DNA from: Bacteroidales bacterium
GTDB taxonomy: Bacteria > Bacteroidota > Bacteroidia > Bacteroidales > UBA932
NCBI GenBank assembly: GCA_016286385.1
Contig: JAEESO010000010.1
Coordinates: 1 to 64,000 of the forward strand
Direction of reading: 5' to 3'
Length of the DNA: 64,000 bases
In this document: positions 1 to 64,000 of the stretch, in pieces
Layout: each line of letters starts with the position of its first letter
Numbering within the stretch: position 1 is the first letter of the stretch
Made by a program: the position numbers and the translations under genes
The notes under the pieces: model-generated
The model's input: the letters and a program-made list of their open reading frames with translations, nothing else
Told to the model about the DNA's origin: nothing
Database searches by the model: none

Positions 1-3
1 GCC

Positions 4-20
4 AGGGGCGGGACGCCCCT
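4..20. terminator. GC-rich hairpin at window edge
   Basis: AGGGGCG and CGCCCCT form a 7-bp stem around GGA. It may be the 3' end of a gene lying left of the window. A T-run is not visible. Confidence 0.4.
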
Positions 21-176
21 ATGAGCGCAATTACTGTAAATCAACGGGACGATGAATCGAAGAGAACACCCTATCCTTGCAACTTCTTCAAGCATCACTT
101 GGAAAAGTCATAAGAATAGATAGTAAAAAAGGGGGAAAAGGTAAGCGGTGGAGGTTAAGTTGTTAATATACAATAA

Positions 177-224
177 TTTACAGAGTTATTTGGGAAAACC
201 GGTAATCCCAAACAACTCTGTAAA
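177..224. repeat. Long near-perfect inverted repeat
   Basis: Two 19-nt arms (177-195 and 206-224) pair at 18 of 19 positions around a 10-nt loop. The arms start TTTACAGAGTT and end AACTCTGTAAA. No T-run follows, so it is not a classical terminator. I see no gene in 1-292. The hairpin lies 68 bp downstream of the S9 peptidase stop and could be a transcript-end structure or a small mobile palindrome. Confidence 0.75.
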
Positions 225-292
225 TCACTCAGTATTAGCTATATAGGCTCCACCGCATCGGCATTACGCGTGGGGGGAGGAGGGGGCGTGGG

Positions 293-2503
293 CTATTTCA
301 TCCAGCGGTCAAGCCAGCCGAAGTAGCTGCGGTGCCAGTAGAGGGCGTTCTGGGGCTGGAGGATCCAGTGGTTTTCCTCAGGGAACACTATGAGCTTTGA
401 GGGGACACCCATCATCTGGGCAGCGTTGAAGGCTGCCATGCCTTCATCCACAGGTACGCGGAAGTCCGAGCCGCCGTGGATGCAGAGGATGGGCGTGTGC
501 CAGTTTTGGACCAGTTTGTGAGGGGAGTTGTCGTAGTGCCTTCTGGCCTTGGGAAGTGAGCTCCAGGGGGAACCGCCCTGCTGGATGCCGCCAAAGGTTA
601 CGCCGTCTCCTGCTGCGCCCACCTGATCGGGAGCGTATGCATACTCAAGGGGAGTGCCGCCGTTGTCCCAGTTGGGGAACCACATTTCCTCAGTGGTCAT
701 GTACATGTGCTCCTCATTGAAGATACCCGCATGGGCTATGAAGCAGTCATAGACATCACCGTGGATACCTGCAAGGTAATACACGCTGTAACCGCCATAG
801 GAAGCGCCGCAGGCCGCAACGCCGGAGATATAGGGCTCTGCCTTGATGGCCTTTGCAGCAGAGAGGTAATCCTGCATATTAAGGCCGATATAGTCTCCGG
901 AAATCTGCTCGCACCAGGGCTGCCCGAAGGCTGTTGTTCCGCGCCTGTTGGGAAGCACCACCACATAGCCCTGATGGCACATGAGAAGGTAGTTCCAGCG
1001 GTAGCTCCAGTCCTGGGAAAGCGTGCCCTGAGGGCCTCCGAGGGTAATCTCTATGGCGGGGTAAGTCTTTGCGGGGTCAAACTGCGGAGGATAGAGGACC
1101 CAGGTGAGCATGTCCTGGCCGTCCACGGTCTTTATCATCCTGGCCTCGGTCTCGTGCTTATCCAGCTGGGAGAGGATGTGCTCGTTCTCGAAGGTTATCT
1201 GACGCACGGCATTATCGTTCACGGCCACAAGTTCCGTGGGGAAGTCCATGGACATGAAGGTTGTAAGGAGCGTTCCGTCCTGCTGGATGCCAAAAGGTGA
1301 CCCGAAGTCGAACCACAGATTGTCTGCGGTGAGGCGGAAGATCTCACCTGCATCCGGCACCACGTTGTACACGGCGCCAAGGCCTTCCGTAAGGGCACTG
1401 AAGTAGATGGACTGGCTGTCATCGGCCCAGACGGGAGAGTCTACATTATATTTGAATGAGGCCGATATGTCACGGATGTTCTCCACGGCAGGGTTTGCGC
1501 TCTGGCCTTCAGCGTCTTCCCCATAGATTACATCGGCAAGCATGAGGCGCACTTTATCGGCCTCATAGCCGTCCCTTTCCATAGAAAGCCATGCAAGGCG
1601 GGTGCCGTCCGGGCTCCAGACAGGGTGGGTGTCGTAGCCGCCATCGAAGGTTACCTGGGAGGTTTCTCCGGTGAGGGGGCAGTAGATGAAGATGCAGGTG
1701 TTTGTTGAGAAGGCGTACTCCTTGCCGCTGAGCTTCTTGCAGGAGTAGGCGATATAGCGGCCGTCGGGGCTCCAGCAAAGGTCCGCGATGTCAGAGAACG
1801 GGCCGTTGGGAAGCTCAAACAGCTGCTCTTCCTCCCCAAGGATGTCCATGCCCTCAGTCACAACCCCGTTCACAAGGGGAGCCACAAAGCTGTGGGCAAT
1901 CTCCGTGCGCCAGTGGTCCCAGTGGCGGTACATAAGGTCTTCCGTGGCATAGGCCTTGGCCTTGTCAAGGGCGGGATCCGTGTCTGAAGGCACCTCCACA
2001 TGGCTGTGGACGCCTTTGACGTAGATCATCTGGGACTGGTCCGGGGAGAGGAGGTAATCGTCAATTCCGCCGGGGACATCGGCCCTGAGAGTTCTCTTCC
2101 CAAGCTTTCCGCCCTTCAGCGGGGCTTCCCAGAGCTTCCCACCCTGGAGGAAGAAGACGGATTTTCCGTCAAGGCTCCAGCGTGCGCCTGAGATGCTCTT
2201 TCCGTCCATTGTGAGAGGGGTGGGGTCACCGCCTTCCACGGGGATGGTGAAAAGGTTACGGACGCTGCGGTTTTCCGCAATGGAAGTGTAGCTGACGCCA
2301 TAGAGGATGGTTTTTCCGTCAGGGGAAAGCTGGGGGTCCGAGAGGCGGCCAAGCGATAGGAGCACCTCCGGAGTCATATGCCCGTCCGTAATTTCAATGG
2401 CAGAAGGGCCGATATAACCTTGCTGTGGTTTCATCTGTGTTTGTTTGCAGGCGAGGGCGGCGCAAATGGCGGCGGCCATCGCAAGGGTGAACTTAATTCT
2501 CAT
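293..2503 (-). CDS. S9 family prolyl-oligopeptidase-like lipoprotein peptidase
   Basis: Serine peptidase of the S9 (DPP-IV/acylaminoacyl peptidase) family, 736 residues. The N-terminus is a lipoprotein signal ending in LAC at residue 19, so the mature protein should be lipid-anchored in the envelope. Residues about 50-430 carry repeated PDG/PDGR/WSPDG blade motifs of a beta-propeller. The alpha/beta-hydrolase domain follows, with nucleophile Ser568 in GASYGGY, Asp680 in HGGSDFRVP and His712 in PEENHW, so the triad is complete. The first 11 bases overlap the end of the WYL regulator gene, making it the last gene of a run from rnhA through pdxA. It probably trims proline-containing or N-blocked peptides; exact specificity cannot be read from sequence. 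Confidence 0.9.
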   Translation of the reverse strand: MRIKFTLAMAAAICAALACKQTQMKPQQGYIGPSAIEITDGHMTPEVLLSLGRLSDPQLSPDGKTILYGVSYTSIAENRSVRNLFTIPVEGGDPTPLTMDGKSISGARWSLDGKSVFFLQGGKLWEAPLKGGKLGKRTLRADVPGGIDDYLLSPDQSQMIYVKGVHSHVEVPSDTDPALDKAKAYATEDLMYRHWDHWRTEIAHSFVAPLVNGVVTEGMDILGEEEQLFELPNGPFSDIADLCWSPDGRYIAYSCKKLSGKEYAFSTNTCIFIYCPLTGETSQVTFDGGYDTHPVWSPDGTRLAWLSMERDGYEADKVRLMLADVIYGEDAEGQSANPAVENIRDISASFKYNVDSPVWADDSQSIYFSALTEGLGAVYNVVPDAGEIFRLTADNLWFDFGSPFGIQQDGTLLTTFMSMDFPTELVAVNDNAVRQITFENEHILSQLDKHETEARMIKTVDGQDMLTWVLYPPQFDPAKTYPAIEITLGGPQGTLSQDWSYRWNYLLMCHQGYVVVLPNRRGTTAFGQPWCEQISGDYIGLNMQDYLSAAKAIKAEPYISGVAACGASYGGYSVYYLAGIHGDVYDCFIAHAGIFNEEHMYMTTEEMWFPNWDNGGTPLEYAYAPDQVGAAGDGVTFGGIQQGGSPWSSLPKARRHYDNSPHKLVQNWHTPILCIHGGSDFRVPVDEGMAAFNAAQMMGVPSKLIVFPEENHWILQPQNALYWHRSYFGWLDRWMK

Positions 2504-3398
2504 ATTGTTTCAAAGCTTTTTTCAATTCTTCCATGACGGCTTTTCTAAGGCTCAGGGGCTCCAGCACTTCCAGGCGGTCTCCGCGCTTGCACAGTTCCAT
2601 GATGAATCCGGGGTTGGGGATGAGGGTCATGGCGTAGATGCATGAGCTTGAATCCTTTGAAAGGAGTACCTGGCTGGGATGGAGGGGAAGGTCTTCAAGG
2701 TATGCGGCTTCACGGAGGGTGGTGCGTATCTTCACCAGAACGGGCTTTTCACCTTCCGGGAGATAGATGCCGAAACTGGGCTGGAAGAGTTTTTCCACGC
2801 TGAACCCGGCGGGCATCTTGAAATGGTCTCCGTTACGCCTTAGGCCGGCAATGCGGTCAAGTGCGAAGGTGCGGAGATCCCCGGCGCTTTCGCTGTAGGC
2901 AACAACGTACCAGCGCTTCTCGAATTCCTTCAGGGCATAGGGACGTATGGTCCTGAGGTCCGTTTCCGTACTCAGGTATTTGCGGTATTCTATTGAGAGC
3001 ACTGCATTATCCAGCATGGCTTCCATGATGGATGTGAGGTATTTATGTCCGGAGGGGATCTCCTCTACGCTCACGCGGCCGCTGAGGCGCTCCTGCCCAA
3101 GGGTGAGGAGGCTCCTTACCGTGAAAGTATCTATGAGGTACTCTGTTGCGGCGCGTTTGTCCACGGCGCTTTCCCCGGCGTCTATGTAGTACCGGTTGGT
3201 GCTTCTGTCGCAGGTTATCTCAACCCCGAAAACCTCAGCCACGGCCGCCCTGTGATTCACAAAGGTGCGGCGGGGGTAAGGCTCTCGGTATCGGCCCTCC
3301 CATCTGTCCTGGAGCTCCTGAAGGGACAAGCCCGCACTTCCGGCCTCAATGAAAGTCTGGACCAGGAAAACGTACTTGTCTATGAGCTCCGGAACCAT
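2493..3398 (-). CDS. WYL-domain transcriptional regulator
   Basis: A 301-residue protein with an N-terminal winged-helix-like region (about 1-75), a central WYL domain (about 125-215) showing the W-Y-V-V-A-Y signature followed by a TFALDRI strand, and a C-terminal WCX-like extension. WYL proteins are DNA-binding regulators whose WYL domain binds ligands such as nucleic acids or nucleotides. It lies 2 bp downstream of pdxA and overlaps the S9 peptidase start, so it is probably co-transcribed with both. The target is unknown. Nothing in the context (no CRISPR or defence genes) links it to a known WYL function. Confidence 0.85.
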   Translation of the reverse strand: MVPELIDKYVFLVQTFIEAGSAGLSLQELQDRWEGRYREPYPRRTFVNHRAAVAEVFGVEITCDRSTNRYYIDAGESAVDKRAATEYLIDTFTVRSLLTLGQERLSGRVSVEEIPSGHKYLTSIMEAMLDNAVLSIEYRKYLSTETDLRTIRPYALKEFEKRWYVVAYSESAGDLRTFALDRIAGLRRNGDHFKMPAGFSVEKLFQPSFGIYLPEGEKPVLVKIRTTLREAAYLEDLPLHPSQVLLSKDSSSCIYAMTLIPNPGFIMELCKRGDRLEVLEPLSLRKAVMEELKKALKQYEN

Positions 3399-3400
3399 AG

Positions 3401-4441
3401 CTATTCCTCTTTCAGGCGGCCTTCCATGAGGGTGTCGTACTGGAGGCGGCGGCGGAAGATGTCAATTGCCGTGTAGATGGCGCTCATCATGGAACGGGGA
3501 TCTGCTTCGTCGCGGCCGGCCATCTCATAGGCGGTGCCGTGGTCCGGGGAAGTGCGAACAACCGGAAGGCCGGCGGTGAAATTCACGCCCTCCGCAAAGG
3601 CAATTGCCTTGAACGGCGCCAGGCCCTGGTCATGGTACATGGCAAGGGTGGCGTCAAAGCGGGAATAGTTTCCAAGGCCGAAAAAGCCGTCGGGGGAGTA
3701 CGGACCAAAGGCCTGGATGCCCTGGGCCTGCGCTTCCTTCACGGCGGGGAGGATGATGTTCTGCTCTTCGTCGCCAAGAAGGCCTCCGTCTCCGCAGTGG
3801 GGGTTGAGGCCAAGGACCGCAATCTTGGGGTCGTTTATGCCGAAGTCCCTTTCAAGGGATGCCTTCATTATCTTGAGCTTTCCAACGATGCTGTCCTTGG
3901 AAATGGCCTTGGGGACGTCCCTCAGGGGAATATGGCCCGTCACGACGCCAACCTTGAGCTGGTCCGAGACCATGATCATGGTGACGTCATCGGCCCCGAA
4001 TTCCTTCTGGAGATACTCCGTGTGGCCGGTGTTGGCAAAGCCCTCCGCGTTCATGGCCCTCTTGTTGATGGGGGCGGTGACAAGCACGTCTATGAGGCCG
4101 TCCTTGAGGTCCTTAACCGCAGCCTGAAGCGCCGTGATGGCGTTTTTGGCGCTTTCCGGGGTGCTCTGGCCGGGCTCTGCGTAGATGCTGTCAGGGAGGC
4201 AGTTCACAAGGTTTATCTTGCGCTGCTTTGCATCTTTGGCCGATGAAATGACATTGATATCCATGGACTCAATGTTGTGGAGGGTCTTGCGGTAGAAGCC
4301 CATGAGCTTAGAGGAGCCGTACACCACGGGGGTGAAGGAGTCAAGGCTGCGTTCATCGGCCAGGGATTTTATGATTACTTCGTATCCTATTCCGTTGCTG
4401 TCGCCCTGCGTAATTCCGACGACAAGTTTTGGTAATGCCAT
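3401..4441 (-). CDS. pdxA: 4-hydroxythreonine-4-phosphate dehydrogenase PdxA
   Basis: Oxidises 4-phosphohydroxy-L-threonine in the DXP-dependent branch of pyridoxal 5'-phosphate synthesis, in the cytoplasm. The sequence shows the family start GITQGDSNGIGYE, the metal-binding THTEYL segment, the NPHCGDGG block and the MYHDQGLAPFK block with its metal-binding His. I chose the ATG at 4441 (346 residues, reading MALPKLVVGITQGD) because the frame further upstream runs into rnhA and has no family similarity. The start sits 1 bp after the rnhA stop, so translation is probably coupled. No other pdx gene is in the window. Confidence 0.95.
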   Translation of the reverse strand: MALPKLVVGITQGDSNGIGYEVIIKSLADERSLDSFTPVVYGSSKLMGFYRKTLHNIESMDINVISSAKDAKQRKINLVNCLPDSIYAEPGQSTPESAKNAITALQAAVKDLKDGLIDVLVTAPINKRAMNAEGFANTGHTEYLQKEFGADDVTMIMVSDQLKVGVVTGHIPLRDVPKAISKDSIVGKLKIMKASLERDFGINDPKIAVLGLNPHCGDGGLLGDEEQNIILPAVKEAQAQGIQAFGPYSPDGFFGLGNYSRFDATLAMYHDQGLAPFKAIAFAEGVNFTAGLPVVRTSPDHGTAYEMAGRDEADPRSMMSAIYTAIDIFRRRLQYDTLMEGRLKEE

Positions 4442-4442
4442 A

Positions 4443-4928
4443 TTATAGTAGTTGTGTAGATTGTTCTTCCAAATAGCCGGTATCCTCCGGGAGGTCCGGC
4501 TGATGATAAGCGGCCACGGCAAGGGCGTCGCAGCGCTCGTTTTCCGGGTGGCCGGCGTGGCCCTTTATCCAGTGGAAGGCCACGCGGTGTTTATGGTAGA
4601 CTGCGTCGAACCTGAGCCACAGGTCCACGTTCTTTTTCTTTTTGAAGCCGGTGCGCTTCCACTGCTCCAGCCAGCCTTCGTTGAGGGCCTTAACCACATA
4701 GGATGAGTCACTTACCACATGGACCTCTGCGTTTTCCCACTTTATCTGTTCAAGGCCGATTATCACCGCCAGGAGCTCCATCCGGTTGTTGGTGGTTAGG
4801 CGGAAACCTCCGGAGATTTCCTTCTGGAGGGAGCCGCAGCGGAGCACTATCCCGTATCCTCCGGGACCGGGATTCCCGCTGGCTGCACCGTCCGTAAAAA
4901 GGTATATGGGAGGCTTTGACTGGTTCAT
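4443..4928 (-). CDS. rnhA: Ribonuclease HI
   Basis: RNase HI of 161 residues that cuts the RNA strand of RNA-DNA hybrids. The catalytic carboxylates are visible: Asp13 in LFTDGAASGNPG, Glu in NNRMELLAV, Asp in VVSDSSYV and the final Asp in NERCDALA, with the HAGHPEN loop before it. The C-terminal WIKGHAGH segment is typical. The start at 4928 (MNQSKPP) is preferred: a promoter element TATCTTTG lies five bases upstream, so longer N-termini would overlap the promoter. First gene of the leftward run with pdxA. Confidence 0.95.
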   Translation of the reverse strand: MNQSKPPIYLFTDGAASGNPGPGGYGIVLRCGSLQKEISGGFRLTTNNRMELLAVIIGLEQIKWENAEVHVVSDSSYVVKALNEGWLEQWKRTGFKKKKNVDLWLRFDAVYHKHRVAFHWIKGHAGHPENERCDALAVAAYHQPDLPEDTGYLEEQSTQLL

Positions 4929-4933
4929 ATATG

Positions 4934-4941
4934 CAAAGATA
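4934..4941 (-). promoter_or_regulatory. Bacteroidales -7 element for rnhA
   Basis: TATCTTTG on the minus strand, 5 nt before the rnhA ATG, matches TAnnTTTG. The transcript would be almost leaderless. Confidence 0.65.
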
Positions 4942-4973
4942 AGAAAAATCTTGGCGGTCTCTAAAAAAATTAG

Positions 4974-4981
4974 TAAATTTG
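4974..4981 (+). promoter_or_regulatory. Bacteroidales -7 element for gapA
   Basis: TAAATTTG with TTGG 19 nt upstream (4951-4954). It is divergent from the rnhA promoter in a 106-bp gap and leaves a leader of about 45 nt. Confidence 0.6.
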
Positions 4982-5019
4982 CCCCGATAAAAATGAAATA
5001 TCGTTTAACAAACAAATAA

Positions 5020-6033
<1,014 letters not shown>

Positions 6034-6062
6034 TAATCCCCTGTTTACCTTGTGTAACGCTA

Positions 6063-6093
6063 AGAGGTGGCCTTTGTGGTCACCTCTTTTTTT
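6063..6093 (+). terminator. gapA rho-independent terminator
   Basis: AGAGGTGGCC pairs with GGTCACCTCT (one G-T pair) around TTTGT, followed by a run of seven T. Confidence 0.9.
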
Positions 6094-6120
6094 GTGTGCT
6101 GTGCCCCTGGTGGTTATTTG

Positions 6121-6161
6121 CCGATGATTTCCTCTGCGGCGCGGAGGGAGGCGCCGGGACC
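6121..6161 (-). repeat. Inverted copy of the lpxB 3' end
   Basis: These 41 bases are exactly the reverse complement of 8792-8832, the last codons of lpxB. Weaker similarity continues for about 25 bases beyond, as if this were a decayed lpxB fragment in antisense. A shorter 17-bp part recurs at 6827-6843. Confidence 0.85.
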
Positions 6162-6204
6162 AGCCAGGGACACGGCACAATTTTTGAGTCCTGGAATGCC
6201 CGGA

Positions 6205-6819
6205 ATGAATTGTAAATGGCTCTATATGCTTGTGCTGCTGATGGCAAGTGCCATCGGCCTGAATGCTCAGGAAAAGGTGGACACATCGGCCATAAAGCCA
6301 AAGCCTGTTCCGGTGACGGTCTCTCCCATCTTCCAAAACAGTATGGCCCCTTTCTTTCCGGTCCTTTCAACGGAGCATCCGGAAAGCAAAGAAGAACGTG
6401 CGGCCAGAATAAATCTGGAGACATACCAGCGTGTAATGGAATCCGTTAATCAGTATCTCGCTCCTTATACTCCTCCTCATCTTTCAAATACCCAGAAGGC
6501 ACTACTGTTTGTTGCCGGACTTTTCCTCTCCAGTCCATACAAGTTCCGCCCCGGCACCGTTCCCGTGATGAATGGCTCAAACCCGTATATGTATGCTGTT
6601 ACGCCGGGGATGGCACCTTATGAGCATCCCTATTCTCCGGAGGCATTCCCGCAATGCATCAGAACCGAACTTGACTTCAGCACGGGGACATACAAACAAG
6701 TGATGGTAAAATGGGACGAATTTGAAAAAAACGCCGCCAGAAGTTTCGGCGGACCGTACAGGCTGGACCCTGTTCCAAAGTTCCGCTACAACAATTCAAT
6801 GGACAATATTATCCCCTGA
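6205..6819 (+). CDS. Secreted protein of unknown function
   Basis: A 204-residue protein (start MNCKWLYML) with a clear Sec signal peptide ending near GLNAQ, so it is probably periplasmic or outer-membrane associated. The mature part is rich in Pro and aromatic residues and shows no domain I recognise; no lipobox cysteine is present. Earlier in-frame starts are less likely because that DNA is an antisense lpxB fragment. The gene is bracketed by 17-bp direct repeats (6127-6143 and 6827-6843), which suggests it was inserted here. Signal peptide confidence is high; function is unknown. Confidence 0.75.
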   Translation: MNCKWLYMLVLLMASAIGLNAQEKVDTSAIKPKPVPVTVSPIFQNSMAPFFPVLSTEHPESKEERAARINLETYQRVMESVNQYLAPYTPPHLSNTQKALLFVAGLFLSSPYKFRPGTVPVMNGSNPYMYAVTPGMAPYEHPYSPEAFPQCIRTELDFSTGTYKQVMVKWDEFEKNAARSFGGPYRLDPVPKFRYNNSMDNIIP

Positions 6820-6826
6820 ACCAATT

Positions 6827-6843
6827 ATTTCCTCTGCGGCGCG
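6827..6843. repeat. Second short copy of the lpxB-tail sequence
   Basis: ATTTCCTCTGCGGCGCG repeats 6127-6143 exactly, 700 bp apart, and matches the reverse complement of 8810-8826. Confidence 0.75.
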
Positions 6844-6872
6844 TGCAGCCTGCTTTTTTGCTTCTTTTTTGT

Positions 6873-6880
6873 TATCTTTG
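6873..6880 (+). promoter_or_regulatory. -7 element for surE-lpxB
   Basis: TATCTTTG 4 nt before the surE ATG, so the mRNA is probably leaderless or nearly so. Confidence 0.65.
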
Positions 6881-6884
6881 CCGT

Positions 6885-7703
6885 ATGAAAATACTCCTTT
6901 GCAACGATGACGGCTACAAGGCGCGCGGCCTGCACGTCCTGGCCCAGATTATGTCCGGGTTCGGGGATGTGACGGTGGTAGCTCCCAAGTTCCATCAGAG
7001 CGCTATGTCCTGCGCTGTGTCGCTGGGCGTTAAGCAACTGGCCTACAAGGACCTCCCGGAGGAGGGACCCGGCAGGTGGACTTACCTTGACGCCACTCCG
7101 GCATCGTGCGTGAAATTCGGTCTGGAATACAAGTATGACCACCGTGACCCGGACCTTGTGGTTACCGGCATCAATCACGGCACAAACGCTTCCACGGCTG
7201 CAAATTACAGCGCTACTCTTGGCGCCGCGGAGGAAGCCGCCATAAACGGCATTAAGGCAGTGGGAGTGTCCCTCTGCGATTTCCGTCCGGATGCAGATTT
7301 TTCCGCCGTTCAGGCAATGCTTCCGGAGATTATGAGAAAGCTCCTTGAGGACTGGCCGGAAAACCGCCCGGGACTTGTCTATAACATCAACTTCCCGGCA
7401 GTGCCGCTGGAAGATATAAAGGGCGTGAAGTATGCCCGCCAGGGTTTGGGCCACTGGGAGAAGGAGTTCGAGGCCTGGGACGAAGGAAGCCTTGGCGCCC
7501 TCAACGATTCCTTCCTGTGGCAGCACTACCGTGTTAACCTTGAAGACGGTGAAAAGGCCGTGTTTATGAGAGGAACCTTCATCAACGACGACGAAGATTC
7601 AGATACCGCGGACCACCTCCTCCTGGAGCAGGGCTGGGTAACCATAGTTCCCCTAAATGTCTTGATGACAGATATGGTGGAGTATCACAGACGCACAAAA
7701 TGA
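6885..7703 (+). CDS. surE: 5'/3'-nucleotidase SurE
   Basis: SurE-family metal-dependent nucleoside monophosphate phosphatase of 272 residues. The N-terminal metal site reads LLCNDDGYKARG (Asp8, Asp9), followed by VAPKFHQSAM and GINHGTNAS, both family blocks. The start at 6885 places the NDD motif at the usual distance from the N-terminus. It overlaps lpxB by 4 bp (ATGA), so the two form an operon. Confidence 0.95.
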   Translation: MKILLCNDDGYKARGLHVLAQIMSGFGDVTVVAPKFHQSAMSCAVSLGVKQLAYKDLPEEGPGRWTYLDATPASCVKFGLEYKYDHRDPDLVVTGINHGTNASTAANYSATLGAAEEAAINGIKAVGVSLCDFRPDADFSAVQAMLPEIMRKLLEDWPENRPGLVYNINFPAVPLEDIKGVKYARQGLGHWEKEFEAWDEGSLGALNDSFLWQHYRVNLEDGEKAVFMRGTFINDDEDSDTADHLLLEQGWVTIVPLNVLMTDMVEYHRRTK

Positions 7704-8857
7704 AGTATTACATCATAGCGGGAGAGGCATCAGGAGACCTTCATGGGTCAAACCTGATGAAGGGTCTTTATGCAAAGGACCCTAAGGCCGATATCCGCTT
7801 CTGGGGAGGCGGACTTATGGATGCCGTTTACAAGGAGCACCAGGGCGGTGATGGCCTTGTGAAAGACTACCGTGAAGGCGCAGTCCTTGGCTTTGTGGAG
7901 ATTCTCCTCAGCGCCCGCTCCCTGATGAAAAAGATTCAGTTCTGCGAGGATGATATATCGGCCTGGAAACCGGACGCTGTAATTCTCATTGATTATCCCG
8001 GCTTCAACCTCCGGATTGCAGAATTTGCGCACAAGGCTGGCTTTAAGGTATATTATTATATAGTGCCCAAAGTCTGGGCCTCCCGCGAAGGCCGTATCCG
8101 GAAGCTGAAGGAGTACGTAGATAAACTCCTCATAGTCTTTCCCTTTGAGATTCCGTACTTTGAGGGTAAGGGCGTACCCGTCACCTATGTTGGGAATCCG
8201 CTCATAGACGCCATAGAGGAAAGCCCTGCAATGAAGGAGTCCAAGGCCTCGTTCCTTGAGCGCACCGGCCTCCCTGACGCTCCCTGGATCACCCTCCTTG
8301 CCGGTTCCCGCAGCCACGAGATAAAGGCAATGATGCCCGTCTTTATGGAACTGGCCGATAAATGGCACGCCTCCCACCCCGATATGCACTTTGTCATTGC
8401 CGGGGCGCCTTCCCGCTCGGCCTCGGATTATGACCTTGGCGGCAGGGTCTTTGTCCACCTTGTCTTTGGGGAGACTTACGGAGCGCTTAGGCACGCATCG
8501 GCCGCGGTCATTAATTCCGGCACGGCATCACTTGAGGCTGCGCTTATCGGCACGCCTCAGGTTGTGGGCTACCGTATGGCCTACGGCACCTACGTTATGC
8601 TCAAAGGGATGATCAAGGTGAAGTTCATCTCCCTTGCCAACCTTATCATCGACCGCGCCGCCTTCCGTGAACTCCTTCAGGATTACTTTACGGCCGATAA
8701 CCTCTACGCGGAACTTGACCGCATCCTCACAGACTCATCCTACAGCGCCCGTATGAAGGCCGATTACACGGAAATCCGCCGTCTCCTTGGCGGTCCCGGC
8801 GCCTCCCTCCGCGCCGCAGAGGAAATCATCGGCGAAGTGTCGCAGGTCCCGGAGTAG
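7700..8857 (+). CDS. lpxB: Lipid-A-disaccharide synthase
   Basis: LpxB (GT19), 385 residues, joins UDP-2,3-diacylglucosamine to lipid X in lipid A synthesis at the inner membrane. Family blocks visible are the N-terminal GEASGDLHGSNLM, IDYPGFNLRIA, YYIVPKVWASREGR, TYVGNPL, LAGSRSHEI and NSGTASLEAAL. The last codons and the stop lie inside the GTCGCAGGTC repeat cluster that fills the following intergenic region, so the extreme C-terminus (EVSQVPE) is encoded by repeat DNA. The segment 8792-8832 is duplicated in inverse orientation upstream of the 6.2-kb gene. Confidence 0.96.
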   Translation: MKYYIIAGEASGDLHGSNLMKGLYAKDPKADIRFWGGGLMDAVYKEHQGGDGLVKDYREGAVLGFVEILLSARSLMKKIQFCEDDISAWKPDAVILIDYPGFNLRIAEFAHKAGFKVYYYIVPKVWASREGRIRKLKEYVDKLLIVFPFEIPYFEGKGVPVTYVGNPLIDAIEESPAMKESKASFLERTGLPDAPWITLLAGSRSHEIKAMMPVFMELADKWHASHPDMHFVIAGAPSRSASDYDLGGRVFVHLVFGETYGALRHASAAVINSGTASLEAALIGTPQVVGYRMAYGTYVMLKGMIKVKFISLANLIIDRAAFRELLQDYFTADNLYAELDRILTDSSYSARMKADYTEIRRLLGGPGASLRAAEEIIGEVSQVPE

Positions 8858-9001
8858 AGTGTCGCAGGTCCAGGGCCAAAGTGTCGCAGGTCTGCATTTT
8901 TGCTGTCACCTGCGACTTAAATCGGCTTCAGGGGCAAAAAACCGTCGCGGGTCCGGCCGATTTTGCAGACCTGCGACGTTTCAGCGGAGGACCTGCGACA
9001 C
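8837..9001. repeat. Nested GTCGCAGGTC repeat cluster
   Basis: Three copies of GTGTCGCAGGTC (8837, 8859, 8881) are followed by three inverted copies (8907-8916, 8968-8978, 8989-9001) and one degenerate direct copy (8943-8953). They can fold as two hairpins inside a larger 13-bp stem (8837-8849 with 8989-9001). Apart from this cluster and the terminator at 9090-9130, I see no gene in 8858-9128. Confidence 0.85.
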
Positions 9002-9089
9002 GGCTAACTGTAGGTGAGCTCGGAGGCCGCAGGCCGACAAGGGGGTGTTTGAGGGGGCGGAGCCCCTTCAATAAAGTGAAACGGAATTG

Positions 9090-9130
9090 TACAAAAAAAG
9101 CAGACTGCCAAGCAGCCTGCTTTTTTTGTA
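9090..9130. terminator. Bidirectional terminator between lpxB and tRNA-Glu
   Basis: TACAAAAAAAGCAG (9090-9103) pairs perfectly with CTGCTTTTTTTGTA (9117-9130). The A/T tracts give a T-run in both directions, and it touches the tRNA 3' end. Confidence 0.85.
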
Positions 9131-9200
9131 CTGGGTAGGAGAATCGAACTCCTATTGCGAGATTGAGAATCTCGAGTACTAACCGTTATACGAACCCAGC
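9129..9200 (-). tRNA. tRNA-Glu (CTC)
   Basis: 72-nt cloverleaf on the minus strand: acceptor GCTGGGT/ACCCAGT (G-T first pair), anticodon stem CGAGA/TCTCG with loop TTCTCAA giving anticodon CTC, T-stem AGGAG/CTCCT with TTCGATT. CCA is not encoded. CTC reads only GAG, so a second tRNA-Glu (TTC) must exist elsewhere. Confidence 0.93.
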
Positions 9201-9214
9201 ATGCGTTGGGAGTG

Positions 9215-9245
9215 CAAAGGTACGTAAAAAATCTGATTCTCCAAA
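9215..9245 (-). promoter_or_regulatory. Promoter of tRNA-Glu
   Basis: Exact TTTG-N19-TACCTTTG on the minus strand (CAAAGGTA at 9215-9222, CAAA at 9242-9245). Confidence 0.8.
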
Positions 9246-9248
9246 TTT

Positions 9249-9617
9249 TTATTTCAAAAACACGAAAAAAACTGCAAGGACCAGGCAGATAAATGCCGCA
9301 AAGTGGTTCCACTGGATGGGCTGGCCCTTGAAAAGGAAGGTAACTATGATGGTGAAGATTGTAAGTGAGATAACCTCCTGGATCACTTTCAGTTGGAGGA
9401 GATTGAACGGACCGCCGTTCCCAAGGAAGCCGATACGGTTTGCGGGGACGGTGAGGCAGTACTCGAAGAAGGCTATTCCCCAGGAGAACAGAATAATTAG
9501 TATGAGAGGCCATCCGGTGGATATTTTCATCTCCTGGAGTTTGAGGTGTCCGTACCATGCAAACGTCATAAAAACGTTTGAAAACACCAACATCAAAACA
9601 GTCCAAAACCCTTTCAT
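9249..9617 (-). CDS. DUF486/DMT-superfamily membrane protein
   Basis: A 122-residue, strongly hydrophobic protein with four predicted transmembrane helices (about 4-22, 36-55, 74-95, 100-121). The motifs FAWYGHLK, WGIAFFEYCLTVPANRIG and KVIQEVISL are those of the DUF486 family, a half-size relative of drug/metabolite transporters. Substrate unknown; proteins of this size in the superfamily usually work as dimers. It stands alone, upstream of tRNA-Glu on the same strand. Confidence 0.88.
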   Translation of the reverse strand: MKGFWTVLMLVFSNVFMTFAWYGHLKLQEMKISTGWPLILIILFSWGIAFFEYCLTVPANRIGFLGNGGPFNLLQLKVIQEVISLTIFTIIVTFLFKGQPIQWNHFAAFICLVLAVFFVFLK

Positions 9618-9651
9618 CAGTCTATCTATTGTTTAAAGCGCGCAAAATTAA

Positions 9652-9659
9652 TATATTTG
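9652..9659 (+). promoter_or_regulatory. -7 element for glmM
   Basis: TATATTTG 30 nt upstream of the glmM ATG; the -33 box is weak (TTGT at about the right distance). Confidence 0.55.
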
Positions 9660-9689
9660 TATGATAATTGAGCCTAAAAACCAAAAAAT

Positions 9690-11105
9690 ATGACACTGAT
9701 CAAATCCATTTCCGGTATTCGCGGAACAATTGGCGGAGAACCCGGCGGTTCTCTCACCCCCATTGACGTTGTGAAATTCACTGCTGCCTATGCGGCAACT
9801 CTTCCTCAGCGCAAGCCCCAGCCCAACGGGGAGCGTTACAAGATTGTTGTGGGTAAGGACGCCCGTATGTCCGGAGATATGGTGGAGCAGCTTGTGGTGG
9901 GAACTCTCATCGGCTGCGGAATAGACGTGGTAAAGTGCGGCTTCGCATCCACTCCCACCACGGAAATGGCAGTGCTTTTTGCCAAGGCCGATGGCGGAAT
10001 CATCCTCACCGCCAGCCACAACCCCAAGCAGTGGAATGCCCTTAAGCTTCTCAACGACAAGGGAGAATTCCTCACCGCCATTGAGGGCCAGGCCGTCCTT
10101 GACCTTGCAGAGAAGGAGGACTTCAACTTTGCAGAGGTGGATAACCTTGGCCAGATTGAGGAAGAGGACTTCACGGACAAGCATCTGGATGCAGTCCTTG
10201 CACTTCCCGCAGTGGACGTGGAGGCAATCAAGGCCGCTAAGTTCACCGTAGTGGTAGATGCCGTAAACTCCGTCGGCGGCATCATCATGCCTCGCCTTCT
10301 TAAGCGCCTGGGAGTCAAATGTATCGGCCTTAACTGCAATCCTACCGGTGATTTTGCCCATAATCCGGAGCCCCTTCCCGCAAACCTTGTGGAACTGAGT
10401 GAGACCGTTGTCAAGGAAAAGGCCGATCTTGGCGTTTCAGTGGACCCTGACGTAGACCGTCTGGCATTCATCATGGAAAACGGCGAGGCCTTTGTGGAGG
10501 AATACACCCTTGTTTCCGTGGCCGATTACCTCTGCGAACTGGCCCAGAAGGAAGGTAAACCCATCGCAACGGTTTCCAACCTCTCAAGTACCCGCGCACT
10601 GCGTGATGTCACTGAAAAGCACGGCGGAAAGTACTATGCATCGGCCGTGGGTGAGGTGAATGTCACCACCCTCATGCATAAGGTAGGTGCCCTTATCGGC
10701 GGCGAAGGCAACGGAGGCGTCATCTATCCCGCCATCCACGCAGGCCGTGACGCCATGGTAGGTGTGGCCCTGTTCCTGAGTAACCTCGCCCACAAGAAGA
10801 TGAAGGTGAGCGAACTCAAAAAGACCTATCCCCAGTATTTCATTGCAAAGAATAAGATCCAGCTCTCTGACAACGCCCTCATTGACAAGATCCTTGGTGA
10901 ACTCAAGAAGATCTACGCCAATGAAAACATCAACGACATCGACGGTGTGAAGATCAACTTTGAGAAGAACAAGACCTGGGTGCACCTCCGTAAGTCCAAC
11001 ACAGAACCCATCATCCGCATCTACTCAGAGGCTTCCACCATGGAGGCCGCAGAGGCCCTTGGCAATGAGGTCATTGCCGTTGCTAATAAGATAATCGGCA
11101 AATAG
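9690..11105 (+). CDS. glmM: Phosphoglucosamine mutase-type phosphohexomutase
   Basis: Alpha-D-phosphohexomutase of 471 residues. The phosphoserine loop reads LTASHNPKQWN (Ser109), the metal loop DPDVDR, the sugar-binding loop GEGNGGVIYP and the C-terminal phosphate loop RKSNTEPIIRIY. The N-terminal GIRGTIGGEPG is typical of the GlmM/phosphomannomutase subfamily in Bacteroidota. It probably converts glucosamine-6-P to glucosamine-1-P for UDP-GlcNAc, but phosphomannomutase activity cannot be excluded from sequence. The stop codon overlaps the GTG start of the NamZ-like gene by one base, consistent with a shared peptidoglycan role. Confidence 0.85.
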   Translation: MTLIKSISGIRGTIGGEPGGSLTPIDVVKFTAAYAATLPQRKPQPNGERYKIVVGKDARMSGDMVEQLVVGTLIGCGIDVVKCGFASTPTTEMAVLFAKADGGIILTASHNPKQWNALKLLNDKGEFLTAIEGQAVLDLAEKEDFNFAEVDNLGQIEEEDFTDKHLDAVLALPAVDVEAIKAAKFTVVVDAVNSVGGIIMPRLLKRLGVKCIGLNCNPTGDFAHNPEPLPANLVELSETVVKEKADLGVSVDPDVDRLAFIMENGEAFVEEYTLVSVADYLCELAQKEGKPIATVSNLSSTRALRDVTEKHGGKYYASAVGEVNVTTLMHKVGALIGGEGNGGVIYPAIHAGRDAMVGVALFLSNLAHKKMKVSELKKTYPQYFIAKNKIQLSDNALIDKILGELKKIYANENINDIDGVKINFEKNKTWVHLRKSNTEPIIRIYSEASTMEAAEALGNEVIAVANKIIGK

Positions 11106-12172
11106 TGTTTTCATTCAGAACAACGCCGCTGGAGGACCAGCTGGACAAGGCTCTGCTGTACGGCAAGGTGGGGTGTTTCTGCACCCAGAACTGCTGGGAT
11201 ACGGCAAAAGGCCGATGGATGTGGGAGCTGTTCCGGGAGAGGGGAAACCTTGAAGCGGTTTTCACCCCCAGGGACGCTGAGCTCACGCCGGGGACCAATC
11301 ACATAGTGTTTGAAGCAGATGCCCTTGCGCGGCTGGATGCCGTAGTGGTGGAAATCCAGGACGTGGGGGTGCGGTATTTCAACTACACCAAGGACGTGAT
11401 GCAGCTTATGGAAATGATGCGACTCCTTGGGGATGATGCGCCGTCCCTCTACATCGTAGACCATATCAATCCCTCCGGCAGGGTGGTGGAAGGCACCATC
11501 CCTGCCGTGGCGGGGGAGATGTATGTCCCCAAACTGGCGCACAGGCACGGATTGACGCTTGGAGAGGTTGTCAACCTCTATGCCTCCGAGATAGGGGCAA
11601 AATTCCCAATCCACGTGATATCGGCAATGGCAACGGATGCAAACAGGCAGCTTATGCCCTGGACCATCGCTCCGGCCTCCGATATCCCCGGGCTGTTCAG
11701 CTCCTACCTTTACAGCGGCGGCGGACTGTGGAACAATACCACCATTACGCCTGGTATCGGCACTGCAAGGCCGTATGAGTATATTGGAGCGCCGTTTGTG
11801 AAGCCTCTGCACCCGGAGGACCTTCCCCAGGCGCACGGGGCTCTTCTCAGACCCTGCTCCTTCACGCCTGCGGCAGGCAGGTACGCCGGGGAGCGCTGCC
11901 AGGGATTCCAGATTATGCTGGTTCCCGGGGAGCCCTACCACAGCCTCCTTCACACCCTTCACCTCATGCGCTGGTTCCGGGAGCACTACTCCGCCTTCGA
12001 GTTTGAGGCCGGGTTCTGGACCAAGTTGGCCGATCCCGTGCTGGAGCAGTACCTCAAGGAAAATATCCCGTTTGACGTTATCCAGGAGCACGTAAAACTG
12101 GAAGAACAGAAGTGGATCCGCAAGGCAAAGAGATATCTCCTCTACGACGACCAGCCGTACAGGATGAAATAA
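11105..12172 (+). CDS. DUF1343 / NamZ-like exo-beta-N-acetylmuramidase
   Basis: A 355-residue DUF1343 protein. Family signatures visible are GCFCTQNCWD near the N-terminus, VVVEIQDVGVRYFNYT and DHINPSGRVVEG. NamZ members release MurNAc from the non-reducing ends of peptidoglycan fragments. The start is GTG, overlapping the glmM stop. No signal peptide is present, unlike secreted NamZ enzymes, so this copy may act in the cytoplasm on recycled muropeptides. The glmM neighbour fits amino-sugar recycling, which is an inference. Confidence 0.82.
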   Translation: MFSFRTTPLEDQLDKALLYGKVGCFCTQNCWDTAKGRWMWELFRERGNLEAVFTPRDAELTPGTNHIVFEADALARLDAVVVEIQDVGVRYFNYTKDVMQLMEMMRLLGDDAPSLYIVDHINPSGRVVEGTIPAVAGEMYVPKLAHRHGLTLGEVVNLYASEIGAKFPIHVISAMATDANRQLMPWTIAPASDIPGLFSSYLYSGGGLWNNTTITPGIGTARPYEYIGAPFVKPLHPEDLPQAHGALLRPCSFTPAAGRYAGERCQGFQIMLVPGEPYHSLLHTLHLMRWFREHYSAFEFEAGFWTKLADPVLEQYLKENIPFDVIQEHVKLEEQKWIRKAKRYLLYDDQPYRMK

Positions 12173-12204
12173 TTTGGAAATGTGAAAACCTTTTCCTATC
12201 TTTG
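12173..12204 (+). promoter_or_regulatory. Promoter of rpmE2
   Basis: TATCTTTG (12197-12204) with TTTG 20 nt upstream, overlapping the end of the NamZ-like gene. Confidence 0.7.
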
Positions 12205-12242
12205 CAGCCCAAAATTGTTAACAATTATATTTTTTACGTAAA

Positions 12243-12494
12243 ATGAAGAAAGGAATTCATCCCGAAACCTACCGTCTTGTAGCTTTCAAGGATATGTCCA
12301 ATGACACAGTCTTCGTAACCCGCAGCTGCGCTCCCTCCAAGGAAACCCTTACCGTGGAAGGCGTAGAGTACCCGCTGGTGAAGCTGGAAATTTCCAACAC
12401 TTCTCACCCTTTCTACACTGGAAAGGTGAAACTTGTGGATACCGCCGGTCGTGTGGATATGTTCTATCAGAGATACAAGAGCCGCAAGAAATAA
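12243..12494 (+). CDS. rpmE2: Ribosomal protein L31, type B
   Basis: 83-residue 50S protein starting MKKGIHPETY. It lacks the zinc-binding cysteines of the C+ form and has the longer C-terminal KVKLVDTAGRVDMFYQRY segment, so it is type B. It has its own promoter and terminator. Confidence 0.96.
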   Translation: MKKGIHPETYRLVAFKDMSNDTVFVTRSCAPSKETLTVEGVEYPLVKLEISNTSHPFYTGKVKLVDTAGRVDMFYQRYKSRKK

Positions 12495-12516
12495 TCATTG
12501 CAGCCTAAAGGTTCAA

Positions 12517-12550
12517 AACGGCAGCCTGACAGTTCAGGTTGCCGTTTTTT
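12517..12550 (+). terminator. rpmE2 terminator
   Basis: AACGGCAGCCTGA pairs with TCAGGTTGCCGTT, followed by six T. Confidence 0.9.
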
Positions 12551-12583
12551 GTTATCGGCCCATAGTAATTTTTCCTGAGACTG

Positions 12584-12614
12584 CCAAATCTTGGCAAGCC
12601 TTGCCAAAATTTGG
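12584..12614. promoter_or_regulatory. Large palindrome upstream of the 12.66-kb gene
   Basis: Inner perfect palindrome TTGGCAAG-C-CTTGCCAA, flanked by CCAAAT and ATTTGG with small mismatches. It lies 46 bp upstream of the next start codon. It could be an operator or a transcript hairpin; no T-run follows. Confidence 0.55.
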
Positions 12615-12659
12615 AAAACCCTGCGGCGTGGCCGTAACTTCACGCAAAACTTTGAAGTT

Positions 12660-12980
12660 ATGGAGTATCACATTCACATCGTGTGCGACGGACAGTCCGT
12701 CCACATTGACGGCTTCCCGGGCGGGCCGGATTCCATCAAAGTCCCGGACACAATCCTTAGGGGAATCCATATGATCTGGGCCTTGGTTGAGGCCAGGGTA
12801 AGGGACGCGGAGTGCATCTGTATCAGCGGCATCGGCTATACGGGGGAGAACCCCGTTGTGGCGGCCTTCGACATATGGGTGCAGACAGGGGAGGAGGGTT
12901 ATTTCCTGCCTATGGATGTATCGGCCAAACTATTCTCAGAAAATGGAATCCCGTATTATCATTCCCCCTTTATGTCATAA
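12660..12980 (+). CDS. Small hypothetical protein
   Basis: A 106-residue protein (MEYHIHIV) that I do not recognise. It has no signal peptide, no transmembrane segment and no obvious catalytic motif, and reads as a compact acidic alpha/beta protein. The ATG at 12660 is preferred because the upstream frame crosses a palindrome. It stands between rpmE2 and grpE, and a short inverted repeat covers its stop codon. It carries two of the dispersed GGCCGAT-type words in its surroundings, as core genes here do. Confidence 0.6.
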   Translation: MEYHIHIVCDGQSVHIDGFPGGPDSIKVPDTILRGIHMIWALVEARVRDAECICISGIGYTGENPVVAAFDIWVQTGEEGYFLPMDVSAKLFSENGIPYYHSPFMS

Positions 12981-12988
12981 CTGACATA
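12971..12988. promoter_or_regulatory. Inverted repeat TATGTCA-N4-TGACATA upstream of grpE
   Basis: Perfect 7-bp arms around TAAC, overlapping the stop of the preceding gene. TGTCATAAC is also repeated directly (12973, 12990). Candidate operator for the heat-shock operon. Confidence 0.5.
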
Positions 12989-13025
12989 TTGTCATAACGC
13001 GGGGGCTTGGCAGGCAATTTGATAG

Positions 13026-13046
13026 GTACTGAGGCACAATCAGTAC
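13026..13046. promoter_or_regulatory. Inverted repeat GTACTGA-N7-TCAGTAC before grpE
   Basis: Perfect 7-bp arms with a 7-nt spacer, ending 6 nt before the grpE ATG. It is not the CIRCE element (TTAGCACTC-N9-GAGTGCTAA) but has similar geometry, so it is a candidate site for a different repressor. Confidence 0.5.
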
Positions 13047-13052
13047 TAAACT

Positions 13053-13610
13053 ATGGCAGAAAAGAAAAACAAGAATACGGAAGCGCCCGCAGACGGCAAG
13101 AAGCTGGCAGCTTTGGAGGCGCGTGTAGAAGGATTGAAGGAAGAACTTGAAGAGGTGAAGGCCGCAAAAGAGGAGGCCGATAAAAAGGCCTCGGATTCCA
13201 AAGCGGATTACATCCGTCTTATGGCAGAATTCGACACATTCCGCCGCCGCGCGGCAGAGGAAAAGCTGGCCCTTACGGAATCGGCCGCATCAGATACCAT
13301 TAAGGGGCTCCTGCCCATCCTGGACGACTGCGAAATTGCCCTTGACGCCCTTCAGAAGAGCACGGACAGTGATGCCGCCAAGGAAGGCACTCAGATGATT
13401 TTTGGAAAACTGATGTCCTACCTCAAGGGCAAGGGACTGGAGAAAATTGAGGCAAAAGGGGAGGAGTTCAACACGGAGCTCCATGAGGCGGTAACCATGT
13501 TCCCGGCCCCGGAAGAGTCCCTGAAGGGCAAGGTGATAGATGTGGTCCAAACCGGCTATACCCTTGGCGGAAAGGTTCTCCGTTATGCCAAAGTTGTTGT
13601 TGGAGCATAA
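13053..13610 (+). CDS. grpE: Nucleotide exchange factor GrpE
   Basis: GrpE of 185 residues, exchange factor for DnaK. The N-terminal half is a long charged coiled coil (about 20-75), then the conserved YIRLMAEFDTFRRRAAEEK helix and the C-terminal beta-wing with FNTELHEAV and VIDVVQTGYTLGGKVLRYAKVVV. It lies 3 bp upstream of dnaJ in a heat-shock operon; dnaK is not in the window. Confidence 0.97.
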   Translation: MAEKKNKNTEAPADGKKLAALEARVEGLKEELEEVKAAKEEADKKASDSKADYIRLMAEFDTFRRRAAEEKLALTESAASDTIKGLLPILDDCEIALDALQKSTDSDAAKEGTQMIFGKLMSYLKGKGLEKIEAKGEEFNTELHEAVTMFPAPEESLKGKVIDVVQTGYTLGGKVLRYAKVVVGA

Positions 13611-13613
13611 GTT

Positions 13614-14804
13614 ATGGCACAGAAAAGAGATTACTACGAGGTCCTTGGAGTGGACAAGAAGGCCTCGGCCGATGAAATAAAGAGCGCCTACCGCAAGTTG
13701 GCGCTCAAATGGCATCCGGACCGCTGGGTAAACGGCTCGGAGGCAGAGAAAAAGACCGCGGAAGACAACTTCAAGGAGGCCGCAGAGGCCTACTCCATCC
13801 TCAGTGATCCGGACAAGAGGGCCAAGTACGACCAATTTGGTTTTGCCGCAGAGCAAATGGGCGGCGGCGCCGGCGGATTCGACTTCGGCGGAATGGACAT
13901 CAACGACTTCCTCCGCAATATCTTCGGCGGCAGTTTCGGATTTGATTTTGGAGGCTTCGGCGGCAGCGGGTTCGGTGGTTTCGGCCAGCAGGAATCCGGC
14001 CCCAGGGTACTCAGAGGCCGGGATATCCGTACGTCGGTGAAACTCACCCTGGAAGAAATCGCCAACGGCTGTGACAAGGAAATCTCCCTTGAGCGCGCAC
14101 GTCCATGCCCGGATTGCGGTGGCCGCGGCGCCAAGAGTGAGGCCGATATTAAAACCTGCCCCACCTGCGGTGGACAGGGCCGCGTAAGGCAGCAGACCCG
14201 CAGCCTTTTCGGTGTGGGGTATACTATCGGCACATGTCCTCAGTGCCAGGGAGAGGGGAAGATTATCTCCAACCCCTGCAGACGCTGTAACGGTACTGGC
14301 CTTGAACGTAAGCGTGAGCTTGTGAAGGTCCATATTCCCGCGGGCGTAGAGGACGGAATGCAGCTCACAATACGCGGAGAAGGCCATGCGGCTCCCCGCG
14401 GCGGCGTAAACGGAGACCTCTTGGTGGTTATAAATGAGGTGGCCCATCCTCAGCTTCAGAGAGACGGCAACAACCTCTTCCATACCCGCATCATTTCCGT
14501 TCTGGACGCAATGCTTGGCTGCGAGGTTAGCATCCCGTGTCTTGACGGCAGCTATAAAGTAAAGGTAGAGCCTGGCACCCAGTCCGGAACCGTTGTGAAG
14601 CTTCGCGGAAAGGGCCTTCCCAGCGTGCAGGGTTATGGCCGCGGCAACGGGGACCTTTACGTGAAATTCCAGGTGTGGGTGCCCCACAAGCTGTCTCGTG
14701 AAGAGAGGGAAGCGCTTGAAAAGATGAAGGGCAGCTCCAGTTTCCAGCCGGATCTTACCAGGGAAGACAAGAACACTTTTGACAAGGTGAAAAATATTTT
14801 CTAA
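13614..14804 (+). CDS. dnaJ: Chaperone DnaJ
   Basis: Type I DnaJ, 396 residues. The J domain (1-75) carries the HPD motif in WHPDR, followed by a Gly/Phe-rich stretch (about 80-130), four zinc-binding CxxCxGxG repeats ([32 protein letters not shown]) and the C-terminal substrate-binding domain. The loop after HPD is a few residues longer than usual. It stimulates DnaK ATPase and delivers unfolded clients. Co-transcribed with grpE. Confidence 0.98.
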
Positions 14805-14821
14805 AAATTCTTTGAAAAAGT

Positions 14822-14852
14822 TTTGGTACTTTTAGAAAAATTACTACCTTTG
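14822..14852 (+). promoter_or_regulatory. Promoter of rplS
   Basis: Exact TTTG-N19-TACCTTTG, the best promoter match on the plus strand. The leader of about 65 nt contains GCAAC/GTTGC arms that could fold into an autoregulatory hairpin. Confidence 0.85.
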
Positions 14853-14921
14853 CAGTCCCAAAACAACGCAACCTCTTGTAAGGAGCCAAACCGCAATGTT
14901 GCATAAAGAGAATTAGAAATT

Positions 14922-15299
14922 ATGGATTTGATAAAAATTGCAGAGCAGGCTTTCCAGAATGATAAAGCCGCTTCCTACCCGGAGTTCAAGGCCGGTGATA
15001 CAATCACCGTGACCTACAGAATTAAGGAGGGTGATAAAGAGAGACTCCAGAAGTTCCGCGGAGTGGTTATCCAGATCAGCGGTCAGGATGCTTTCACAAA
15101 GACTTTCACCGTCCGCAAAATTGCCAGCGGCGTTGGCGTAGAGAGAATTTTCCCTTACCAGAGCCCGTTCATTGACAGCATTGAGGTTAACAAGTTTGGT
15201 AAAGTGCGTCGCGCACGTATCTTCTACCTCCGTGACCTCACCGGTAAGAAGGCCCGCATCAGGGAGAAAGTCTACACTGCTGAAAATAAGGAGGCCTAA
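14922..15299 (+). CDS. rplS: Ribosomal protein L19
   Basis: 50S protein L19, 125 residues, with the family blocks [27 protein letters not shown]-like [20 protein letters not shown] and [20 protein letters not shown]. Single gene with its own strong promoter, followed 15 bp later by tRNA-Arg, possibly on the same transcript. Confidence 0.98.
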
Positions 15300-15314
15300 T
15301 TAAGGCCCACCTAC

Positions 15315-15388
15315 GGCTCCATAGCTCAATTGAATAGAGCATTTGACTACGGATCAAAAGGTTACAGGTTTGAGTCCTGTTGGAGTCA
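15315..15388 (+). tRNA. tRNA-Arg (ACG)
   Basis: Cloverleaf with acceptor GGCTCCA/TGGAGTC, anticodon stem TTTGA/TCAAA and loop CTACGGA giving anticodon ACG (read as ICG). CCA is encoded at 15389-15391. No second copy of its 3' end was found downstream, so there is no evidence for an integrated element using it. Confidence 0.94.
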
Positions 15389-15406
15389 CCAGAGCAAAAG
15401 CTCAAA

Positions 15407-15438
15407 AGAACGCCTCGCAAGAAATTGCGGGGCGTTCT
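15407..15438 (+). terminator. Hairpin after tRNA-Arg
   Basis: AGAACGCCTCGCAA pairs with TTGCGGGGCGTTCT around GAAA. No T-run follows, so it may be a processing or stabilising structure. Confidence 0.6.
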
Positions 15439-15570
15439 GTATCAACCCTTGCCGCGACGACGCCCAGGAAATGGCGCCGTTTTAATGCATCTAGGAAGAG
15501 GTTGCATTTTATTATCCATTTTGAAAGATCGGTTTATCCATAATGATAAGTGGTTTATAATCACGGCCTT

Positions 15571-15578
15571 TATATTTG
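15571..15578 (+). promoter_or_regulatory. -7 element for the small-peptide/lipoprotein operon
   Basis: TATATTTG 34 nt upstream of the small ORF start. Confidence 0.55.
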
Positions 15579-15612
15579 TGATATCGCCCGTGCATATAAA
15601 TCAACAAAGCAT

Positions 15613-15771
15613 ATGGAAGTAATACAGAAACAAGTTTATGAAGAGCCCTCGAGCCAGGTGATCGAGGTGAAAATGGAACGAGGCATCCTTAATCTCAGTG
15701 GCAATCTGGTCAGCCTGATAGGGGCCGGCGTAGATGAAAGTGACGCAGATGATAACGGTAGTATTTGGTAG
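15613..15771 (+). CDS. 52-residue peptide with YxxP motif
   Basis: Small ORF directly before a surface lipoprotein gene (4-bp gap), with its own promoter. It begins MEVIQKQVYEEPSSQ, continues to a Gly-Ile-Leu at residues 23-25 and ends in an Asp-rich tail (DESDADD) and a C-terminal Trp. A second ORF of nearly the same length and pattern stands in the same position at 31433-31588 (QKQ-hydrophobic-YE-x-P-x-x-Q). Neither has a signal peptide. Function unknown. The YxxP pattern resembles the leader motif bound by PqqD-type RRE domains in RiPP systems, but the similarity is short. Confidence 0.65.
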   Translation: MEVIQKQVYEEPSSQVIEVKMERGILNLSGNLVSLIGAGVDESDADDNGSIW

Positions 15772-15775
15772 TGTT

Positions 15776-17206
15776 ATGAAAAAAGTATTGTATTTCGCAT
15801 CTGTTGTTTTCATCGCAGCCATTGCTGCGGGATGCACCAAAGAATTAGCAGAAACTCAAGAATCAAACATCCCTGCAGACAACGGGGACAAGATTACGCT
15901 TACCGTTTCAGCAGTCACCAAGAATTCGAACCTGACCGGGGAACCCGGAACAAAGGTTTCCTATGGTTCTACCGATGCCACCTGGGAAACCGACGATAAG
16001 ATTTTCCTTGTCAAAAGTGACGGAACAACCATTACACTTACGCTTAGTGACGGTGTAGGTACATCCACCGGCTCATTCACTTCAACCGACCCTGTTGTCG
16101 CAGGTACTTATATTCCTTATGCGGTGAGTGCCAGTTCCCTTTCCAAGGGCTTCGTAAGCATTGCCGCCGGTGTCATTACCCTGGACCTGAGTTCACCTGG
16201 AGGCGGTTCACTTGCCGATGCTCTGGAGCACGATATCCTTAAGGGCGACTCTATTATTCTTACGGATGACCAGGCTACAGCTTCCATCACCGGGCTCACA
16301 ACGCACATTCTGAGCTATCTGCGTTTCCGCTTCAACGCTTCCGCAAAGGCGGTTACGTCCATTGGTATGAGTTCAACCGGAGGTATTAACCAAACTGTGA
16401 CGATTGCCGCGAACGGCACTGTTTCCGGAAGCAATTCATCTACCGGCACCTTCTCCGTAAGCGCTTCCGATGACGGAGCTGGTTGTTATGCGGGTTATTT
16501 CGCCGTATATGACAAGACCACGGTAAGTCTTCTGGCACATGCCGAGGATGAAGACGGAGGCAGGTACTCCCGACTGGTGTCTGCAAAGGAAGAAGCAGAT
16601 TATACAGCAGGTATGGTTTATGGCAAGGCATACACTTTGAGCGACGCGATGATGAACTCTGACGCGGAGGGTACTCTCTCTGATCAGGACTGGAAGAATC
16701 TTGGATTGAGTGTCAAGTGGGCCAAGTTCAATGTAGGACACGGGAGTGGAGGCGAGTATTCATATGACCGGAATTTTGACAACCTGATTTCCGGAGCATG
16801 GGCGGGAAGCACCAACCAGTGTGCAATCCCTGCTGAATGGGCGGATTGGCGTAAGCCCACTAATGCCGAAGTTCAGGAGCTTTTCTATGCAAGCAACCGT
16901 CAATGGATAACCGGCGAGTATAATGGCATTAAATTCAATTGCAATGGCAATTATGTGGCGATGGGCGCCGGTGGAAGGGCAAGGCAGAATGATGGTTCTG
17001 GGGACTGGACATATGAGATTGGCAGCACGGTGTTTTTCTATACAAGCGATACATACGAATATACCGGCTCTTATCCCCACGTCGTCCAAAAATGGGCAAT
17101 GATCGGTGCTTCAAGCACAAGCCCTGGTTTCTCCTATTCGAACTGCGATAGTAGAAACTATTACTATTACAATCAAGTTGCCATGCGCTTGGTCTGCGAC
17201 TATTAG
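15776..17206 (+). CDS. Surface lipoprotein with fimbrillin-like N-terminus and FISUMP-like C-terminus
   Basis: A 476-residue lipoprotein: signal and lipobox AAGC (Cys19 of the ATG at 15776), then a fimbrillin-like region (about 35-300) with the pattern GTKVSYG...TWETDDKIFL seen in Mfa-like proteins of Bacteroidales. The C-terminal 160 residues start NLGLSVKWAKFNVG and contain WRKPTNAEVQEL and a closing RLVCDY, the layout of FISUMP (Fibrobacter succinogenes major paralogue) domains. It probably sits on the cell surface. Co-transcribed with the small peptide and followed by the Kelch-AraC regulator. No GGCCGAT word occurs in it, unlike most genes here, which suggests recent acquisition. Confidence 0.82.
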   Translation: MKKVLYFASVVFIAAIAAGCTKELAETQESNIPADNGDKITLTVSAVTKNSNLTGEPGTKVSYGSTDATWETDDKIFLVKSDGTTITLTLSDGVGTSTGSFTSTDPVVAGTYIPYAVSASSLSKGFVSIAAGVITLDLSSPGGGSLADALEHDILKGDSIILTDDQATASITGLTTHILSYLRFRFNASAKAVTSIGMSSTGGINQTVTIAANGTVSGSNSSTGTFSVSASDDGAGCYAGYFAVYDKTTVSLLAHAEDEDGGRYSRLVSAKEEADYTAGMVYGKAYTLSDAMMNSDAEGTLSDQDWKNLGLSVKWAKFNVGHGSGGEYSYDRNFDNLISGAWAGSTNQCAIPAEWADWRKPTNAEVQELFYASNRQWITGEYNGIKFNCNGNYVAMGAGGRARQNDGSGDWTYEIGSTVFFYTSDTYEYTGSYPHVVQKWAMIGASSTSPGFSYSNCDSRNYYYYNQVAMRLVCDY

Positions 17207-17218
17207 CAGATAATTCCG

Positions 17219-17226
17219 TATCTTTG
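17219..17226 (+). promoter_or_regulatory. -7 element for the Kelch-AraC regulator
   Basis: TATCTTTG 5 nt before the ATG at 17232; no good -33 box. Confidence 0.5.
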
Positions 17227-17231
17227 TGCAG

Positions 17232-18905
17232 ATGAGAGTGATCCCTATACTCATAACTGCATATCTGACACTTATTGCCGCATGCTCTCCGGCTTCTTCC
17301 GGAGGGCATGCCACAGTGTCTCCGGACGGAACCAGGTGGCAAGCTATGAGGGTGGAGCGGCTGCCGGACCTTCCAACGCCGCGAGGTAGTCATCGTACTG
17401 TCGCCATTGGCGATGAAATCGTATTGCTGGGTGGCCAGACCGACGGATTCAAGCCTCTGGAAACGGCGGAATACTATTCTAAAGGCGCTTGGCACACGGT
17501 GCCGATGCTCTATCCCCACATCAACGGCTTCGCGTCCCGCCTTCCGGACGGACGCATCCTGCTTGGCGGCGGCAGCGAGGAGCATTTCGGAATAGGCCAG
17601 AGTTTCGGCGCGGAGCTCTACGACCCGGAGGCGCACTCTTTCACTTCGGTCGGCATCATGTCGGCCAAGCGCTCGTTGCCGTCCGCCCTTACGCTTCCGG
17701 ACGGTCGTGCGGTCATTGCCGGCAACTGGTACGCCGCCGACAGTTGGGAAACCTGGTCTCCGGACGAGGGATTCGTTCCTGGCGAGACCTTGTCGCCCGG
17801 ATGGGCGGAACCGTACATCCTGCCTGCATCGGCGGACGATATCATCGTTTTCGGTCCTTGGGATACGCGCGGCGACGGCACCGGAGGCCGTGTAGACCAT
17901 CTTGGGGGCCGGACTGAATTCAATTCTCTGCTGGAAGGCTGTACAATCTGCGCAAACTATTACGTTTTCCCGGAGGACTATCAGATTGCTGACTGCACAT
18001 ATCTGATTCCGGTAGTCGTTGATTCGGCCAATACAGCAGCTATCCTCAAAGTAGCATCCGGCGAATTTTCCTTTCTTGAACTGGAGGCTCCTATTGCTCC
18101 CAATGGCCCGCATGGCAATCCTCTCACATGGTCCGTGATTCAGGTGGACCGCCCTGCGCGTCTTGCGTGGATGCAGGGATTCGATTCGGTGACAGGCAGC
18201 ATGTGTTTTGCCCGAATCGAATACGACGCCACCTTTGATGGCGGAAAAGCCTCGGTTTCATACTATTATGCGGAGCAGCCCGGAGGTTTCCCGCTGAGCC
18301 TCGCAAAACTCCTCCCCGGAGGCCGGTTGCTGCTTGCCGGAGGAACAGGCTGGAAGCAGGGAGAGTTTCCAACGTTGACCGACAACTTCAAGGCGTATAC
18401 ATCGGCCTATATCTTCTACTCAGAGCCACCGCAGAAAGCTGCCATGCCTTTGTGGGCCATTGCGGGCTGCGTTTTGGTCATCGGGGGTGGCATTTTGCTG
18501 ATCGTAAGGGTATTGCGCAGGCGCCGCAAAGAGCATGACGCTGCTGCCGCACCGGCCGAATCGGAAGAGCAATTGCGCCGGAACCTCGTGGAGCAGATAT
18601 CGACTCTCATTGAAGAAAAGGAACTCTACCGTCGGAAGGATTTCCGCATCACGGACCTGGCTACTGAACTGGCCACAAACAAGACCTATGTAAGTCTGCT
18701 CCTGAACAACATGTCGGGAGAGAGTTTCACTTCGATGATGACGCGCTACCGCATCCAGTATGCCCAGCGCCTCTTGCGGGAGCATCCAGAAATGCTCCTG
18801 GAAGACGTGGCCTCCGAATCCGGCTTTTCCACTTACATCACCTTCTACCGCAACTTCATTGCCGTCACCGGCAAGACTCCCCAGGAGTGGAAAAAAGGCC
18901 AATAA
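17232..18905 (+). CDS. Membrane-spanning Kelch-propeller / AraC-type regulator
   Basis: A 557-residue single-protein sensor-regulator. Residues 1-18 are a lipoprotein-like signal (LTLIAAC). Residues about 40-395 form a Kelch-type beta-propeller with blade motifs such as IVLLGGQTD, ILLGGGSEE, AVIAGNWY and LLLAGGTGW. A single transmembrane helix (about 405-428) ends in RRRRK, which places the rest in the cytoplasm. Residues about 470-553 are a complete AraC-family double helix-turn-helix (ITDLATELATNKTYVS and VASESGFSTYITFYRNF). This is the layout of Bacteroidota hybrid regulators without kinase and receiver domains. Sitting 25 bp after the surface lipoprotein, it most likely controls that operon. 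Ligand unknown. Confidence 0.85.
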   Translation: MRVIPILITAYLTLIAACSPASSGGHATVSPDGTRWQAMRVERLPDLPTPRGSHRTVAIGDEIVLLGGQTDGFKPLETAEYYSKGAWHTVPMLYPHINGFASRLPDGRILLGGGSEEHFGIGQSFGAELYDPEAHSFTSVGIMSAKRSLPSALTLPDGRAVIAGNWYAADSWETWSPDEGFVPGETLSPGWAEPYILPASADDIIVFGPWDTRGDGTGGRVDHLGGRTEFNSLLEGCTICANYYVFPEDYQIADCTYLIPVVVDSANTAAILKVASGEFSFLELEAPIAPNGPHGNPLTWSVIQVDRPARLAWMQGFDSVTGSMCFARIEYDATFDGGKASVSYYYAEQPGGFPLSLAKLLPGGRLLLAGGTGWKQGEFPTLTDNFKAYTSAYIFYSEPPQKAAMPLWAIAGCVLVIGGGILLIVRVLRRRRKEHDAAAAPAESEEQLRRNLVEQISTLIEEKELYRRKDFRITDLATELATNKTYVSLLLNNMSGESFTSMMTRYRIQYAQRLLREHPEMLLEDVASESGFSTYITFYRNFIAVTGKTPQEWKKGQ

Positions 18906-19141
18906 GCGCTCCCTCGACAACGGCAAACACAACGGAGGGCTGGACATGGTCGTTTGCTTCACATCAATATGATATTGTAGGCAGTAACGCAGCTAATACG
19001 GCTCAGCAGGGGCGTCAGTATGGCAGGCACTCAGGCCAGAGGTAACGATGGCTGTCACGATCAGATAGAGTGAGAGCTTATTTTTCATTGATAATCATTG
19101 TCCGGGGAAATGTCTATCTTTGCATAATCAATTCTGTCTTT
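18906..19141. other. Intergenic stretch with possible gene remnant
   Basis: No intact gene. One frame reads EGWTWSFASHQYDIVG and continues to a stop near 19041, and could be the decayed end of a FISUMP-like lipoprotein. This is weak evidence. The promoter at 19115 serves the next gene. Confidence 0.3.
19115..19122 (+). promoter_or_regulatory. -7 element for the 19.1-kb gene
   Basis: TATCTTTG 19 nt before the ATG at 19142. Confidence 0.6.
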
Positions 19142-20224
19142 ATGAGAAAGATTATTTTTTCCATTGCCCTTTTCTGCTCAGTGACAGCGCTTTCTGCCTA
19201 TGCAGGCGGGGATAAAGAGCTGGCCTGGACGCCCAACGGGACCATCTGCTATCGCTTTGCTTCGCAGGAAGAAGGCAGGCAATTAAAAATGGCCAATACG
19301 TCTTATCTGAACTCCCAGACTCAGAACGACATAGACTGGAAACTTGGATGTACAGGCAAATCCCTTGAAGATTTCAAGGCTATATCGGCCGATCAAATAA
19401 TGGACTTCACGGAAGAAGAGAAAAAGGCGCTTGGAAAGACAATGGATTTCATAGAAGCCCGATGCACAGAATTGGGCTTCAGGCTGCCTATAAAGCGTGA
19501 AATCGTCTTCATAAAGACAAAGATGGATGATGAAGGCCATATGGGCGGCTATACTCTGAATAATGAAATATACCTCAGCGAATTCGATACTGAAAGATTT
19601 GCCCGCGCATATCAGGGGGATCCATCCCTGGATCCGGACTACAGGGAGTACCGCGTGTATATTGCCCGCGATTTAGTGTCGCACGAGCTGTTCCACACCA
19701 TTACGCGTGATGATCCTGATTTCAGACGACTGATGTATTCACTGGTTGGCAGTACTATTATGGATCATAACGTACAGTTTGGGCCCTCGGTTCAGAAAAT
19801 GCTGGTGAGTAACCCCGATGTTGAGAGATACGACCACTATGGAGAATTCACCATAAATGGGCAGAAGCGGCGCTGCACGCTGGTTACAGTATACTCCAGC
19901 ACGTTCGCCGAAGCTGTGGCCACCAATCCCGAAGCCGAATTCTATCTTGGTATGCGCCCCGTGTTGGTGCCTTTAGATGACCCGGACGTTATGATTCCCA
20001 TCGAGGAATCGGCCGACTTCTTTGACATTATGGGCCACAATACAAGCTATGTTTTTGCCACGGAGGAATGTATGGCTGTCAATTTCTGTTTCCTGATTGC
20101 CTATGGCTTCAACGGATACTATGAGCACTCCCTGGAAGACAACAAGCTCCATTTCATCCCCTACAAAACTCCACAGCTCATAAAGGCCATTCATAATGCG
20201 CTGTTGGAGCATTACGCCAGATAG
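19142..20224 (+). CDS. Putative secreted zinc metallopeptidase
   Basis: A 360-residue protein with a Sec signal peptide (about 1-20, ending SAYA). It contains the zincin motif in SHELFHTI (HExxH), with EECMAVNF later as a possible third-ligand region containing Glu. No family name is certain; it resembles unassigned secreted gluzincin-like proteins. I chose the ATG at 19142 because it starts the signal peptide and follows the promoter; the longer frame crosses the promoter. Single-gene unit, convergent with trkH. If active, it would act in the periplasm or outside the cell. Confidence 0.7.
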   Translation: MRKIIFSIALFCSVTALSAYAGGDKELAWTPNGTICYRFASQEEGRQLKMANTSYLNSQTQNDIDWKLGCTGKSLEDFKAISADQIMDFTEEEKKALGKTMDFIEARCTELGFRLPIKREIVFIKTKMDDEGHMGGYTLNNEIYLSEFDTERFARAYQGDPSLDPDYREYRVYIARDLVSHELFHTITRDDPDFRRLMYSLVGSTIMDHNVQFGPSVQKMLVSNPDVERYDHYGEFTINGQKRRCTLVTVYSSTFAEAVATNPEAEFYLGMRPVLVPLDDPDVMIPIEESADFFDIMGHNTSYVFATEECMAVNFCFLIAYGFNGYYEHSLEDNKLHFIPYKTPQLIKAIHNALLEHYAR

Positions 20225-20297
20225 CCTGCTTAGCGCTCCTTCAAATCGCGCAGTGATATAGCCCAGAATTGTTTACTTTATTCCCGCCGCCGCCGGA

Positions 20298-21749
20298 TCA
20301 CAATCTTGGGGCGGCGGAGCGGAGGAGGTAGAGGACGGGGAAGATTTCTAATCGGCCGATGAGCATCTCAAGGAGGCCGGAGAGTTTGAGGAGGGTGGGG
20401 AAGGCGGCGTAGTTGGACATTGAGCCAACGTCTCCGAAGCCGGGGCCCACGTTACCGATGCAGGCAATGGAGGCGGTGACGCCCGTGGTGAAGTCCAGCC
20501 CGAAGGATATGTTCACGGCAGCGAACGCCACCACAATGAGCAGGTAACAGAAGATGTAGCCGTAGGCGTCGCTCACCTGGTCGTCACTCTTTACCTTCCC
20601 GTCAACACGCACAAAATAAACCCTGTTGGGGTCTACGGTAAGTTTTACCTTCCGGTGAATGCCTTTGGCCGCAAGGATGGCCCTGTCTATCTTAATGCCG
20701 CCGGAAGTGGAACCGGAGCAGCCGCAGATAAGGGAACAGATAATGAGGGTGGCCATACTGAGAGGCGGCCACAGGGTGGTATCCTGCGTTGCAAATCCCG
20801 TTGTGGTGGAGATTGAGGCCACCTGGAAGGCGGCATCCCTGAGCGCGTGGAAAAATGACCCGTAACTTCCTTTCACCATAAGGTCCACGGTAACAACAAC
20901 AATTGCGAGAAAGACAAGTGAGAGGAATACCTTGAGCGTTTCGGACCTCAGGATGTATCTTGGCCTCGCCCTCAGGACAGCCAGGAACAGGATGCCAAAA
21001 TGGATGCCGGCGGCAAGCATGGCAAAGGTGAGTACTATCTCGGCAGCGGGATTTCCAAAAGATGCAATGCTCTCATTCCTGGTACTGAATCCGCAGGTGC
21101 TGGCGGCGGACATTGCGTGAGTGAGGGAATCGAACCAGTCCAGGCCCGTCAGTTTGAGGGAAAAGAATGTCACCACCGTAAGGGAAACATAGGTAAGTAG
21201 CATCCTTCCGGCAAAACTGCTCTTCCTGTCTCCGTAAAAGCCTTCCTGCGCAACGCTTGAGATCTCCGCCCCGGAAAGGGTGGATTTGTCCATCCCCACG
21301 GTGAGCATGGAGAACAGGGTAACTATGCCGATACCTCCCACCCACGCCGTGGAGATGCGCCAGAACTGTAGCCCGCGGGGAAGCGCCTCAATATTGTTGA
21401 GGATGGAAGCCCCGGTGGTTGTGAATCCGGAGACGCTTTCAAAAAGGGCGTTTACCGGAGTGAATTCACCGCCGTAGAACATAAAGGGAAGCATCCCAAA
21501 GAGGCAGGCGAGGGTCCATGCGCCAACCACAATACTGTTTCCCTCCTTGAATGTGAGCCGATGCTTTCCTCTCCTTACAAATATGAGCGGATAGAACCCG
21601 ATGGTACCGGTGAGGAAGGCCGAAAAAAGAAGAGGAATCATGCTTTCGTCACCAGGGGTGAAGCACGCGATAATCCCGGAGACGGCCATAAGCGCCGCCA
21701 CCAGAAGGAGTGAAACTCCAGTGTACCAGGTGATTATCTTCCAGTTCAC
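20298..21749 (-). CDS. trkH: TrkH-type potassium uptake membrane subunit
   Basis: TrkH/KtrB-family K+ transporter, 483 residues, with about ten membrane helices. The four pore loops carry the filter sequences FTTTGAS, TCGFS, STTTGFA and GNVGPGFG. GCSGSTSGGIK marks the region before the fourth loop. It needs a TrkA-type regulatory subunit, which is not in this window. Divergent from the LysR gene across 69 bp. Confidence 0.94.
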   Translation of the reverse strand: MNWKIITWYTGVSLLLVAALMAVSGIIACFTPGDESMIPLLFSAFLTGTIGFYPLIFVRRGKHRLTFKEGNSIVVGAWTLACLFGMLPFMFYGGEFTPVNALFESVSGFTTTGASILNNIEALPRGLQFWRISTAWVGGIGIVTLFSMLTVGMDKSTLSGAEISSVAQEGFYGDRKSSFAGRMLLTYVSLTVVTFFSLKLTGLDWFDSLTHAMSAASTCGFSTRNESIASFGNPAAEIVLTFAMLAAGIHFGILFLAVLRARPRYILRSETLKVFLSLVFLAIVVVTVDLMVKGSYGSFFHALRDAAFQVASISTTTGFATQDTTLWPPLSMATLIICSLICGCSGSTSGGIKIDRAILAAKGIHRKVKLTVDPNRVYFVRVDGKVKSDDQVSDAYGYIFCYLLIVVAFAAVNISFGLDFTTGVTASIACIGNVGPGFGDVGSMSNYAAFPTLLKLSGLLEMLIGRLEIFPVLYLLRSAAPRL

Positions 21750-21796
21750 GGTGCAAAATTATAGCGCCCGATACCATTTATCAATATAAAAATGTT

Positions 21797-21804
21797 TATA
21801 TTTG
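21797..21804 (+). promoter_or_regulatory. -7 element for the LysR gene
   Basis: TATATTTG 14 nt upstream of the first ATG. Confidence 0.55.
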
Positions 21805-21821
21805 CATTGATATAATCAATG
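21805..21821. promoter_or_regulatory. Palindrome over the LysR start codon
   Basis: CATTGAT-ATA-ATCAATG is a perfect inverted repeat that contains the ATG at 21819 and abuts the -7 element. A plausible autoregulatory site. Confidence 0.5.
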
Positions 21822-22754
21822 AGAACAAAAATGACACTCCAGCAATTACGGTATATCGTTGCCATAGACCGGTACAGGCACTTCGGGAAGGCGGCGGAAT
21901 CCTGTGGCCTCACGCAGTCTACGCTCAGTCTCATGGTTAAAAAACTTGAGGAAGAGCTTGATGTCCAGATCTTTGACAGGGACGCCAATCCCGTGGCGCC
22001 AACCGAAATCGGCCGGAAAATCATAGACCAGGCCAAGGTTGCGCTCTATAACGTTGAGCAGATATCGGAACTCACAAAATCGGAGAAGGAAGTTCTCTCC
22101 GGCCCGCTCCGGATAGCCCTGATCTCAACTGTCGCGCCGGTTCTCATCCCCGGGCTTTTCAAGAGTATCGGCCATAATTTCCCCTCCATAGCCCTCCAAA
22201 CGGAGGAGATGCTCACCGGCACCATCAAGGACAAACTCCGCAAGGCCGAGGTTGATATGGGAATAATGGCAGGGCCCGTGACGGAGCCTGAATTCCTGGA
22301 AATACCGCTTTACCGTGAGAAATTCCTGGCTTATGTATCGGCCGATAACCCCCTCTACGCCAGCGAAACCATAAAGGCCGATTCCCTCCGCGGCCAGGCC
22401 ATATGGATTATCCGTGACGGCCTGCGGCAACTTGCCCCGGAAGATGTCAGGGAGGGCCGATTCTCCTATGAGCGCTTCTTCGAAGGCGGCCGCGTGGGCA
22501 CCCTCATCCAGGTTGTGAACGACAACGGCGGCATCACCGTAATCCCCGAAACCCACACCAACCTTATAATGTACAGCCAGCAGCACGGCCTGAGGCCCAT
22601 TGTGGATCCCGTGCCCAGCCGCACCATCTCCCTTGTGATCCGCCGTGATTACATCCATGAGGCCAAGGTGAATGCTGTGGTGGACGCCATCCGCGAAATA
22701 ATCCCCGGAGCGCTCCTGGAGGGCACCATAAAGAATGGTGAGATAAGACTGTAA
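21819..22754 (+). CDS. LysR-family regulator, OxyR-like without redox cysteines
   Basis: LysR-type regulator of 311 residues with an N-terminal winged HTH (MTLQQLRYIVAI...TQSTLSLMVKKLEEEL) and a substrate-binding domain. The N-terminus is closest to the OxyR group of Bacteroidota. In OxyR the redox Cys lies in a GHCLRDQ-type segment; here the equivalent reads DGLRQLAPE and no cysteine follows residue 29, so disulfide peroxide sensing is impossible. It is therefore a ligand-sensing relative or a degenerate OxyR. A start at the second ATG (21831) is equally possible. Its divergent neighbour trkH is a candidate target. Confidence 0.82.
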   Translation: MRTKMTLQQLRYIVAIDRYRHFGKAAESCGLTQSTLSLMVKKLEEELDVQIFDRDANPVAPTEIGRKIIDQAKVALYNVEQISELTKSEKEVLSGPLRIALISTVAPVLIPGLFKSIGHNFPSIALQTEEMLTGTIKDKLRKAEVDMGIMAGPVTEPEFLEIPLYREKFLAYVSADNPLYASETIKADSLRGQAIWIIRDGLRQLAPEDVREGRFSYERFFEGGRVGTLIQVVNDNGGITVIPETHTNLIMYSQQHGLRPIVDPVPSRTISLVIRRDYIHEAKVNAVVDAIREIIPGALLEGTIKNGEIRL

Positions 22755-22771
22755 TGCCTCCGGGCCGGCTG

Positions 22772-22970
22772 GTGACACAAAAACGGCAGATTTTGTGTCC
22801 GTGGAAGTCCCGAAGGCCCGCGCGTAACACAAATAATGGCGTTTTTGTGTCCGTGGCGGTCCCTTTGGTCAACGAATCACACGTTTTTGGCGTTTTTTGT
22901 GCGGTTCATTGCCCATTTGGTCAACGAAAAACACGAAAATGGCCATTTTTGTGCAGTTCGTTGCCCGGGA
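22772..22970. repeat. Array of four CACAAAAA...TTTTTGTG palindromes
   Basis: Four imperfect palindromes in the gap before the M13 peptidase, with cores such as ACACAAAAACGGCAG...TTTTGTGTCC (22772-22798), a second at 22820-22866, a third at 22872-22920 and a fourth with outer arms CAACGAA/TTCGTTG (22922-22970). They belong to a family with further copies at 24843, 25748 and 27385. I see no gene in 22755-23016. Confidence 0.8.
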
Positions 22971-23016
22971 TTGGGCAAATATTATTATATTCACGGATTA
23001 AAATTTATTGATAGAT

Positions 23017-24843
23017 ATGAAGTTACGCAATATCCTCACCGCCGGAGCGGCCATTCTGCTTGTATTGTCTTGCGCAAAGGAGCCCCAGTCTGCAACGGAC
23101 CCGCTTCCGCTGCCTTCCGGCGCTGAAGCCGGCAAGGACCTTTCCATAAAGCCCGGAGACAATTTCTACGACTACTGCAACGGTACATGGATTAAGAATA
23201 CACCCATCCCTGAAAAGAGTGCCGTGGGCGGGATGTATGCGCAGACAGAGGCTATGGCGGAGCGCGTGAAGGAGCTCCGGACCAAGGTTCCGGATATAGA
23301 AAAATTTTACAGCCTCAAGGAGGCGGCTTCCGGGCAGCCTGAGGCATCCAAGGCGTTTATTGACGCCCAGAAGGCCCGCTTCCCCCAGCCTCAGACAAAG
23401 GAGGAAGCCTTCATCACCATTGGAAAGTTGATTGCCGAGGGTAATCCCGTGTGGGGAAGTACGCTTTTCCCGGTATGGCGTATGGTATGGAAGGACGGCA
23501 AACTTATGGGTAACCTCTTGCCGCCTATAGTGTCTTCCGGTTCTTCAGATCTTCCAACGCCTCCAGGAGAAATCGATCCTGCTAAGCTTGTTCCCATTGC
23601 CCAGACCAAGGCAGGGGAGGAAGGATCGGCCCTGAATCTTGTCATAAAGGGTATGGGGATGGATTCCTCGCTCTTTGTGATAGACCCGGGTATGGCTGTC
23701 TTCTGGAACTTACTGGGTCAGAAGTCACTGGAGGAACTCCTCTCTATCATTGACAAGTGCTGGAAATACTATGACCAGTTCTCTGAGGAGCAGCTTAAGG
23801 ATGATGCCCGGAATACTGCTGCCTTTGCCAATGCCTATACCCTGTCATATCACTTTGCCAATACCATCCTCACCAAGGAATTCAAGGACAAGTATCTTGG
23901 TATTACCAGGGAAATCAAGGAGTCCCTCAGGAAACGCATCCAGAATGTTGACTGGATGAGCGAGACCACAAAGAATAACGCCATTGACAAACTGGATTAC
24001 TGTGCCCTTAACGTGGCATACCCGGACCAGTGGTATATGGATGCCGTGGCAAAGTATACCGACTGCGAAACCCTTGCCGAGGCCGTTTACCGCGGAAACC
24101 GCGGCATCGCCGCAATGAAGGGCAAGCTTCTTGGCAGCAATGATATGTTCAGTTTTATGCTTACTTGTGCGGTACCGTCCACCAATGAGTTTATTCCCGC
24201 GGACCTTACCCTTATGAACGCAATGTACGATCCTTCGTGTAACGCCGTGTTCATCTATCCCGCGTTGATGCTTCCGCCCACCCTTCCGGAAAACGTCACG
24301 GCAGCCTATGAATACGCCATGTTCGTGATTATCGGCCACGAACTCACCCACGGATTTGACACCAACGGCTCTGAGTACGACAAGTACGGCAACAAGGACA
24401 ACTGGTGGACGGTGGCCGACAAAATGGCCTTCGAGGACCGCCGTGACAACCTTGTGGCCTGCTACAGCCACCTTGAGATAGATCCCGTACGTAAGCCCGG
24501 ACTCTTTTCCAAGGGAGATGTCACCCAGACGGAGGATATCGCAGACCTTGGCGGTTTCCACGCCGCCCTTGATGCCTACAAGGCCCGTCTTCAGGCCGAT
24601 GGCTATACCGGCGAAGCCTATAAGGAGCAACTGAGGAAGTTCTTCGAGTCTTATGCCTATGTATGGAGGGTTCAGTACAGCAATGACAAACTTGCCCAGT
24701 TCCCGGAAAAGGACGTTCACTCACACGCCCGCCTGAGGGTTAACGGCGTGGTGATGAACTGTGACCTATGGTACGATCTCTTCGGGGTTGACCGCAACTG
24801 CAAGCTGTACCTTCCCAAGGAAAGAAGGGCCTATATCTGGTAA
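23017..24843 (+). CDS. M13 family zinc endopeptidase lipoprotein
   Basis: Neprilysin-like (M13) metallopeptidase of 608 residues. It starts with a lipoprotein signal (lipobox LSC, Cys at about 19), then DNFYDYCNGTWIKNTPIP, the M13 N-terminal hallmark. The zinc site is HELTHGFD in VIIGHELTHG, with the third ligand in QTEDIADLGG. The protein ends ERRAYIW, the usual M13 close with its terminal Trp. It probably degrades oligopeptides in the periplasm or on the surface. Chosen start at 23017; three codons further upstream are also open. Confidence 0.94.
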   Translation: MKLRNILTAGAAILLVLSCAKEPQSATDPLPLPSGAEAGKDLSIKPGDNFYDYCNGTWIKNTPIPEKSAVGGMYAQTEAMAERVKELRTKVPDIEKFYSLKEAASGQPEASKAFIDAQKARFPQPQTKEEAFITIGKLIAEGNPVWGSTLFPVWRMVWKDGKLMGNLLPPIVSSGSSDLPTPPGEIDPAKLVPIAQTKAGEEGSALNLVIKGMGMDSSLFVIDPGMAVFWNLLGQKSLEELLSIIDKCWKYYDQFSEEQLKDDARNTAAFANAYTLSYHFANTILTKEFKDKYLGITREIKESLRKRIQNVDWMSETTKNNAIDKLDYCALNVAYPDQWYMDAVAKYTDCETLAEAVYRGNRGIAAMKGKLLGSNDMFSFMLTCAVPSTNEFIPADLTLMNAMYDPSCNAVFIYPALMLPPTLPENVTAAYEYAMFVIIGHELTHGFDTNGSEYDKYGNKDNWWTVADKMAFEDRRDNLVACYSHLEIDPVRKPGLFSKGDVTQTEDIADLGGFHAALDAYKARLQADGYTGEAYKEQLRKFFESYAYVWRVQYSNDKLAQFPEKDVHSHARLRVNGVVMNCDLWYDLFGVDRNCKLYLPKERRAYIW

Positions 24844-24869
24844 CACAAAAACGGCCGTTCTTGTGCCAG
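24843..24869. repeat. Palindrome copy after the M13 gene
   Basis: AACACAAAAACGGCCGTT followed by CTTGTG, same family as the array at 22.8 kb, directly after the stop codon. It may act as a transcript-end hairpin. Confidence 0.6.
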
Positions 24870-24876
24870 ATGGCAA

Positions 24877-25692
24877 TTAGTCACTTACAAGGTAACGTGC
24901 ACGGAGTTTATGGAGGTCTGACTGGTCTATTCCCATCTGCTCCTCAAGGTAACCCGGGATTGAGCCCCAGTTGGCGTCTATGAGGTCCAGGCCGTGGCAG
25001 AAGTTCTTCACGCTCACGCCCATAAAGGCGCGTACAACCTCTTTTTCCTCTTCACCGCCTCCGGCGGCATCTACATCGGCACAAAGCCTCTCCACAAGAG
25101 GCCTGTAGTTGTCATTGGAGCGGTCGAAGTCCTTCACTATTGTTTCCCTATCGGCCCCAAGCGCGCCCAGAATAAGGGCTGCGCCAATGCCGGTGCGGTC
25201 TTTTCCCTGTGAACAGTGCCACAGCACGGCCCCTTCTTCCGTTTCCAGGATGAGGTTCATAAAGGTGGCGTACTGGAGCTGTGAGAACTCGCTGAGGATG
25301 AGCGATGGATACAGGGCCCTGGCCTTTTCCTTGAAAATATTCATAAAGGAAAGATTTACAATGTGTTTTGGAAGGTCCAGCCACATTGTCTCCGGGATGG
25401 CTTCGCCGCTCTGCTGCTCAGCCGTTGTATCCAGGGTAGGGAGAAGCAGGTATTCCGCACCCGGAACCGGGCGGTCCGGCTGCATTGAGGCTTCCGGGTA
25501 TGAACGCAAGTCAAAGACTCGTTTCAGGTTATAGTCCCGGGAAAGCTTCATGATATCCTCATCAGAAGCATAGTGAAGGTGTGCCGTCCTTAGGAGCAGC
25601 CCTTCACGGACAGTCCTGTCACCAATCCTAATCCCGCCCAGATCCCGGGCATTCACTATGTTCTGAAATAGCATAATTGCACATTGGCTCAT
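24877..25692 (-). CDS. Tyrosine-protein phosphatase (Y_phosphatase3 type)
   Basis: A 271-residue phosphatase with the P-loop HCSQGKDRTG (Cys nucleophile, Arg for phosphate) of the PF13350-type protein-tyrosine/serine phosphatases, and the N-terminal NARDLGG and LLRTAHLHYAS signatures of that group. Cytoplasmic; no signal peptide. Substrate unknown, possibly phosphotyrosine proteins or phosphoinositides. It has its own promoter, immediately right of which comes a repeat copy and then the IS. Confidence 0.9.
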   Translation of the reverse strand: MSQCAIMLFQNIVNARDLGGIRIGDRTVREGLLLRTAHLHYASDEDIMKLSRDYNLKRVFDLRSYPEASMQPDRPVPGAEYLLLPTLDTTAEQQSGEAIPETMWLDLPKHIVNLSFMNIFKEKARALYPSLILSEFSQLQYATFMNLILETEEGAVLWHCSQGKDRTGIGAALILGALGADRETIVKDFDRSNDNYRPLVERLCADVDAAGGGEEEKEVVRAFMGVSVKNFCHGLDLIDANWGSIPGYLEEQMGIDQSDLHKLRARYLVSD

Positions 25693-25701
25693 TCAACACT
25701 G

Positions 25702-25709
25702 CAAAGATA
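25702..25709 (-). promoter_or_regulatory. -7 element for the tyrosine phosphatase
   Basis: TATCTTTG on the minus strand 9 nt before the ATG. Confidence 0.6.
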
Positions 25710-25747
25710 ATCAATTATTCTGCGTGTCCCCATAGATAACAGCGCCC

Positions 25748-25798
25748 GGGGCAGCTTGTAACCCAAAAACGGCCATTTTTGTGTCCGTAGCTGTCCCC
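25748..25798. repeat. Palindrome copy left of the IS
   Basis: GGGCAGCTTGTAAC then a core AAAAACGGCCATTTTTGTG, closing with AGCTGTCCC. The outer arms pair around the inner palindrome. A near-identical copy in the same orientation stands right of the IS at 27385-27433. Confidence 0.8.
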
Positions 25799-25820
25799 AA
25801 GGTGTCATTTCCGGATTTAG

Positions 25821-25892
25821 GTTGACTCCGGCTGGAGTCTATCCCTGATAGAAGTTGACTCTGGTTTAACTTATAACTGATGCGGGTTGACT
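25821..25892 (+). repeat. Iterated GTTGACT at the IS right end
   Basis: GTTGACT at 25821, 25854 and 25886, spaced 33 and 32 bp, with a variant ATTGACT at 25947. They could be repeated transposase-binding sites or remnants of nested IS ends. Confidence 0.6.
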
Positions 25893-25939
25893 TGTCGTCG
25901 TTATCCCTATTTTTTGTTGTCTGCCCAGGTCGTATCCCG

Positions 25940-25984
25940 GTCAGGGATTGACTGGAGGGCGTAGCCCGGAAGGAGATCCCTGAC
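25940..25984 (-). terminator. Hairpin at the end of orfB
   Basis: GTCAGGGAT (25940-25948) pairs with ATCCCTGAC (25976-25984), with an inner GGGC/GCCC stem. It covers the last codons of orfB. It could terminate transposase mRNA or insulate against outside transcription. Confidence 0.45.
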
Positions 25985-26912
25985 CGATGCACAAAGGTAA
26001 AGTATTTTCAGGGATTTCCAAGACGGACTGCTTCTCACGGATGGCCTTTTCTCTGTAGCTGAACCACATTTTCTCAATGGCCCCCTCGCAGAAAGCGGCC
26101 TGGGCGGGGGTCATCATATTGATGCTCATGTGAGGTCGCTCGTTGTTGTAGAAGTCCACCGCTCTGCATACAGCGGCGATAACTTCTTCAATGCAAGAGA
26201 ACTTCATTCCCTTTAAGAGTTCATTCTTCATCGTGTTGTTGATACGCTCTGCCTGAGCATTATCCTTGGGATCTCCGGTTTCCGTCATACTGATGTGGAT
26301 GTTATGGCCTTTGAGGAGCTGTATGTACTCCGAGCTGGCATACTGACAGCCGCGGTCAGAGTGATGTATAAGAGAGACGCTCTCAGCTCCCTCTATGCGT
26401 TTAAGTGCCATCCTGAGTGCATCCACAGGGTACTGGGTTGATAACGTGGGGCCAACACTCCATCCCACAATCTCTTCGGTGTAGGCATCGAGAATGAGAG
26501 ACAAAAAGCAGTGTATATAATGATATGCGTCTACCCATATGGTAATGTATGTAATATCACTTACCCATAGTTGATTAGGTGCGGTTGGAATAAAGTCCTT
26601 CACGATGTTTGGATATGTCGGGAGACCGTGTGTTGAGTCCGTTGTCCGAGGCTTTCGGACGCGAAGCCTCACCTTGAGATTATGCCTGTCTACGATATCT
26701 GCAAAGCGGTCACGACCGACAGGGTTATTGCCCTCAAAGTCGCGGCGGTACATATACCAGAGTTTGCTGCCGCCCAGCCCAGGATCCTTCTCTCGGATAG
26801 CGCGTATATACTCCAGCACAAAAGCTTCCTGGGCAGTCCTCAGCAATACTCTTGACTCATCATGTTGATAATATGCCTGCTTGGATACGCCAAACAATTT
26901 GCACAGGCCCAA
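25941..26912 (-). CDS. IS3 transposase OrfB (DDE integrase)
   Basis: Catalytic part of an IS3 transposase, 323 residues from the nominal TTG, but the frame is open upstream to the A7 slip site, so it is really made as an OrfAB fusion. The helical HTH_21 region comes first, then the integrase core with the DDE triad: Asp in WVSDITYI, Asp in HHSDRGCQY and Glu in DNAQAERINNT. The C-terminus runs about 25 residues past the usual family end into a region containing an outward-facing promoter-like sequence and a hairpin. Confidence 0.92.
   Translation of the reverse strand: MGLCKLFGVSKQAYYQHDESRVLLRTAQEAFVLEYIRAIREKDPGLGGSKLWYMYRRDFEGNNPVGRDRFADIVDRHNLKVRLRVRKPRTTDSTHGLPTYPNIVKDFIPTAPNQLWVSDITYITIWVDAYHYIHCFLSLILDAYTEEIVGWSVGPTLSTQYPVDALRMALKRIEGAESVSLIHHSDRGCQYASSEYIQLLKGHNIHISMTETGDPKDNAQAERINNTMKNELLKGMKFSCIEEVIAAVCRAVDFYNNERPHMSINMMTPAQAAFCEGAIEKMWFSYREKAIREKQSVLEIPENTLPLCIGQGSPSGLRPPVNP
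25992..25999 (-). promoter_or_regulatory. Outward-facing -7 element in the IS end
   Basis: TACCTTTG on the minus strand inside the orfB 3' end, with a CTTGG-like -33 about 20 nt upstream. It points towards the phosphatase gene. Confidence 0.35.
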
Positions 26913-26950
26913 GACTTCATAGGTCTTGGCATCCTTTGCATGCAGGGCCT

Positions 26951-27340
26951 CTACTGTTCGGCGCCAGATTTTTTTCTGATCGGGATCTTGAAAGCATCCT
27001 CGGCCAGATCAATCATCATGTCGTAGGCATCTGCACGCATCTTTTCCTGCTTGAGCTCCTTCTTTAGCCGGAGAACTTCTTCCTGAAGAGCTTTCACATC
27101 TTCAGGAAGGTCTGTGCGAGGTCCTTGCTCAATTTGAGGAGCCGGCTGTATAAACCGTTTCTTCATGATGGGTGCTTTATGCGGATTATCTTCTGCAAAG
27201 TTAGCAATCCATCGAGCAATTCCACTCTTACTGACGGGAATTATTTGTGCAATACGACGGACGGAATATCCTTCCTTATAATACAAGTCGATTGCTTTTT
27301 CATAATACTGATCCCTTAGTGTTGTTCGATAAATAAACAT
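26951..27340 (-). CDS. IS3 transposase OrfA (HTH protein)
   Basis: 129-residue OrfA starting MFIYRTTLRDQ, with an HTH (EGYSVRRIAQIIPVSKSGIARWI) and a C-terminal leucine-zipper-like helix (VKALQEEVLRLKKELKQEK). It binds the IS ends. It stops just after the A7 slip site that gives the OrfAB fusion. The TTG further upstream lies in the terminal inverted repeat and is not a likely start. Confidence 0.88.
   Translation of the reverse strand: MFIYRTTLRDQYYEKAIDLYYKEGYSVRRIAQIIPVSKSGIARWIANFAEDNPHKAPIMKKRFIQPAPQIEQGPRTDLPEDVKALQEEVLRLKKELKQEKMRADAYDMMIDLAEDAFKIPIRKKSGAEQ
26969..26975 (-). other. A7 programmed -1 frameshift site
   Basis: Seven A on the minus strand. A -1 slip here continues OrfA as ...RKKIWRRTVEALHAKDAK into OrfB without a stop, as expected for IS3 elements. 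Confidence 0.8.
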
Positions 27341-27384
27341 TGTTAACTCGTGTTTGCGAGTCAACTTTTTTCAGGGAAAGACAA

Positions 27385-27433
27385 GGGCAGCTTGTAACAC
27401 GAAAAACGCCCTTTTTGTGTCCCTGGCTGCCCC
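27385..27433. repeat. Palindrome copy right of the IS
   Basis: GGGCAGCTTGTAACACG then a poly-A/poly-T core with GTGTCC, closing GGCTGCCCC. It is a direct-orientation match of 25748-25798, with the outer arms GGGCAGC/GCTGCCC perfect here. Confidence 0.8.
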
Positions 27434-27465
27434 AATTCTAATAGAACCGCTGTGTAAAGGAATAA

Positions 27466-28413
27466 TTAAAGCTCCTCTATCATTGTATCGGCATCTGTAA
27501 TACTGAGTTTCAGTGCCGATATATTGTTTCCCGGGAAGTTAAGATCCTGCGGAAGGCTTGCAATTGTCTTTGTAATCCTGTGCTTCTGAGTTTCCAGGGT
27601 GGCAACAAGTGAAGATCCCTTGGAGAGCGTGATGGGATTGAGAAGTATATAGGCCAATGCCGTCCCGTCAAGCGGAATGGGCTTTTCAAGCTCTGCAGAA
27701 ACAGTATTTCCGGCCGATATCACGCTGATGCTTTCCGATTGGTAGTCCCACTGGATTGTTCCGGAGAGTGCCGCGCCGGGCATCTTGGAGGTAAGAGTAA
27801 TCTTTCTGATTGTTTCTCCGTCCAATTTAGCCGTGCCTTTGTTGGAGACGCTTACCATTACCGTAGCAAGGAGCCTGGAGAAACGGATGTTGTTGATTTC
27901 AGCTATGGGGTTATCGGCCTTGACAACTATCTTGTAGCCTTTTCCCACTACTATGTCTGCAGAGGGGTCAAATGATCCGCCGCCAGTGAACTGTTCCGGC
28001 TTTATCTTAAAGATCAGTTTGCCCTGCTCCGTGCCGGTTAAGGCCGATGCCGGGGCATACGTGTACAAAGTGTGACTTCCGTCAAGTACATCTTTCAGCA
28101 TGCCCTGGAAAGATGCGTCCTCGCCATCTGCGGCTGTGTTTTCCATCTCAAGGGAGGGTTTTGCACTGCTGCCCCATGAGTCAAGGAAAAGGCCCATTCT
28201 GTCTCCTTTTGACCAGTTGAGGCTGAAGGTGGTTTTCCCGTCTTCTCCGGTGCGTCCTTCGATGGATGTTTTGGTGGAAGGACTCACGGAGGTGATTTTC
28301 AGGGTGAGGTCTACCTTGGCGCCCGTGGAGGGAACAATGTCGTCCTTTTTGGGGGCGGTGCAGGAGATGAGTAGTAGGAGAGTGGCTATGACGTGGATAA
28401 TATATTTATGCAT
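27466..28413 (-). CDS. Fimbrillin-like surface lipoprotein, single domain
   Basis: A 315-residue lipoprotein (signal with lipobox ISC, Cys18 from the ATG at 28413). The mature part matches the first 300 residues of the neighbour at 28538-31420 block by block: KTSIEGR...WSKGDRMGLFLDS, GSHTLYTYAP, SFDPSADIVVGKGY, FSRLLATVMVSV and LPQDLNFPGNNISALKL. This is the Mfa-like/fimbrillin-type fold found in Bacteroidales pili and surface proteins. The two genes are adjacent paralogues but have separate promoters. Probably a minor pilin or adhesin; role unknown. Confidence 0.82.
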   Translation of the reverse strand: MHKYIIHVIATLLLLISCTAPKKDDIVPSTGAKVDLTLKITSVSPSTKTSIEGRTGEDGKTTFSLNWSKGDRMGLFLDSWGSSAKPSLEMENTAADGEDASFQGMLKDVLDGSHTLYTYAPASALTGTEQGKLIFKIKPEQFTGGGSFDPSADIVVGKGYKIVVKADNPIAEINNIRFSRLLATVMVSVSNKGTAKLDGETIRKITLTSKMPGAALSGTIQWDYQSESISVISAGNTVSAELEKPIPLDGTALAYILLNPITLSKGSSLVATLETQKHRITKTIASLPQDLNFPGNNISALKLSITDADTMIEEL

Positions 28414-28436
28414 AGAGCGTTCAGTCTGAATCGGTG

Positions 28437-28444
28437 CAAAGGTA
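28437..28444 (-). promoter_or_regulatory. -7 element for the 28.4-kb lipoprotein
   Basis: TACCTTTG on the minus strand 24 nt before the ATG. Confidence 0.6.
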
Positions 28445-28476
28445 CGCATTATTTTCTATTCATGCTTGCCCTGCGT

Positions 28477-28511
28477 AAAAAAAACAGCACCTCCCATTTT
28501 GGAAGGTGCTG
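28477..28511 (-). terminator. Terminator of the large lipoprotein gene
   Basis: CAGCACCTTCC/GGGAGGTGCTG hairpin on the minus strand followed by eight T. Confidence 0.9.
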
Positions 28512-28537
28512 AAGACAGATTAGATTATTTAGCAACA

Positions 28538-31420
28538 CTACTCTTGTGAAGTGACGCCCCAAACAACAAAACGCTTTCCTGAAGTTGCGGTAAATGTTAA
28601 AATAGTATCTGAGGCAAGAGGATTGGTAAACTCAATAACCTTGTAGAAATCGCCTGAGCTGGCATTGCCGCTAAAAGTGAATGGCGAATTGTTTGAAATG
28701 CCATCGTCGGAAGTAAGTGCGATATTACTGCTGTATCCCGAAGGTGTAACAGTAAGAGTGACATTTTCGCCCTTCCATCCGGCTACGTGTAAATGCAAGA
28801 ACTTTGTACCAGCGGGAACAGTTATTTTGACGGCACCTGCAATTTTACCGGTTCCTGCTTTAATACCATTATAATCAGTTCCGGAGATAGCGATTACGCA
28901 GTCACTTGCACTGGTTCCACCAGCTGTGGATAGGGTAATATTTCCGGTAAAGTTACTGGAGTTGTCGTCCGGGGTGGTGCTGCCGCCTCCGGCAGTGGAT
29001 ACGGTTATGGAATAGCTCTTTTGGGCCGGGAGATAGTCTGAATTTCCAGGGAAGGATGCGGTAATAGTTGCCGCACCTGTAGTTCCGTTGAGCGATACGG
29101 CACCTGATGTGGCATTCACAGTACCAATTGCATCACCTGTCAGAGTATAGGTGATATTATTGGTAATGGCGGCGACATTGGGAGATGCAGATACTACCTG
29201 GCCGGTGCAAGTGGCAAAATCATTCGTGCTGTATGCAAGAAGATCATCTGCAAATGAAAGGGTTACGGCAGTTCTGTTATCGTACGCGCAGGGGATAAGG
29301 CTGATGCTGGTCTGGGCTGAGGTATAGAATGCAAAGCGAGGAGACGAAGCATTATACTTTAGACAACGAGAACTGAAAGATGCGCTCTGAATTGTAGCGA
29401 TGCCTTCGCTGATACTGATTGAGAACCTCGTGTTATCTCCATCTAAAGCAGAAGCTGTATAAGCTTTGTTTCCATCTGTGGTTAACGCTACATAGTTGTT
29501 TGTCTTATAGCTCTTAATTGAATATCCGGTGCCGTTTTTCTCTACTTTCCAAAGATAATCGTTGGTGTTATAACCGGCGGAAACAAATTCTGAGCTATTC
29601 AAAGATGCAAACGCCGTAGATACCGAAGTGGTTTCGTGTCCATAATAGTCGGCTGTATTATCTGAGGTCATCAATTCCCAAACATCTGATGAGTAGCTTC
29701 CAATGAGATAATCTCCGGAAAGGTCCGGATCTGAACCTGAACCTGAATCTACAACGGTTACAGATGTTGTTGCAACATCAGAATCAAGTTTTACGGAATG
29801 GTCATTGGAAATGGCCTTGACAGTTACCGTGTAAGTGCCGGGGACAACTCCCAGGAATGTATAATCAGTATCAGTGACACCGGTTTGAACGGTTTCTCCG
29901 CAGCTGACAGTATAGGAATCTGCATCTGAAACGGCATCCCATGTGACAAGCACGTCACCGTCAACATCAACAGCATCAAGATTTGTGGGAGTATCAAGTG
30001 CAGGAACACTGTAAGAAGCGTAGAGTTTGAATAAGCGGACCTCTTCTTTAATTGAAGACTCTTTGTTGTAGCAACTAAACATTCCGCTGGTATTGTAGCG
30101 CATAAAGCTGTGAGTGTTACTACCGCTTGCAACCACAGTAGCTACGCCGCTGTCATCAATTACAATAGAGAATGAGGCATTATCATCCTTCGCCGCCTTT
30201 GATCTCATGTAGTTGTTCGAACTAGATGCTGCGTAGATGTAGTTATTTGTCTGAGCGCCATTGATAGATTTGAATGAGTAGGTATTGGCAACAGTACCAT
30301 TCTCTAATGTGAAACGCTGGACAGTATTGTTAATTGTCATTATATCGTCAGAAACAGTCACGTCTACTGTACCGCGATTATTGGAGTTTTGAGTGGTAGA
30401 CATGGCAACGGCATGGGCCGCAGCAACAATTGCAACCTCATCACCCGGGCGGAGCCAGTGTAATTTCTTAACTAGAGACCATCCTGAAGTAGGCTCTGAA
30501 ACAGGGGGAGCAACGGCAACACTGGCGTCTCCGTCAAGGTTGATTCTCAACTCTGATATTCCGCCAAGAGGGAAGACAAAGTCCTTGGGAAGGTTGTTGA
30601 TGGTCTTTGTGACCTCGTGAGCGCTTGTGGAAACGGTGACGGTCAGTTCTGAACCTGCAGCAAGAGTTGCGGGATTGACAAGCAGATAGATAGGGGTGCC
30701 GAATGCAATGGGATTGGCGGCAAGGTCTGCCGTAACGGTGGCGTTGTCTGAGGCTGCGGTTGCATCTTCACTGACAAAATCCCATACCAGGGCGCCGGTA
30801 AGATTTGCTTCTCCGGTTATGGAAATTGCATTGATTGTCTCTGCGGGATCAATATCACCGTTGCTTTCTGTGACAGTTACCTTAATAGTAGAAAGCAGAC
30901 GGGCAAAAACCATATCAGCAATGTCTACGCTGTTTCCTGTTACATTGATACTGTAAGCCTTGGCAACTGCGATGTCTGCCGAAGGGTCGAATGTGTTTGC
31001 TGCAGGGCGCTGAACTGTTGCAACCTGAAGCTCCACCTTTTGGTCTGTAGAACCCTTCTTGAAAACGGTGGTTGCAGGGTAGAAGGCGTAGATGGTATGA
31101 TCTCCTGTAGAAACTGAAACGTCTCCAACGAACTCTGCGGGATCTCCGTCATCTCCATAGTTCTCAAGCTCTGCGTCCTTGGCTGACTTAGTGCTGTCAA
31201 AGAATAGGGCAAGCTTGTCTCCCTCGTTCCAGCTGGGCTGATACTTGTTGGTGCTTCCAACCTGCTCGATGTAGGTTTTGGTCTGGGGGGCCTGAGTACG
31301 GATGGTCAAGCGGACAAGATTTTTCTCATCCTTGGGTTCAACATTGTTTTCAACCTCCGCTACTTTGGCGCAGCTGGCAACTACGGCCAGAGCGGCAAAT
31401 GCATAGAATAACTTTTTCAT
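28538..31420 (-). CDS. Large multidomain fimbrillin-like adhesin lipoprotein
   Basis: A 960-residue surface lipoprotein (lipobox ASC, Cys17). Residues about 30-300 are a fimbrillin-like domain paralogous to the gene at 27466. Two related lectin-like or DUF blocks follow (about 315-480 and 580-720), separated by a fibronectin-III-like domain (about 485-565, LVTWDAVSDADSYTVSCG). After that come a Big-like domain (about 725-830) and a C-terminal beta-sandwich (about 840-960). Ser/Thr/Asn content is high, as in exported adhesins. It is preceded by a 51-residue peptide gene in one transcript with a long leader. It has no GGCCGAT word in 2.9 kb, again suggesting recent arrival. Confidence 0.8.
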   Translation of the reverse strand: MKKLFYAFAALAVVASCAKVAEVENNVEPKDEKNLVRLTIRTQAPQTKTYIEQVGSTNKYQPSWNEGDKLALFFDSTKSAKDAELENYGDDGDPAEFVGDVSVSTGDHTIYAFYPATTVFKKGSTDQKVELQVATVQRPAANTFDPSADIAVAKAYSINVTGNSVDIADMVFARLLSTIKVTVTESNGDIDPAETINAISITGEANLTGALVWDFVSEDATAASDNATVTADLAANPIAFGTPIYLLVNPATLAAGSELTVTVSTSAHEVTKTINNLPKDFVFPLGGISELRINLDGDASVAVAPPVSEPTSGWSLVKKLHWLRPGDEVAIVAAAHAVAMSTTQNSNNRGTVDVTVSDDIMTINNTVQRFTLENGTVANTYSFKSINGAQTNNYIYAASSSNNYMRSKAAKDDNASFSIVIDDSGVATVVASGSNTHSFMRYNTSGMFSCYNKESSIKEEVRLFKLYASYSVPALDTPTNLDAVDVDGDVLVTWDAVSDADSYTVSCGETVQTGVTDTDYTFLGVVPGTYTVTVKAISNDHSVKLDSDVATTSVTVVDSGSGSDPDLSGDYLIGSYSSDVWELMTSDNTADYYGHETTSVSTAFASLNSSEFVSAGYNTNDYLWKVEKNGTGYSIKSYKTNNYVALTTDGNKAYTASALDGDNTRFSISISEGIATIQSASFSSRCLKYNASSPRFAFYTSAQTSISLIPCAYDNRTAVTLSFADDLLAYSTNDFATCTGQVVSASPNVAAITNNITYTLTGDAIGTVNATSGAVSLNGTTGAATITASFPGNSDYLPAQKSYSITVSTAGGGSTTPDDNSSNFTGNITLSTAGGTSASDCVIAISGTDYNGIKAGTGKIAGAVKITVPAGTKFLHLHVAGWKGENVTLTVTPSGYSSNIALTSDDGISNNSPFTFSGNASSGDFYKVIEFTNPLASDTILTFTATSGKRFVVWGVTSQE

Positions 31421-31432
31421 AAGGCAATAAGT

Positions 31433-31588
31433 TTAGAGGTTGTAAATGAAATCATCCTCGAGTGTAAGTTCTACACCCACCAGTCCGGGATTTGTCTCAT
31501 TGAAGAGATTGCTCTGGCAGATCATACCTTCGGGTTGTACTACGAAGGCTTGGGCCCAGGGGGCCTCATAAAGTTGTTTTTGTTTCAT
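31433..31588 (-). CDS. 51-residue peptide with YxxP motif
   Basis: A short ORF 12 bp upstream of the large lipoprotein. It begins MKQKQLYEAPWAQAF, has Gly-Met-Ile at residues 21-23 and ends in an acidic/aromatic tail (LEDDFIYNL). It parallels the 52-residue peptide at 15613: same length, same KQ-x-YE-x-P-x-x-Q start, same position before a fimbrillin-like lipoprotein. No signal peptide. Unknown function; candidates are a leader peptide controlling the operon, a chaperone-like partner, or a peptide precursor processed elsewhere. Confidence 0.65.
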   Translation of the reverse strand: MKQKQLYEAPWAQAFVVQPEGMICQSNLFNETNPGLVGVELTLEDDFIYNL

Positions 31589-31638
31589 TTTGTATTGGAC
31601 TTTTGTGTTGTTGCACAGTCACTTGCGGGAAAAATGAC

Positions 31639-31667
31639 AATGCCCCTGAATGGTCATCAGAGGCATT
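31639..31667 (-). promoter_or_regulatory. Terminator-like hairpin in the leader of the adhesin operon
   Basis: AATGCCTCTGA pairs with TCAGGGGCATT on the minus strand, followed after 4 nt by a T-run. It lies between the promoter at 31719 and the small ORF, so it may be an attenuator. Confidence 0.6.
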
Positions 31668-31718
31668 TATATGGATAAGTATAAAGGTCATTATTCCCGT
31701 TTTGCTATTTGTAAAGCA

Positions 31719-31726
31719 CAAAGATA
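31719..31726 (-). promoter_or_regulatory. -7 element for the peptide/adhesin operon
   Basis: TATCTTTG on the minus strand, giving a leader of about 125 nt before the small ORF. Confidence 0.6.
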
Positions 31727-31813
31727 TCCTTTTTGGCGGACAAAAGCAAGGGAAAGAATTAATTATTTCAGCTGGGCGGAAAGACGAGAATTCCGCTCAG
31801 CCTAGCCGGTTTT

Positions 31814-32440
31814 TTAGAAGGTAAGGCAGAGGCCGACGCCGTTACGGGTAGCGCCGAATGAGAGTTCCATCTCCGGGGCCGGTTCAGTCTCAGGCATGGT
31901 GGCCGGGAGGGACTCATTGTACTTGTCCACCAGCTTACTCATCTTGACGCTGTTCACCACGGTGAGTGGAATACCGGCAATGTGGGCTGCAAAGCCAAGG
32001 CCCATTGCTATGAGACCTCCGTTTATAATGGGTTTTCCGGCATCCGCGCCTTTTTGAGCTGCCTCGGAGGCCGATTGCTGGGCTTGTTCCTCACCTCCGA
32101 TGCTCCCCACGGTGGCTCCGGCGACAGCCCCTACAGTGGCGCCAAGGGCCGATGTAAGGGCACCTATGAGGACCGTGATGGCGCCTCCGGCAGCAATGGC
32201 ACCGCCGCCGGCTATCATGGAGATACCGGCAGTGCGCCAGCCGCGGGCCTTTGCCCACTGGGCAGAATAATCCTCCCCGTCAATATTTGACATAAGAAGA
32301 TTTGCCTCCTGATGACTGAGTTTTTCTCCGTCAATCTTAATGGTGCAGCCCTTGCGCTCTGCACGTGCCGGAGTAGCATACTGGGCGTGGGCGGAAACTG
32401 CCACTACCAGTAAAACTAATACTGTGAAAATCTTTTTCAT
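31814..32440 (-). CDS. Secreted glycine-rich protein of unknown function
   Basis: A 208-residue protein with a Sec signal peptide (ending AHAQ). The middle (about 70-175) is very rich in Gly and Ala, with hydrophobic segments that look like two or three membrane-spanning or membrane-inserting helices (AGGGAIAAGGAITVLIGAL, GATVGAVAGATVGSIGG, GLIAMGLGFAAHIAG). It ends in an aromatic FGATRNGVGLCLTF, resembling a final outer-membrane beta-strand. Function not recognised. Single gene with its own promoter, divergent from the hydrogenase operon. Confidence 0.7.
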   Translation of the reverse strand: MKKIFTVLVLLVVAVSAHAQYATPARAERKGCTIKIDGEKLSHQEANLLMSNIDGEDYSAQWAKARGWRTAGISMIAGGGAIAAGGAITVLIGALTSALGATVGAVAGATVGSIGGEEQAQQSASEAAQKGADAGKPIINGGLIAMGLGFAAHIAGIPLTVVNSVKMSKLVDKYNESLPATMPETEPAPEMELSFGATRNGVGLCLTF

Positions 32441-32444
32441 ATGG

Positions 32445-32452
32445 CAAATTTA
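32445..32452 (-). promoter_or_regulatory. -7 element for the 32.4-kb secreted protein
   Basis: TAAATTTG on the minus strand 4 nt before the ATG. Confidence 0.55.
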
Positions 32453-32513
32453 CAGTTTTTTCCGGAATTCTTCCTATATTAGTGGTTTGAAAGAAATACT
32501 AATCCCGAAACTA

Positions 32514-34418
32514 ATGATCATAAACTCACCCGATGCATTAGAAAGCATCCGACAGGAAGCCCTTAAGCCTCTGTCTGTCAGGGAGGAAAGCAACCAGGCC
32601 TCTTCTACGGAGGCCGCAGGCCTTGAGAAAGGCACGCCGCATATGCAGATCCTCTGCTGCGGCGGTACTGGCTGCAAAGCCTCCGAAAGCGCCAAGATCG
32701 TAGAGAACCTCCGTGAGTCACTCAAGGCCCACGGCATTGAGGACAAAGTGGACGTGGTTGTTCCCGGCTGCTTTGGTTTCTGCGAGAAAGGCCCCATAGT
32801 CAAGATTGTCCCGGACAACACCTTCTACACTTCCGTACGTCCGGAAGACGCTGAGGAAATTGTGTCGTCCCATATCATAGGCGGCAATAAGGTGGAGCGT
32901 CTCCTTTATCAGGATCCCGGAACAGGGGAGCACATCTCTGACTCCAAGCACATGAACTTCTACCGCAAGCAGCTGAGGATCGCCCTCCGTAACTGCGGTT
33001 TCATCAATCCGGAGGATATCCGCGAATACATTGCCCGTGACGGATACAAGGCGCTGGCTCAGAGCCTCCAGAGGGACAGCCTTGAGGTTCTTGCCGATAT
33101 TAAGGCCTCAGGCCTCCGTGGCCGCGGTGGCGCAGGTTTCCCCACCGGAGTTAAGTGGGAGATTGCCCGTAAGTTCGACGCCCCGGACAAATACGTTGTA
33201 TGTAATGCCGATGAAGGAGACCCCGGCGCATTCATGGACCGTTCCATCATGGAGGGAGACCCTAACTCCGTCATCGAAGCCATGATGATCTGCGGCTACT
33301 GCATCAACGCCCACCATGGCCTTATATATATTAGGGCCGAATACCCTCTGGCTGTGCACCGTCTGAAGGTTGCAATCGGCCAGGCGCGTGAATACGGCCT
33401 CCTTGGAAAGAACATCCTTGGAACCGGCTTTGACTTTGACATAGAAATCCGTTACGGCGCAGGTGCGTTTGTGTGCGGCGAGGAAACCGCCCTCATCCAT
33501 TCCATGGAAGGAAAGCGCGGTGAGCCCACCTTGAAGCCCCCGTTCCCCGCAGAGGCCGGTTACTTTGGCCACCCCACCAACGTGAACAACGTTGAAACCC
33601 TGGCCAATGTTCCCGTCATCCTCACCAAGGGCCCGCAGTGGTTCGCATCCATCGGCACTGAAAAATCAAAGGGCACCAAGGTGTTCGCCCTTGCCGGAAA
33701 GATCAATAACGTTGGCCTCATAGAGGTTCCCATGGGTACAACCCTCCGTGAGATTATCTACGACATAGGCGGCGGCGTGAAGGGCGGCAAGAAGTTCAAG
33801 GCCGTCCAGACCGGCGGCCCCTCCGGCGGCTGCCTCACGGAAAAGCACCTTGATATCCCCATCGACTACGAATCCCTTGCCGCGGCCGGTTCCATGATGG
33901 GCTCCGGCGGTATGATAGTGATGGACGAGGACGACTGCATGGTGTCCGTTGCAAAGTTCTTCCTGGAATTCACCGTGGACGAGAGCTGCGGAAAGTGCAC
34001 CCCTTGCCGTATCGGCAACCGCCGTATGCTGGAAATCCTGGATAAGATTACCCAGGGCAGGGGAACCATGGAAGATCTGGATACGCTTGAGAACCTTGCA
34101 AAGGTGATCAAGGACACAGCCCTCTGCGGCCTTGGCCAGACTTCTCCCAACCCCGTGCTCTCCACCCTCGCAAACTTCCGTGAGGAATATGAGGAGCACG
34201 TGCGTGACCACGTGTGCCGCGCCCATAAGTGCAAGGCTCTCCTTACCTACTCAATTGATCCGGAACTCTGTAAGGGCTGCAGCGCCTGCGCGCGTGGTTG
34301 CCCCGCCGAGGCCATTGCCGGTGAGGTACGCAAGCCGTTTGTGATCAACCCCGAGAAGTGCATCCGCTGCGGAATGTGCCTGTCAAGGTGTAAGTTTGGA
34401 GCCATTAAAGTTATTTAA
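32514..34418 (+). CDS. hydB: [FeFe]-hydrogenase NuoF-like subunit (flavin/NADH module)
   Basis: Beta subunit of an electron-bifurcating [FeFe] hydrogenase, 634 residues. An N-terminal thioredoxin-like [2Fe-2S] domain has Cys at about 49, 54, 86 and 90 (CCGGTGC and CFGFC). The NuoF-type FMN/NADH module follows with GRGGAGFPTG at about 205 and the [4Fe-4S] motif ESCGKCTPCR. Two C-terminal [4Fe-4S] ferredoxin motifs end the protein (CKGCSACARGC and CIRCGMCLSRC). The ATG at 32514 is preferred; the longer frame runs through the divergent promoter. Operon with hydA (11-bp gap) and hydC. It oxidises or reduces NAD(H) in concert with ferredoxin. Confidence 0.93.
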   Translation: MIINSPDALESIRQEALKPLSVREESNQASSTEAAGLEKGTPHMQILCCGGTGCKASESAKIVENLRESLKAHGIEDKVDVVVPGCFGFCEKGPIVKIVPDNTFYTSVRPEDAEEIVSSHIIGGNKVERLLYQDPGTGEHISDSKHMNFYRKQLRIALRNCGFINPEDIREYIARDGYKALAQSLQRDSLEVLADIKASGLRGRGGAGFPTGVKWEIARKFDAPDKYVVCNADEGDPGAFMDRSIMEGDPNSVIEAMMICGYCINAHHGLIYIRAEYPLAVHRLKVAIGQAREYGLLGKNILGTGFDFDIEIRYGAGAFVCGEETALIHSMEGKRGEPTLKPPFPAEAGYFGHPTNVNNVETLANVPVILTKGPQWFASIGTEKSKGTKVFALAGKINNVGLIEVPMGTTLREIIYDIGGGVKGGKKFKAVQTGGPSGGCLTEKHLDIPIDYESLAAAGSMMGSGGMIVMDEDDCMVSVAKFFLEFTVDESCGKCTPCRIGNRRMLEILDKITQGRGTMEDLDTLENLAKVIKDTALCGLGQTSPNPVLSTLANFREEYEEHVRDHVCRAHKCKALLTYSIDPELCKGCSACARGCPAEAIAGEVRKPFVINPEKCIRCGMCLSRCKFGAIKVI

Positions 34419-34429
34419 TCCTGCACGCT

Positions 34430-36190
34430 ATGGAAAATATGATTACCCTAACTATTGATAACAGGGCCGTAAGCGTGCCCAAAGGAACAACCGTTCTTGA
34501 CGCGGCCGCCAGTATCGGCATAAATATTCCCGCCCTCTGTCATATGGACCTGAAGGGCACCTGCGTCAAGAATTCTCCGGCCTCCTGCCGCATATGCGTG
34601 GTTGAGGTTGAGGGAAGGCGCAACCTGGCCCCTTCCTGCGCCACCCAGGTGACGGAAGGAATGGTGGTGAGGACCAATTCAGCACGCGTTGTGCGTGCCC
34701 GCAAGACCGTGGCGGAACTTATCCTCTCCGACCACCCCAACGACTGCCTTACCTGCCCCAAGTGCAATGACTGCGAGCTCCAGAAGCTGGTTACCCGCTT
34801 CAATATCCGCAGGATGACCTACAAGGGAGAGCAGAGCGTGAGGAAGAAGGAAGAGACAGCGGCTATTACCCGCAATATGGACAAGTGCATCCTGTGCCGC
34901 CGCTGCGAGACAGTGTGCAACCAGGTTCAGACGGTTGGTGTGCTTGGCGCAGTTCGCCGTGGCTTTGAAACCACCATCGCCCCCACCTTTGACCGTATGT
35001 TCAAGGACACTGACTGCACATATTGCGGTCAGTGCGTGGCAGTTTGCCCCACCGGCGCCCTCACGGAGCGTGACAATACCGACAGGCTGCTGGACGACCT
35101 CTGCAATCCTGACAAGATTGTGATTGCCCAACCCGCTCCTGCAGTGCGCGTGGCCCTTGGCGAGGAATTCGGCATGGAGCCCGGCACAATTGTTACCGGA
35201 AAGCTTGCAACATCACTGCGCTACCTTGGCTTTGACTATGTGTTTGACACGGACTTTGCCGCAGACCTCACTATCATGGAGGAAGGAGCAGAGATCCTTC
35301 ACAGGCTCAAGGCCTTCCTTGGTGGTGACAAGAGCGTGAAGCTCCCCATCATGACTTCCTGCTGCCCTGCATGGGTGAACTTCTATGAACACAACTATCC
35401 GGATCTTCTGGAGTATCCTTCATCGGCCAAATCCCCGGCCCAGATGTTTGGCGCAATTGCCAAGAATTACTGGGCTCAGAAGATGGGTATCCCGCGTGAG
35501 AAGCTGGTGGTGGTGTCCATCATGCCCTGCCTTGCAAAGAAGTACGAGTGCGAGCGTGAGGAATTCTCCGTTAACGGAAATCCGGATGTGGATTACTCAA
35601 TCTCCACACGTGAACTTGCGCGCCTTATCAAGCGCTCGAATATTGACTTCAAGAGCCTTCCTGACACGGAATTTGATACTCCCATGGGAGAATCCTCAGG
35701 TGCCGGCGCCATCTTTGGAGCAACCGGCGGCGTGATGGAGGCCGCCCTCCGTACCGTGTATGAGGTGTACACCGGAAAGACCCTGCCCCGTCTGGAATTC
35801 CAGGATGTCCGCGGCCTTGACGGCATCAAGGAGGCAACCATTGACCTCAACGGCTTTGCCCTTAAGGTCTGCGTTGCCCATACCCTTGGCAATGCCCGTT
35901 ACCTTATGGATAAGCTCCGCAAGGGTGAGCTCTCTTACCATGTGGTTGAGATCATGGCATGCCCCGGCGGCTGCATTGGCGGCGCAGGACAGCCCTACCA
36001 CCATGGCAACGTGGAGGTCCTGAAGGCCCGTTCACGCGCCATCTACCGCGAGGATGAAGGCAAACCCATCCGCAAGAGCCATGAGAACCCGGATATCCAG
36101 CAGCTCTATAAAGTTTACCTTGGGGAACCCCTGGGAGAGCTTTCAGAGAAACTCCTCCATACCCATTATTTTGACAAAAGCATCAAGTAG
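34430..36190 (+). CDS. hydA: [FeFe]-hydrogenase catalytic subunit
   Basis: Catalytic subunit of 586 residues. The N-terminal [2Fe-2S] domain has Cys37, 45, 53, 56 and 70. The His-ligated [4Fe-4S] site is H102-x3-C-x2-C...C115. Two [4Fe-4S] ferredoxin motifs lie at 153-163 and 196-206. The H-cluster domain has all three signatures: L1 TSCCPAW (309-315), L2 MPCLAKKYE (365-373) and L3 MACPGGCIGG (509-518). The small-subunit C-terminus is fused, as in group A enzymes. With hydB and hydC it should form the trimeric NADH/ferredoxin-linked enzyme that makes or uses H2 in the cytoplasm. Confidence 0.97.
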   Translation: MENMITLTIDNRAVSVPKGTTVLDAAASIGINIPALCHMDLKGTCVKNSPASCRICVVEVEGRRNLAPSCATQVTEGMVVRTNSARVVRARKTVAELILSDHPNDCLTCPKCNDCELQKLVTRFNIRRMTYKGEQSVRKKEETAAITRNMDKCILCRRCETVCNQVQTVGVLGAVRRGFETTIAPTFDRMFKDTDCTYCGQCVAVCPTGALTERDNTDRLLDDLCNPDKIVIAQPAPAVRVALGEEFGMEPGTIVTGKLATSLRYLGFDYVFDTDFAADLTIMEEGAEILHRLKAFLGGDKSVKLPIMTSCCPAWVNFYEHNYPDLLEYPSSAKSPAQMFGAIAKNYWAQKMGIPREKLVVVSIMPCLAKKYECEREEFSVNGNPDVDYSISTRELARLIKRSNIDFKSLPDTEFDTPMGESSGAGAIFGATGGVMEAALRTVYEVYTGKTLPRLEFQDVRGLDGIKEATIDLNGFALKVCVAHTLGNARYLMDKLRKGELSYHVVEIMACPGGCIGGAGQPYHHGNVEVLKARSRAIYREDEGKPIRKSHENPDIQQLYKVYLGEPLGELSEKLLHTHYFDKSIK

Positions 36191-36195
36191 AAGTT

Positions 36196-36666
36196 ATGAA
36201 AGTATCGTGTGAAGCTCTCCGTCAGGTGGAGACCATCTGCCGGAAATTTAATAATGATCCCGGTGAACTCATCAGCATCCTTCACGAGTGCCAGAACACC
36301 CTTGGATACCTCCCCGAGGAAGTCCAGAGGGTGATTGCCCGTGAACTTGGTATCCCCGCTTCAAAGGTGTACGGGGTGGTGACGTTCTATTCTTTCTTCT
36401 CAATGGTGCCAAAGGGAAAATATCCCGTTTCAGTGTGCCTTGGAACTGCCTGCTATGTCCGCGGGTCAGACAAGGTTCTGGAGGAATTCAAGAGAGTGCT
36501 TGGAATTGAGGTAGGAGAGACCACCCCTGACGGCAAGTTCTCCCTGGACTGCCTCCGCTGCGTGGGTGCCTGCGGCCTTGCCCCGGTGGCAACAATTGGC
36601 GAGAAAGTCTACGGAAGGCTCAACCCCTCCGACATAAAGAAGATTGTGGCGGAGTTTGACGCCTAA
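36196..36666 (+). CDS. hydC: [FeFe]-hydrogenase NuoE-like subunit
   Basis: Gamma subunit of 156 residues with a thioredoxin-like [2Fe-2S] domain: C...CYVRG (CLGTACYVRGSD) and CLRCVGACGLAP supply the four cysteines. The helical start (YLPEEVQRVIARELGIPASKVYGVVTFYSFF) is the usual NuoE N-terminus. It starts 5 bp after hydA. The stop overlaps the hydF stop from the other strand by 4 bp, so the structural and maturation operons are tail to tail. Confidence 0.95.
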   Translation: MKVSCEALRQVETICRKFNNDPGELISILHECQNTLGYLPEEVQRVIARELGIPASKVYGVVTFYSFFSMVPKGKYPVSVCLGTACYVRGSDKVLEEFKRVLGIEVGETTPDGKFSLDCLRCVGACGLAPVATIGEKVYGRLNPSDIKKIVAEFDA

Positions 36667-37691
36667 GGCAAGGAAATCCTTCCCAGGATACCCTGCAAGG
36701 CCGCAATGGCTATACCGTAGTTAGTGATTGGCACTCCCTGGCGGAGTGCCTTTTTTATGCGGGACTGCACCAATTGACGTCCGGCAACGCATGCCCCGCA
36801 GTGGATTATGAGGGAATAGCCATCCAGATTCTCAGGGAAGTCATTCCCGGCGGCAATCTGAACCTCTACCCGGGCTCTCTTCCTGAGGAGGGCGGGGATT
36901 TTTTGGCGGCCGATATCCTCGGAGTCCGGGACGTGGGTGCAGGCCTCGGCGATAAGGACGCGGTCTCCGTCTTTGAGGCTTTCAATGGCTCTGGCTCCTT
37001 CCACATAGGTCTTTATGTCTCCTTTGGCGCCGGCAAGGAGGACGGAAAAAGAGGTGAGTGGAGTGCTCTCCGGGATTGCAGCATTAACGGCAGCAAACAC
37101 CTGGGAGTCCGTAATCACAAGGTCCGGAGCGGTGTTGAGGGCTTCAGGGAGGCTCTCCGGCGTGCAGCACACGGGGATGCATCCGCGGTCCAGAAGTTCC
37201 CTAAGGACCTGCACCTGCGGGAGGATTATCCTGCCTTTTGGTGCCTCTGAGTCCTGGGGCATCACAAGAAGCACCTTGTCTCCGGTTTTTACAAGGTTTC
37301 CGGTAAGGAACCTTTCCTCCTCTTTGGGAAGAGCCTCCCTGATGCGTTCCAGAAGGGATTCTATGGATTCTCCAGGTGTGTAGTTGACTACAGGTATATT
37401 GGCATCAATCTTAGGAAATGGCGCCAGCGCTACGGCAATATCGGCCTCATCAAGAGCGGAGAGGGTGCGGCGCATGCGTTCAGGGCCGAGGGTGGTGCTG
37501 TCCTCCAGACCGGGGGTGTCTATTATGATGCATGCGCCGATTCCCGGCAATTCCACGGCTTTTCTTACAGGGTCAGTGGTGGTGCCGGCAACAGGGCTTA
37601 CAATGGAAACCTCCTGCCCGCAAAGAGCATTGACAAGCGTGGATTTTCCGCTGTTTACAGGACCGATGACCGCTATGTGGATGCGTTCCAT
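36663..37691 (-). CDS. hydF: H-cluster maturation GTPase HydF, compact
   Basis: HydF scaffold that carries the diiron precursor to HydA. The GTPase domain has G1 GPVNSGKST, the G2 Thr in AGTTTDPV and G3 DTPGLE. The cluster-binding C-terminus has CTH (EACTHVPDSE) and CGAC (IHCGACVAGR), the three Cys and His expected. At 342 residues it is about 50 shorter than usual. The G4 guanine-specificity motif (NKxD) is missing: the place reads VVNYTPGES. Gene order hydE-hydG-hydF suggests one transcript. Confidence 0.92.
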   Translation of the reverse strand: MERIHIAVIGPVNSGKSTLVNALCGQEVSIVSPVAGTTTDPVRKAVELPGIGACIIIDTPGLEDSTTLGPERMRRTLSALDEADIAVALAPFPKIDANIPVVNYTPGESIESLLERIREALPKEEERFLTGNLVKTGDKVLLVMPQDSEAPKGRIILPQVQVLRELLDRGCIPVCCTPESLPEALNTAPDLVITDSQVFAAVNAAIPESTPLTSFSVLLAGAKGDIKTYVEGARAIESLKDGDRVLIAEACTHVPDSEDIGRQKIPALLRKRARVEVQIAAGNDFPENLDGYSLIIHCGACVAGRQLVQSRIKKALRQGVPITNYGIAIAALQGILGRISLP

Positions 37692-37694
37692 ACC

Positions 37695-39110
37695 TTAGAA
37701 TCTAAAATCCCTTGCGCCTTCCTCAATCTCCTTGAGGTGGCAGACGGTTATCTCACGGGTGCGCTCAAGGGGGATATCGGCCAAAGACTTCTCTATGAGG
37801 GCCTCGCCGGCGGCGCGGGTTTCAGGGGAAGCGTAGTCCATCAGGTACTCCTTAAGCGTCATAAGGGCGTTTGGCGTGCAGCAAAGGCCGATTTTCCCGC
37901 TCTTGCAAAGGCTCATGAAGCGGTCTCCGGTGCGGCCTTCGCGGTAGCAGGCGGTGCAGAAGGAGGGGATGTGGTCATTCTCCAGGAGCCAACGGACGAC
38001 GCTGTCCAGCGGACGGGTATCGGCAATGTCAAACTGGGCGGTTTCGTCGTGGCGCTCAACAGTGGTGTAGCCGCCAACGCTTGTTCTGGAACCGCCGCTT
38101 ATCTGCGAAATGCCGCAGTGGAGGAGCTGCTCCCTCATGCGGGCGCTCTCACGCGTGGAGATTATCATTCCGGTGTAGGGGACCGCAACGCGGAGAACCG
38201 CCACAAGTTTCCGGAAAATGCTGTCCGGAAGCGCGTCCTTGAAATCCTGAACGGAAATATCCTCTGCGGGGCAGATACGGGGAACGCTTATGGTGTGGGG
38301 ACCAACGCCAAAACGTGCTTCAAGGTGCTCTGCGTGCATGAGAAGGCCCACCAGTTCATAGCGGTAGCTGGAAAGGCCGAAGAGAACGCCTATCCCTACG
38401 TCGTCGCAGCCGCCTTCCTGGGCGCGGTCCATAGCCTCCGTGTGCCACTCGTAATTGCTCTTGGGGCCCGTGGGGTGCAGTTTCAGGTACTGCTCCCTGT
38501 TGTAGGTTTCCTGGAAGAGGATATATGTGCCGATTCCTGCAGCCTTGAGTTTACGGTAACTCTCAACGTCCGTTGCGGCAATATTCACGTTCACGCGGCG
38601 GATGGAATTGCCGCCTTCGTTCACTGAATAGATGGTCTTGATGGACTCCAGGATATACTCAAGGGGGTTGTTCACGGGGTCTTCCCCAGCTTCCACGGCA
38701 AGCCTCTTGTGGCCGGTGCGGATGAGCGCCCGGACCTCAGCAGCAATCTCCTCCTGGGAGAGTTTCCGGCGGGGAATGGTCTTGTTCTTATAGTGGTAAG
38801 GGCAGTATACGCAGCCGTTTACGCAGTAGTTTGAAAGGTACAGCGGGGCAAAGAGGACTATGCGGTTGCCGTAAAAGCGCTGCTTGATATTTGCTGCAAG
38901 GGCATAGATCTTCTCTTCCAGGGCGGGGTCATCGCAGTCCATGAGGATTGCAGCCTCACGGTGGGTAAGGCCTTTGAGAAGGGTCGCTTTCTCAAGGATG
39001 GCGGCCACCCTTTCAGGGTTACGGCTTTCCTTTTCAGCCTCCTGGAGGCTTTCCATGATCTCCTCATGGTCTATGAATTCCTTGGCGTATGGAGATGAAG
39101 GATTATACAT
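37695..39110 (-). CDS. hydG: [FeFe]-hydrogenase maturase HydG
   Basis: Radical-SAM tyrosine lyase of 471 residues that supplies CO and cyanide to the H-cluster. The SAM cluster motif is CVNGCVYC (Cx3Cx2C). The C-terminal auxiliary cluster motif is FCTACYREGRTG...GLCC. The start MYNPSSPYAKEFID matches the family N-terminus; an ATG eight codons upstream is possible but lies in hydE. It overlaps the hydE stop by 8 bp and is followed 3 bp later by hydF. Confidence 0.95.
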   Translation of the reverse strand: MYNPSSPYAKEFIDHEEIMESLQEAEKESRNPERVAAILEKATLLKGLTHREAAILMDCDDPALEEKIYALAANIKQRFYGNRIVLFAPLYLSNYCVNGCVYCPYHYKNKTIPRRKLSQEEIAAEVRALIRTGHKRLAVEAGEDPVNNPLEYILESIKTIYSVNEGGNSIRRVNVNIAATDVESYRKLKAAGIGTYILFQETYNREQYLKLHPTGPKSNYEWHTEAMDRAQEGGCDDVGIGVLFGLSSYRYELVGLLMHAEHLEARFGVGPHTISVPRICPAEDISVQDFKDALPDSIFRKLVAVLRVAVPYTGMIISTRESARMREQLLHCGISQISGGSRTSVGGYTTVERHDETAQFDIADTRPLDSVVRWLLENDHIPSFCTACYREGRTGDRFMSLCKSGKIGLCCTPNALMTLKEYLMDYASPETRAAGEALIEKSLADIPLERTREITVCHLKEIEEGARDFRF

Positions 39111-40035
39111 CTGTCTTTCCTTTATAAAGGTCATATTTTTTGCGCTCCTTAAGGGGCGTATAAACGTTCATTATTACATTTGCTCCCGCCTGGATTCCGG
39201 CCTGCTTTCCGCCGGGAAGGAGCGTAGCCAGGGCCGTTGTGGCTGGTATATTGGCATCCGGGAACATAAGCCGCATGATGGCTATGAGCCTGAGGGTTGT
39301 CTCCGCACTTCCGGCCGGGCAGTTCTCAAATGGAGTGCCGTCCTGAGGGATGAATGGGCCGATCCCAATCATGTGCGGGCCTATCTCCTGCATAAGGCGG
39401 AGGTCTTCTATAAGATTCCGTGTGGTTTGCCCGGGGCTTCCCACCATCATCCCCATGCCGGTTTCATAGCCAAGGCGCTTGAGTTCACGGATGCACGCCA
39501 GGCGGGTTTCAAGCCGCATTCCGGCGGGGTGGAGCCTGGCGTAATGTTCTGGATTTGCGGTCTCGTGACGGAGGAGGTACCTGTTTGCGCCAGCTTCCTT
39601 CAGGGCGGCATAGAGTTCAAACGGCAGCTCTCCAAGGGACAGGGTTATGGCGGCCGATGGAAAGCGCTCCCGGATGGTGCGCACAATGGGTACAAGCCCT
39701 TCCGCTGCGGCTGGGTTCTCCCCGCCCTGAAGCACGAAGGTGGGGACTCCGTCCCGCCAGGCGGCTCCACAGCACTGAAGAATCTCTTCCGGGGACAGGG
39801 AGTAGCGGGGGACATCGGCCCTGGAGCGCCTTATACCGCAGTAGAGGCAGTCATTGCGGCACACATTGCTCCATTCGATGAGCGCACGGATGAGCACCTC
39901 CGGCCCCTTTACCTTGAGACACACTTCCCGCGCCGTGTCCTTAAGCTCCTGCGCCAGGGCGGCGCTGGGGCTCTCCAGCAGCTCCTGGAGGGCGCTGTCA
40001 GGGAGATTACGGGTATTTTTCAGTGTCTCAATCAT
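39103..40035 (-). CDS. hydE: [FeFe]-hydrogenase maturase HydE
   Basis: Radical-SAM enzyme needed to build the diiron subsite. The SAM cluster motif reads SNVCRNDCLYCGIR (Cx3Cx2C), followed by VLQGGENP and the GYETGMGMMVGSPGQT block typical of HydE. The ATG at 40035 gives 310 residues; a start ten codons upstream (40065) is also open but would overlap a TAAATTTC element that resembles the -7 box. First gene of the maturation operon, divergent from the M23 peptidase. Confidence 0.95.
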   Translation of the reverse strand: MIETLKNTRNLPDSALQELLESPSAALAQELKDTAREVCLKVKGPEVLIRALIEWSNVCRNDCLYCGIRRSRADVPRYSLSPEEILQCCGAAWRDGVPTFVLQGGENPAAAEGLVPIVRTIRERFPSAAITLSLGELPFELYAALKEAGANRYLLRHETANPEHYARLHPAGMRLETRLACIRELKRLGYETGMGMMVGSPGQTTRNLIEDLRLMQEIGPHMIGIGPFIPQDGTPFENCPAGSAETTLRLIAIMRLMFPDANIPATTALATLLPGGKQAGIQAGANVIMNVYTPLKERKKYDLYKGKTDV

Positions 40036-40095
40036 ATTATCCCGAAATTTACGCAATTTCCTCAACTTGTCAAAGGTTGGAACGGTATTTATTCG

Positions 40096-40103
40096 TATCT
40101 TTG
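40096..40103 (+). promoter_or_regulatory. -7 element for the M23 peptidase
   Basis: TATCTTTG 4 nt before the ATG; nearly leaderless. Confidence 0.6.
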
Positions 40104-40107
40104 AGGT

Positions 40108-41328
40108 ATGAAACTTAGACTTTCCACTATACTTCTTACAATATTTGTAGTATTATCGGCCCTTTCCTGCCTTCCCGGAAGAAACAGGGGAGGGGCGGCT
40201 ACGGAGCCGGAGGTGACCGTCAAAGACACCGTTTATCCCCTTGGCTTCTGCACAGACTCTTTCACCGTTGTTTCCGGTACCATCAAAAGCGGGGACAATT
40301 TCACGGCGTGGCTCACCCGGCTTGGGGCTTCGGCTCAGCAGGCGCATGCCCTTGCGGGAGTCCCGGACAGCATCTTTGACGTCAGGAAACTCCGCGCCGG
40401 CAATGCTTACAGGGCTTATTACAGGGATTCATCGGCCCTGCAGTACGTTGTGTACAGTAACAGTCAGGTGAGGGAGACCATCTTCAGCCTCCGTGACAGC
40501 ATTCCGGTTTGGACGTATGAAAGGCCGGTGGAAGTTGTCACCAAAACGGCCGATGTAACCATCAACTCCTCCCTCTGGAACGACATGATTGCCGCGGGGG
40601 CTACGCCAGACCTGATTGTAAGCATTGCCGATATCTATGCCTGGACGGTGGATTTCTTCGGGCTCCAGAAAGGGGACCGCTTCCGTATCCTTTACAGTGA
40701 GCGGATGTGCGAGGGCGAATCTATCGGCATAGAAAAAGTGAGTTACGCAGAGTTCCACCGCGGCGAAACCTGCCTTCCGGCCGTATATTTTGACCAGGGA
40801 GACGGCGGCAACACGTATTGGAACGAAAAGGGTGAGAGCATGCGGAAAGCCTTCCTGAAGGCTCCTCTCAAGTTCACCCGCATATCTTCCGGCTATTCCC
40901 TCCACAGGCTCCATCCCGTTCATGGAACGGTGAGGGCCCATACGGGGGTGGACTATGCCGCGCCCACGGGGACGCCTGTGAGGAGCATCGGAGACGGAAC
41001 CGTCCTCAGTGCCGGCTGGGGGAAGGGCGGCGCCGGCAATATGGTGAAGATCCGCCACAATTCAGTTTACACAACAGCCTATCTCCACCTCTCAAAAATG
41101 GCCGTAAAAGCAGGCCAGAGAGTATCCCAGGGCCAGGTCATAGGCTATGTGGGCATGACCGGCACCGCCACCGGCCCGCACCTTGACTTCCGCGTGTGGA
41201 GAAACGGCTCTCCCATCAATCCCCTCAAACTGGAATCTCCGCCGTCAGAACCCATTCGTAAGGAAAACCTTCCCGCCCTGGATTCCGTTCTGGTAGCAAT
41301 GAGGGCATCACTTGTAATTGATAAGTAA
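40108..41328 (+). CDS. M23 family peptidoglycan endopeptidase lipoprotein
   Basis: A 406-residue lipoprotein (lipobox LSC, about Cys21). The N-terminal half holds two LysM/OapA-like modules (about 55-200). The C-terminal LytM domain (about 260-375) has the zinc ligands in HTGVDYAAP and in the HLDF of GPHLDFRV, with the intermediate HLS of YLHLSKM, so it looks active. It probably cuts peptide cross-links in the periplasm during growth or division. The next gene starts 6 bp downstream and may be co-transcribed. Confidence 0.92.
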   Translation: MKLRLSTILLTIFVVLSALSCLPGRNRGGAATEPEVTVKDTVYPLGFCTDSFTVVSGTIKSGDNFTAWLTRLGASAQQAHALAGVPDSIFDVRKLRAGNAYRAYYRDSSALQYVVYSNSQVRETIFSLRDSIPVWTYERPVEVVTKTADVTINSSLWNDMIAAGATPDLIVSIADIYAWTVDFFGLQKGDRFRILYSERMCEGESIGIEKVSYAEFHRGETCLPAVYFDQGDGGNTYWNEKGESMRKAFLKAPLKFTRISSGYSLHRLHPVHGTVRAHTGVDYAAPTGTPVRSIGDGTVLSAGWGKGGAGNMVKIRHNSVYTTAYLHLSKMAVKAGQRVSQGQVIGYVGMTGTATGPHLDFRVWRNGSPINPLKLESPPSEPIRKENLPALDSVLVAMRASLVIDK

Positions 41329-41334
41329 CAGCAT

Positions 41335-42627
41335 ATGAAACGTATAAGTCTCATTCTATTGAGCCTGTTGCTCCTGATCTGGAGCGCCGGCGCACAGACA
41401 TCCAGGGAGGAACTTCTCTCCCACATTGAACTCACTGCCGGTAATTATGTCAATTATCCCACGCCTACCGGTCACATCACACCGGCTCCCAAGGGATATG
41501 AGCCCTTCTACATAAGCCACTACGGCCGTCACGGGGCACGTTATATGACCGGGGACAAGCAGTACAAAAGGCTTATGGCACAGTTGGATTCCGCCCACAG
41601 GACGGGACTTCTCACCCCTTATGGTGAGGATGTTCACCGGAGGATCATCCTTGCGGCGGCCGATGCAAAGGGCCGTGCCGGTTCCCTTACCCCGCTTGGG
41701 GCAAGGCAGCACAAGGCCATTGCAAAGAGGATGTTTGACAACTATCCTGAACTGATGACAAAGCCCCTCAAGGTAACTGCAAATTCCTCAAATTCAAGGC
41801 GTGTCATGCACAGTATGGAGTTCTTCTGCGAGGAACTAAAGGAACTGAATCCTTCATTTGACATCTCCATGGCAGCCGATGATGAAGCTCAGTTTTATGT
41901 AAGGGCCAACAGGTCCATAGAGGTGCCGGATAATGACACTGACGATGCCCTCTACAGTAAGCTCAAGAAGTTCAAACGCAGGATGCTTAGTGGCAAACCC
42001 CAGATGAAGGCGATGTTCATTGACCCGGATAGGGCCAAGGAATTCATAGACCCATATCAATTTGCCGATGACCTCTACAACGTTGCTGCCGATATGTATT
42101 GCCTTCCTGAACTTGGGCTAAGTTTCATTGATGTCTTTGGGGATGAGGGAATGATAGATGCTTTCAGGGCCTATAATGCCAGCTGGTGCCTGTGGGAGGG
42201 TCTTATGCCTGGGGCAAGGAAGAGTTATCTCAGGGTTTATCCGCTACTCCAGAATTTCCTTGACAATGCCAGTGAAATGATTTCTTCCGGCGGCTGCGGA
42301 ATCCGACTTCGTTTTGGCCATGACGACGTGGTGCTGCCTTTCAGCTACGTTCTGGGATTTCAGGAATCCACGGGCGCAACAGACGATTTAGAGACTCTAC
42401 ACCAGCATTTTTCAATCTTCCGTCTCATTCCTATGGGAGCCAACATCCAGTGGATATTCTACCGCAAGCCAAAAAGCAAGGACATCCTTGTAAAGTTCCT
42501 GATGAATGAGAACGAAACCTCAATTCCGCTCAAGACAGACTGCTACCCCTACTATCACTGGAAGGACGTAGAAGCCTACTACCGGGGCATCTTGAAGGAA
42601 GCAAACCTTACCTGGCGCACCAAGTAA
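41335..42627 (+). CDS. Histidine-type phosphatase, MINPP/phytase-like
   Basis: A 430-residue secreted phosphatase with a Sec signal (ending AGAQ). The catalytic motif is HYGRHGARY (RHGxR), with the proton-donor motif HD in RFGHDDVVLP, as in multiple inositol polyphosphate phosphatases of Bacteroidota. It probably removes phosphates from phytate or other phosphoesters in the periplasm or outer-membrane vesicles. Second gene after the M23 peptidase. Confidence 0.88.
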   Translation: MKRISLILLSLLLLIWSAGAQTSREELLSHIELTAGNYVNYPTPTGHITPAPKGYEPFYISHYGRHGARYMTGDKQYKRLMAQLDSAHRTGLLTPYGEDVHRRIILAAADAKGRAGSLTPLGARQHKAIAKRMFDNYPELMTKPLKVTANSSNSRRVMHSMEFFCEELKELNPSFDISMAADDEAQFYVRANRSIEVPDNDTDDALYSKLKKFKRRMLSGKPQMKAMFIDPDRAKEFIDPYQFADDLYNVAADMYCLPELGLSFIDVFGDEGMIDAFRAYNASWCLWEGLMPGARKSYLRVYPLLQNFLDNASEMISSGGCGIRLRFGHDDVVLPFSYVLGFQESTGATDDLETLHQHFSIFRLIPMGANIQWIFYRKPKSKDILVKFLMNENETSIPLKTDCYPYYHWKDVEAYYRGILKEANLTWRTK

Positions 42628-42636
42628 AAAGGGGGC

Positions 42637-43710
42637 TTAAATCAGTATCTTAATCCTGAAGCCTCGGGCAGTGGGTTCTTCCACAACCGCCTGGGAAATC
42701 TTTCGGATACCGTCAAGGACGGAAGGATCCTTGATGGGAGAGGCCGATACCCCTTCTATCATGAAATCCAGGGCGGTTTCTCCGGTGAGTTCCGTGAAGG
42801 TTATGCGGAATGTGAGGGGGCAGATGCCGCCAAGGTGCTCAAAGAGCATCTCGCTTATGATGGAGTATGCATTCTCTGCCTTGCCGGAGAGGTTGTACTT
42901 GAGGAAGAACTGATTGAGGCCTGTGCGGATCTGGAGGTAGTCAAAGTCCTCGGAATCTATCTCGTAGACCAGTTTCTGGATGCGGTTCACAAAGGCCTTG
43001 GTGGCGCTGTGAACAGGGTGCTCGAAGATCTGTTCGGGGGTGCCGTCCTCATAGATTATGCCCTCGTTCATAAAGAAGATGCGGGTGCTCACGTCGCGGG
43101 CAAAACGCATCTCGTGGGTCACTATGAGCATAGTCATCCCGTCCTTCGCCAGTTGGCGCATAACGCTGAGGACCTCTCCCACCATCGTGGGATCAAGGGC
43201 CGATGTTGGTTCATCGAAGAGGATAACGTCCGGGTGCATTGCAAGGGCGCGGGCAATGGCCACACGCTGCTTCTGGCCGCCGGAGAGGGAATCCGGGAAA
43301 ACATCGGCCTTCTGGGCCAGGCCCACCTTCCTGAGGAGATCCATAGCCTCCTCACGGGCATTTTCTTCCGACATCTTCAGAAGGCGCACGGGTGCGTAGG
43401 TGATATTTTCCAGCACCGTCATATGGTCAAAGAGGTTGAAGCTCTGGAAGACCATACCCATTTTCTTACGCATCTTGTCCAACCTGTACCCCTTTGCCAT
43501 GATGTTCTCGCCGTCCACCCAGATTTCCCCGGATGTGGGCGGCTCAAGCATATTGATTGCACGGAGAAGCGTACTTTTACCAGTCCCGGAAGGGCCTATG
43601 ATACTTATGACCTCTCCCTTTTGAATATCGCAGTTTACATCCTTCAGAACGGTAATTGAAGAGCCGTCGGGATTCTTGAAGGTCTTGCTTAAATGTTTTA
43701 TGCTTATCAT
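42637..43710 (-). CDS. Amino-acid ABC transporter ATPase with C-terminal extension
   Basis: GlnQ-type ATPase in residues 1-242: Walker [11 protein letters not shown]-loop [13 protein letters not shown], signature [15 protein letters not shown], Walker [13 protein letters not shown], switch His in THEMRFA. The family normally ends here at about 245. This protein has another 115 residues (IRTGLNQFF...[11 protein letters not shown]...[11 protein letters not shown]) that look like an alpha/beta domain recalling histidine-kinase-like ATPase or anti-sigma folds without a clear nucleotide motif. The gene follows its membrane partner with a 1-bp gap. The extension may be a regulatory domain. Confidence 0.9.
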
Positions 43711-43711
43711 A

Positions 43712-45169
43712 TTACTTCTTCTTGAGGAAAAGGTTCAACACTACCCGGATGAGCCAGGCAAGGACAAAGTAGAGGACCGTCACAACCAGCAGCGGAATAA
43801 GGGCGTCGAAGGTGCGGCTGCGGATAAGGTCGCTGGCGCGGGTAAGGTCCTGAATGGCTATGTAGCCAACTATTGAGGTGCTCTTGAGAAGAGCCACGCA
43901 CTCTCCGGCAAAAAGCGGAAGTCCCTTCTTCACGGCCTGCGGCAGGACTATTCCGGTGAAGGTCCTGAGCGGGGTGAAGCCAAGGCTGAGGCCGGCTTCC
44001 GTCTGCCCCTTGGGAACAGACGAGATGGAAGTATCAAATATGCTTCCTGCCGACCACGCAAAGCACATGGCAAAGGTGATAATGGCTACCACGGAACCGT
44101 TTAGGCCTGCATTTGCAAGGATGACGTAGAACATTATGAGAAGGAGGACCAGCGTAGGGATGCCCTGGATGAAGGCTCCATAGAGGCCGGCTATCTCACG
44201 GACCCATTTTCTGCGGCTACGGAGCATAGCGCACACTCCGGCTCCAAGGAGGGTTCCAAGAAGGATTGAAAAGAAGGTTATCTTGAGGGTCTCAAGGAGG
44301 CCGTCCGCAATGAGTTTCCACCTTCCTTCAGTGACAAGATTCATCTTCAGACGCTCTCCAAAGCCCATGCTTGAGGATTTCCCGCCGTCATACACGAAGT
44401 ATCCGGGGTGGCACTCATAATACGGGATGGTGAAGTCTACGGATTTCTGCCTCTCTTCCGTCACATAGAGGCAGGCGCTCACTACGTCGCACTGGCCGGT
44501 AGAGAGGGCTATTACGGCCGATCCAAGTTCCTGGAACTGCATCTGGAACTCACGGCCGCCGAGTACGGCAAAGCGCCTCAGGATATCGGCATCCATACCC
44601 ATCCACTGCCCGCCTTCGCCAACAAAGCTGACCGGGGCCAGATTAACGGCGGTGACACACCTCAGAGGTTTCCCCGTGAGAGTAACTTCTGAAGGGGCGG
44701 GCATCTCCGGCGCCGGAGTGCCCTTGGTCCAGTGGGAGATGACATCCGGGATGGTGCCATCGGCCTTGCCCGCGGCGATGAAGCTGTTCAGGGCCTCCTG
44801 AAGGGCCAGATCCCCTTTCCTTACGGCAAAGGCTACGTCAAAGGACTCTTCCCCGCGGAAAGCCATCTTCATATGAAGCCTGTCCATATCCTCCGGGGTA
44901 AGGGCCACTTCGTCGCTCACGAAAACATCGGCCATACCCTGCCTTACGGCCTGGATGCCGTCCGCTTCAAAGCTGACGCGGAAGATGTCAATGTCATCAT
45001 AGGCGGAGTATTTTTCGTCGTAGTAGTTTCCGGCCGATGTTGTGATGGTAAGGCCGTGGAGGTCTTCCTCCGTCTTCAGGTCAAGCGTTTTCCTGCTGCC
45101 GCCGGAGCAGCCTGGAAGAGCTGCAATGACCGCCAGGCCGATTAATAGACGATATATGGTTTTTTTCAT
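43712..45169 (-). CDS. Fused substrate-binding/permease protein of an amino-acid ABC importer
   Basis: A 485-residue fusion starting [12 protein letters not shown] lipoprotein-like signal with lipobox (PGC) is followed by one partial and one full SBP_bac_3-type binding domain (about 25-130 and 145-275; the second has the [11 protein letters not shown] and VDFTIPYYE motifs). A GlnP-type permease with about five helices follows (about 290-485; EAA loop [24 protein letters not shown]). Such fusions deliver polar amino acids, often glutamine, to the adjacent ATPase. The tandem binding domains may raise affinity or select a different ligand. Operon with the kinase upstream and the ATPase downstream. 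Confidence 0.9.
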
Positions 45170-45173
45170 AATC

Positions 45174-46013
45174 TTACAGGGCTGCGCACATCCTCCGGGC
45201 CATATCCTCCGCAATGGGCAGATGATAGGTGAGGTGGTACATATATGCGGCTTTGATTACGGAATATGGCAGGAGCCTCCGGATTACCATGCCCATTTCC
45301 TCCTGCGGAACGCCGTAGTAGGCGGGGGCAAGGATTGACCAGTGCTTCTGCATCTGCTCAGGCGTAAGGTGGAAAAGATGCATCGTCCTTTGGGAGTCCT
45401 GTATTTGGGTGATTCTCCAGCAAAGGCTCATATCCCATTCCGGAGCGCCATATGCAAACTGGCCGATATCAATCCAGAGGGTACGGTCTTCATCCGTGAT
45501 GATATTACCAATCTGCATATCTCCGTGGAGGCAGGTGGGAGTGTCGGGGATAGTTTCTAGGATGGGCATGACTTTGTCCACAAGAAATGCCGGCGCAACT
45601 CCTTCCTTGGCGTAGAAAGCCTGCATACGGGCTTTCATTGAAGGGATGCGGGTTGTATCGGCCTTCATTGCGTGGATGGCCTTGCAGGCATTGGCAAAGC
45701 GAAGGGAGATTTCCTCCATCCTGTCAGGCTGCTCTGAGATGATGCGGCAGAATGAGCGCTTGTTCTCAATGAGCTCATATTCCGTTCCTACACGCTCTCC
45801 GTCAGTTATGAGCCTAAGAGGCTGAGGGGTGGGAATGCCCATCTCGAAGGCGGCCTTTGCCATCTCAAACTCCTTGATGGCGAAAGTGGCGTCAAAACCG
45901 GGGTTAAACAGCTTTGCAAGGCGTTTCTCACTCTTGTGAGTGTAGGCTACACCCTGCCCGCCTTCTCCGCTGTAGGTATAGTCCGATAGGTTAATGTGCT
46001 GATACTGTTCCAT
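45174..46013 (-). CDS. TIGR02172-like aminoglycoside/choline-kinase-fold phosphotransferase
   Basis: A 279-residue kinase-fold protein. The catalytic loop reads CLHGDMQIGNII (H-G-D-x4-N) and the metal loop WIDIGQFAYGAPEWDM. Lys in EKRLAKLF is the likely ATP-binding lysine. It resembles the TIGR02172 group common in Bacteroidota and Fibrobacter. The small-molecule substrate is unknown. It sits 4 bp upstream of the ABC importer genes, so its substrate could be something the importer brings in (inference). Confidence 0.82.
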   Translation of the reverse strand: MEQYQHINLSDYTYSGEGGQGVAYTHKSEKRLAKLFNPGFDATFAIKEFEMAKAAFEMGIPTPQPLRLITDGERVGTEYELIENKRSFCRIISEQPDRMEEISLRFANACKAIHAMKADTTRIPSMKARMQAFYAKEGVAPAFLVDKVMPILETIPDTPTCLHGDMQIGNIITDEDRTLWIDIGQFAYGAPEWDMSLCWRITQIQDSQRTMHLFHLTPEQMQKHWSILAPAYYGVPQEEMGMVIRRLLPYSVIKAAYMYHLTYHLPIAEDMARRMCAAL

Positions 46014-46027
46014 ATTGTATATCTATG

Positions 46028-46035
46028 CAAAGATA
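46028..46035 (-). promoter_or_regulatory. -7 element for the kinase/ABC operon
   Basis: TATCTTTG on the minus strand 14 nt before the ATG. Confidence 0.6.
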
Positions 46036-46067
46036 GCACATTTTGCCTATGTTCCGCGGTAATAATA

Positions 46068-46105
46068 CCAAAAAAGGGTCTAACCATAGGCTAGACCCTT
46101 TTTGG
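46068..46105 (-). terminator. Terminator of tRNA-Asp
   Basis: CCAAAAAGGGTCTA/TAGACCCTTTTTTGG hairpin directly after the tRNA 3' end on the minus strand. Confidence 0.85.
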
Positions 46106-46180
46106 CGGTGCGGACGAGGCTCGAACTCGCGACCCCCGGCGTGACAGGCCGGTATTCTAAACCGACTGAACTACCGCACC
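46106..46180 (-). tRNA. tRNA-Asp (GTC)
   Basis: Minus-strand cloverleaf: acceptor GGTGCGG/CCGCACC, anticodon stem CCGGC/GCCGG with loop CTGTCAC giving anticodon GTC, discriminator G. CCA is not encoded. Confidence 0.95.
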
Positions 46181-46211
46181 AAGTTTTCAGTGAACTTCCC
46201 TTTCGGGATTG

Positions 46212-46242
46212 CAAAGGTAACACCTTTTTTTGAATCTGCAAA
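46212..46242 (-). promoter_or_regulatory. Promoter of tRNA-Asp
   Basis: Exact TTTG-N19-TACCTTTG on the minus strand. Confidence 0.82.
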
Positions 46243-46264
46243 CAATTAATTAAAATTTTTGCAA

Positions 46265-47593
46265 TTATTTTTCTGGGAGGCAGGAGATGATGTCGCGGAG
46301 GAGCCCGTTGAAATCAATCACCCTGTCCGGCTTGGGAGAGTAGCCAAGAATCACCACCACAAGGTCCTTGGAGGGGACGATGTAGATCTGCTGGCCGTCA
46401 TGGCCGTTGCATGAGAACATGTCCTCCGGGACGTCGGGGCAGACCCCGCAGCGGTTGAGCCAGAAGAAGGCTCCGTACCTGCCTTCACTTGCCTGGGCGG
46501 GAGTGGTGGTATACTCAACCCAACCTTCGGGAAGGATACGCTCCTCTCCCACGCAGCCGTCGTCCAAGAACATCTGGCCAAAGCGGGCATAGTCCCTGGC
46601 GGTGACATAAAGGTAGGAAGAGCCCACCGGAGTACCGCTCATGTCCGGCTCAAAGTGAGGATTTGCAATGGCAAGGGGAGAAAACAGGCGCTCACGCATA
46701 TAATTAAGGAAGGCCTGGTCGGAATCAAACTTGCCGCAAAGATAACGCATCACAATGTTGGTGCTGCCGCTGGAATAGTACCAGAAGGTGCCAGGCTCAT
46801 GCTCCAGGGGCTTTGAGAGGGCATAGAGGCCCATATCGGCCTCACGGTGAAGCATGAGGTTAACGTCAGACCTGTTGCCGTAATTCTCGTTCCACCCAAG
46901 GCCGCTCTGCATCTGGAGAAGGTTGTTGAGGGTTATGGCTGCCCTGGCATCATTTTGCCACTCAGGAATGTCCATGGGGGCGTTGATGTCCACCAGCCCG
47001 TCTCCTGCCATTATGCCCACAAGGGCGTTTGTGAAGCTTTTTCCCATGCTCCAGCTGAGAAGTTGGGTGCCTGCGTCAATTCCTTTGTCGTAGCGCTCTG
47101 CAATGATCTTTCCATCATACAGGGCAACGAAGGCAAAGGGATGGCCGTTGTAGGAACGCTCATCCACGAGAGCCCTGGCAATTGGCTCCAGACGCGCGGT
47201 GAGGTTGTCATCGGCCTTCTCAAGATAATCCGGATATGAGTCTGCGGGGAGGGGATAGTCCTGATTAAGGAATTCCTTCTTGCCTTTTCCCCTAAGGAGT
47301 GTAACGCCGTAGCCTTCCCTGTAGGCGGCCGTTGATTTGTACCAAAGGAAGCGGCTGGTGACGGTCTTTTTCTCCATGTCCACCTTGTTCCTGTTGAATT
47401 TTATGAAGGAGAAATGGAGGTCCAGTGGCTCTACATCGGCCTGATTACGGCCAGATACAAACACGGCCGATGCAAGATTCTTTGCCGCATAGCCCGTGAT
47501 AATGGGCATGAGGGTGTTGAGGTATATACAACCTCCAAGGACAGCTACGGCAAGGATGCCGCCGGCAATGCCTAATACTTTCTTAGTTTTCAT
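46265..47593 (-). CDS. Beta-lactamase-fold serine hydrolase
   Basis: A 442-residue class C beta-lactamase/esterase-type hydrolase. An N-terminal signal anchor or lipobox (LGGC at about 22) puts it outside the inner membrane. Catalytic motifs: SMGK in LSWSMGKS (SxxK), YSSGS as the Tyr motif and HDG in CNGHDGQ. Substrate unknown: could be a D-amino-acid peptide, an ester or an amide. It starts 15 bp after the ABC exporter and so looks like the last gene of the HprK/S26/PqqD/ABC cassette. Confidence 0.87.
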   Translation of the reverse strand: MKTKKVLGIAGGILAVAVLGGCIYLNTLMPIITGYAAKNLASAVFVSGRNQADVEPLDLHFSFIKFNRNKVDMEKKTVTSRFLWYKSTAAYREGYGVTLLRGKGKKEFLNQDYPLPADSYPDYLEKADDNLTARLEPIARALVDERSYNGHPFAFVALYDGKIIAERYDKGIDAGTQLLSWSMGKSFTNALVGIMAGDGLVDINAPMDIPEWQNDARAAITLNNLLQMQSGLGWNENYGNRSDVNLMLHREADMGLYALSKPLEHEPGTFWYYSSGSTNIVMRYLCGKFDSDQAFLNYMRERLFSPLAIANPHFEPDMSGTPVGSSYLYVTARDYARFGQMFLDDGCVGEERILPEGWVEYTTTPAQASEGRYGAFFWLNRCGVCPDVPEDMFSCNGHDGQQIYIVPSKDLVVVILGYSPKPDRVIDFNGLLRDIISCLPEK

Positions 47594-47608
47594 ATGTTTA
47601 GGTAAGTT

Positions 47609-49219
47609 TTAGCTTATGGTGACCACGTTGTCGGCGTGGCTGAGGACGCGCTCACGGTGAGAAACAAAGATGACGGTCTTGCGGCCCTTATACTTTGCCT
47701 CCAGGCATTCCATCAGGCGGGCTTCCGTACCGGAGTCCAGGGCCGATGTTGACTCGTCCAGAAGGAGGATGCCGCCGGGCCTTAATAGAGCACGTGCTAT
47801 GGCTATTCTCTGGCACTGGCCCTCAGATAGGCCGCTGCCATCCTCCCCGCAAGGGGTGTCAAGGCCTTCGGGGAGATCGAAGACAAATGGCGCCTGGGCA
47901 TCTTCAAGTGCGGTTTTCATCTCTTCCTCCGTGGCATCCGGGGCCGCCAGAAGAAGGTTTGAGCGTATGGTGCCGCTAAGGAGGGAATTTCCCTGCGGAA
48001 TGTACTGGAAATTGCCCCTCAGGGCTGCCGATGCGGGATGGCCGTCAACCATGACGGAGCCGGAAGAAGGCCTGAGAAGCCCAAGGATAAGCCTTATGAG
48101 AGTACTTTTGCCGATTCCCGTGGGGCCCGCTATAACGGAGAGCTGCCCGGCAGGGAAACTGCAGGAGAAATCTGACAGCACGGGCTCCGGGGTGCCCGGA
48201 TAAGTGTAGGTGACGCCGGAAACCTCAATTGAAGGGGCATCGGCCAAAACAATAGGCTCAGAAGCCGGTTCCTGCTCCAACTCCAGCAGTTCCATCACGC
48301 GGTCTACGGAAGTGATGGCCTGGATGATGGCGGGGACCTGGTGTCCAAGCTCCGCCACGGGGCGCTGTACCTGACCAACCAGCTGCATGAATGCAGTCAT
48401 CATACCGTAGGTGATGGTTCCGTGCATTATGCCCACAACACCCCAGAGGAGTGTTGCGGCGTGGCCGGCCTGGAAACCAAAGAACATGAGCCCGCGGGCT
48501 ACGGCGTTGTAGTTGAGGCGTTTACGGGTTATGTCCTCCACATCTCCCTGCAGCCATCCCATCTTGTCCACAACCCTCTCTACGCTTGTGAGCGTGAGCA
48601 TAAGAACCCTGTTCTGGAGGCTCTCCTGCATGAGCTGCTGGATCTCGCTTTCACGCTTACGGATGGCGGCCATAAGCTCACGGAGTTTCCTGAAAAAGAG
48701 CTTGGAGCCAAAAACCATTGCAAATGTGAGGATAAGGATTACCCACAGCAGGTTTGGCGCCAGATACATAAGGTATATGGACGCGGCAAGAAGCTGGACA
48801 AGGGTGAGGATAATGGACGGGATACGCGCCACAACCAACTCTGAAACCACCCTTGTATCCTCTTCCAGGCGGTTTACGGCATCTCCGGAGAGGAAACGCT
48901 CCCGGCCGTCCCAGCGGCTTTTCATCACGGTCTCAAAGATACTGCGGCGCATGATGTTCTGGGACTTCACCTGGGTGTAGCTTTCCCACCAGTTACCAAA
49001 CAGGATTACGCCCAGCTGAAGTGCCAGGATGCCAAGGAATATGCCGATACCGGTCCTGAGGGGCATTGCAGAGTCTCCGGTGGCTATGTCTACCAGCTGC
49101 TTGCTGGATGCCACGAAAGCCAGGGAAGCGGCAATTCTTACCACTCCCACAACCACGGTGACGGCTACGCGCCCGGCTACGGGACGCGCCATGCCTATCA
49201 GGGTGCGCAGGACCTTCAT
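47609..49219 (-). CDS. ABC exporter (permease-ATPase fusion)
   Basis: A 536-residue half-transporter: six-helix membrane domain (about 15-300) and ATPase (about 325-536) with Walker A GPTGIGKST, signature LSEGQCQRIA, Walker B ILLLDESTSALD and H-loop VSHRE. There is no C39 peptidase domain. The start overlaps the PqqD gene stop by one base. In this context it most likely exports a modified peptide or a lipid-linked product; MsbA-like lipid export is the alternative. Confidence 0.9.
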   Translation of the reverse strand: MKVLRTLIGMARPVAGRVAVTVVVGVVRIAASLAFVASSKQLVDIATGDSAMPLRTGIGIFLGILALQLGVILFGNWWESYTQVKSQNIMRRSIFETVMKSRWDGRERFLSGDAVNRLEEDTRVVSELVVARIPSIILTLVQLLAASIYLMYLAPNLLWVILILTFAMVFGSKLFFRKLRELMAAIRKRESEIQQLMQESLQNRVLMLTLTSVERVVDKMGWLQGDVEDITRKRLNYNAVARGLMFFGFQAGHAATLLWGVVGIMHGTITYGMMTAFMQLVGQVQRPVAELGHQVPAIIQAITSVDRVMELLELEQEPASEPIVLADAPSIEVSGVTYTYPGTPEPVLSDFSCSFPAGQLSVIAGPTGIGKSTLIRLILGLLRPSSGSVMVDGHPASAALRGNFQYIPQGNSLLSGTIRSNLLLAAPDATEEEMKTALEDAQAPFVFDLPEGLDTPCGEDGSGLSEGQCQRIAIARALLRPGGILLLDESTSALDSGTEARLMECLEAKYKGRKTVIFVSHRERVLSHADNVVTIS

Positions 49220-49488
49220 TATGCCTCCACTACTCCTTCTTCAACCCATTTTCCTGCAAGGGCTGCGGCGTCTTCATAGGCGCGCTCCTTTTCCACCTCA
49301 TAGCGGTCCATGAGGGCTGCAGTCATATCTTCAACGGTGAATTCCTTCCCCTGGAACTGCTCCCAGAGGTATGCTGCCGATGCATTGAGGGAGAGCATCT
49401 TGTTGAAGTTCACCTGTGCAAGGCCTTCTCCAACCACTACGTACTCTCCGCAGATTTTCCTAAGAATGAATCCTTCCTTGATTTTCAT
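49219..49488 (-). CDS. PqqD-family peptide-binding protein
   Basis: An 89-residue protein of the PqqD/RRE fold. It shows the GEGLAQVNFNKMLSLNASAAYLWE core typical of the family (VDLNxxLxLNxTAAxLW), followed by the helical FTVEDMTAALMDRYEV. PqqD-like domains bind leader peptides of ribosomally made, modified peptides (RiPPs). Overlaps both neighbours by 1-4 bp. Confidence 0.92.
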   Translation of the reverse strand: MKIKEGFILRKICGEYVVVGEGLAQVNFNKMLSLNASAAYLWEQFQGKEFTVEDMTAALMDRYEVEKERAYEDAAALAGKWVEEGVVEA

Positions 49489-49904
49489 ATTATCCTTCTA
49501 TAAATTGCCAAAATATATCTTCTAAAGGGCTTCAGTGCCCTCCAAATGCGTCCTTTGCCGGGTTTGACAGAGCGCTTTCCGCGGCCGATCTCTATTGCCG
49601 TGCCCATGACATCGGCCAAAGTGCATTCCTCCGTGCCGACAATGTTTCCGTCTCCCATCAGGGTGACTTTCTCTCCGTCAAGGGCTATGACGCGGTGTAG
49701 CACATACCTTCCGGGGAGCCTCACCAGCACTATGTCTCCAACCTCCACGGTGTCTTTCTTTGCAAGGACCACGCTGTCACGGCCTCCTCGGATGAAGGGG
49801 AGCATGCTGCTTCCAAGCGGGGTGAACCGCACGGTGCGGCCTTCATTGAGAAGCTGTCCGGCCTCCTCCAGGATAAGGGTATTTGGGACTATCTTCTTAT
49901 CCAT
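49485..49904 (-). CDS. S24/S26-type peptidase of the cassette
   Basis: A 139-residue signal-peptidase-like protein. The nucleophile Ser is in GSSMLPFI and the second catalytic position reads VLHRVIAL, i.e. Ser-His rather than Ser-Lys, as in SipW/archaeal-type signal peptidases. A C-terminal basic hydrophobic helix may anchor it. In this cassette it would be the candidate leader peptidase. Overlaps the PqqD gene by 4 bp and the kinase gene by 8 bp. Confidence 0.88.
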   Translation of the reverse strand: MDKKIVPNTLILEEAGQLLNEGRTVRFTPLGSSMLPFIRGGRDSVVLAKKDTVEVGDIVLVRLPGRYVLHRVIALDGEKVTLMGDGNIVGTEECTLADVMGTAIEIGRGKRSVKPGKGRIWRALKPFRRYILAIYRRII

Positions 49905-50793
49905 TTACTACCGTATTGTAACAAAGCTGGGCGGCGGCTTCATCCGGCAGGCACTCAAGGTGGTAGCAGGGGACTATACCTGTCATTGCCTCAAGGGTGT
50001 TGTGCCAGTGGTTTGCCAGTTCTGAGAATGGCCTGAATGATGAGGCCGATGCCATCAGGGATGCATATGCCTTAACTCCGGTCAGGCGCTCAATCTTGTT
50101 ATAGGGGGCCTGGCTAAGGCGCACAACCGCGCCGGCGGGGACGCTCAGGGCCTTGTAGCATGGGGTTTTGCCGCTCCAGGGCGAGCCAAAGACGCGGACT
50201 TCTCCACCGGGCATGAGCCTCAGGACGGGGTTGTCGTCGTTGAGGAGCCAGGAGCCGGGGATATGCTTTAGCCAAAGGCTGCTGTGAGTGCTTTTTCCGG
50301 TGCCGCTCTTTCCAAGGAAAAGATATCCCTTGCCGCCGTTTACCACCACGGAAGAGTGCATTTCAAGCGCTCCCATTGGGGCCGATGCAAAGGTGAAAAG
50401 AAGCATGAGGGCATTGTTGAATGCAAAGGCATCGTCATTGCCTGTAAGTATGAGGCTGGCCTTTTTGAAATCAGGGCTCATTGTGAGTTCCATAGCCTCA
50501 GGACGCCCCGGAAGGGGACATGTGCGGGATGCGATGGAGCCATCGGCATTCCTGTAAAGGCTGATTTCAGGGAAAAGCGGACCGTCATCTGTCTTGTAAA
50601 GGAGTTCTCCGAAAGGTTTGTCAAGGGCTTTCCTTACTATATCGACGGAAAAAAGGGCTTCTTCTCCGGGCAGCAGCGCGGAAACGAAGGGCTTCATGTT
50701 AACTAAATGGTCTGGGAGGAATACTTCTCCGCTGCAACTCACTTTGAAAGGTAGATCTGCTACTCTGTAAATCCTTGTGGTATCCATAATCAT
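49897..50793 (-). CDS. HprK-related kinase of the cassette
   Basis: A 298-residue protein with an HPr-kinase-like P-loop domain: HSSVVVNG precedes Walker A GKSGTGKST (161-169), then LLNDDNPVL and GSPWSGKT. The N-terminal 120 residues are a separate alpha/beta region. It lacks the HprK hexamer-forming N-domain, so it is not the carbon-regulation kinase. Related kinases occur with PqqD proteins and peptidases in RiPP loci, including phosphorylated lasso peptides. First gene of the leftward cassette; a second ATG at 50787 is also possible. Confidence 0.85.
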   Translation of the reverse strand: MIMDTTRIYRVADLPFKVSCSGEVFLPDHLVNMKPFVSALLPGEEALFSVDIVRKALDKPFGELLYKTDDGPLFPEISLYRNADGSIASRTCPLPGRPEAMELTMSPDFKKASLILTGNDDAFAFNNALMLLFTFASAPMGALEMHSSVVVNGGKGYLFLGKSGTGKSTHSSLWLKHIPGSWLLNDDNPVLRLMPGGEVRVFGSPWSGKTPCYKALSVPAGAVVRLSQAPYNKIERLTGVKAYASLMASASSFRPFSELANHWHNTLEAMTGIVPCYHLECLPDEAAAQLCYNTVVNG

Positions 50794-50796
50794 CTA

Positions 50797-50804
50797 CAAA
50801 ACTA
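50797..50804 (-). promoter_or_regulatory. -7 element for the HprK/S26/PqqD cassette
   Basis: TAGTTTTG on the minus strand 3 nt before the first ATG; nearly leaderless. Confidence 0.5.
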
Positions 50805-50838
50805 ACAATAATACCTCAAAAGACAAAGAATAATTTAG

Positions 50839-50846
50839 TATCTTTG
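50839..50846 (+). promoter_or_regulatory. -7 element for uvrA
   Basis: TATCTTTG 6 nt before the TTG start of uvrA. Confidence 0.6.
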
Positions 50847-50852
50847 TAAACT

Positions 50853-53708
50853 TTGACAAAGGAAAGCAGCATAATAATCAAGAACGCCCGTGAGAATAAC
50901 CTCAAGGGAATTACCGTGGAAATACCCCGCGGAAAACTTGTGGTTATAACCGGCGTTTCCGGCAGCGGAAAGAGTTCCCTTGCCTTTGATACTCTCTTCG
51001 CGGAGGGCCAGCGCCGCTTTGCCGAGAGCCTTTCCTCCTACGCCCGCCAGTTCCTTGGCCGTATGTCAAAGCCTGATGTAGACATCATAGAGGGCATCCC
51101 ACCGGCAATTGCCATTGAGCAGAAGGTAAACATCAAGAACCCCCGCTCCACCGTTGCCACCACAACGGAAATATATGATTTCCTGAGGCTCCTGTTTGCC
51201 CGTATCGGCCGCACATATTCGCCCGTCAGCGGCGGTGAAGTGAAGGCCCACTCCGTGAAGGATGTGCTGGATTTTCTAAGTGACGGCACTCCCAGGGCGG
51301 TATATATTCTCTCCGATATAGGCTGGAACTCCCGTCAGGACAAAGTTGAGTATCTCCTTGCCCTCAAGGAAGAGGGTTTCGGCCGCCTTTTCAATCCTGC
51401 CGATTCCTCTATTCTCCAGATTGAGGACGTCCTCCGTATGGACGGCGCATACCCCGCCGGCCTGATGCTCCTTGTAGACCGTGTCAAAACTACAGGCACC
51501 CTTGACGATGACCTACGCGCCCGCCTTCATGCCTCCGTCCAAACAGCCTTCGATAAAGGCAACGGTGATATGGCGCTGTGGTGTGGAGAAATGATTAAGT
51601 TCTGCGCCAGGTTTGAGCTGGACGGGATCACGTTCCGGAGGCCGGACGAGTACCTTTTCAGCTTCAACAGCCCGCTGGGGGCATGCCCGGTGTGCGGGGG
51701 CCTCGGGAAGATAATCGGCATAAGCGAGGACCTTGTGGTGCCGGACAAGACAAAGAGCATCTACGACGGAGCCATAGCCTGCTGGAGAGGGGAGAAGATG
51801 AGTTGGTTCAAGGATCAGCTCATAAAGAATGCCGAAAGACTTGGCATTTCCATCTTTGAACCGTACTGCAAGCTCACGGAGGAGCAGAAGCGCATTATCT
51901 GGACATATCGCGGTGACTACGAGGACCCTGACGCATACTGCGGCATAGACCAGTTCTTTGAGTGGGTGGAGAGTAACCGCTACAAGATCCAGTACAAGTA
52001 TATGTTAAGCCGATACAGCGGCAGGACCACCTGCTCTGCGTGCGGCGGCAGCCGTCTCCGAAAGGAGGCCCTGTACGTGAAAATAGCGGGAAAGACCATC
52101 CACGACCTACTTTCCATGACCGTTGAGGAACTCCTGAAGTGGTTTGACGTCATTGCCGGCTCCGACCGGCAATCTCTGACGAAAACGGAGCAGGCAATAG
52201 CCGGCAAGACTATTGAGGAGATCCGCTACCGCCTGCAGTGCATTGAGGACGTTGGCCTTGGGTACCTCACCCTCAGCCGCACCATGAATACGCTCTCCGG
52301 CGGCGAAAGCCAGAGGGTGAACCTTGTAACGGCACTCGGAAGCTCCCTGGTGGGCTCCATGTACATTCTGGATGAGCCTTCAATCGGCCTTCATCCACGC
52401 GACACCGACAGACTCATTGCGGTCCTTCGGCGCCTCAGGGATATCGGGAACACCGTTGTTGTGGTGGAGCATGACCCTGAGATCATTAAGGCGGCCGATT
52501 ACCTCATAGATCTTGGCCCCCGTGCCGGCGTCAATGGCGGTGAGGTGGTCTTTGCCGGGAAGATTCCCGATCACGTCGGGAATGACGGTAAAACCGTCAG
52601 GCATGACGCCAAGGCCGTCATGGCCGACCCCGATCGGCCATCTCTTACCCTCCAGTACCTCTTTGGCCAGAGGCGGCAATATGAGAGAGAAAAGAACCCC
52701 TGGAGGTACTCCATCACCATCAAGGGGGCCATGCAGAACAACCTCAAGGACATAGATGTTAGGATTCCACTCAACGTCTTTACCGTTGTGAGCGGGGTTT
52801 CCGGCAGCGGAAAGAGTTCCCTGGTTGGGGACATCCTTTACCCGGCCATGCACCGCCGTCTCAATGAGACAGGGGATGTCCCGGGCACGTTCAAGGGCCT
52901 GGAAGGGGACCTCAGCCGCATAACGCGCGTGGAGTACGTGGACCAGAACCCCATCGGCAAGAGTTCCCGCTCAAACGCCGTCACCTACCTCAAAGTCTAC
53001 GACGACATCCGTAAGCTCCTGTCCCAGCAGCAGTACGCCCGCATAAACGGCTTCACGCCTTCATATTTCTCCTTCAACCAGGAGGGCGGCCGGTGCCCTG
53101 AATGCCAGGGCGACGGCTTTGTGAAGATTGGGATGCAGTTCATGGCCGATGTTACCATGGTGTGCGAGTCCTGCGGCGGCAAGCGTTTCAAGCCGGAAAT
53201 CCTGGAGGTTAACTACAAGGGCCTGAACGTGAGCGACATCCTTGACCTGAGCGTAGACGAGGCCATAGCCTTCTTCGGCGCCCAGAAGGAGCCCGAGGCC
53301 ACGGCAATCGCTGCAAAACTTCAGCCTCTTGTGGACGTTGGCCTTGGATACATCAAACTGGGGCAGCCTTCCAGTACGCTTTCCGGAGGTGAGAGCCAGC
53401 GCATCAAACTGGCGTATTTCCTCTCCATCAGCGAAGGCTCCAGGGACAAGATCCTTTTCATCTTTGACGAGCCCACAACCGGCCTTCATTTCCATGATGT
53501 CCAGAAGCTCCTGAAATCATTCGACGCCCTTCTCCAGAAAGGCCACACCGTGCTTGTGGTGGAGCATAACCTGGATGTGATAAGGGCGGCCGACTGGGTG
53601 ATAGACCTTGGCCCGGACGCCGGCGACAGGGGAGGGGAAGTGGTGTTTGAAGGCACCCCGGAAGACCTTAAGAAACAGGGAAAAACATTTACAGCAAAAT
53701 ACCTATGA
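50853..53708 (+). CDS. uvrA: Excinuclease ABC subunit A
   Basis: UvrA, 951 residues, damage-recognition ATPase of nucleotide excision repair. Two ABC modules with Walker A GVSGSGKSS at about 30 and 650, signatures LSGGESQR twice, and zinc-finger Cys pairs (CPVCGG, CSACGG, CPECQG and CESCGG). The start is TTG; no ATG lies before the conserved IIIKNARENNLK. Between the two modules (about 568-597) is an insertion of about 27 residues (KIPDHVGNDGK...ADPDRP) encoded by a two-hairpin palindromic element at 52561-52644, absent from typical UvrA. Confidence 0.97.
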   Translation: MTKESSIIIKNARENNLKGITVEIPRGKLVVITGVSGSGKSSLAFDTLFAEGQRRFAESLSSYARQFLGRMSKPDVDIIEGIPPAIAIEQKVNIKNPRSTVATTTEIYDFLRLLFARIGRTYSPVSGGEVKAHSVKDVLDFLSDGTPRAVYILSDIGWNSRQDKVEYLLALKEEGFGRLFNPADSSILQIEDVLRMDGAYPAGLMLLVDRVKTTGTLDDDLRARLHASVQTAFDKGNGDMALWCGEMIKFCARFELDGITFRRPDEYLFSFNSPLGACPVCGGLGKIIGISEDLVVPDKTKSIYDGAIACWRGEKMSWFKDQLIKNAERLGISIFEPYCKLTEEQKRIIWTYRGDYEDPDAYCGIDQFFEWVESNRYKIQYKYMLSRYSGRTTCSACGGSRLRKEALYVKIAGKTIHDLLSMTVEELLKWFDVIAGSDRQSLTKTEQAIAGKTIEEIRYRLQCIEDVGLGYLTLSRTMNTLSGGESQRVNLVTALGSSLVGSMYILDEPSIGLHPRDTDRLIAVLRRLRDIGNTVVVVEHDPEIIKAADYLIDLGPRAGVNGGEVVFAGKIPDHVGNDGKTVRHDAKAVMADPDRPSLTLQYLFGQRRQYEREKNPWRYSITIKGAMQNNLKDIDVRIPLNVFTVVSGVSGSGKSSLVGDILYPAMHRRLNETGDVPGTFKGLEGDLSRITRVEYVDQNPIGKSSRSNAVTYLKVYDDIRKLLSQQQYARINGFTPSYFSFNQEGGRCPECQGDGFVKIGMQFMADVTMVCESCGGKRFKPEILEVNYKGLNVSDILDLSVDEAIAFFGAQKEPEATAIAAKLQPLVDVGLGYIKLGQPSSTLSGGESQRIKLAYFLSISEGSRDKILFIFDEPTTGLHFHDVQKLLKSFDALLQKGHTVLVVEHNLDVIRAADWVIDLGPDAGDRGGEVVFEGTPEDLKKQGKTFTAKYL
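52561..52644. repeat. Two-hairpin palindromic element inside uvrA
   Basis: Hairpin 1 ATTCCCGA-TCACG-TCGGGAAT (52563-52583) is followed by GACGGT. Hairpin 2 is ATGGCCGA-CCCCGA-TCGGCCAT (52620-52641). Same layout, loops and flanks (GACGGT, GTC, CTC) as the element in rfbD. It stays in frame. Confidence 0.85.
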
Positions 53709-54544
53709 AAAAGATTGCAGCCATAACCATGGTCCGTAACGACGACTTCTACCTCCGTAAGTGGGTCCAGTACTATTCCCGTGAACTTGGAGGCAAGGAT
53801 CATCTTTATATCTACTATGACGGGGTGGACCAGGAGATAGGGGACTTCTGCCGCGGAACCAACGCTTTCAAGGTTCCCAAAATAGGCAAGAAAGTGGTGG
53901 AGGCGGAAAAAGGCCGCCTGCAGTTCCTCTCATGGAAGGCGGCGGAGCTCCTTTCCGGAGGCTACGATCTTGTGATAGGGGTTGATGCCGATGAATTCAT
54001 AGTGGTGGACCCTAAACTGGGGAAGACGCTTGTGGAGTACCTCAGCGGCATCAAGGTCAAAGGCTCCGTATCGGCCCTGGGCCTTGACTTTGGCCAGAAA
54101 ATTGGCGTGGAGGGAGATATCACGGATGAGATCCCGTTCCTTCAGCAGAGGCATTACGCACAGATAGGGACGCGTTACACCAAGCCATCGATAATGGCGG
54201 AACCCCTCACCTGGGGCAGCGGCTTCCATCGTATCAAGGGGAAGAACTTCCACATTGCCAAGGACCTTTACCTCTTCCACTTCGGGTACTTTGACCAGAA
54301 GCGTCTTGAAGACCGTTTCAATGACAAGGACCGCCTGAAACAGGGCTGGGGGAAACATATGAAAAAGCGTTCACGCGCCATCCGCCTTGTGACTGAGCTG
54401 CCCGCACGTAAGTTCGAGCCCTGGGTCCGTTTCGCACGCATCTGCCAAACCCTTGTGCGCCCGCCTTATGCCTGGAACAAACCGGCAATGTTCGGCCTCA
54501 GGATAATTGTTGCAATACCTCCGCGTTTTGAAGATATAGTATGA
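53705..54544 (+). CDS. Glycosyltransferase, Glyco_tranf_2_4-like
   Basis: A 279-residue GT-A-fold enzyme starting ITMVRNDDFYLRKWVQYY, with the DxD-like metal motif VDADEFI at about 95 and the conserved GSGFHRIKGK later. The layout matches the group of proteins annotated as Glyco_tranf_2_4/GT92-like. It probably adds a sugar to LPS or capsule. Overlaps uvrA and the next gene by 4 bp each. Confidence 0.82.
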   Translation: MKKIAAITMVRNDDFYLRKWVQYYSRELGGKDHLYIYYDGVDQEIGDFCRGTNAFKVPKIGKKVVEAEKGRLQFLSWKAAELLSGGYDLVIGVDADEFIVVDPKLGKTLVEYLSGIKVKGSVSALGLDFGQKIGVEGDITDEIPFLQQRHYAQIGTRYTKPSIMAEPLTWGSGFHRIKGKNFHIAKDLYLFHFGYFDQKRLEDRFNDKDRLKQGWGKHMKKRSRAIRLVTELPARKFEPWVRFARICQTLVRPPYAWNKPAMFGLRIIVAIPPRFEDIV

Positions 54545-55290
54545 GTGAAAAGGTTTATATGGTGTCCGTAGTGAGGGACTATGCCATGTATCGGAAATGC
54601 ATCGTGGATAACCCTTTCTGCCGCTCCCTTTCCATAGTGACTCTTGACAACCGGGATGAGAACCTGGGAATCCCAGTCCGCTACAACCGCTTCATGGATT
54701 CCATTCAGGAAGACGGTTGGGTGGTTTTCTGCCATGAGGACTGGATGCCGCTCCAGGATATCGGCCCTCTTCTTGAAGGGCTGGACAGGAGTAGCATCTA
54801 CGGGCCTGTAGGCGCTGTTATGGAGGTTTGTCCCAGGGCCGATTTCATCCACATCTCCGGCCATATTGAGCAGCGGCGCAAGGACGGTTCCTGGCACAAG
54901 GATGTGCGCGGGACGTGGAAGGGCGGTGAGGCTGATACCTTTGACTGCCAGTGCGTCATAGCTCATTCCAGTCTTCTCCGTGAAAAGGACCTCCGCTTTG
55001 ACGAGCACCTGTCCTTTGACATGTACGCAGAGGATTTCTGTGCATCGGCCTGGCTCAAAGGCGTCCCTTCAAAAATCCTCCCCGTCAAGTGCCGGCATTA
55101 TTCCGGCGGCACCGTGGGGCAGCGTTTCTGGGATTCCCTTGAGTATCTGAGAGGCAAATACAGGGATTGCCCCAAGAGATTTCCGTCGCCGGTTCACCGG
55201 AGGATCTCCTTCGGTGGAGACCAGTCCAGGCCCATATACAATTACAGACGCAGCCCCAATGCCGTCATCAGGTACCTCCTAAAGAAGTAA
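54541..55290 (+). CDS. GT-A-fold glycosyltransferase
   Basis: A 249-residue protein with an N-terminal beta-strand MVSVVRDYAMYRKCI, VVFCHEDWMPL in the position of the metal-binding DxD, and AEDFCASAWLKGV as the likely acceptor/catalytic segment. This is the pattern of family-2-like (Glyco_tranf_2_5) enzymes. Acts in the same surface-glycan cluster. Overlaps the previous gene by 4 bp. Confidence 0.75.
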   Translation: MSEKVYMVSVVRDYAMYRKCIVDNPFCRSLSIVTLDNRDENLGIPVRYNRFMDSIQEDGWVVFCHEDWMPLQDIGPLLEGLDRSSIYGPVGAVMEVCPRADFIHISGHIEQRRKDGSWHKDVRGTWKGGEADTFDCQCVIAHSSLLREKDLRFDEHLSFDMYAEDFCASAWLKGVPSKILPVKCRHYSGGTVGQRFWDSLEYLRGKYRDCPKRFPSPVHRRISFGGDQSRPIYNYRRSPNAVIRYLLKK

Positions 55291-55293
55291 AGT

Positions 55294-56616
55294 ATGAACA
55301 CCAGAGTACTCTGCTGCGTTTTCAACTATAACGATAATGTCCACGCCGTGGAGTGGGCAAACCGCCTGTCTCCGCACTTCGATACCCTCATCCTTGACAG
55401 CGGAAGCAGCCCCCGCTGCTCTCATCCTCTTGCCGTGCCGCTGGACAACATCTACTACTCCGGCCTCATGAACGAGGCCTTCCGCCGCGGTAAGGAAGGC
55501 GGGTACGGATGGGTGATGATAGTGACAAGCGACATAGAGATATCGGCCGATAATACCAAAAAACTTGTGGCGGCGATGATGGACGTTGCCGGAACGCGTA
55601 ACGTGGGCCTTTATCAGCCTTCTACGGCCTGGAAAGGGCGTTCTCTGCCCCAGAGCCGCTGCCATTTTACCGGCAGGATGAGAAGCGCTTCTTTCCAGGA
55701 AGGCTGGTTCCACATGATAAGGATTGACCTCATGGAGAAAGTATGCCCAATAGACCTGACGCTAAATAAACTGGGCTGGGGAGTAGACCTTGCACTCAGT
55801 CATTTTGCGCGCATCATGGGCCTTCTTGTGCTGGTTGACGACCGAATCAGGGTTGTCCATCCCGGAGGAACGGGATACGGCAGGGATGAGGCCCTCCGCC
55901 AGATGAGGGCCTGGCACGCTACCATCCCGGGATATACTTCACCAAGGCACTTCCGTCCCCGGAGAACACCGGTGGAATATCGGCTCATTGTGACTCTCAC
56001 TACATGGAAGGCCCGTATCGGCAATATTCCTGCCGTACTGGATACAATTTTCGGCCAGTCTTACAAGCCTGACCTTGTGGTGCTTAACGTGGCGTATGAC
56101 CTGGAGATTCCAGCCCATGTCCAGGAGTACATAGATTCCCATCCCGTGGAGGTGAACCGGATGGAGGACCTGAAGGTGTACAAGAAGCTTATCCCTACGC
56201 TGAGGAAGCATCCGGGCGTTTGCGTAGTGTCAATTGACGACGACTGGCTGTACCCTCCCGGCATGCTGGAAGATTTCATCTCAGTGCACAGGAAATACCC
56301 CGAGAGGCCGGTGAGCGGCAACCACGTGCATCTTTTCCACACGGATTTCCACTGCGGGTGTGCTTCACTTACCAGGGCCGATTATTTTGGGGACAGCCTT
56401 GACCTTATTGACAAGGAGGTAATGGCTAACTGCCCCAGCGATGACAGCGTCTATACGTATTTCCTCAAGCGCCGGGGGTATCTGTATGCCCGTACACGTC
56501 ACAAATACTTCATTAACATGACGCCATATAACCCGCTGGAGCCTCATTCCCCGGACGGAGACAACCATCCACAGGTGTCCTGGGCATATCTGTGCGGGCG
56601 TTTTGGGGAGGTTTAA
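55294..56616 (+). CDS. Two-domain glycosyltransferase
   Basis: A 440-residue protein with two GT-A-like domains in tandem. The N-terminal half (1-215) starts VLCCVFNYNDN and has VTSDIEIS as its acidic motif. The C-terminal half (218-440) starts LIVTLTTWKARIGN and carries the metal motif SIDDDWLYP and ANCPSDDSVYTY. Either a bifunctional enzyme or a fusion of two transferases. Last gene of the rightward run; its stop overlaps the next, opposite gene by 4 bp. Confidence 0.78.
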   Translation: MNTRVLCCVFNYNDNVHAVEWANRLSPHFDTLILDSGSSPRCSHPLAVPLDNIYYSGLMNEAFRRGKEGGYGWVMIVTSDIEISADNTKKLVAAMMDVAGTRNVGLYQPSTAWKGRSLPQSRCHFTGRMRSASFQEGWFHMIRIDLMEKVCPIDLTLNKLGWGVDLALSHFARIMGLLVLVDDRIRVVHPGGTGYGRDEALRQMRAWHATIPGYTSPRHFRPRRTPVEYRLIVTLTTWKARIGNIPAVLDTIFGQSYKPDLVVLNVAYDLEIPAHVQEYIDSHPVEVNRMEDLKVYKKLIPTLRKHPGVCVVSIDDDWLYPPGMLEDFISVHRKYPERPVSGNHVHLFHTDFHCGCASLTRADYFGDSLDLIDKEVMANCPSDDSVYTYFLKRRGYLYARTRHKYFINMTPYNPLEPHSPDGDNHPQVSWAYLCGRFGEV

Positions 56617-57764
56617 CCAAGCTGTGTCTCAATCTGGGTCAGGAAACGCCGACACAGGTACTTGGCGCTGAATTCCGTGAGAAGGGCCTTTCTGTCACTG
56701 AAGTCCTTTATTTCCTGGGCCTTTACAAGGGCATTGAGGATTTCTTCAGGATTGTTGCTGCACTGCATGATTGAGTCCAGACCGCCCATAATCTTTGATA
56801 CGGGGGAGTTTTCCCCGGATATGGCAACTATGGGAAGGCTGTAAGGCAGGTAGCATATTACTTTGCTGGAGAGGAATACATCATCAGGGATATCGGCCGC
56901 AATATCTATGAGGCAATCGGCCTTGGCGTAATAGTCATTTATCTGGAGTGTGGCCTCCTTGAATATTATCTTGCCTTCATCCACAAGATCCGGGGCATAT
57001 TCCTTATGCTGTTTCCAGACATCTCCAACTATTATGAGCCTGGCGTCCGGCCTTATTGACAGGAAACGGCGGAAGGCATCGGCCATCCCGTCTATCTTCC
57101 TGAGTCCGTAAAGGCTGCCGGCATAGAGGATGTTGAATCCATCATGGGGAATTATAGAGAAACCCTCAGGTAATTCCCTGTAAGGTGTGTAGAGATAATC
57201 CCATGCTCCCTTGAAATCTGTCACGATGCCTTTCTCATATTCCAGCATCATGGGATTGGACAGGATGAAAAGGTCTGAGCATGAGCAAAGCCTGTTCAGG
57301 CCACGGCCGATTTTTGGGTGGAGGTCTGCGTCCTTCCCAAGCCAGGGGATAGGGGAGGGCATGCCGTCTACGCTGTATATGATATAGGGGCAGCGCAGTT
57401 TCTCCTTCAGGAGTTTTCCAAGGTTAAGTGCAGAATAATAACCGTTGGATGTAAGTACTACAATGGCGTCATAGTGCTCTGAAAATACTTCACGATTCTC
57501 TTTGTAGGTTCTGCGTGCCCAGCGGCGGTCTCTGGGATTGAAGCCCAGCCATCTCCATTTTCTTTTGGCCCAGCGCCAGTTTTCGGCAGCATTGTGAAGC
57601 TTGATAAGGCGGATGTTGTCAAGCGGCATGGAAGGGTCATGTTCCTCAGTAAGAAGAGTAATCCTTCCGGATTTGGCGATATAGGGGATGAGAGTTTTGA
57701 AAACTATTCCGGGCGCAGTGAGAGAAGTGTCCAGTGCGACTATCAAATAATTCCTTAGTGTCAC
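56613..57764 (-). CDS. GT4-like glycosyltransferase
   Basis: A 383-residue GT-B-fold enzyme: N-terminal acceptor domain, then NILYAGSLYGLRKIDGMADAF and ARLIIVGDVWK of the donor domain, and DDVFLSSKVICYLPYSLPIVA in the nucleotide-sugar region. The start is GTG at 57764, since no ATG is close. It is divergent from rfbC and convergent with the preceding cluster, so it is its own unit. Confidence 0.82.
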   Translation of the reverse strand: MTLRNYLIVALDTSLTAPGIVFKTLIPYIAKSGRITLLTEEHDPSMPLDNIRLIKLHNAAENWRWAKRKWRWLGFNPRDRRWARRTYKENREVFSEHYDAIVVLTSNGYYSALNLGKLLKEKLRCPYIIYSVDGMPSPIPWLGKDADLHPKIGRGLNRLCSCSDLFILSNPMMLEYEKGIVTDFKGAWDYLYTPYRELPEGFSIIPHDGFNILYAGSLYGLRKIDGMADAFRRFLSIRPDARLIIVGDVWKQHKEYAPDLVDEGKIIFKEATLQINDYYAKADCLIDIAADIPDDVFLSSKVICYLPYSLPIVAISGENSPVSKIMGGLDSIMQCSNNPEEILNALVKAQEIKDFSDRKALLTEFSAKYLCRRFLTQIETQLG

Positions 57765-57784
57765 GGTATATTCCTTTAACTACG

Positions 57785-57792
57785 CAAAGATA
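57785..57792 (-). promoter_or_regulatory. -7 element for the GT4-like gene
   Basis: TATCTTTG on the minus strand. Confidence 0.55.
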
Positions 57793-57814
57793 ATATAAAT
57801 CGCAAAAATATTGG

Positions 57815-57822
57815 TATATTTG
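57815..57822 (+). promoter_or_regulatory. -7 element for rfbC-rfbD
   Basis: TATATTTG 19 nt before the rfbC ATG; divergent from the GT4 promoter. Confidence 0.6.
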
Positions 57823-57841
57823 CATTCTCTGAGAGAAATAT

Positions 57842-58420
57842 ATGATAGAAGTAATAAGGACAGATATTCCAGGAGTGGTAATCATTGAACCCAGGGTGTT
57901 TGGAGACTCCAGGGGGTATTTCTTTGAAAGCTGGAGCCAGAGGGATTTTGACGCTGCGGTAAGGCCCGTGCACTTTGTTCAGGACAATGAAAGCAAAAGT
58001 TCCTACGGCGTTGTCCGCGGCCTTCATTACCAGAAGGGGATGCATTCCCAAAGTAAGCTGGTCCGTGTTGTGAGCGGCACCGTCCTGGATGTTGCTGTGG
58101 ATATCCGCCGCGGTTCTCCGTGGTTCGGCCAGCACGTGGCCTGCATCCTCTCCGGAGAGAATCACCGGCAGTTCTTCGTGCCCCGCGGGTTCGCCCACGG
58201 TTTTGCCGTACTTAGCCCGGAAGCCGTATTCCAGTATAAATGTGACAACCCCTACGCCCCGGACCAGGAAGGCGCAATAGCCTGGAATGATCCTTCCCTT
58301 GGCATAGACTGGGGCATTCCGGAGGCTTCCGTCCTTCTGTCAGAGAAAGACAGGCATCATCCGCTTCTTTCCGCTGCCACTGATCTTTTTGACTATTCCG
58401 TAGATTATTACGCAAAATGA
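57842..58420 (+). CDS. rfbC: dTDP-4-dehydrorhamnose 3,5-epimerase
   Basis: RmlC of 192 residues, third step of dTDP-L-rhamnose synthesis. Family blocks: PRVFGDSRGYFFESW, RGLHYQKG with the catalytic His, and FVPRGFAHGF. Overlaps rfbD by 4 bp (ATGA). The first two enzymes (rfbA, rfbB) are not in the window. Confidence 0.95.
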   Translation: MIEVIRTDIPGVVIIEPRVFGDSRGYFFESWSQRDFDAAVRPVHFVQDNESKSSYGVVRGLHYQKGMHSQSKLVRVVSGTVLDVAVDIRRGSPWFGQHVACILSGENHRQFFVPRGFAHGFAVLSPEAVFQYKCDNPYAPDQEGAIAWNDPSLGIDWGIPEASVLLSEKDRHHPLLSAATDLFDYSVDYYAK

Positions 58421-59316
58421 GGGTACTTGTAACAGGAGGCTGCGGCCAGCTTGGAATGAGCCTCAGGGCCATCCTGAAAGGCCAGGATGCCATATTCGCA
58501 GACATTGTTGAGGCTCCGGATACCACTTATCTGGACATTACGGACCTTCAGGCCATAAGGGCTCTTGTCGCAAATGAGGGCATAGACACTATAATAAACT
58601 GCGCAGCATACACAAACGTAGAGGCTGCGGAGGACAATTATGATCTTGCAGAGCGCCTCAATGCAAAAGCCGTGGAAAACCTTGCCGTTGCTATGAAGGA
58701 TGCCGGCGGACTCCTTATCCACATTTCTACGGACTATGTCTTTGGGAAGGAGCCGTATAACACCCCCTGCCGTGAAGACCAGAAAGGCACTCCCACAGGC
58801 GTCTATGGCCTTACAAAACTCCACGGGGAGGAGGCAATCCTGCGCTCCGGCGTCCGTTACGTCATTATCCGCACTGCTTGGCTGTACAGTGAGTACGGAA
58901 AGAACTTTGTGAAAACCATGCTGCAACTTACAGCCACAAAGCCTTCCCTCAAGGTGGTCTTTGACCAGGTTGGCACCCCCACCTACGCCGGAGACCTTGC
59001 CGGGGCTATCGTTGAGATTGCCGGTCAGGCCGGCAATGACGGTGGGGACGTCATGCCCGGCCCCGACCGGGCATCTCAAATATTCAATTACAGCAATGAG
59101 GGTGTGTGCTCATGGTATGACTTTGCAAAGGCCATCGCAGAGTACTCCGGGCACACTTCCTGTGACATCCAGCCCTGCCACTCATCGGAATTCCCGTCAA
59201 AGGTGCATCGGCCCGCATACTCAGTGCTGGATAAGACCAAAATCAAAGAGACCTTTGGTCTCAGCATCCCTTACTGGACAGATTCCCTGAAGGCCTGCCT
59301 TTCTAAAATGCTGTAA
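58417..59316 (+). CDS. rfbD: dTDP-4-dehydrorhamnose reductase
   Basis: RmlD of 299 residues, last step of dTDP-rhamnose synthesis. NADPH motif VTGGCGQLG, ISTDYVFG, the catalytic YGLTKLHGE (YxxxK) and RTAWLYSEYGKNFV are all present. After YAGDLAGAIVEIA a segment of about 20 residues (GQAGNDGG...PGPDRAS) is encoded by a palindromic element at 59015-59077, before the conserved FNYSNEG. The insertion is in frame and the rest of the enzyme is intact, so activity is likely kept. Confidence 0.95.
   Translation: MRVLVTGGCGQLGMSLRAILKGQDAIFADIVEAPDTTYLDITDLQAIRALVANEGIDTIINCAAYTNVEAAEDNYDLAERLNAKAVENLAVAMKDAGGLLIHISTDYVFGKEPYNTPCREDQKGTPTGVYGLTKLHGEEAILRSGVRYVIIRTAWLYSEYGKNFVKTMLQLTATKPSLKVVFDQVGTPTYAGDLAGAIVEIAGQAGNDGGDVMPGPDRASQIFNYSNEGVCSWYDFAKAIAEYSGHTSCDIQPCHSSEFPSKVHRPAYSVLDKTKIKETFGLSIPYWTDSLKACLSKML
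59015..59077. repeat. Two-hairpin palindromic element inside rfbD
   Basis: Hairpin 1 ATTGCCGG-TCAGG-CCGGCAAT (59017-59037) followed by GACGGT; hairpin 2 ATGCCCGG-CCCCGA-CCGGGCAT (59053-59074). The stems differ from the uvrA copy but co-vary, so pairing is kept while sequence changes. Confidence 0.85.
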
Positions 59317-60223
59317 CAAGCGCTCCCTTTTCAAGCCGCCAGCCGTCCGGGCAATCCAGTCCCGTGCCGCTTGGTTTAAGTATTATGGGGTAAAGGGCGT
59401 TACGCTCCGCACCCTCATCTTCCGTTATGTAAAAGCGGTATATCAATGATTCTCCAGGGCGCGTGTGGCAGGTGGAGGAGTGGTAATCGGCCTTAATCTC
59501 AATATATGGCTCCACAAGGCCGTCAGGGCCGCTTTCAAGCAGGTACAGAGGCAGTACCCCGCTTATGCCGTCAAGGGTGTCATGGTTGAGGTTGTACACC
59601 TCAGGGCCCGTTTTTGAGTATCCTTCCGTGAAAATCTGGCCCCAGGATTCCACACGGCTTTCTCCAAAGAGGAGCACTGAGGAAGCGCTGTCACAGACCT
59701 GTACGGAGGTAATGCGTATTGATACGTCCTCATTGAGGGCGCGGCGGTCCACCCTGAGGTCTACCCTGGACATGAGCCTCTCCAACGGCACTTCAATTAT
59801 TGCGTCATTTCCGGCAACGGCGTAATCCATCATGGCGGCCATTGGGATTCCCTGGGAGAATTCGTCAGGGTAGGCCATGTGGTACCGGTAGGAAAGGGCT
59901 TCTTCAATTGTCCCGAAATTCAGTTCATACCCAAGATTTGCAGCCGCAAGTACTACATACGGGGCATCCTTCAGAAGCCGGGCCGATACCGACATTGCCT
60001 CTCCGGAGAAGTCCCTCCTGGGCACATAGATTTTCTTCTCCAGAAGACCGAAGGCGTTGTATACGTAGAGGTTGTAGTCTGTGATAAGTGACTCTTCAGG
60101 GTCGCCTGAACGCGTGTGGGGTAAGGGTGCGAGGAGGGTTATGGAAACCTCGCAGGGTGGCTTCTCCACACGCGTACATGCGGCCACGAGCAAAATTATT
60201 AACCATCTAACCCCTCTTCCCAT
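59303..60223 (-). CDS. Mfa2/FimB-like fimbrial lipoprotein
   Basis: A 306-residue lipoprotein (lipobox VAAC, Cys16). The opening ITDYNLYVYNAFGLLEKKIYV and later PLERLMSRVDLRVDR and GVLPLYLLESG match the FimB/Mfa2 family (DUF4906-like), which anchors and ends pili in Bacteroidales. Its start overlaps the stop of the gene at 60223-61188 by one base. No major fimbrillin gene is adjacent, so whether it works with a pilus here is not shown. Confidence 0.78.
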   Translation of the reverse strand: MGRGVRWLIILLVAACTRVEKPPCEVSITLLAPLPHTRSGDPEESLITDYNLYVYNAFGLLEKKIYVPRRDFSGEAMSVSARLLKDAPYVVLAAANLGYELNFGTIEEALSYRYHMAYPDEFSQGIPMAAMMDYAVAGNDAIIEVPLERLMSRVDLRVDRRALNEDVSIRITSVQVCDSASSVLLFGESRVESWGQIFTEGYSKTGPEVYNLNHDTLDGISGVLPLYLLESGPDGLVEPYIEIKADYHSSTCHTRPGESLIYRFYITEDEGAERNALYPIILKPSGTGLDCPDGWRLEKGALVTAF

Positions 60224-61188
60224 CAGAATATCTCCTCTCTTGATTCCCGGATATCCCAGGGAACAATGTGTGTTTCAAGCGTTATCATGTCTCCGCCGGC
60301 GGGGATGTCCGGGTCCGGCGTTCCAATCCTTTTCAGAGTGACGTCCAGTCTCATTGTTTCCCCGGCCCTGAGCCGTGGCAGTTCTATGGGATAATAGCAG
60401 TGGTGCTCTCCTACGTATCCGTCAAGGACAATCCTTGTCACGGGCCTTCCAAGGGCCGATGAATCCACGTCATTCCCGTAGCACCAGAACTCCCTGTCTT
60501 CCCTTACCCTCTGCCTCCAGATATTGCCAAGGCCGCTCTGGAGGAGCATGTCTGGCCTTGGGAACGACATTACAGCAGCGCTGTCCAGCCATCCCTGGTT
60601 TACAGTTGAAAGAGGAAGTCCGCTCCCCGGGCCGAATGGTCTTGCCTCCACGCCCGCATACTGCATATATATGAGTTTATTGTTAAAGCCCTGGCCGGTA
60701 TAAGGTGTATCTGAGAAGTCGCAGGCAATGCTTCCAAGGACCACATTTGCAAGGGATGTCCTCATCTGAAGGTCCGCTACGCGTGAGATTCCGCCGTCCA
60801 GGACGGCTTCTCCGGCCATAAGCGGCCTCTGAGGAGAATCCTCTTTCAGGGAGAAACGGTACTTGCATAGGTCTGCGTAGGTACGGATATCGGCCCAGGT
60901 CATTGCGTCCTTTGAACCTACGGAGAGGGCCACCACGCGTTTGGGCCCGGCGGATGACATGGCGTAGAGGACGTCGCTGGCCTTCAGACGCTGGTATGAG
61001 TCAAGGTACTGGGGCGACAGTGTATCAAAGAAGAATACATCTATATATTCTCCCGCCGCTATTCTTTTTGCCGGGGCGGGTAAGGGCGTGCAGCAAAAAA
61101 AGGCCGGATACTGCAAGAGCGCAGCCAATATAGCCGCAGACGGGCGGCGTGCAAATAGATTTCTGATGACGGTAATTAGGAAAGACAT
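60223..61188 (-). CDS. Mfa2/FimB-like fimbrial lipoprotein
   Basis: A 321-residue lipoprotein with a long N-terminal hydrophobic signal ending FFCC, then GEYIDVFFFDTLSPQYLDSYQR, a FimB/Mfa2-like opening strand. It shares the layout of its downstream neighbour and is translationally coupled to it. The pair could form an anchor/adaptor complex. A putative promoter lies 28 nt upstream. Confidence 0.72.
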   Translation of the reverse strand: MSFLITVIRNLFARRPSAAILAALLQYPAFFCCTPLPAPAKRIAAGEYIDVFFFDTLSPQYLDSYQRLKASDVLYAMSSAGPKRVVALSVGSKDAMTWADIRTYADLCKYRFSLKEDSPQRPLMAGEAVLDGGISRVADLQMRTSLANVVLGSIACDFSDTPYTGQGFNNKLIYMQYAGVEARPFGPGSGLPLSTVNQGWLDSAAVMSFPRPDMLLQSGLGNIWRQRVREDREFWCYGNDVDSSALGRPVTRIVLDGYVGEHHCYYPIELPRLRAGETMRLDVTLKRIGTPDPDIPAGGDMITLETHIVPWDIRESREEIF

Positions 61189-61215
61189 CCGGCCTCAATT
61201 TTAAAAGTCCGGAAG

Positions 61216-61223
61216 CAAAACTA
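61216..61223 (-). promoter_or_regulatory. -7 element for the Mfa2-like pair
   Basis: TAGTTTTG on the minus strand 28 nt before the ATG at 61188. Confidence 0.5.
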
Positions 61224-61268
61224 TCTCTCAATCCGCCGCCTTCCAAGCATCCATTGAAAAAAAGTGTT

Positions 61269-61285
61269 GTTTCACGTGATGAAAC
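61269..61285. promoter_or_regulatory. Inverted repeat upstream of the Mfa2-like promoter
   Basis: GTTTCA-CGTGA-TGAAAC, 46 bp upstream of the -7 element; candidate operator for the fimbrial genes. A second hairpin, ATCACAAAAAA/TTTTTTGTGAT, lies at 61313-61342. Confidence 0.45.
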
Positions 61286-61340
61286 GCAAGATTTTTACGT
61301 TTCAAGGGGAAAATCACAAAAAAAGATTCTGTTTTTTGTG

Positions 61341-61373
61341 ATAAAAAAGCCGGCCCTTTGAGGGGGCCGGCTT
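61341..61373 (-). terminator. Terminator of the nqr operon
   Basis: AAGCCGGCCC/GGGCCGGCTT stem followed on the minus strand by six T, 17 nt after the nqrF stop. Confidence 0.88.
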
Positions 61374-61389
61374 AATCCGTACTGGAAGA

Positions 61390-62664
61390 TTAACCTCCGA
61401 AGTTATCAAAGAGGATGCTCTCCGGGGCAACTCCAAGGCTGTCAAGGAGGTCACATACGCACTTTGTCATCATGGGCGGACCGCACATGAAGTACTTGAT
61501 GTCCTCCGGGGCCTCGTGGTCCTTGAGGTAGGTCTCGTTCATCACATTGTGAACGAAGCCGGCGGTGTACTTCACGCCTGCAGCGTCTGCTGCGGGATCC
61601 GGACGGTCAAGGGCAAGATGGAAGTGGAAGTTGGGGAAATCTTTCTCGATTTCTGCAAAATCTTCCAGGTAGAAGGCTTCCACAAGGGCGCGGGCGCCGT
61701 AGAAGAAGTGAACTTCCTTCTTGGTCTTGAGGGTCTTGAAAAGGTGCATGATGTGGCTGCGGAGAGGTGCCATACCGGCGCCGCCGCCCACAAATACGTA
61801 TTCCTGGGAGTCAGGATCGTCCTTGGGGAGGAGGAATTCTCCGTAAGGGCCGCTGATCCATACCTTGTCTCCTGGCTTACGTGAGAACACGTAGGTGGAG
61901 GCTATTCCCGGAGGAACGCCGGGGACAAACTTGAATACGCCCTTGGGCTGGGTCCTGTCAAACGGAGGAGTTGCAATACGCACGTTCAGTTTGATAAGGT
62001 CCTTCTCTGCGGGATAGCTGGCCATGGAGTATGCCCTGATGGTGGGAACGGTGTTCTTGAACTTCAGGGAAGTGATGCCGTACTTTTCCCAGTCTCCCTT
62101 ATAGATATCGGCCACACCCATATCTGAGAAATCGGCCTCATATTCAGGGATGTCAATCTGGATGTATTCACCGGACTTGAAGTCTATGTGCTCTCCTTCG
62201 GGGAGACGGACGGTGAATTCCTTGATGAAGGTGGCAACGTTGTCGTTGGATATGACCTCGCATTCAAGTTTCTTGACGGAGAGGGCGCTTTCCGGAACGG
62301 CAATCTCAATGTTGTCCTTTACCTTCACCTGGCAGCCAAGACGCCAGCCTTCCTTGATCTGCTTGCGGGAGAAGAAACCCGTTTCAGTGGGAAGGATGGT
62401 GCCGCCGCCGGTAAGAACCTGGAGCTTGCACTGGCCGCAGTTGGCCTTGCCGCCGCAGGCTGAAGGGAGGAAGATTCCGTGATCGGCCAGGGTGTGCATG
62501 ACATCACCTCCGGGAGTGACCTCAAGCTCCTTGGTGCCGTTATTGATATTGATCTTTACGGTACCGGAAGGGGTGAGGGCGGTCTTGATCCAGAGAAGGA
62601 GCGCAACCAGGATAAGTGTCACAACTACGATGACTCCTATTGAAGCAATGATAGTACTTGTCAT
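61390..62664 (-). CDS. nqrF: Na+-translocating NADH:quinone reductase subunit F
   Basis: NqrF of 424 residues: N-terminal membrane anchor (about 7-28), plant-type [2Fe-2S] domain with SACGGKANCGQC and the fourth Cys in GCQVKV, FAD domain with RAYSMASYP, and NADH domain with FVGGGAGMAPLRSH, GARALVEAFY and the closing CGPPMMTKC. It takes electrons from NADH into the sodium pump. Last gene of the nqr operon, before a strong terminator. Confidence 0.97.
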   Translation of the reverse strand: MTSTIIASIGVIVVVTLILVALLLWIKTALTPSGTVKININNGTKELEVTPGGDVMHTLADHGIFLPSACGGKANCGQCKLQVLTGGGTILPTETGFFSRKQIKEGWRLGCQVKVKDNIEIAVPESALSVKKLECEVISNDNVATFIKEFTVRLPEGEHIDFKSGEYIQIDIPEYEADFSDMGVADIYKGDWEKYGITSLKFKNTVPTIRAYSMASYPAEKDLIKLNVRIATPPFDRTQPKGVFKFVPGVPPGIASTYVFSRKPGDKVWISGPYGEFLLPKDDPDSQEYVFVGGGAGMAPLRSHIMHLFKTLKTKKEVHFFYGARALVEAFYLEDFAEIEKDFPNFHFHLALDRPDPAADAAGVKYTAGFVHNVMNETYLKDHEAPEDIKYFMCGPPMMTKCVCDLLDSLGVAPESILFDNFGG

Positions 62665-62676
62665 ATTGCGGTCCTC

Positions 62677-63291
62677 CTACAGTGAAATGCCCATGAAGGT
62701 CATGAAGGCTATGCCCATAAGACCCACGGTAATGAATGTGATGCCAAGGCCCTTGAGGGCTGCGGGAACGTTGGAGTAGCTCATCTTCTCACGGATGGCG
62801 GCCAGGGACACGATTGCAAGGAACCAGCCCAGGCCTGAACCCAGTGAGTAGACGGTTGCCTCTCCAATGTTCAGGAAGTCTTTCTGCTGCATGAAGAGCG
62901 AACCGCCAAGGATGGCGCAGTTCACTGCGATAAGGGGCAGGAAGATACCAAGTGAAGAGTAGAGTTCCGGAGAGAATTTCTCCACCACCATCTCCACTAT
63001 CTGGACAATTGCGGCAATGACTGCAATGAACACGATGAAGCTCAGGAAGCTTAGGTCTACGCCGGCCAGTTCAGGGCTGATCCACTTGAGGGCGCCGGGC
63101 TGGAGGACGTAGGAGTTCAGGAGATAGTTGATGGGGAGGGTCACCAGAAGCACGAAGATAACTGCAAGGCCAAGGCCTGCTGCTGTCTTGACATTTTTGG
63201 ATACTGCCAGGAAAGAGCACATTCCCAGGAAGTAAGCGAAAATCATGTTGTCCACAAAGATGGACTTTACAAATAAGCTAAGGTATTCCAT
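62677..63291 (-). CDS. nqrE: Na+-translocating NADH:quinone reductase subunit E
   Basis: 204-residue integral membrane subunit with six helices, homologous to RnfA/NqrD. The family segments [10 protein letters not shown] and [10 protein letters not shown] are present; these half-membrane cysteines bind the intramembrane iron-sulfur cluster between NqrD and NqrE. Confidence 0.97.
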
Positions 63292-63303
63292 AGGTCTGTA
63301 CTT

Positions 63304-63918
63304 TTATTTTTCCTGAAGGTCTTTCTGGATGGAGCGCTGCACCCACACGATGCATCCCAGGAGGATGAGGGCGAAGGGCGGCAGGATAACCAGGTTGTTG
63401 GGAACATAGCCGAAGCGGTTCAGGATGTCAAACCCGAAGAGGGTTCCACTTCCAAGAAGCTCGCGGAAGAAGGCTACTATAATAAGGATAAGGCCGTAAC
63501 CGGCGCCGTTTGCAATACCGTCAAGGAAGCTGGGCCAGGGCTTGTTACCAAGGGCGAAAGCCTCAATGCGGCCCATCACGATACAGTTTGTAATGATAAG
63601 GCCGATATAGACGGACAGCTGCTTGTCGATGGCGTAGGTGGCTTCGAAGCTCTTGAGGATCTGGTCCACCAGGATAACCATCATGGCCACCACCACAAGC
63701 TGTACGATGATACGCACGCGGCCGGGGATGGTCTTTCTGAGCAGTGACAGGATAAGGCTGGAGATGCCGCAGACAACTATGACGGACAGGGCCATGACCA
63801 GCGCGCCCTTCAGTGTGACGGTGACCGCCAGGGAAGAGCAGATACCCAGAACCAGTACGGTAATGGGATTACCCTTGAAGATAGGGTTCAGTATGGTTTC
63901 TTTCAGTTTTGCATCCAT
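63304..63918 (-). CDS. nqrD: Na+-translocating NADH:quinone reductase subunit D
   Basis: 204-residue membrane subunit, six helices, with GICSSLAVTV and TNCIVMGRIEAFALGNKPW, the paired Cys motifs partnering those of NqrE. Starts MDAKLKETILNPIFKGNP. Starts 3 bp after the end of the partial upstream gene. Confidence 0.97.
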   Translation of the reverse strand: MDAKLKETILNPIFKGNPITVLVLGICSSLAVTVTLKGALVMALSVIVVCGISSLILSLLRKTIPGRVRIIVQLVVVAMMVILVDQILKSFEATYAIDKQLSVYIGLIITNCIVMGRIEAFALGNKPWPSFLDGIANGAGYGLILIIVAFFRELLGSGTLFGFDILNRFGYVPNNLVILPPFALILLGCIVWVQRSIQKDLQEK

Positions 63919-63921
63919 CTC

Positions 63922-64000
63922 TTATTCCTCCACTTCTTCATTATGGTGATGTTCACAGTTTCCGTCGCAGGGCTCATCATGGGACTCACCGCCGCAGCAG
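63922..64000 (-). CDS. 3' end of the gene in the nqrC position, Cys/His-rich tail (partial)
   Basis: Only the last 25 codons are in the window. They read CCGGESHDEPCDGNCE, then HHH and an acidic end. By operon order this should be nqrC, but a Cys/His/acidic tail is not part of the usual NqrC C-terminus as I know it. It may be a metal-binding extension, or a different gene inserted in the operon. The rest lies outside the window. Confidence 0.6.
   Translation of the reverse strand, partial: CCGGESHDEPCDGNCEHHHNEEVEE

Follow-up and report, generated by a model that had tools for sequence, protein, structure and literature searches.

A genome-wide word with lineage dialects in Bacteroidales and its possible role as a DNA-uptake signal

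The window, i.e. the whole 64,000-bp stretch of DNA analysed here (GC content 53.2%), comes from a bacterium of the order Bacteroidales that is likely of rumen origin. Its most frequent 7-mer is GGCCGAT, and the runners-up (62 and 61 copies) both overlap this word. An earlier note on this DNA had estimated about 110 copies where base composition predicts about 8-10; counting on both strands gives 112 copies against 9.3 expected, the first at 883 and the last at 63600-63606 (Table 1), and the near-variants that the note had described as rare are found 7 (GGCCGAC), 12 (GGCCGAA) and 5 (GGCCGAG) times in the window. A genome-wide count of the word, in line with the check proposed in the same note, leaves the excess standing, with 3,900 copies in the whole genome (2.64 Mb) versus 298 of the reversed-word control.

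Table 1. Coordinates of GGCCGAT-related features in the window
Feature	Position	Strand	Basis
Dispersed GGCCGAT array, 112 words	883..63606	both (54 +, 58 -)	word count
Longest GGCCGAT-poor stretch	14141..18401		4,260 bp between successive word starts
960-aa ORF, zero GGCCGAT	28541..31420	-	word scan
ATCGGCCGAT, two words overlapping head to head	19384..19393		perfect palindrome
ATCGGCCGAT palindrome	20351..20360		perfect match
ATCGGCCGAT palindrome	22337..22346		perfect match
ATCGGCCGAT palindrome	55542..55551		perfect match

The description of the copies as evenly spread holds roughly: the coefficient of variation of the gaps is 1.23 in the window and 1.24 in a 464-kb sample, i.e. slightly clumpier than random, and there are word-poor stretches, the largest after that in Table 1 being 28042-32069, 25150-27712 and 33375-35422. 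gapA (5035-6033) is empty of the word. Among genes longer than 600 aa in the 464-kb sample, 3 of 57 lack GGCCGAT, and the 960-aa ORF of the window is one of these three. All four perfect palindromes that had been reported are present, and in the genome this overlap occurs at 81 sites versus none in the control.

An order-2 Markov model predicts 8.9 copies in the window and 68.5 in the 464-kb sample, in which 709 are seen. A maximal-order model predicts 97.8 copies in the window, which taken at face value would favor the idea that the word results from nothing but codon usage, codon-pair bias or mutational bias; this model is unable to test GGCCGAT because the inner 6-mers from which it predicts the word themselves consist of GGCCGAT, so that of the Markov-corrected counts the order-2 result supports the claimed excess and the maximal-order result is uninformative. 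Shuffling synonymous codons in the 464-kb sample predicts 96.1 coding copies against 677 seen, and the word is raised 2-fold to 28-fold over this null in all six frame-by-strand classes, in line with the claim that copies lie in every frame and in both orientations. Copies are also found in intergenic DNA (0.95/kb, versus 1.57/kb in coding DNA). Moreover, the choice among synonymous codons for Ala-Asp tracks the third base of the codon in front of the pair, which is the dependence that GGCCGAT requires: GCC-GAT is used in 271 of 344 cases (79%) after G and in 116/200 (58%) after T, versus 23/143 (16%) after C and 7/44 (16%) after A, and none of the four comparison relatives has this dependence. 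The synonymous alternatives are, therefore, not used equally, and the statement that the word is not codon bias is borne out.

A further argument against codon or mutational bias comes from retention between relatives, which exceeds that of 7-mers matched for phase and GC content: GGCCGAT is identical at 34 of 39 sites in G247 (22.7 expected) and at 24 of 34 sites in L046 (14.8 expected). Taken together, these tests do not support a purely codon-, codon-pair- or mutation-driven origin of the word, which we regard as highly improbable.

Chi sites are likewise asymmetric and over-represented words. A recombination signal of the Chi kind, recognized by an AddAB/RecBCD-type nuclease, would also fit a word that differs between species, as Chi sites do (PMC3630211). 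GGCCGAT, unlike Chi, has no orientation bias: its orientation is even across 23 blocks (chi2 11.7, 23 df) and uncorrelated with GC skew, used as a proxy for replication direction (rho -0.31, p 0.16), and copies sense and antisense to genes are near equal in number (319 and 358). Its density is also several-fold above that of Chi in Escherichia coli. Polarity of the Chi or KOPS type was, thus, tested and is weakened, a Chi-like signal is improbable, and the polar form of the segregation mark that the earlier note had offered as an option loses ground in the same way.

A second possibility follows the proposal made for HIP1 of cyanobacteria, in which a DNA methyltransferase acting together with mismatch repair generates a word and maintains it. 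Words of the HIP1 type are similarly dense and dispersed, certain lineages carry variants of them, and cyanobacterial genomes with such words encoded one or more putative methyltransferases to match (PMC4390886). HIP1 itself is palindromic and linked to matching methyltransferases, and neither property holds for GGCCGAT in what was tested: the word is asymmetric, and the 81 palindromic overlaps stand among 3,900 copies. MmeI family members read asymmetric 6-7-mers, and an MmeI-type enzyme is encoded in G000; strong MmeI matches are, however, confined to five of 46 genomes (G000, G208, G371, G433 and G286). PF00145 is present in 4 of 16 GGCCGAT-rich versus 6 of 14 GGCCGAT-poor genomes, and PF01555, which is absent from G000, in 3 of 16 (one below cut-off) versus 10 of 14. 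Three word-rich genomes (G146, G242 and G387), which are incomplete MAGs (87-92% complete), have no match to any of the five families searched (PF00145, PF01555, PF02384, PF02086 and PF20473). The five families are, in sum, sporadic and none tracks GGCCGAT, which weakens the methylation option of the earlier note. The one-off neighbors of the word also indicate no single directed change. A HIP1-like origin consequently seems rather unlikely. A 1,039-aa methyltransferase-like frame was observed in L229.

A directed-repair (Vsr-like) origin was also considered and found no standout precursor among the 21 one-letter neighbors of GGCCGAT. Those raised about two-fold or more are TGCCGAT (266 versus 36 expected), CGCCGAT (93 versus 33) and GGCCGAA (129 versus 65); we read TGCCGAT and CGCCGAT as tolerated first letters.

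What is new here is that the word belongs to a family with lineage dialects on one frame. The GGCCGAT form is kept across a large clade (UvrA identity 73-91%), and Cryptobacteroides-like MAG lineages of the genus iterate GTCTAT, GNCAAT and GAATAT and, more weakly, GTCGAT. The common frame is G or T (K), then G-NNN-A-T, then G favored over C. Against the codon-shuffle null, KGCCGATR is seen 706 times in G000 (128 expected), KGTCTATR 136 times in G470 (29 expected), KGAATATR 117 times in G471 and L099 together (32 expected) and KGGCAATR 116 times in G030 (29 expected), in which the inner triplets TCA (90/29), ACA (65/22) and CCA (55/24) are also raised. In G459, KGTCGATR (75/25) and KGCCGATR (75/33) are equally frequent. 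In whole genomes, KGTCTATR reaches 1,516 copies in G470 versus 249 of the reversed control and at most about 2.5 times the control in the remaining 79 genome entries, and KGNCAATR reaches 3,855 versus 549 in G368, 4,209 versus 654 in G030 and 4,392 versus 988 in G334, three genomes that are poor in GGCCGAT (177, 214 and 267 copies, respectively). There are at least four clear inner-triplet dialects on KG-NNN-AT (CCG, TCT, AAT and NCA), and TCG is probably a fifth. In G013 and G460 the signal is weak at best, and an early guess that the genome of L084 (G468) carries a dialect was not borne out.

The flanks at -1 and +1, positions not used to find the words, were examined in six sets. At -1, G and T both exceed A and C in all six; at +1, G exceeds C in all six, with C lowest in five and G highest in five, A being highest in G000. 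In an unbiased 6-mer scan of nine larger sets, several of which were picked because a first scan already showed a word, the top word fits G...AT in five (chance fit 1/32 each), three of these five have a core other than GCCGAT, and a frame word is missing from the top five 6-mers in three of the nine. No comparable word was found in 18 genomes from other families of the order (best z 6.5), where samples of at most 20 kb per genome (two for G053; one 422-bp stretch dropped) give low power.

Conservation together with a specificity that drifts on one frame fits any co-evolving DNA-binding protein, including a chromosome-organizing or replication/repair protein that binds the word genome-wide, with selection on binding keeping the word without a role in import. 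The dense, unpolarized cover of the 2.64 Mb and the scarcity of long genes lacking the word agree with such a protein. Against it, the number of sites used by known organizers of this type lies in the tens to hundreds rather than in the thousands of exact 7-mers found here. Also, no inner triplet reaches z >=5 in 51 of 80 named loci of the genus (about 20 kb each, hence of low power), and because many members seem to be without a comparable word, the word looks dispensable. We consider this alternative unlikely, if less so than the other rivals.

The sharing of one frame by lineage dialects strengthens the uptake option. We suggest, as the most likely reading and with about an even chance of being correct, that GGCCGAT is a DNA-uptake-type self-recognition word, a convergent analogue of the DUS of Neisseriaceae and the USS of Pasteurellaceae. 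The analysis shows the elements on which this proposal draws, namely the excess, independence of codon usage, lack of polarity, retention between relatives and dialects on one frame. In this model, GGCCGAT would be one dialect of a genome-wide word family on the frame KG-NNN-AT. A protein of the cell surface or envelope would bind the word in free DNA, DNA from the cell's own lineage would be imported and recombined by preference, and each such recombination would renew or propagate the word. We infer that a single protein family may read the frame, its specificity drifting with the dialect, and that reading may occur during natural transformation via ComEC rather than in another DNA transaction.

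Like DUS, for which eight dialects with a constant CTG core are described (PMC3630211), GGCCGAT is a short, asymmetric and highly over-represented word, far more frequent genome-wide on both strands than composition and codon usage predict, with dialects of relatives sharing part of the word; the phylum and the word are different. Within a single family, the Pasteurellaceae, USS similarly come in two dialects built on the core GCGG, but USS are discontinuous and their bearers have known competence genes (PMC12616744), whereas the flanks of GGCCGAT are weak. The layout is the reverse of that in DUS and USS, whose dialects differ outside an invariant inner core: here the frame stays fixed and the triplet inside it changes. 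DUS and USS are often arranged as inverted repeats acting as terminators, an arrangement that the counts for GGCCGAT (81 palindromic overlaps in the genome, higher density in coding than in intergenic DNA) do not indicate, the higher coding density being a further difference from these words. The inner-membrane DNA channel ComEC was found in 73 of 75 genome entries, at least eight of which duplicate a genome; word-poor genomes have it just as often, so it is not discriminating. In a different species of Bacteroidales, competence is reported to depend on ComEA and ComEC (PMC11532111). Counting against an uptake word, competence in Porphyromonas gingivalis is reported to be insensitive to the source of DNA (PMC5907639). 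The absence of a strong frame word from most named loci (51 of 80) and from the top 6-mers of three of the nine larger sets also speaks against it.

Extending the uptake proposal, and somewhat more tentatively, the dialects may constitute a third, independently evolved DNA-uptake language in uncultured ruminant-gut Bacteroidales, in which KG-NNN-AT dialects would act as a mating-group code that confines gene exchange to cells sharing a dialect. If GGCCGAT serves in uptake, it would be the first such word from the phylum Bacteroidota as far as an open-licence library without preprints shows, sequence alone would suffice to read gene exchange among uncultured bacteria of the ruminant gut, and the co-evolution of DNA receptor and genome could be followed in a third natural experiment that offers several dialects. 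Otherwise, a code that spans the genome and drifts in dialect would still need something to read it.

The comparison of core and accessory genes suggested in the earlier note gives no clear difference and so no sign of a core-genome bias, which also counts against the uptake reading: genes with a sampled orthologue (65 of 333, leaving aside the window past 40 kb and the nearest three loci) carry 1.64 words/kb and those without 1.50 words/kb. Absence of the word from conjugative elements was considered and set aside, the density at three TraG stretches being mixed (0.62 and 0.59/kb in two, a normal 1.44/kb in one); PF19044 is present in 3 of 24 word-rich genomes. Finally, the window and L045 are 96.6% identical over 5.5 kb adjoining DNA of 85.6-90.7% identity, and this mosaic divergence suggests allelic exchange, in favor of the uptake reading.

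The word GGCCGAT, read on either strand, occurs 112 times in the window (54 copies on the + strand, 58 on the - strand) where base composition predicts 9.3, in line with the earlier note, which had estimated about 110 copies against 8-10 and had reported four perfect palindromes, all four of which are present (table). The whole assembly (G000; 2.64 Mb in 78 contigs, the window being contig 78) contains 3,900 copies versus 298 of a control with the same letters backwards and not complemented, and GGCCGAT is the most frequent 7-mer of a 464-kb sample composed of the window and 20 further stretches. An order-2 Markov model is far exceeded in the sample (709 seen, 68.5 expected), but a maximal-order model expects 97.8 copies in the window, making the word unexceptional there, and this model is uninformative because its 6-mers consist of the word.

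Codon bias does not account for the word, as the earlier note had held. When synonymous codons are shuffled inside each of 355 ORFs (called mechanically), 96.1 coding copies remain versus 677 observed, and all six frame-by-strand classes are raised (seen/shuffled about 18, 2, 6.7, 3.4, 9 and 28). Intergenic sequence carries 31 copies in 32.8 kb, or 0.95/kb, and coding sequence 1.57/kb. In the cleanest test, the spelling of Ala-Asp by the last base of the preceding codon, the choice among synonymous alternatives hinges on that base: GCC-GAT is used in 271/344 cases after G, 116/200 after T, 23/143 after C and 7/44 after A, while its share in the related genomes G013, G016, G470 and G468 is 10-39% whatever the preceding base (smaller numbers). 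Ile-Gly behaves alike, with ATC-GGC in 141/182 cases before C, 103/192 before A, 25/90 before T and 59/216 before G.

The first letter of the word is G with T as second choice (TGCCGAT, 266 seen and 36 expected), and C is shunned directly 3' of it (5% of 709 copies). CGCCGAT (93/33), GGCCGAA (129/65), AGCCGAT (49/31) and GGCCGAC (65/41) are somewhat raised, and the remaining one-letter variants range from about 0.4 to 1.4 times expectation. Orientation is even over 23 blocks of 20 kb (chi2 11.7, 23 df) and does not correlate with GC skew in these blocks; relative to genes, 319 copies are sense and 358 antisense. The description of the copies as evenly spread needs qualification: only 3/57 genes longer than 600 aa lack a word, but gap lengths vary a little more than chance would give (CV of 1.24). 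One stretch, L027, is word-poor.

Locations of features discussed in the text
Feature	Location	Detail
Four perfect ATCGGCCGAT	window	
Tract shared with L045	window 46097-51581; L045 5245-10729	96.6% identity over 5.5 kb, flanked by 85.6-90.7%
Most of the same tract, L046 versus window	window 47620-51581	88.2% identity
SusC/SusD-type locus with repeat-rich proteins (L027)	G000 contig 5, 40-60 kb	0.25 words/kb
MmeI-type restriction-modification fusion enzyme	L231 376-3159 (G000 contig 59)	

Between relatives the word is kept. Coding words are identical in 34/39 cases (22.7 expected) in G247, the genome of L045 (RGIG7961, water buffalo rumen), and words are identical in 24/34 cases (14.8 expected) in the related locus L046, the expectations coming from phase- and GC-matched 7-mers of the same aligned blocks and the samples being small (23.0 and 17.1 kb aligned, overlapping in the window). 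From sequence comparison, this retention supports constraint or drive and singles out no particular mechanism.

A UvrA search from the window yielded 80 named loci, mostly from ruminant-gut MAGs and two named Candidatus Cryptobacteroides. Copy numbers over 400 genomes of the genus exceed 2,900 in 21 and reach at least 1,000 in about 74 (by hand count); the rest are lower, down to the control level, and intermediate values occur. In an 81-row UvrA tree, the 33 word-rich rows (0.8 words/kb or more, a threshold set by us) need 7 changes versus 25.9 in shuffles, and 31 of them lie within one 35-row clade (support 97); the placement of L088 is unsure owing to its long branch. As UvrA identity falls from 91% to 73% within this clade, the word has probably persisted beyond synonymous saturation. 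Two genomes from other families of the order also contain the word: G053 has 474 copies versus 34 of the control, with a weak KGCCGATR excess (K, G or T; R, A or G) in two 20-kb samples (z 3.4 and 4.0), and G056 has an uneven strand split (383 forward versus 224 reverse), the word standing almost only on + among the places listed on contig 1, which would reflect a polar word or strand-biased genes.

Other lineages carry sister words on one frame. In a codon-shuffle scan, G470 (genome of L094) showed GTCTAT(G), G471 and L099 showed GAATAT(G), G030 GNCAAT(G), G459 (genome of L071) GTCGAT(G) and G449 (genome of L070) TGCCGAT(G), and K-G-NNN-A-T fits every one of these words. G470, G471, G459, G468, G460 and G449 had been chosen for extra sequence after a first scan. 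An inner triplet reaches a printed z of at least 5.0 in 29 of the 80 named loci (CCG 24, AAT 2, TCG 2, TCT 1) and none does in the other 51, many of low power at about 20 kb; five of the 80 were scanned with added stretches. When whole genomes were counted for 80 handles, of which G140 and G471 are probably one genome because their counts agree exactly, KGTCTATR was prominent only in G470 (1,516 versus 249 for the control; runner-up about 2.5 times control). KGNCAATR reaches 7.0 times control in G368, 6.4 in G030, 5.2 in G315, 5.0 in G205, 4.7 in G279 and 4.4 in G334 and about 1.1-3.8 elsewhere, a gradient indicating that the reversed control is imperfect for that word. Anchored on the six inner letters only, all six sets prefer G and T before the anchor and, following it, G over C; the lowest base there is C in five sets (T in G030) and the highest is G in five (A in G000), so the closing R is a simplification. 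An unbiased 6-mer scan places a G...AT word first in 5/9 sets (G000, G449, G470, G030 and G471+L099) and third in G459, and has no such word in the first five of G013, G468 and G460; because the G449 core equals that of G000, independent cores number three.

Dense, unpolarised, kept, and lineage-varying on a fixed frame, GGCCGAT behaves like an uptake word, and we infer every step of its reading and import. In this model, recombination of preferred DNA would spread the word and drift of the receptor would generate the dialects, for which DUS (excerpt of PMC3630211) and USS (excerpt of PMC12616744) provide the comparison. The tract shared with L045 likely reflects recombination between two lineages, supporting but not proving the uptake reading. 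Within Bacteroidales, P. gingivalis has a described competence system with ComEA, ComEC and ComF (excerpt of PMC11532111), but its competence is described as indifferent to DNA source in the excerpted text of PMC5907639. ComEC is found in 73/75 handles, or 65/67 once at least eight genomes entered twice, as judged from match coordinates, are removed.

Methyltransferase matches were found for PF00145 in 10/30 genomes, PF01555 in 13/30, PF02384 in 4/15, PF02086 in 5/15 and PF20473 in 14/46, and none of the five co-distributes with the word in these 15-46 genomes each. G000 has no PF00145, PF01555 or PF02086 match; it encodes an MmeI-type fusion, which is sporadic in the genus, and has a second, weak N6_Mtase match. 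The word-rich G146, G242 and G387 lack matches in all five families; as these genomes are 87-92% complete, the lack of any one family is weak evidence, and the lack of all five together is of moderate weight. Separately, the conjugation ATPase TraG (PF19044) occurs in only 3/24 GGCCGAT-rich genomes, few of 16 have a PF00145/PF01555 methyltransferase, and this clade may be poor in conjugative and restriction systems.

The open-access literature searched contained no paper matching an uptake word in Bacteroidales, or GGCCGAT, in line with the earlier note, which knew of no such word for the order. Given that P. gingivalis competence is described as insensitive to DNA source, a DUS-like word would, as far as found, be new for Bacteroidales. 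We file GGCCGAT among iterated recognition words with dialects, outside DUS, USS, HIP1 and Chi. A second, milder word, TTCCGG / TCCGGAA, is raised about 1.6- to 2.8-fold over the codon-shuffle null in several lineages, whether or not they have a strong dialect word, including the 464-kb sample of G000 and, for example, G013, G470, G468 and G460.
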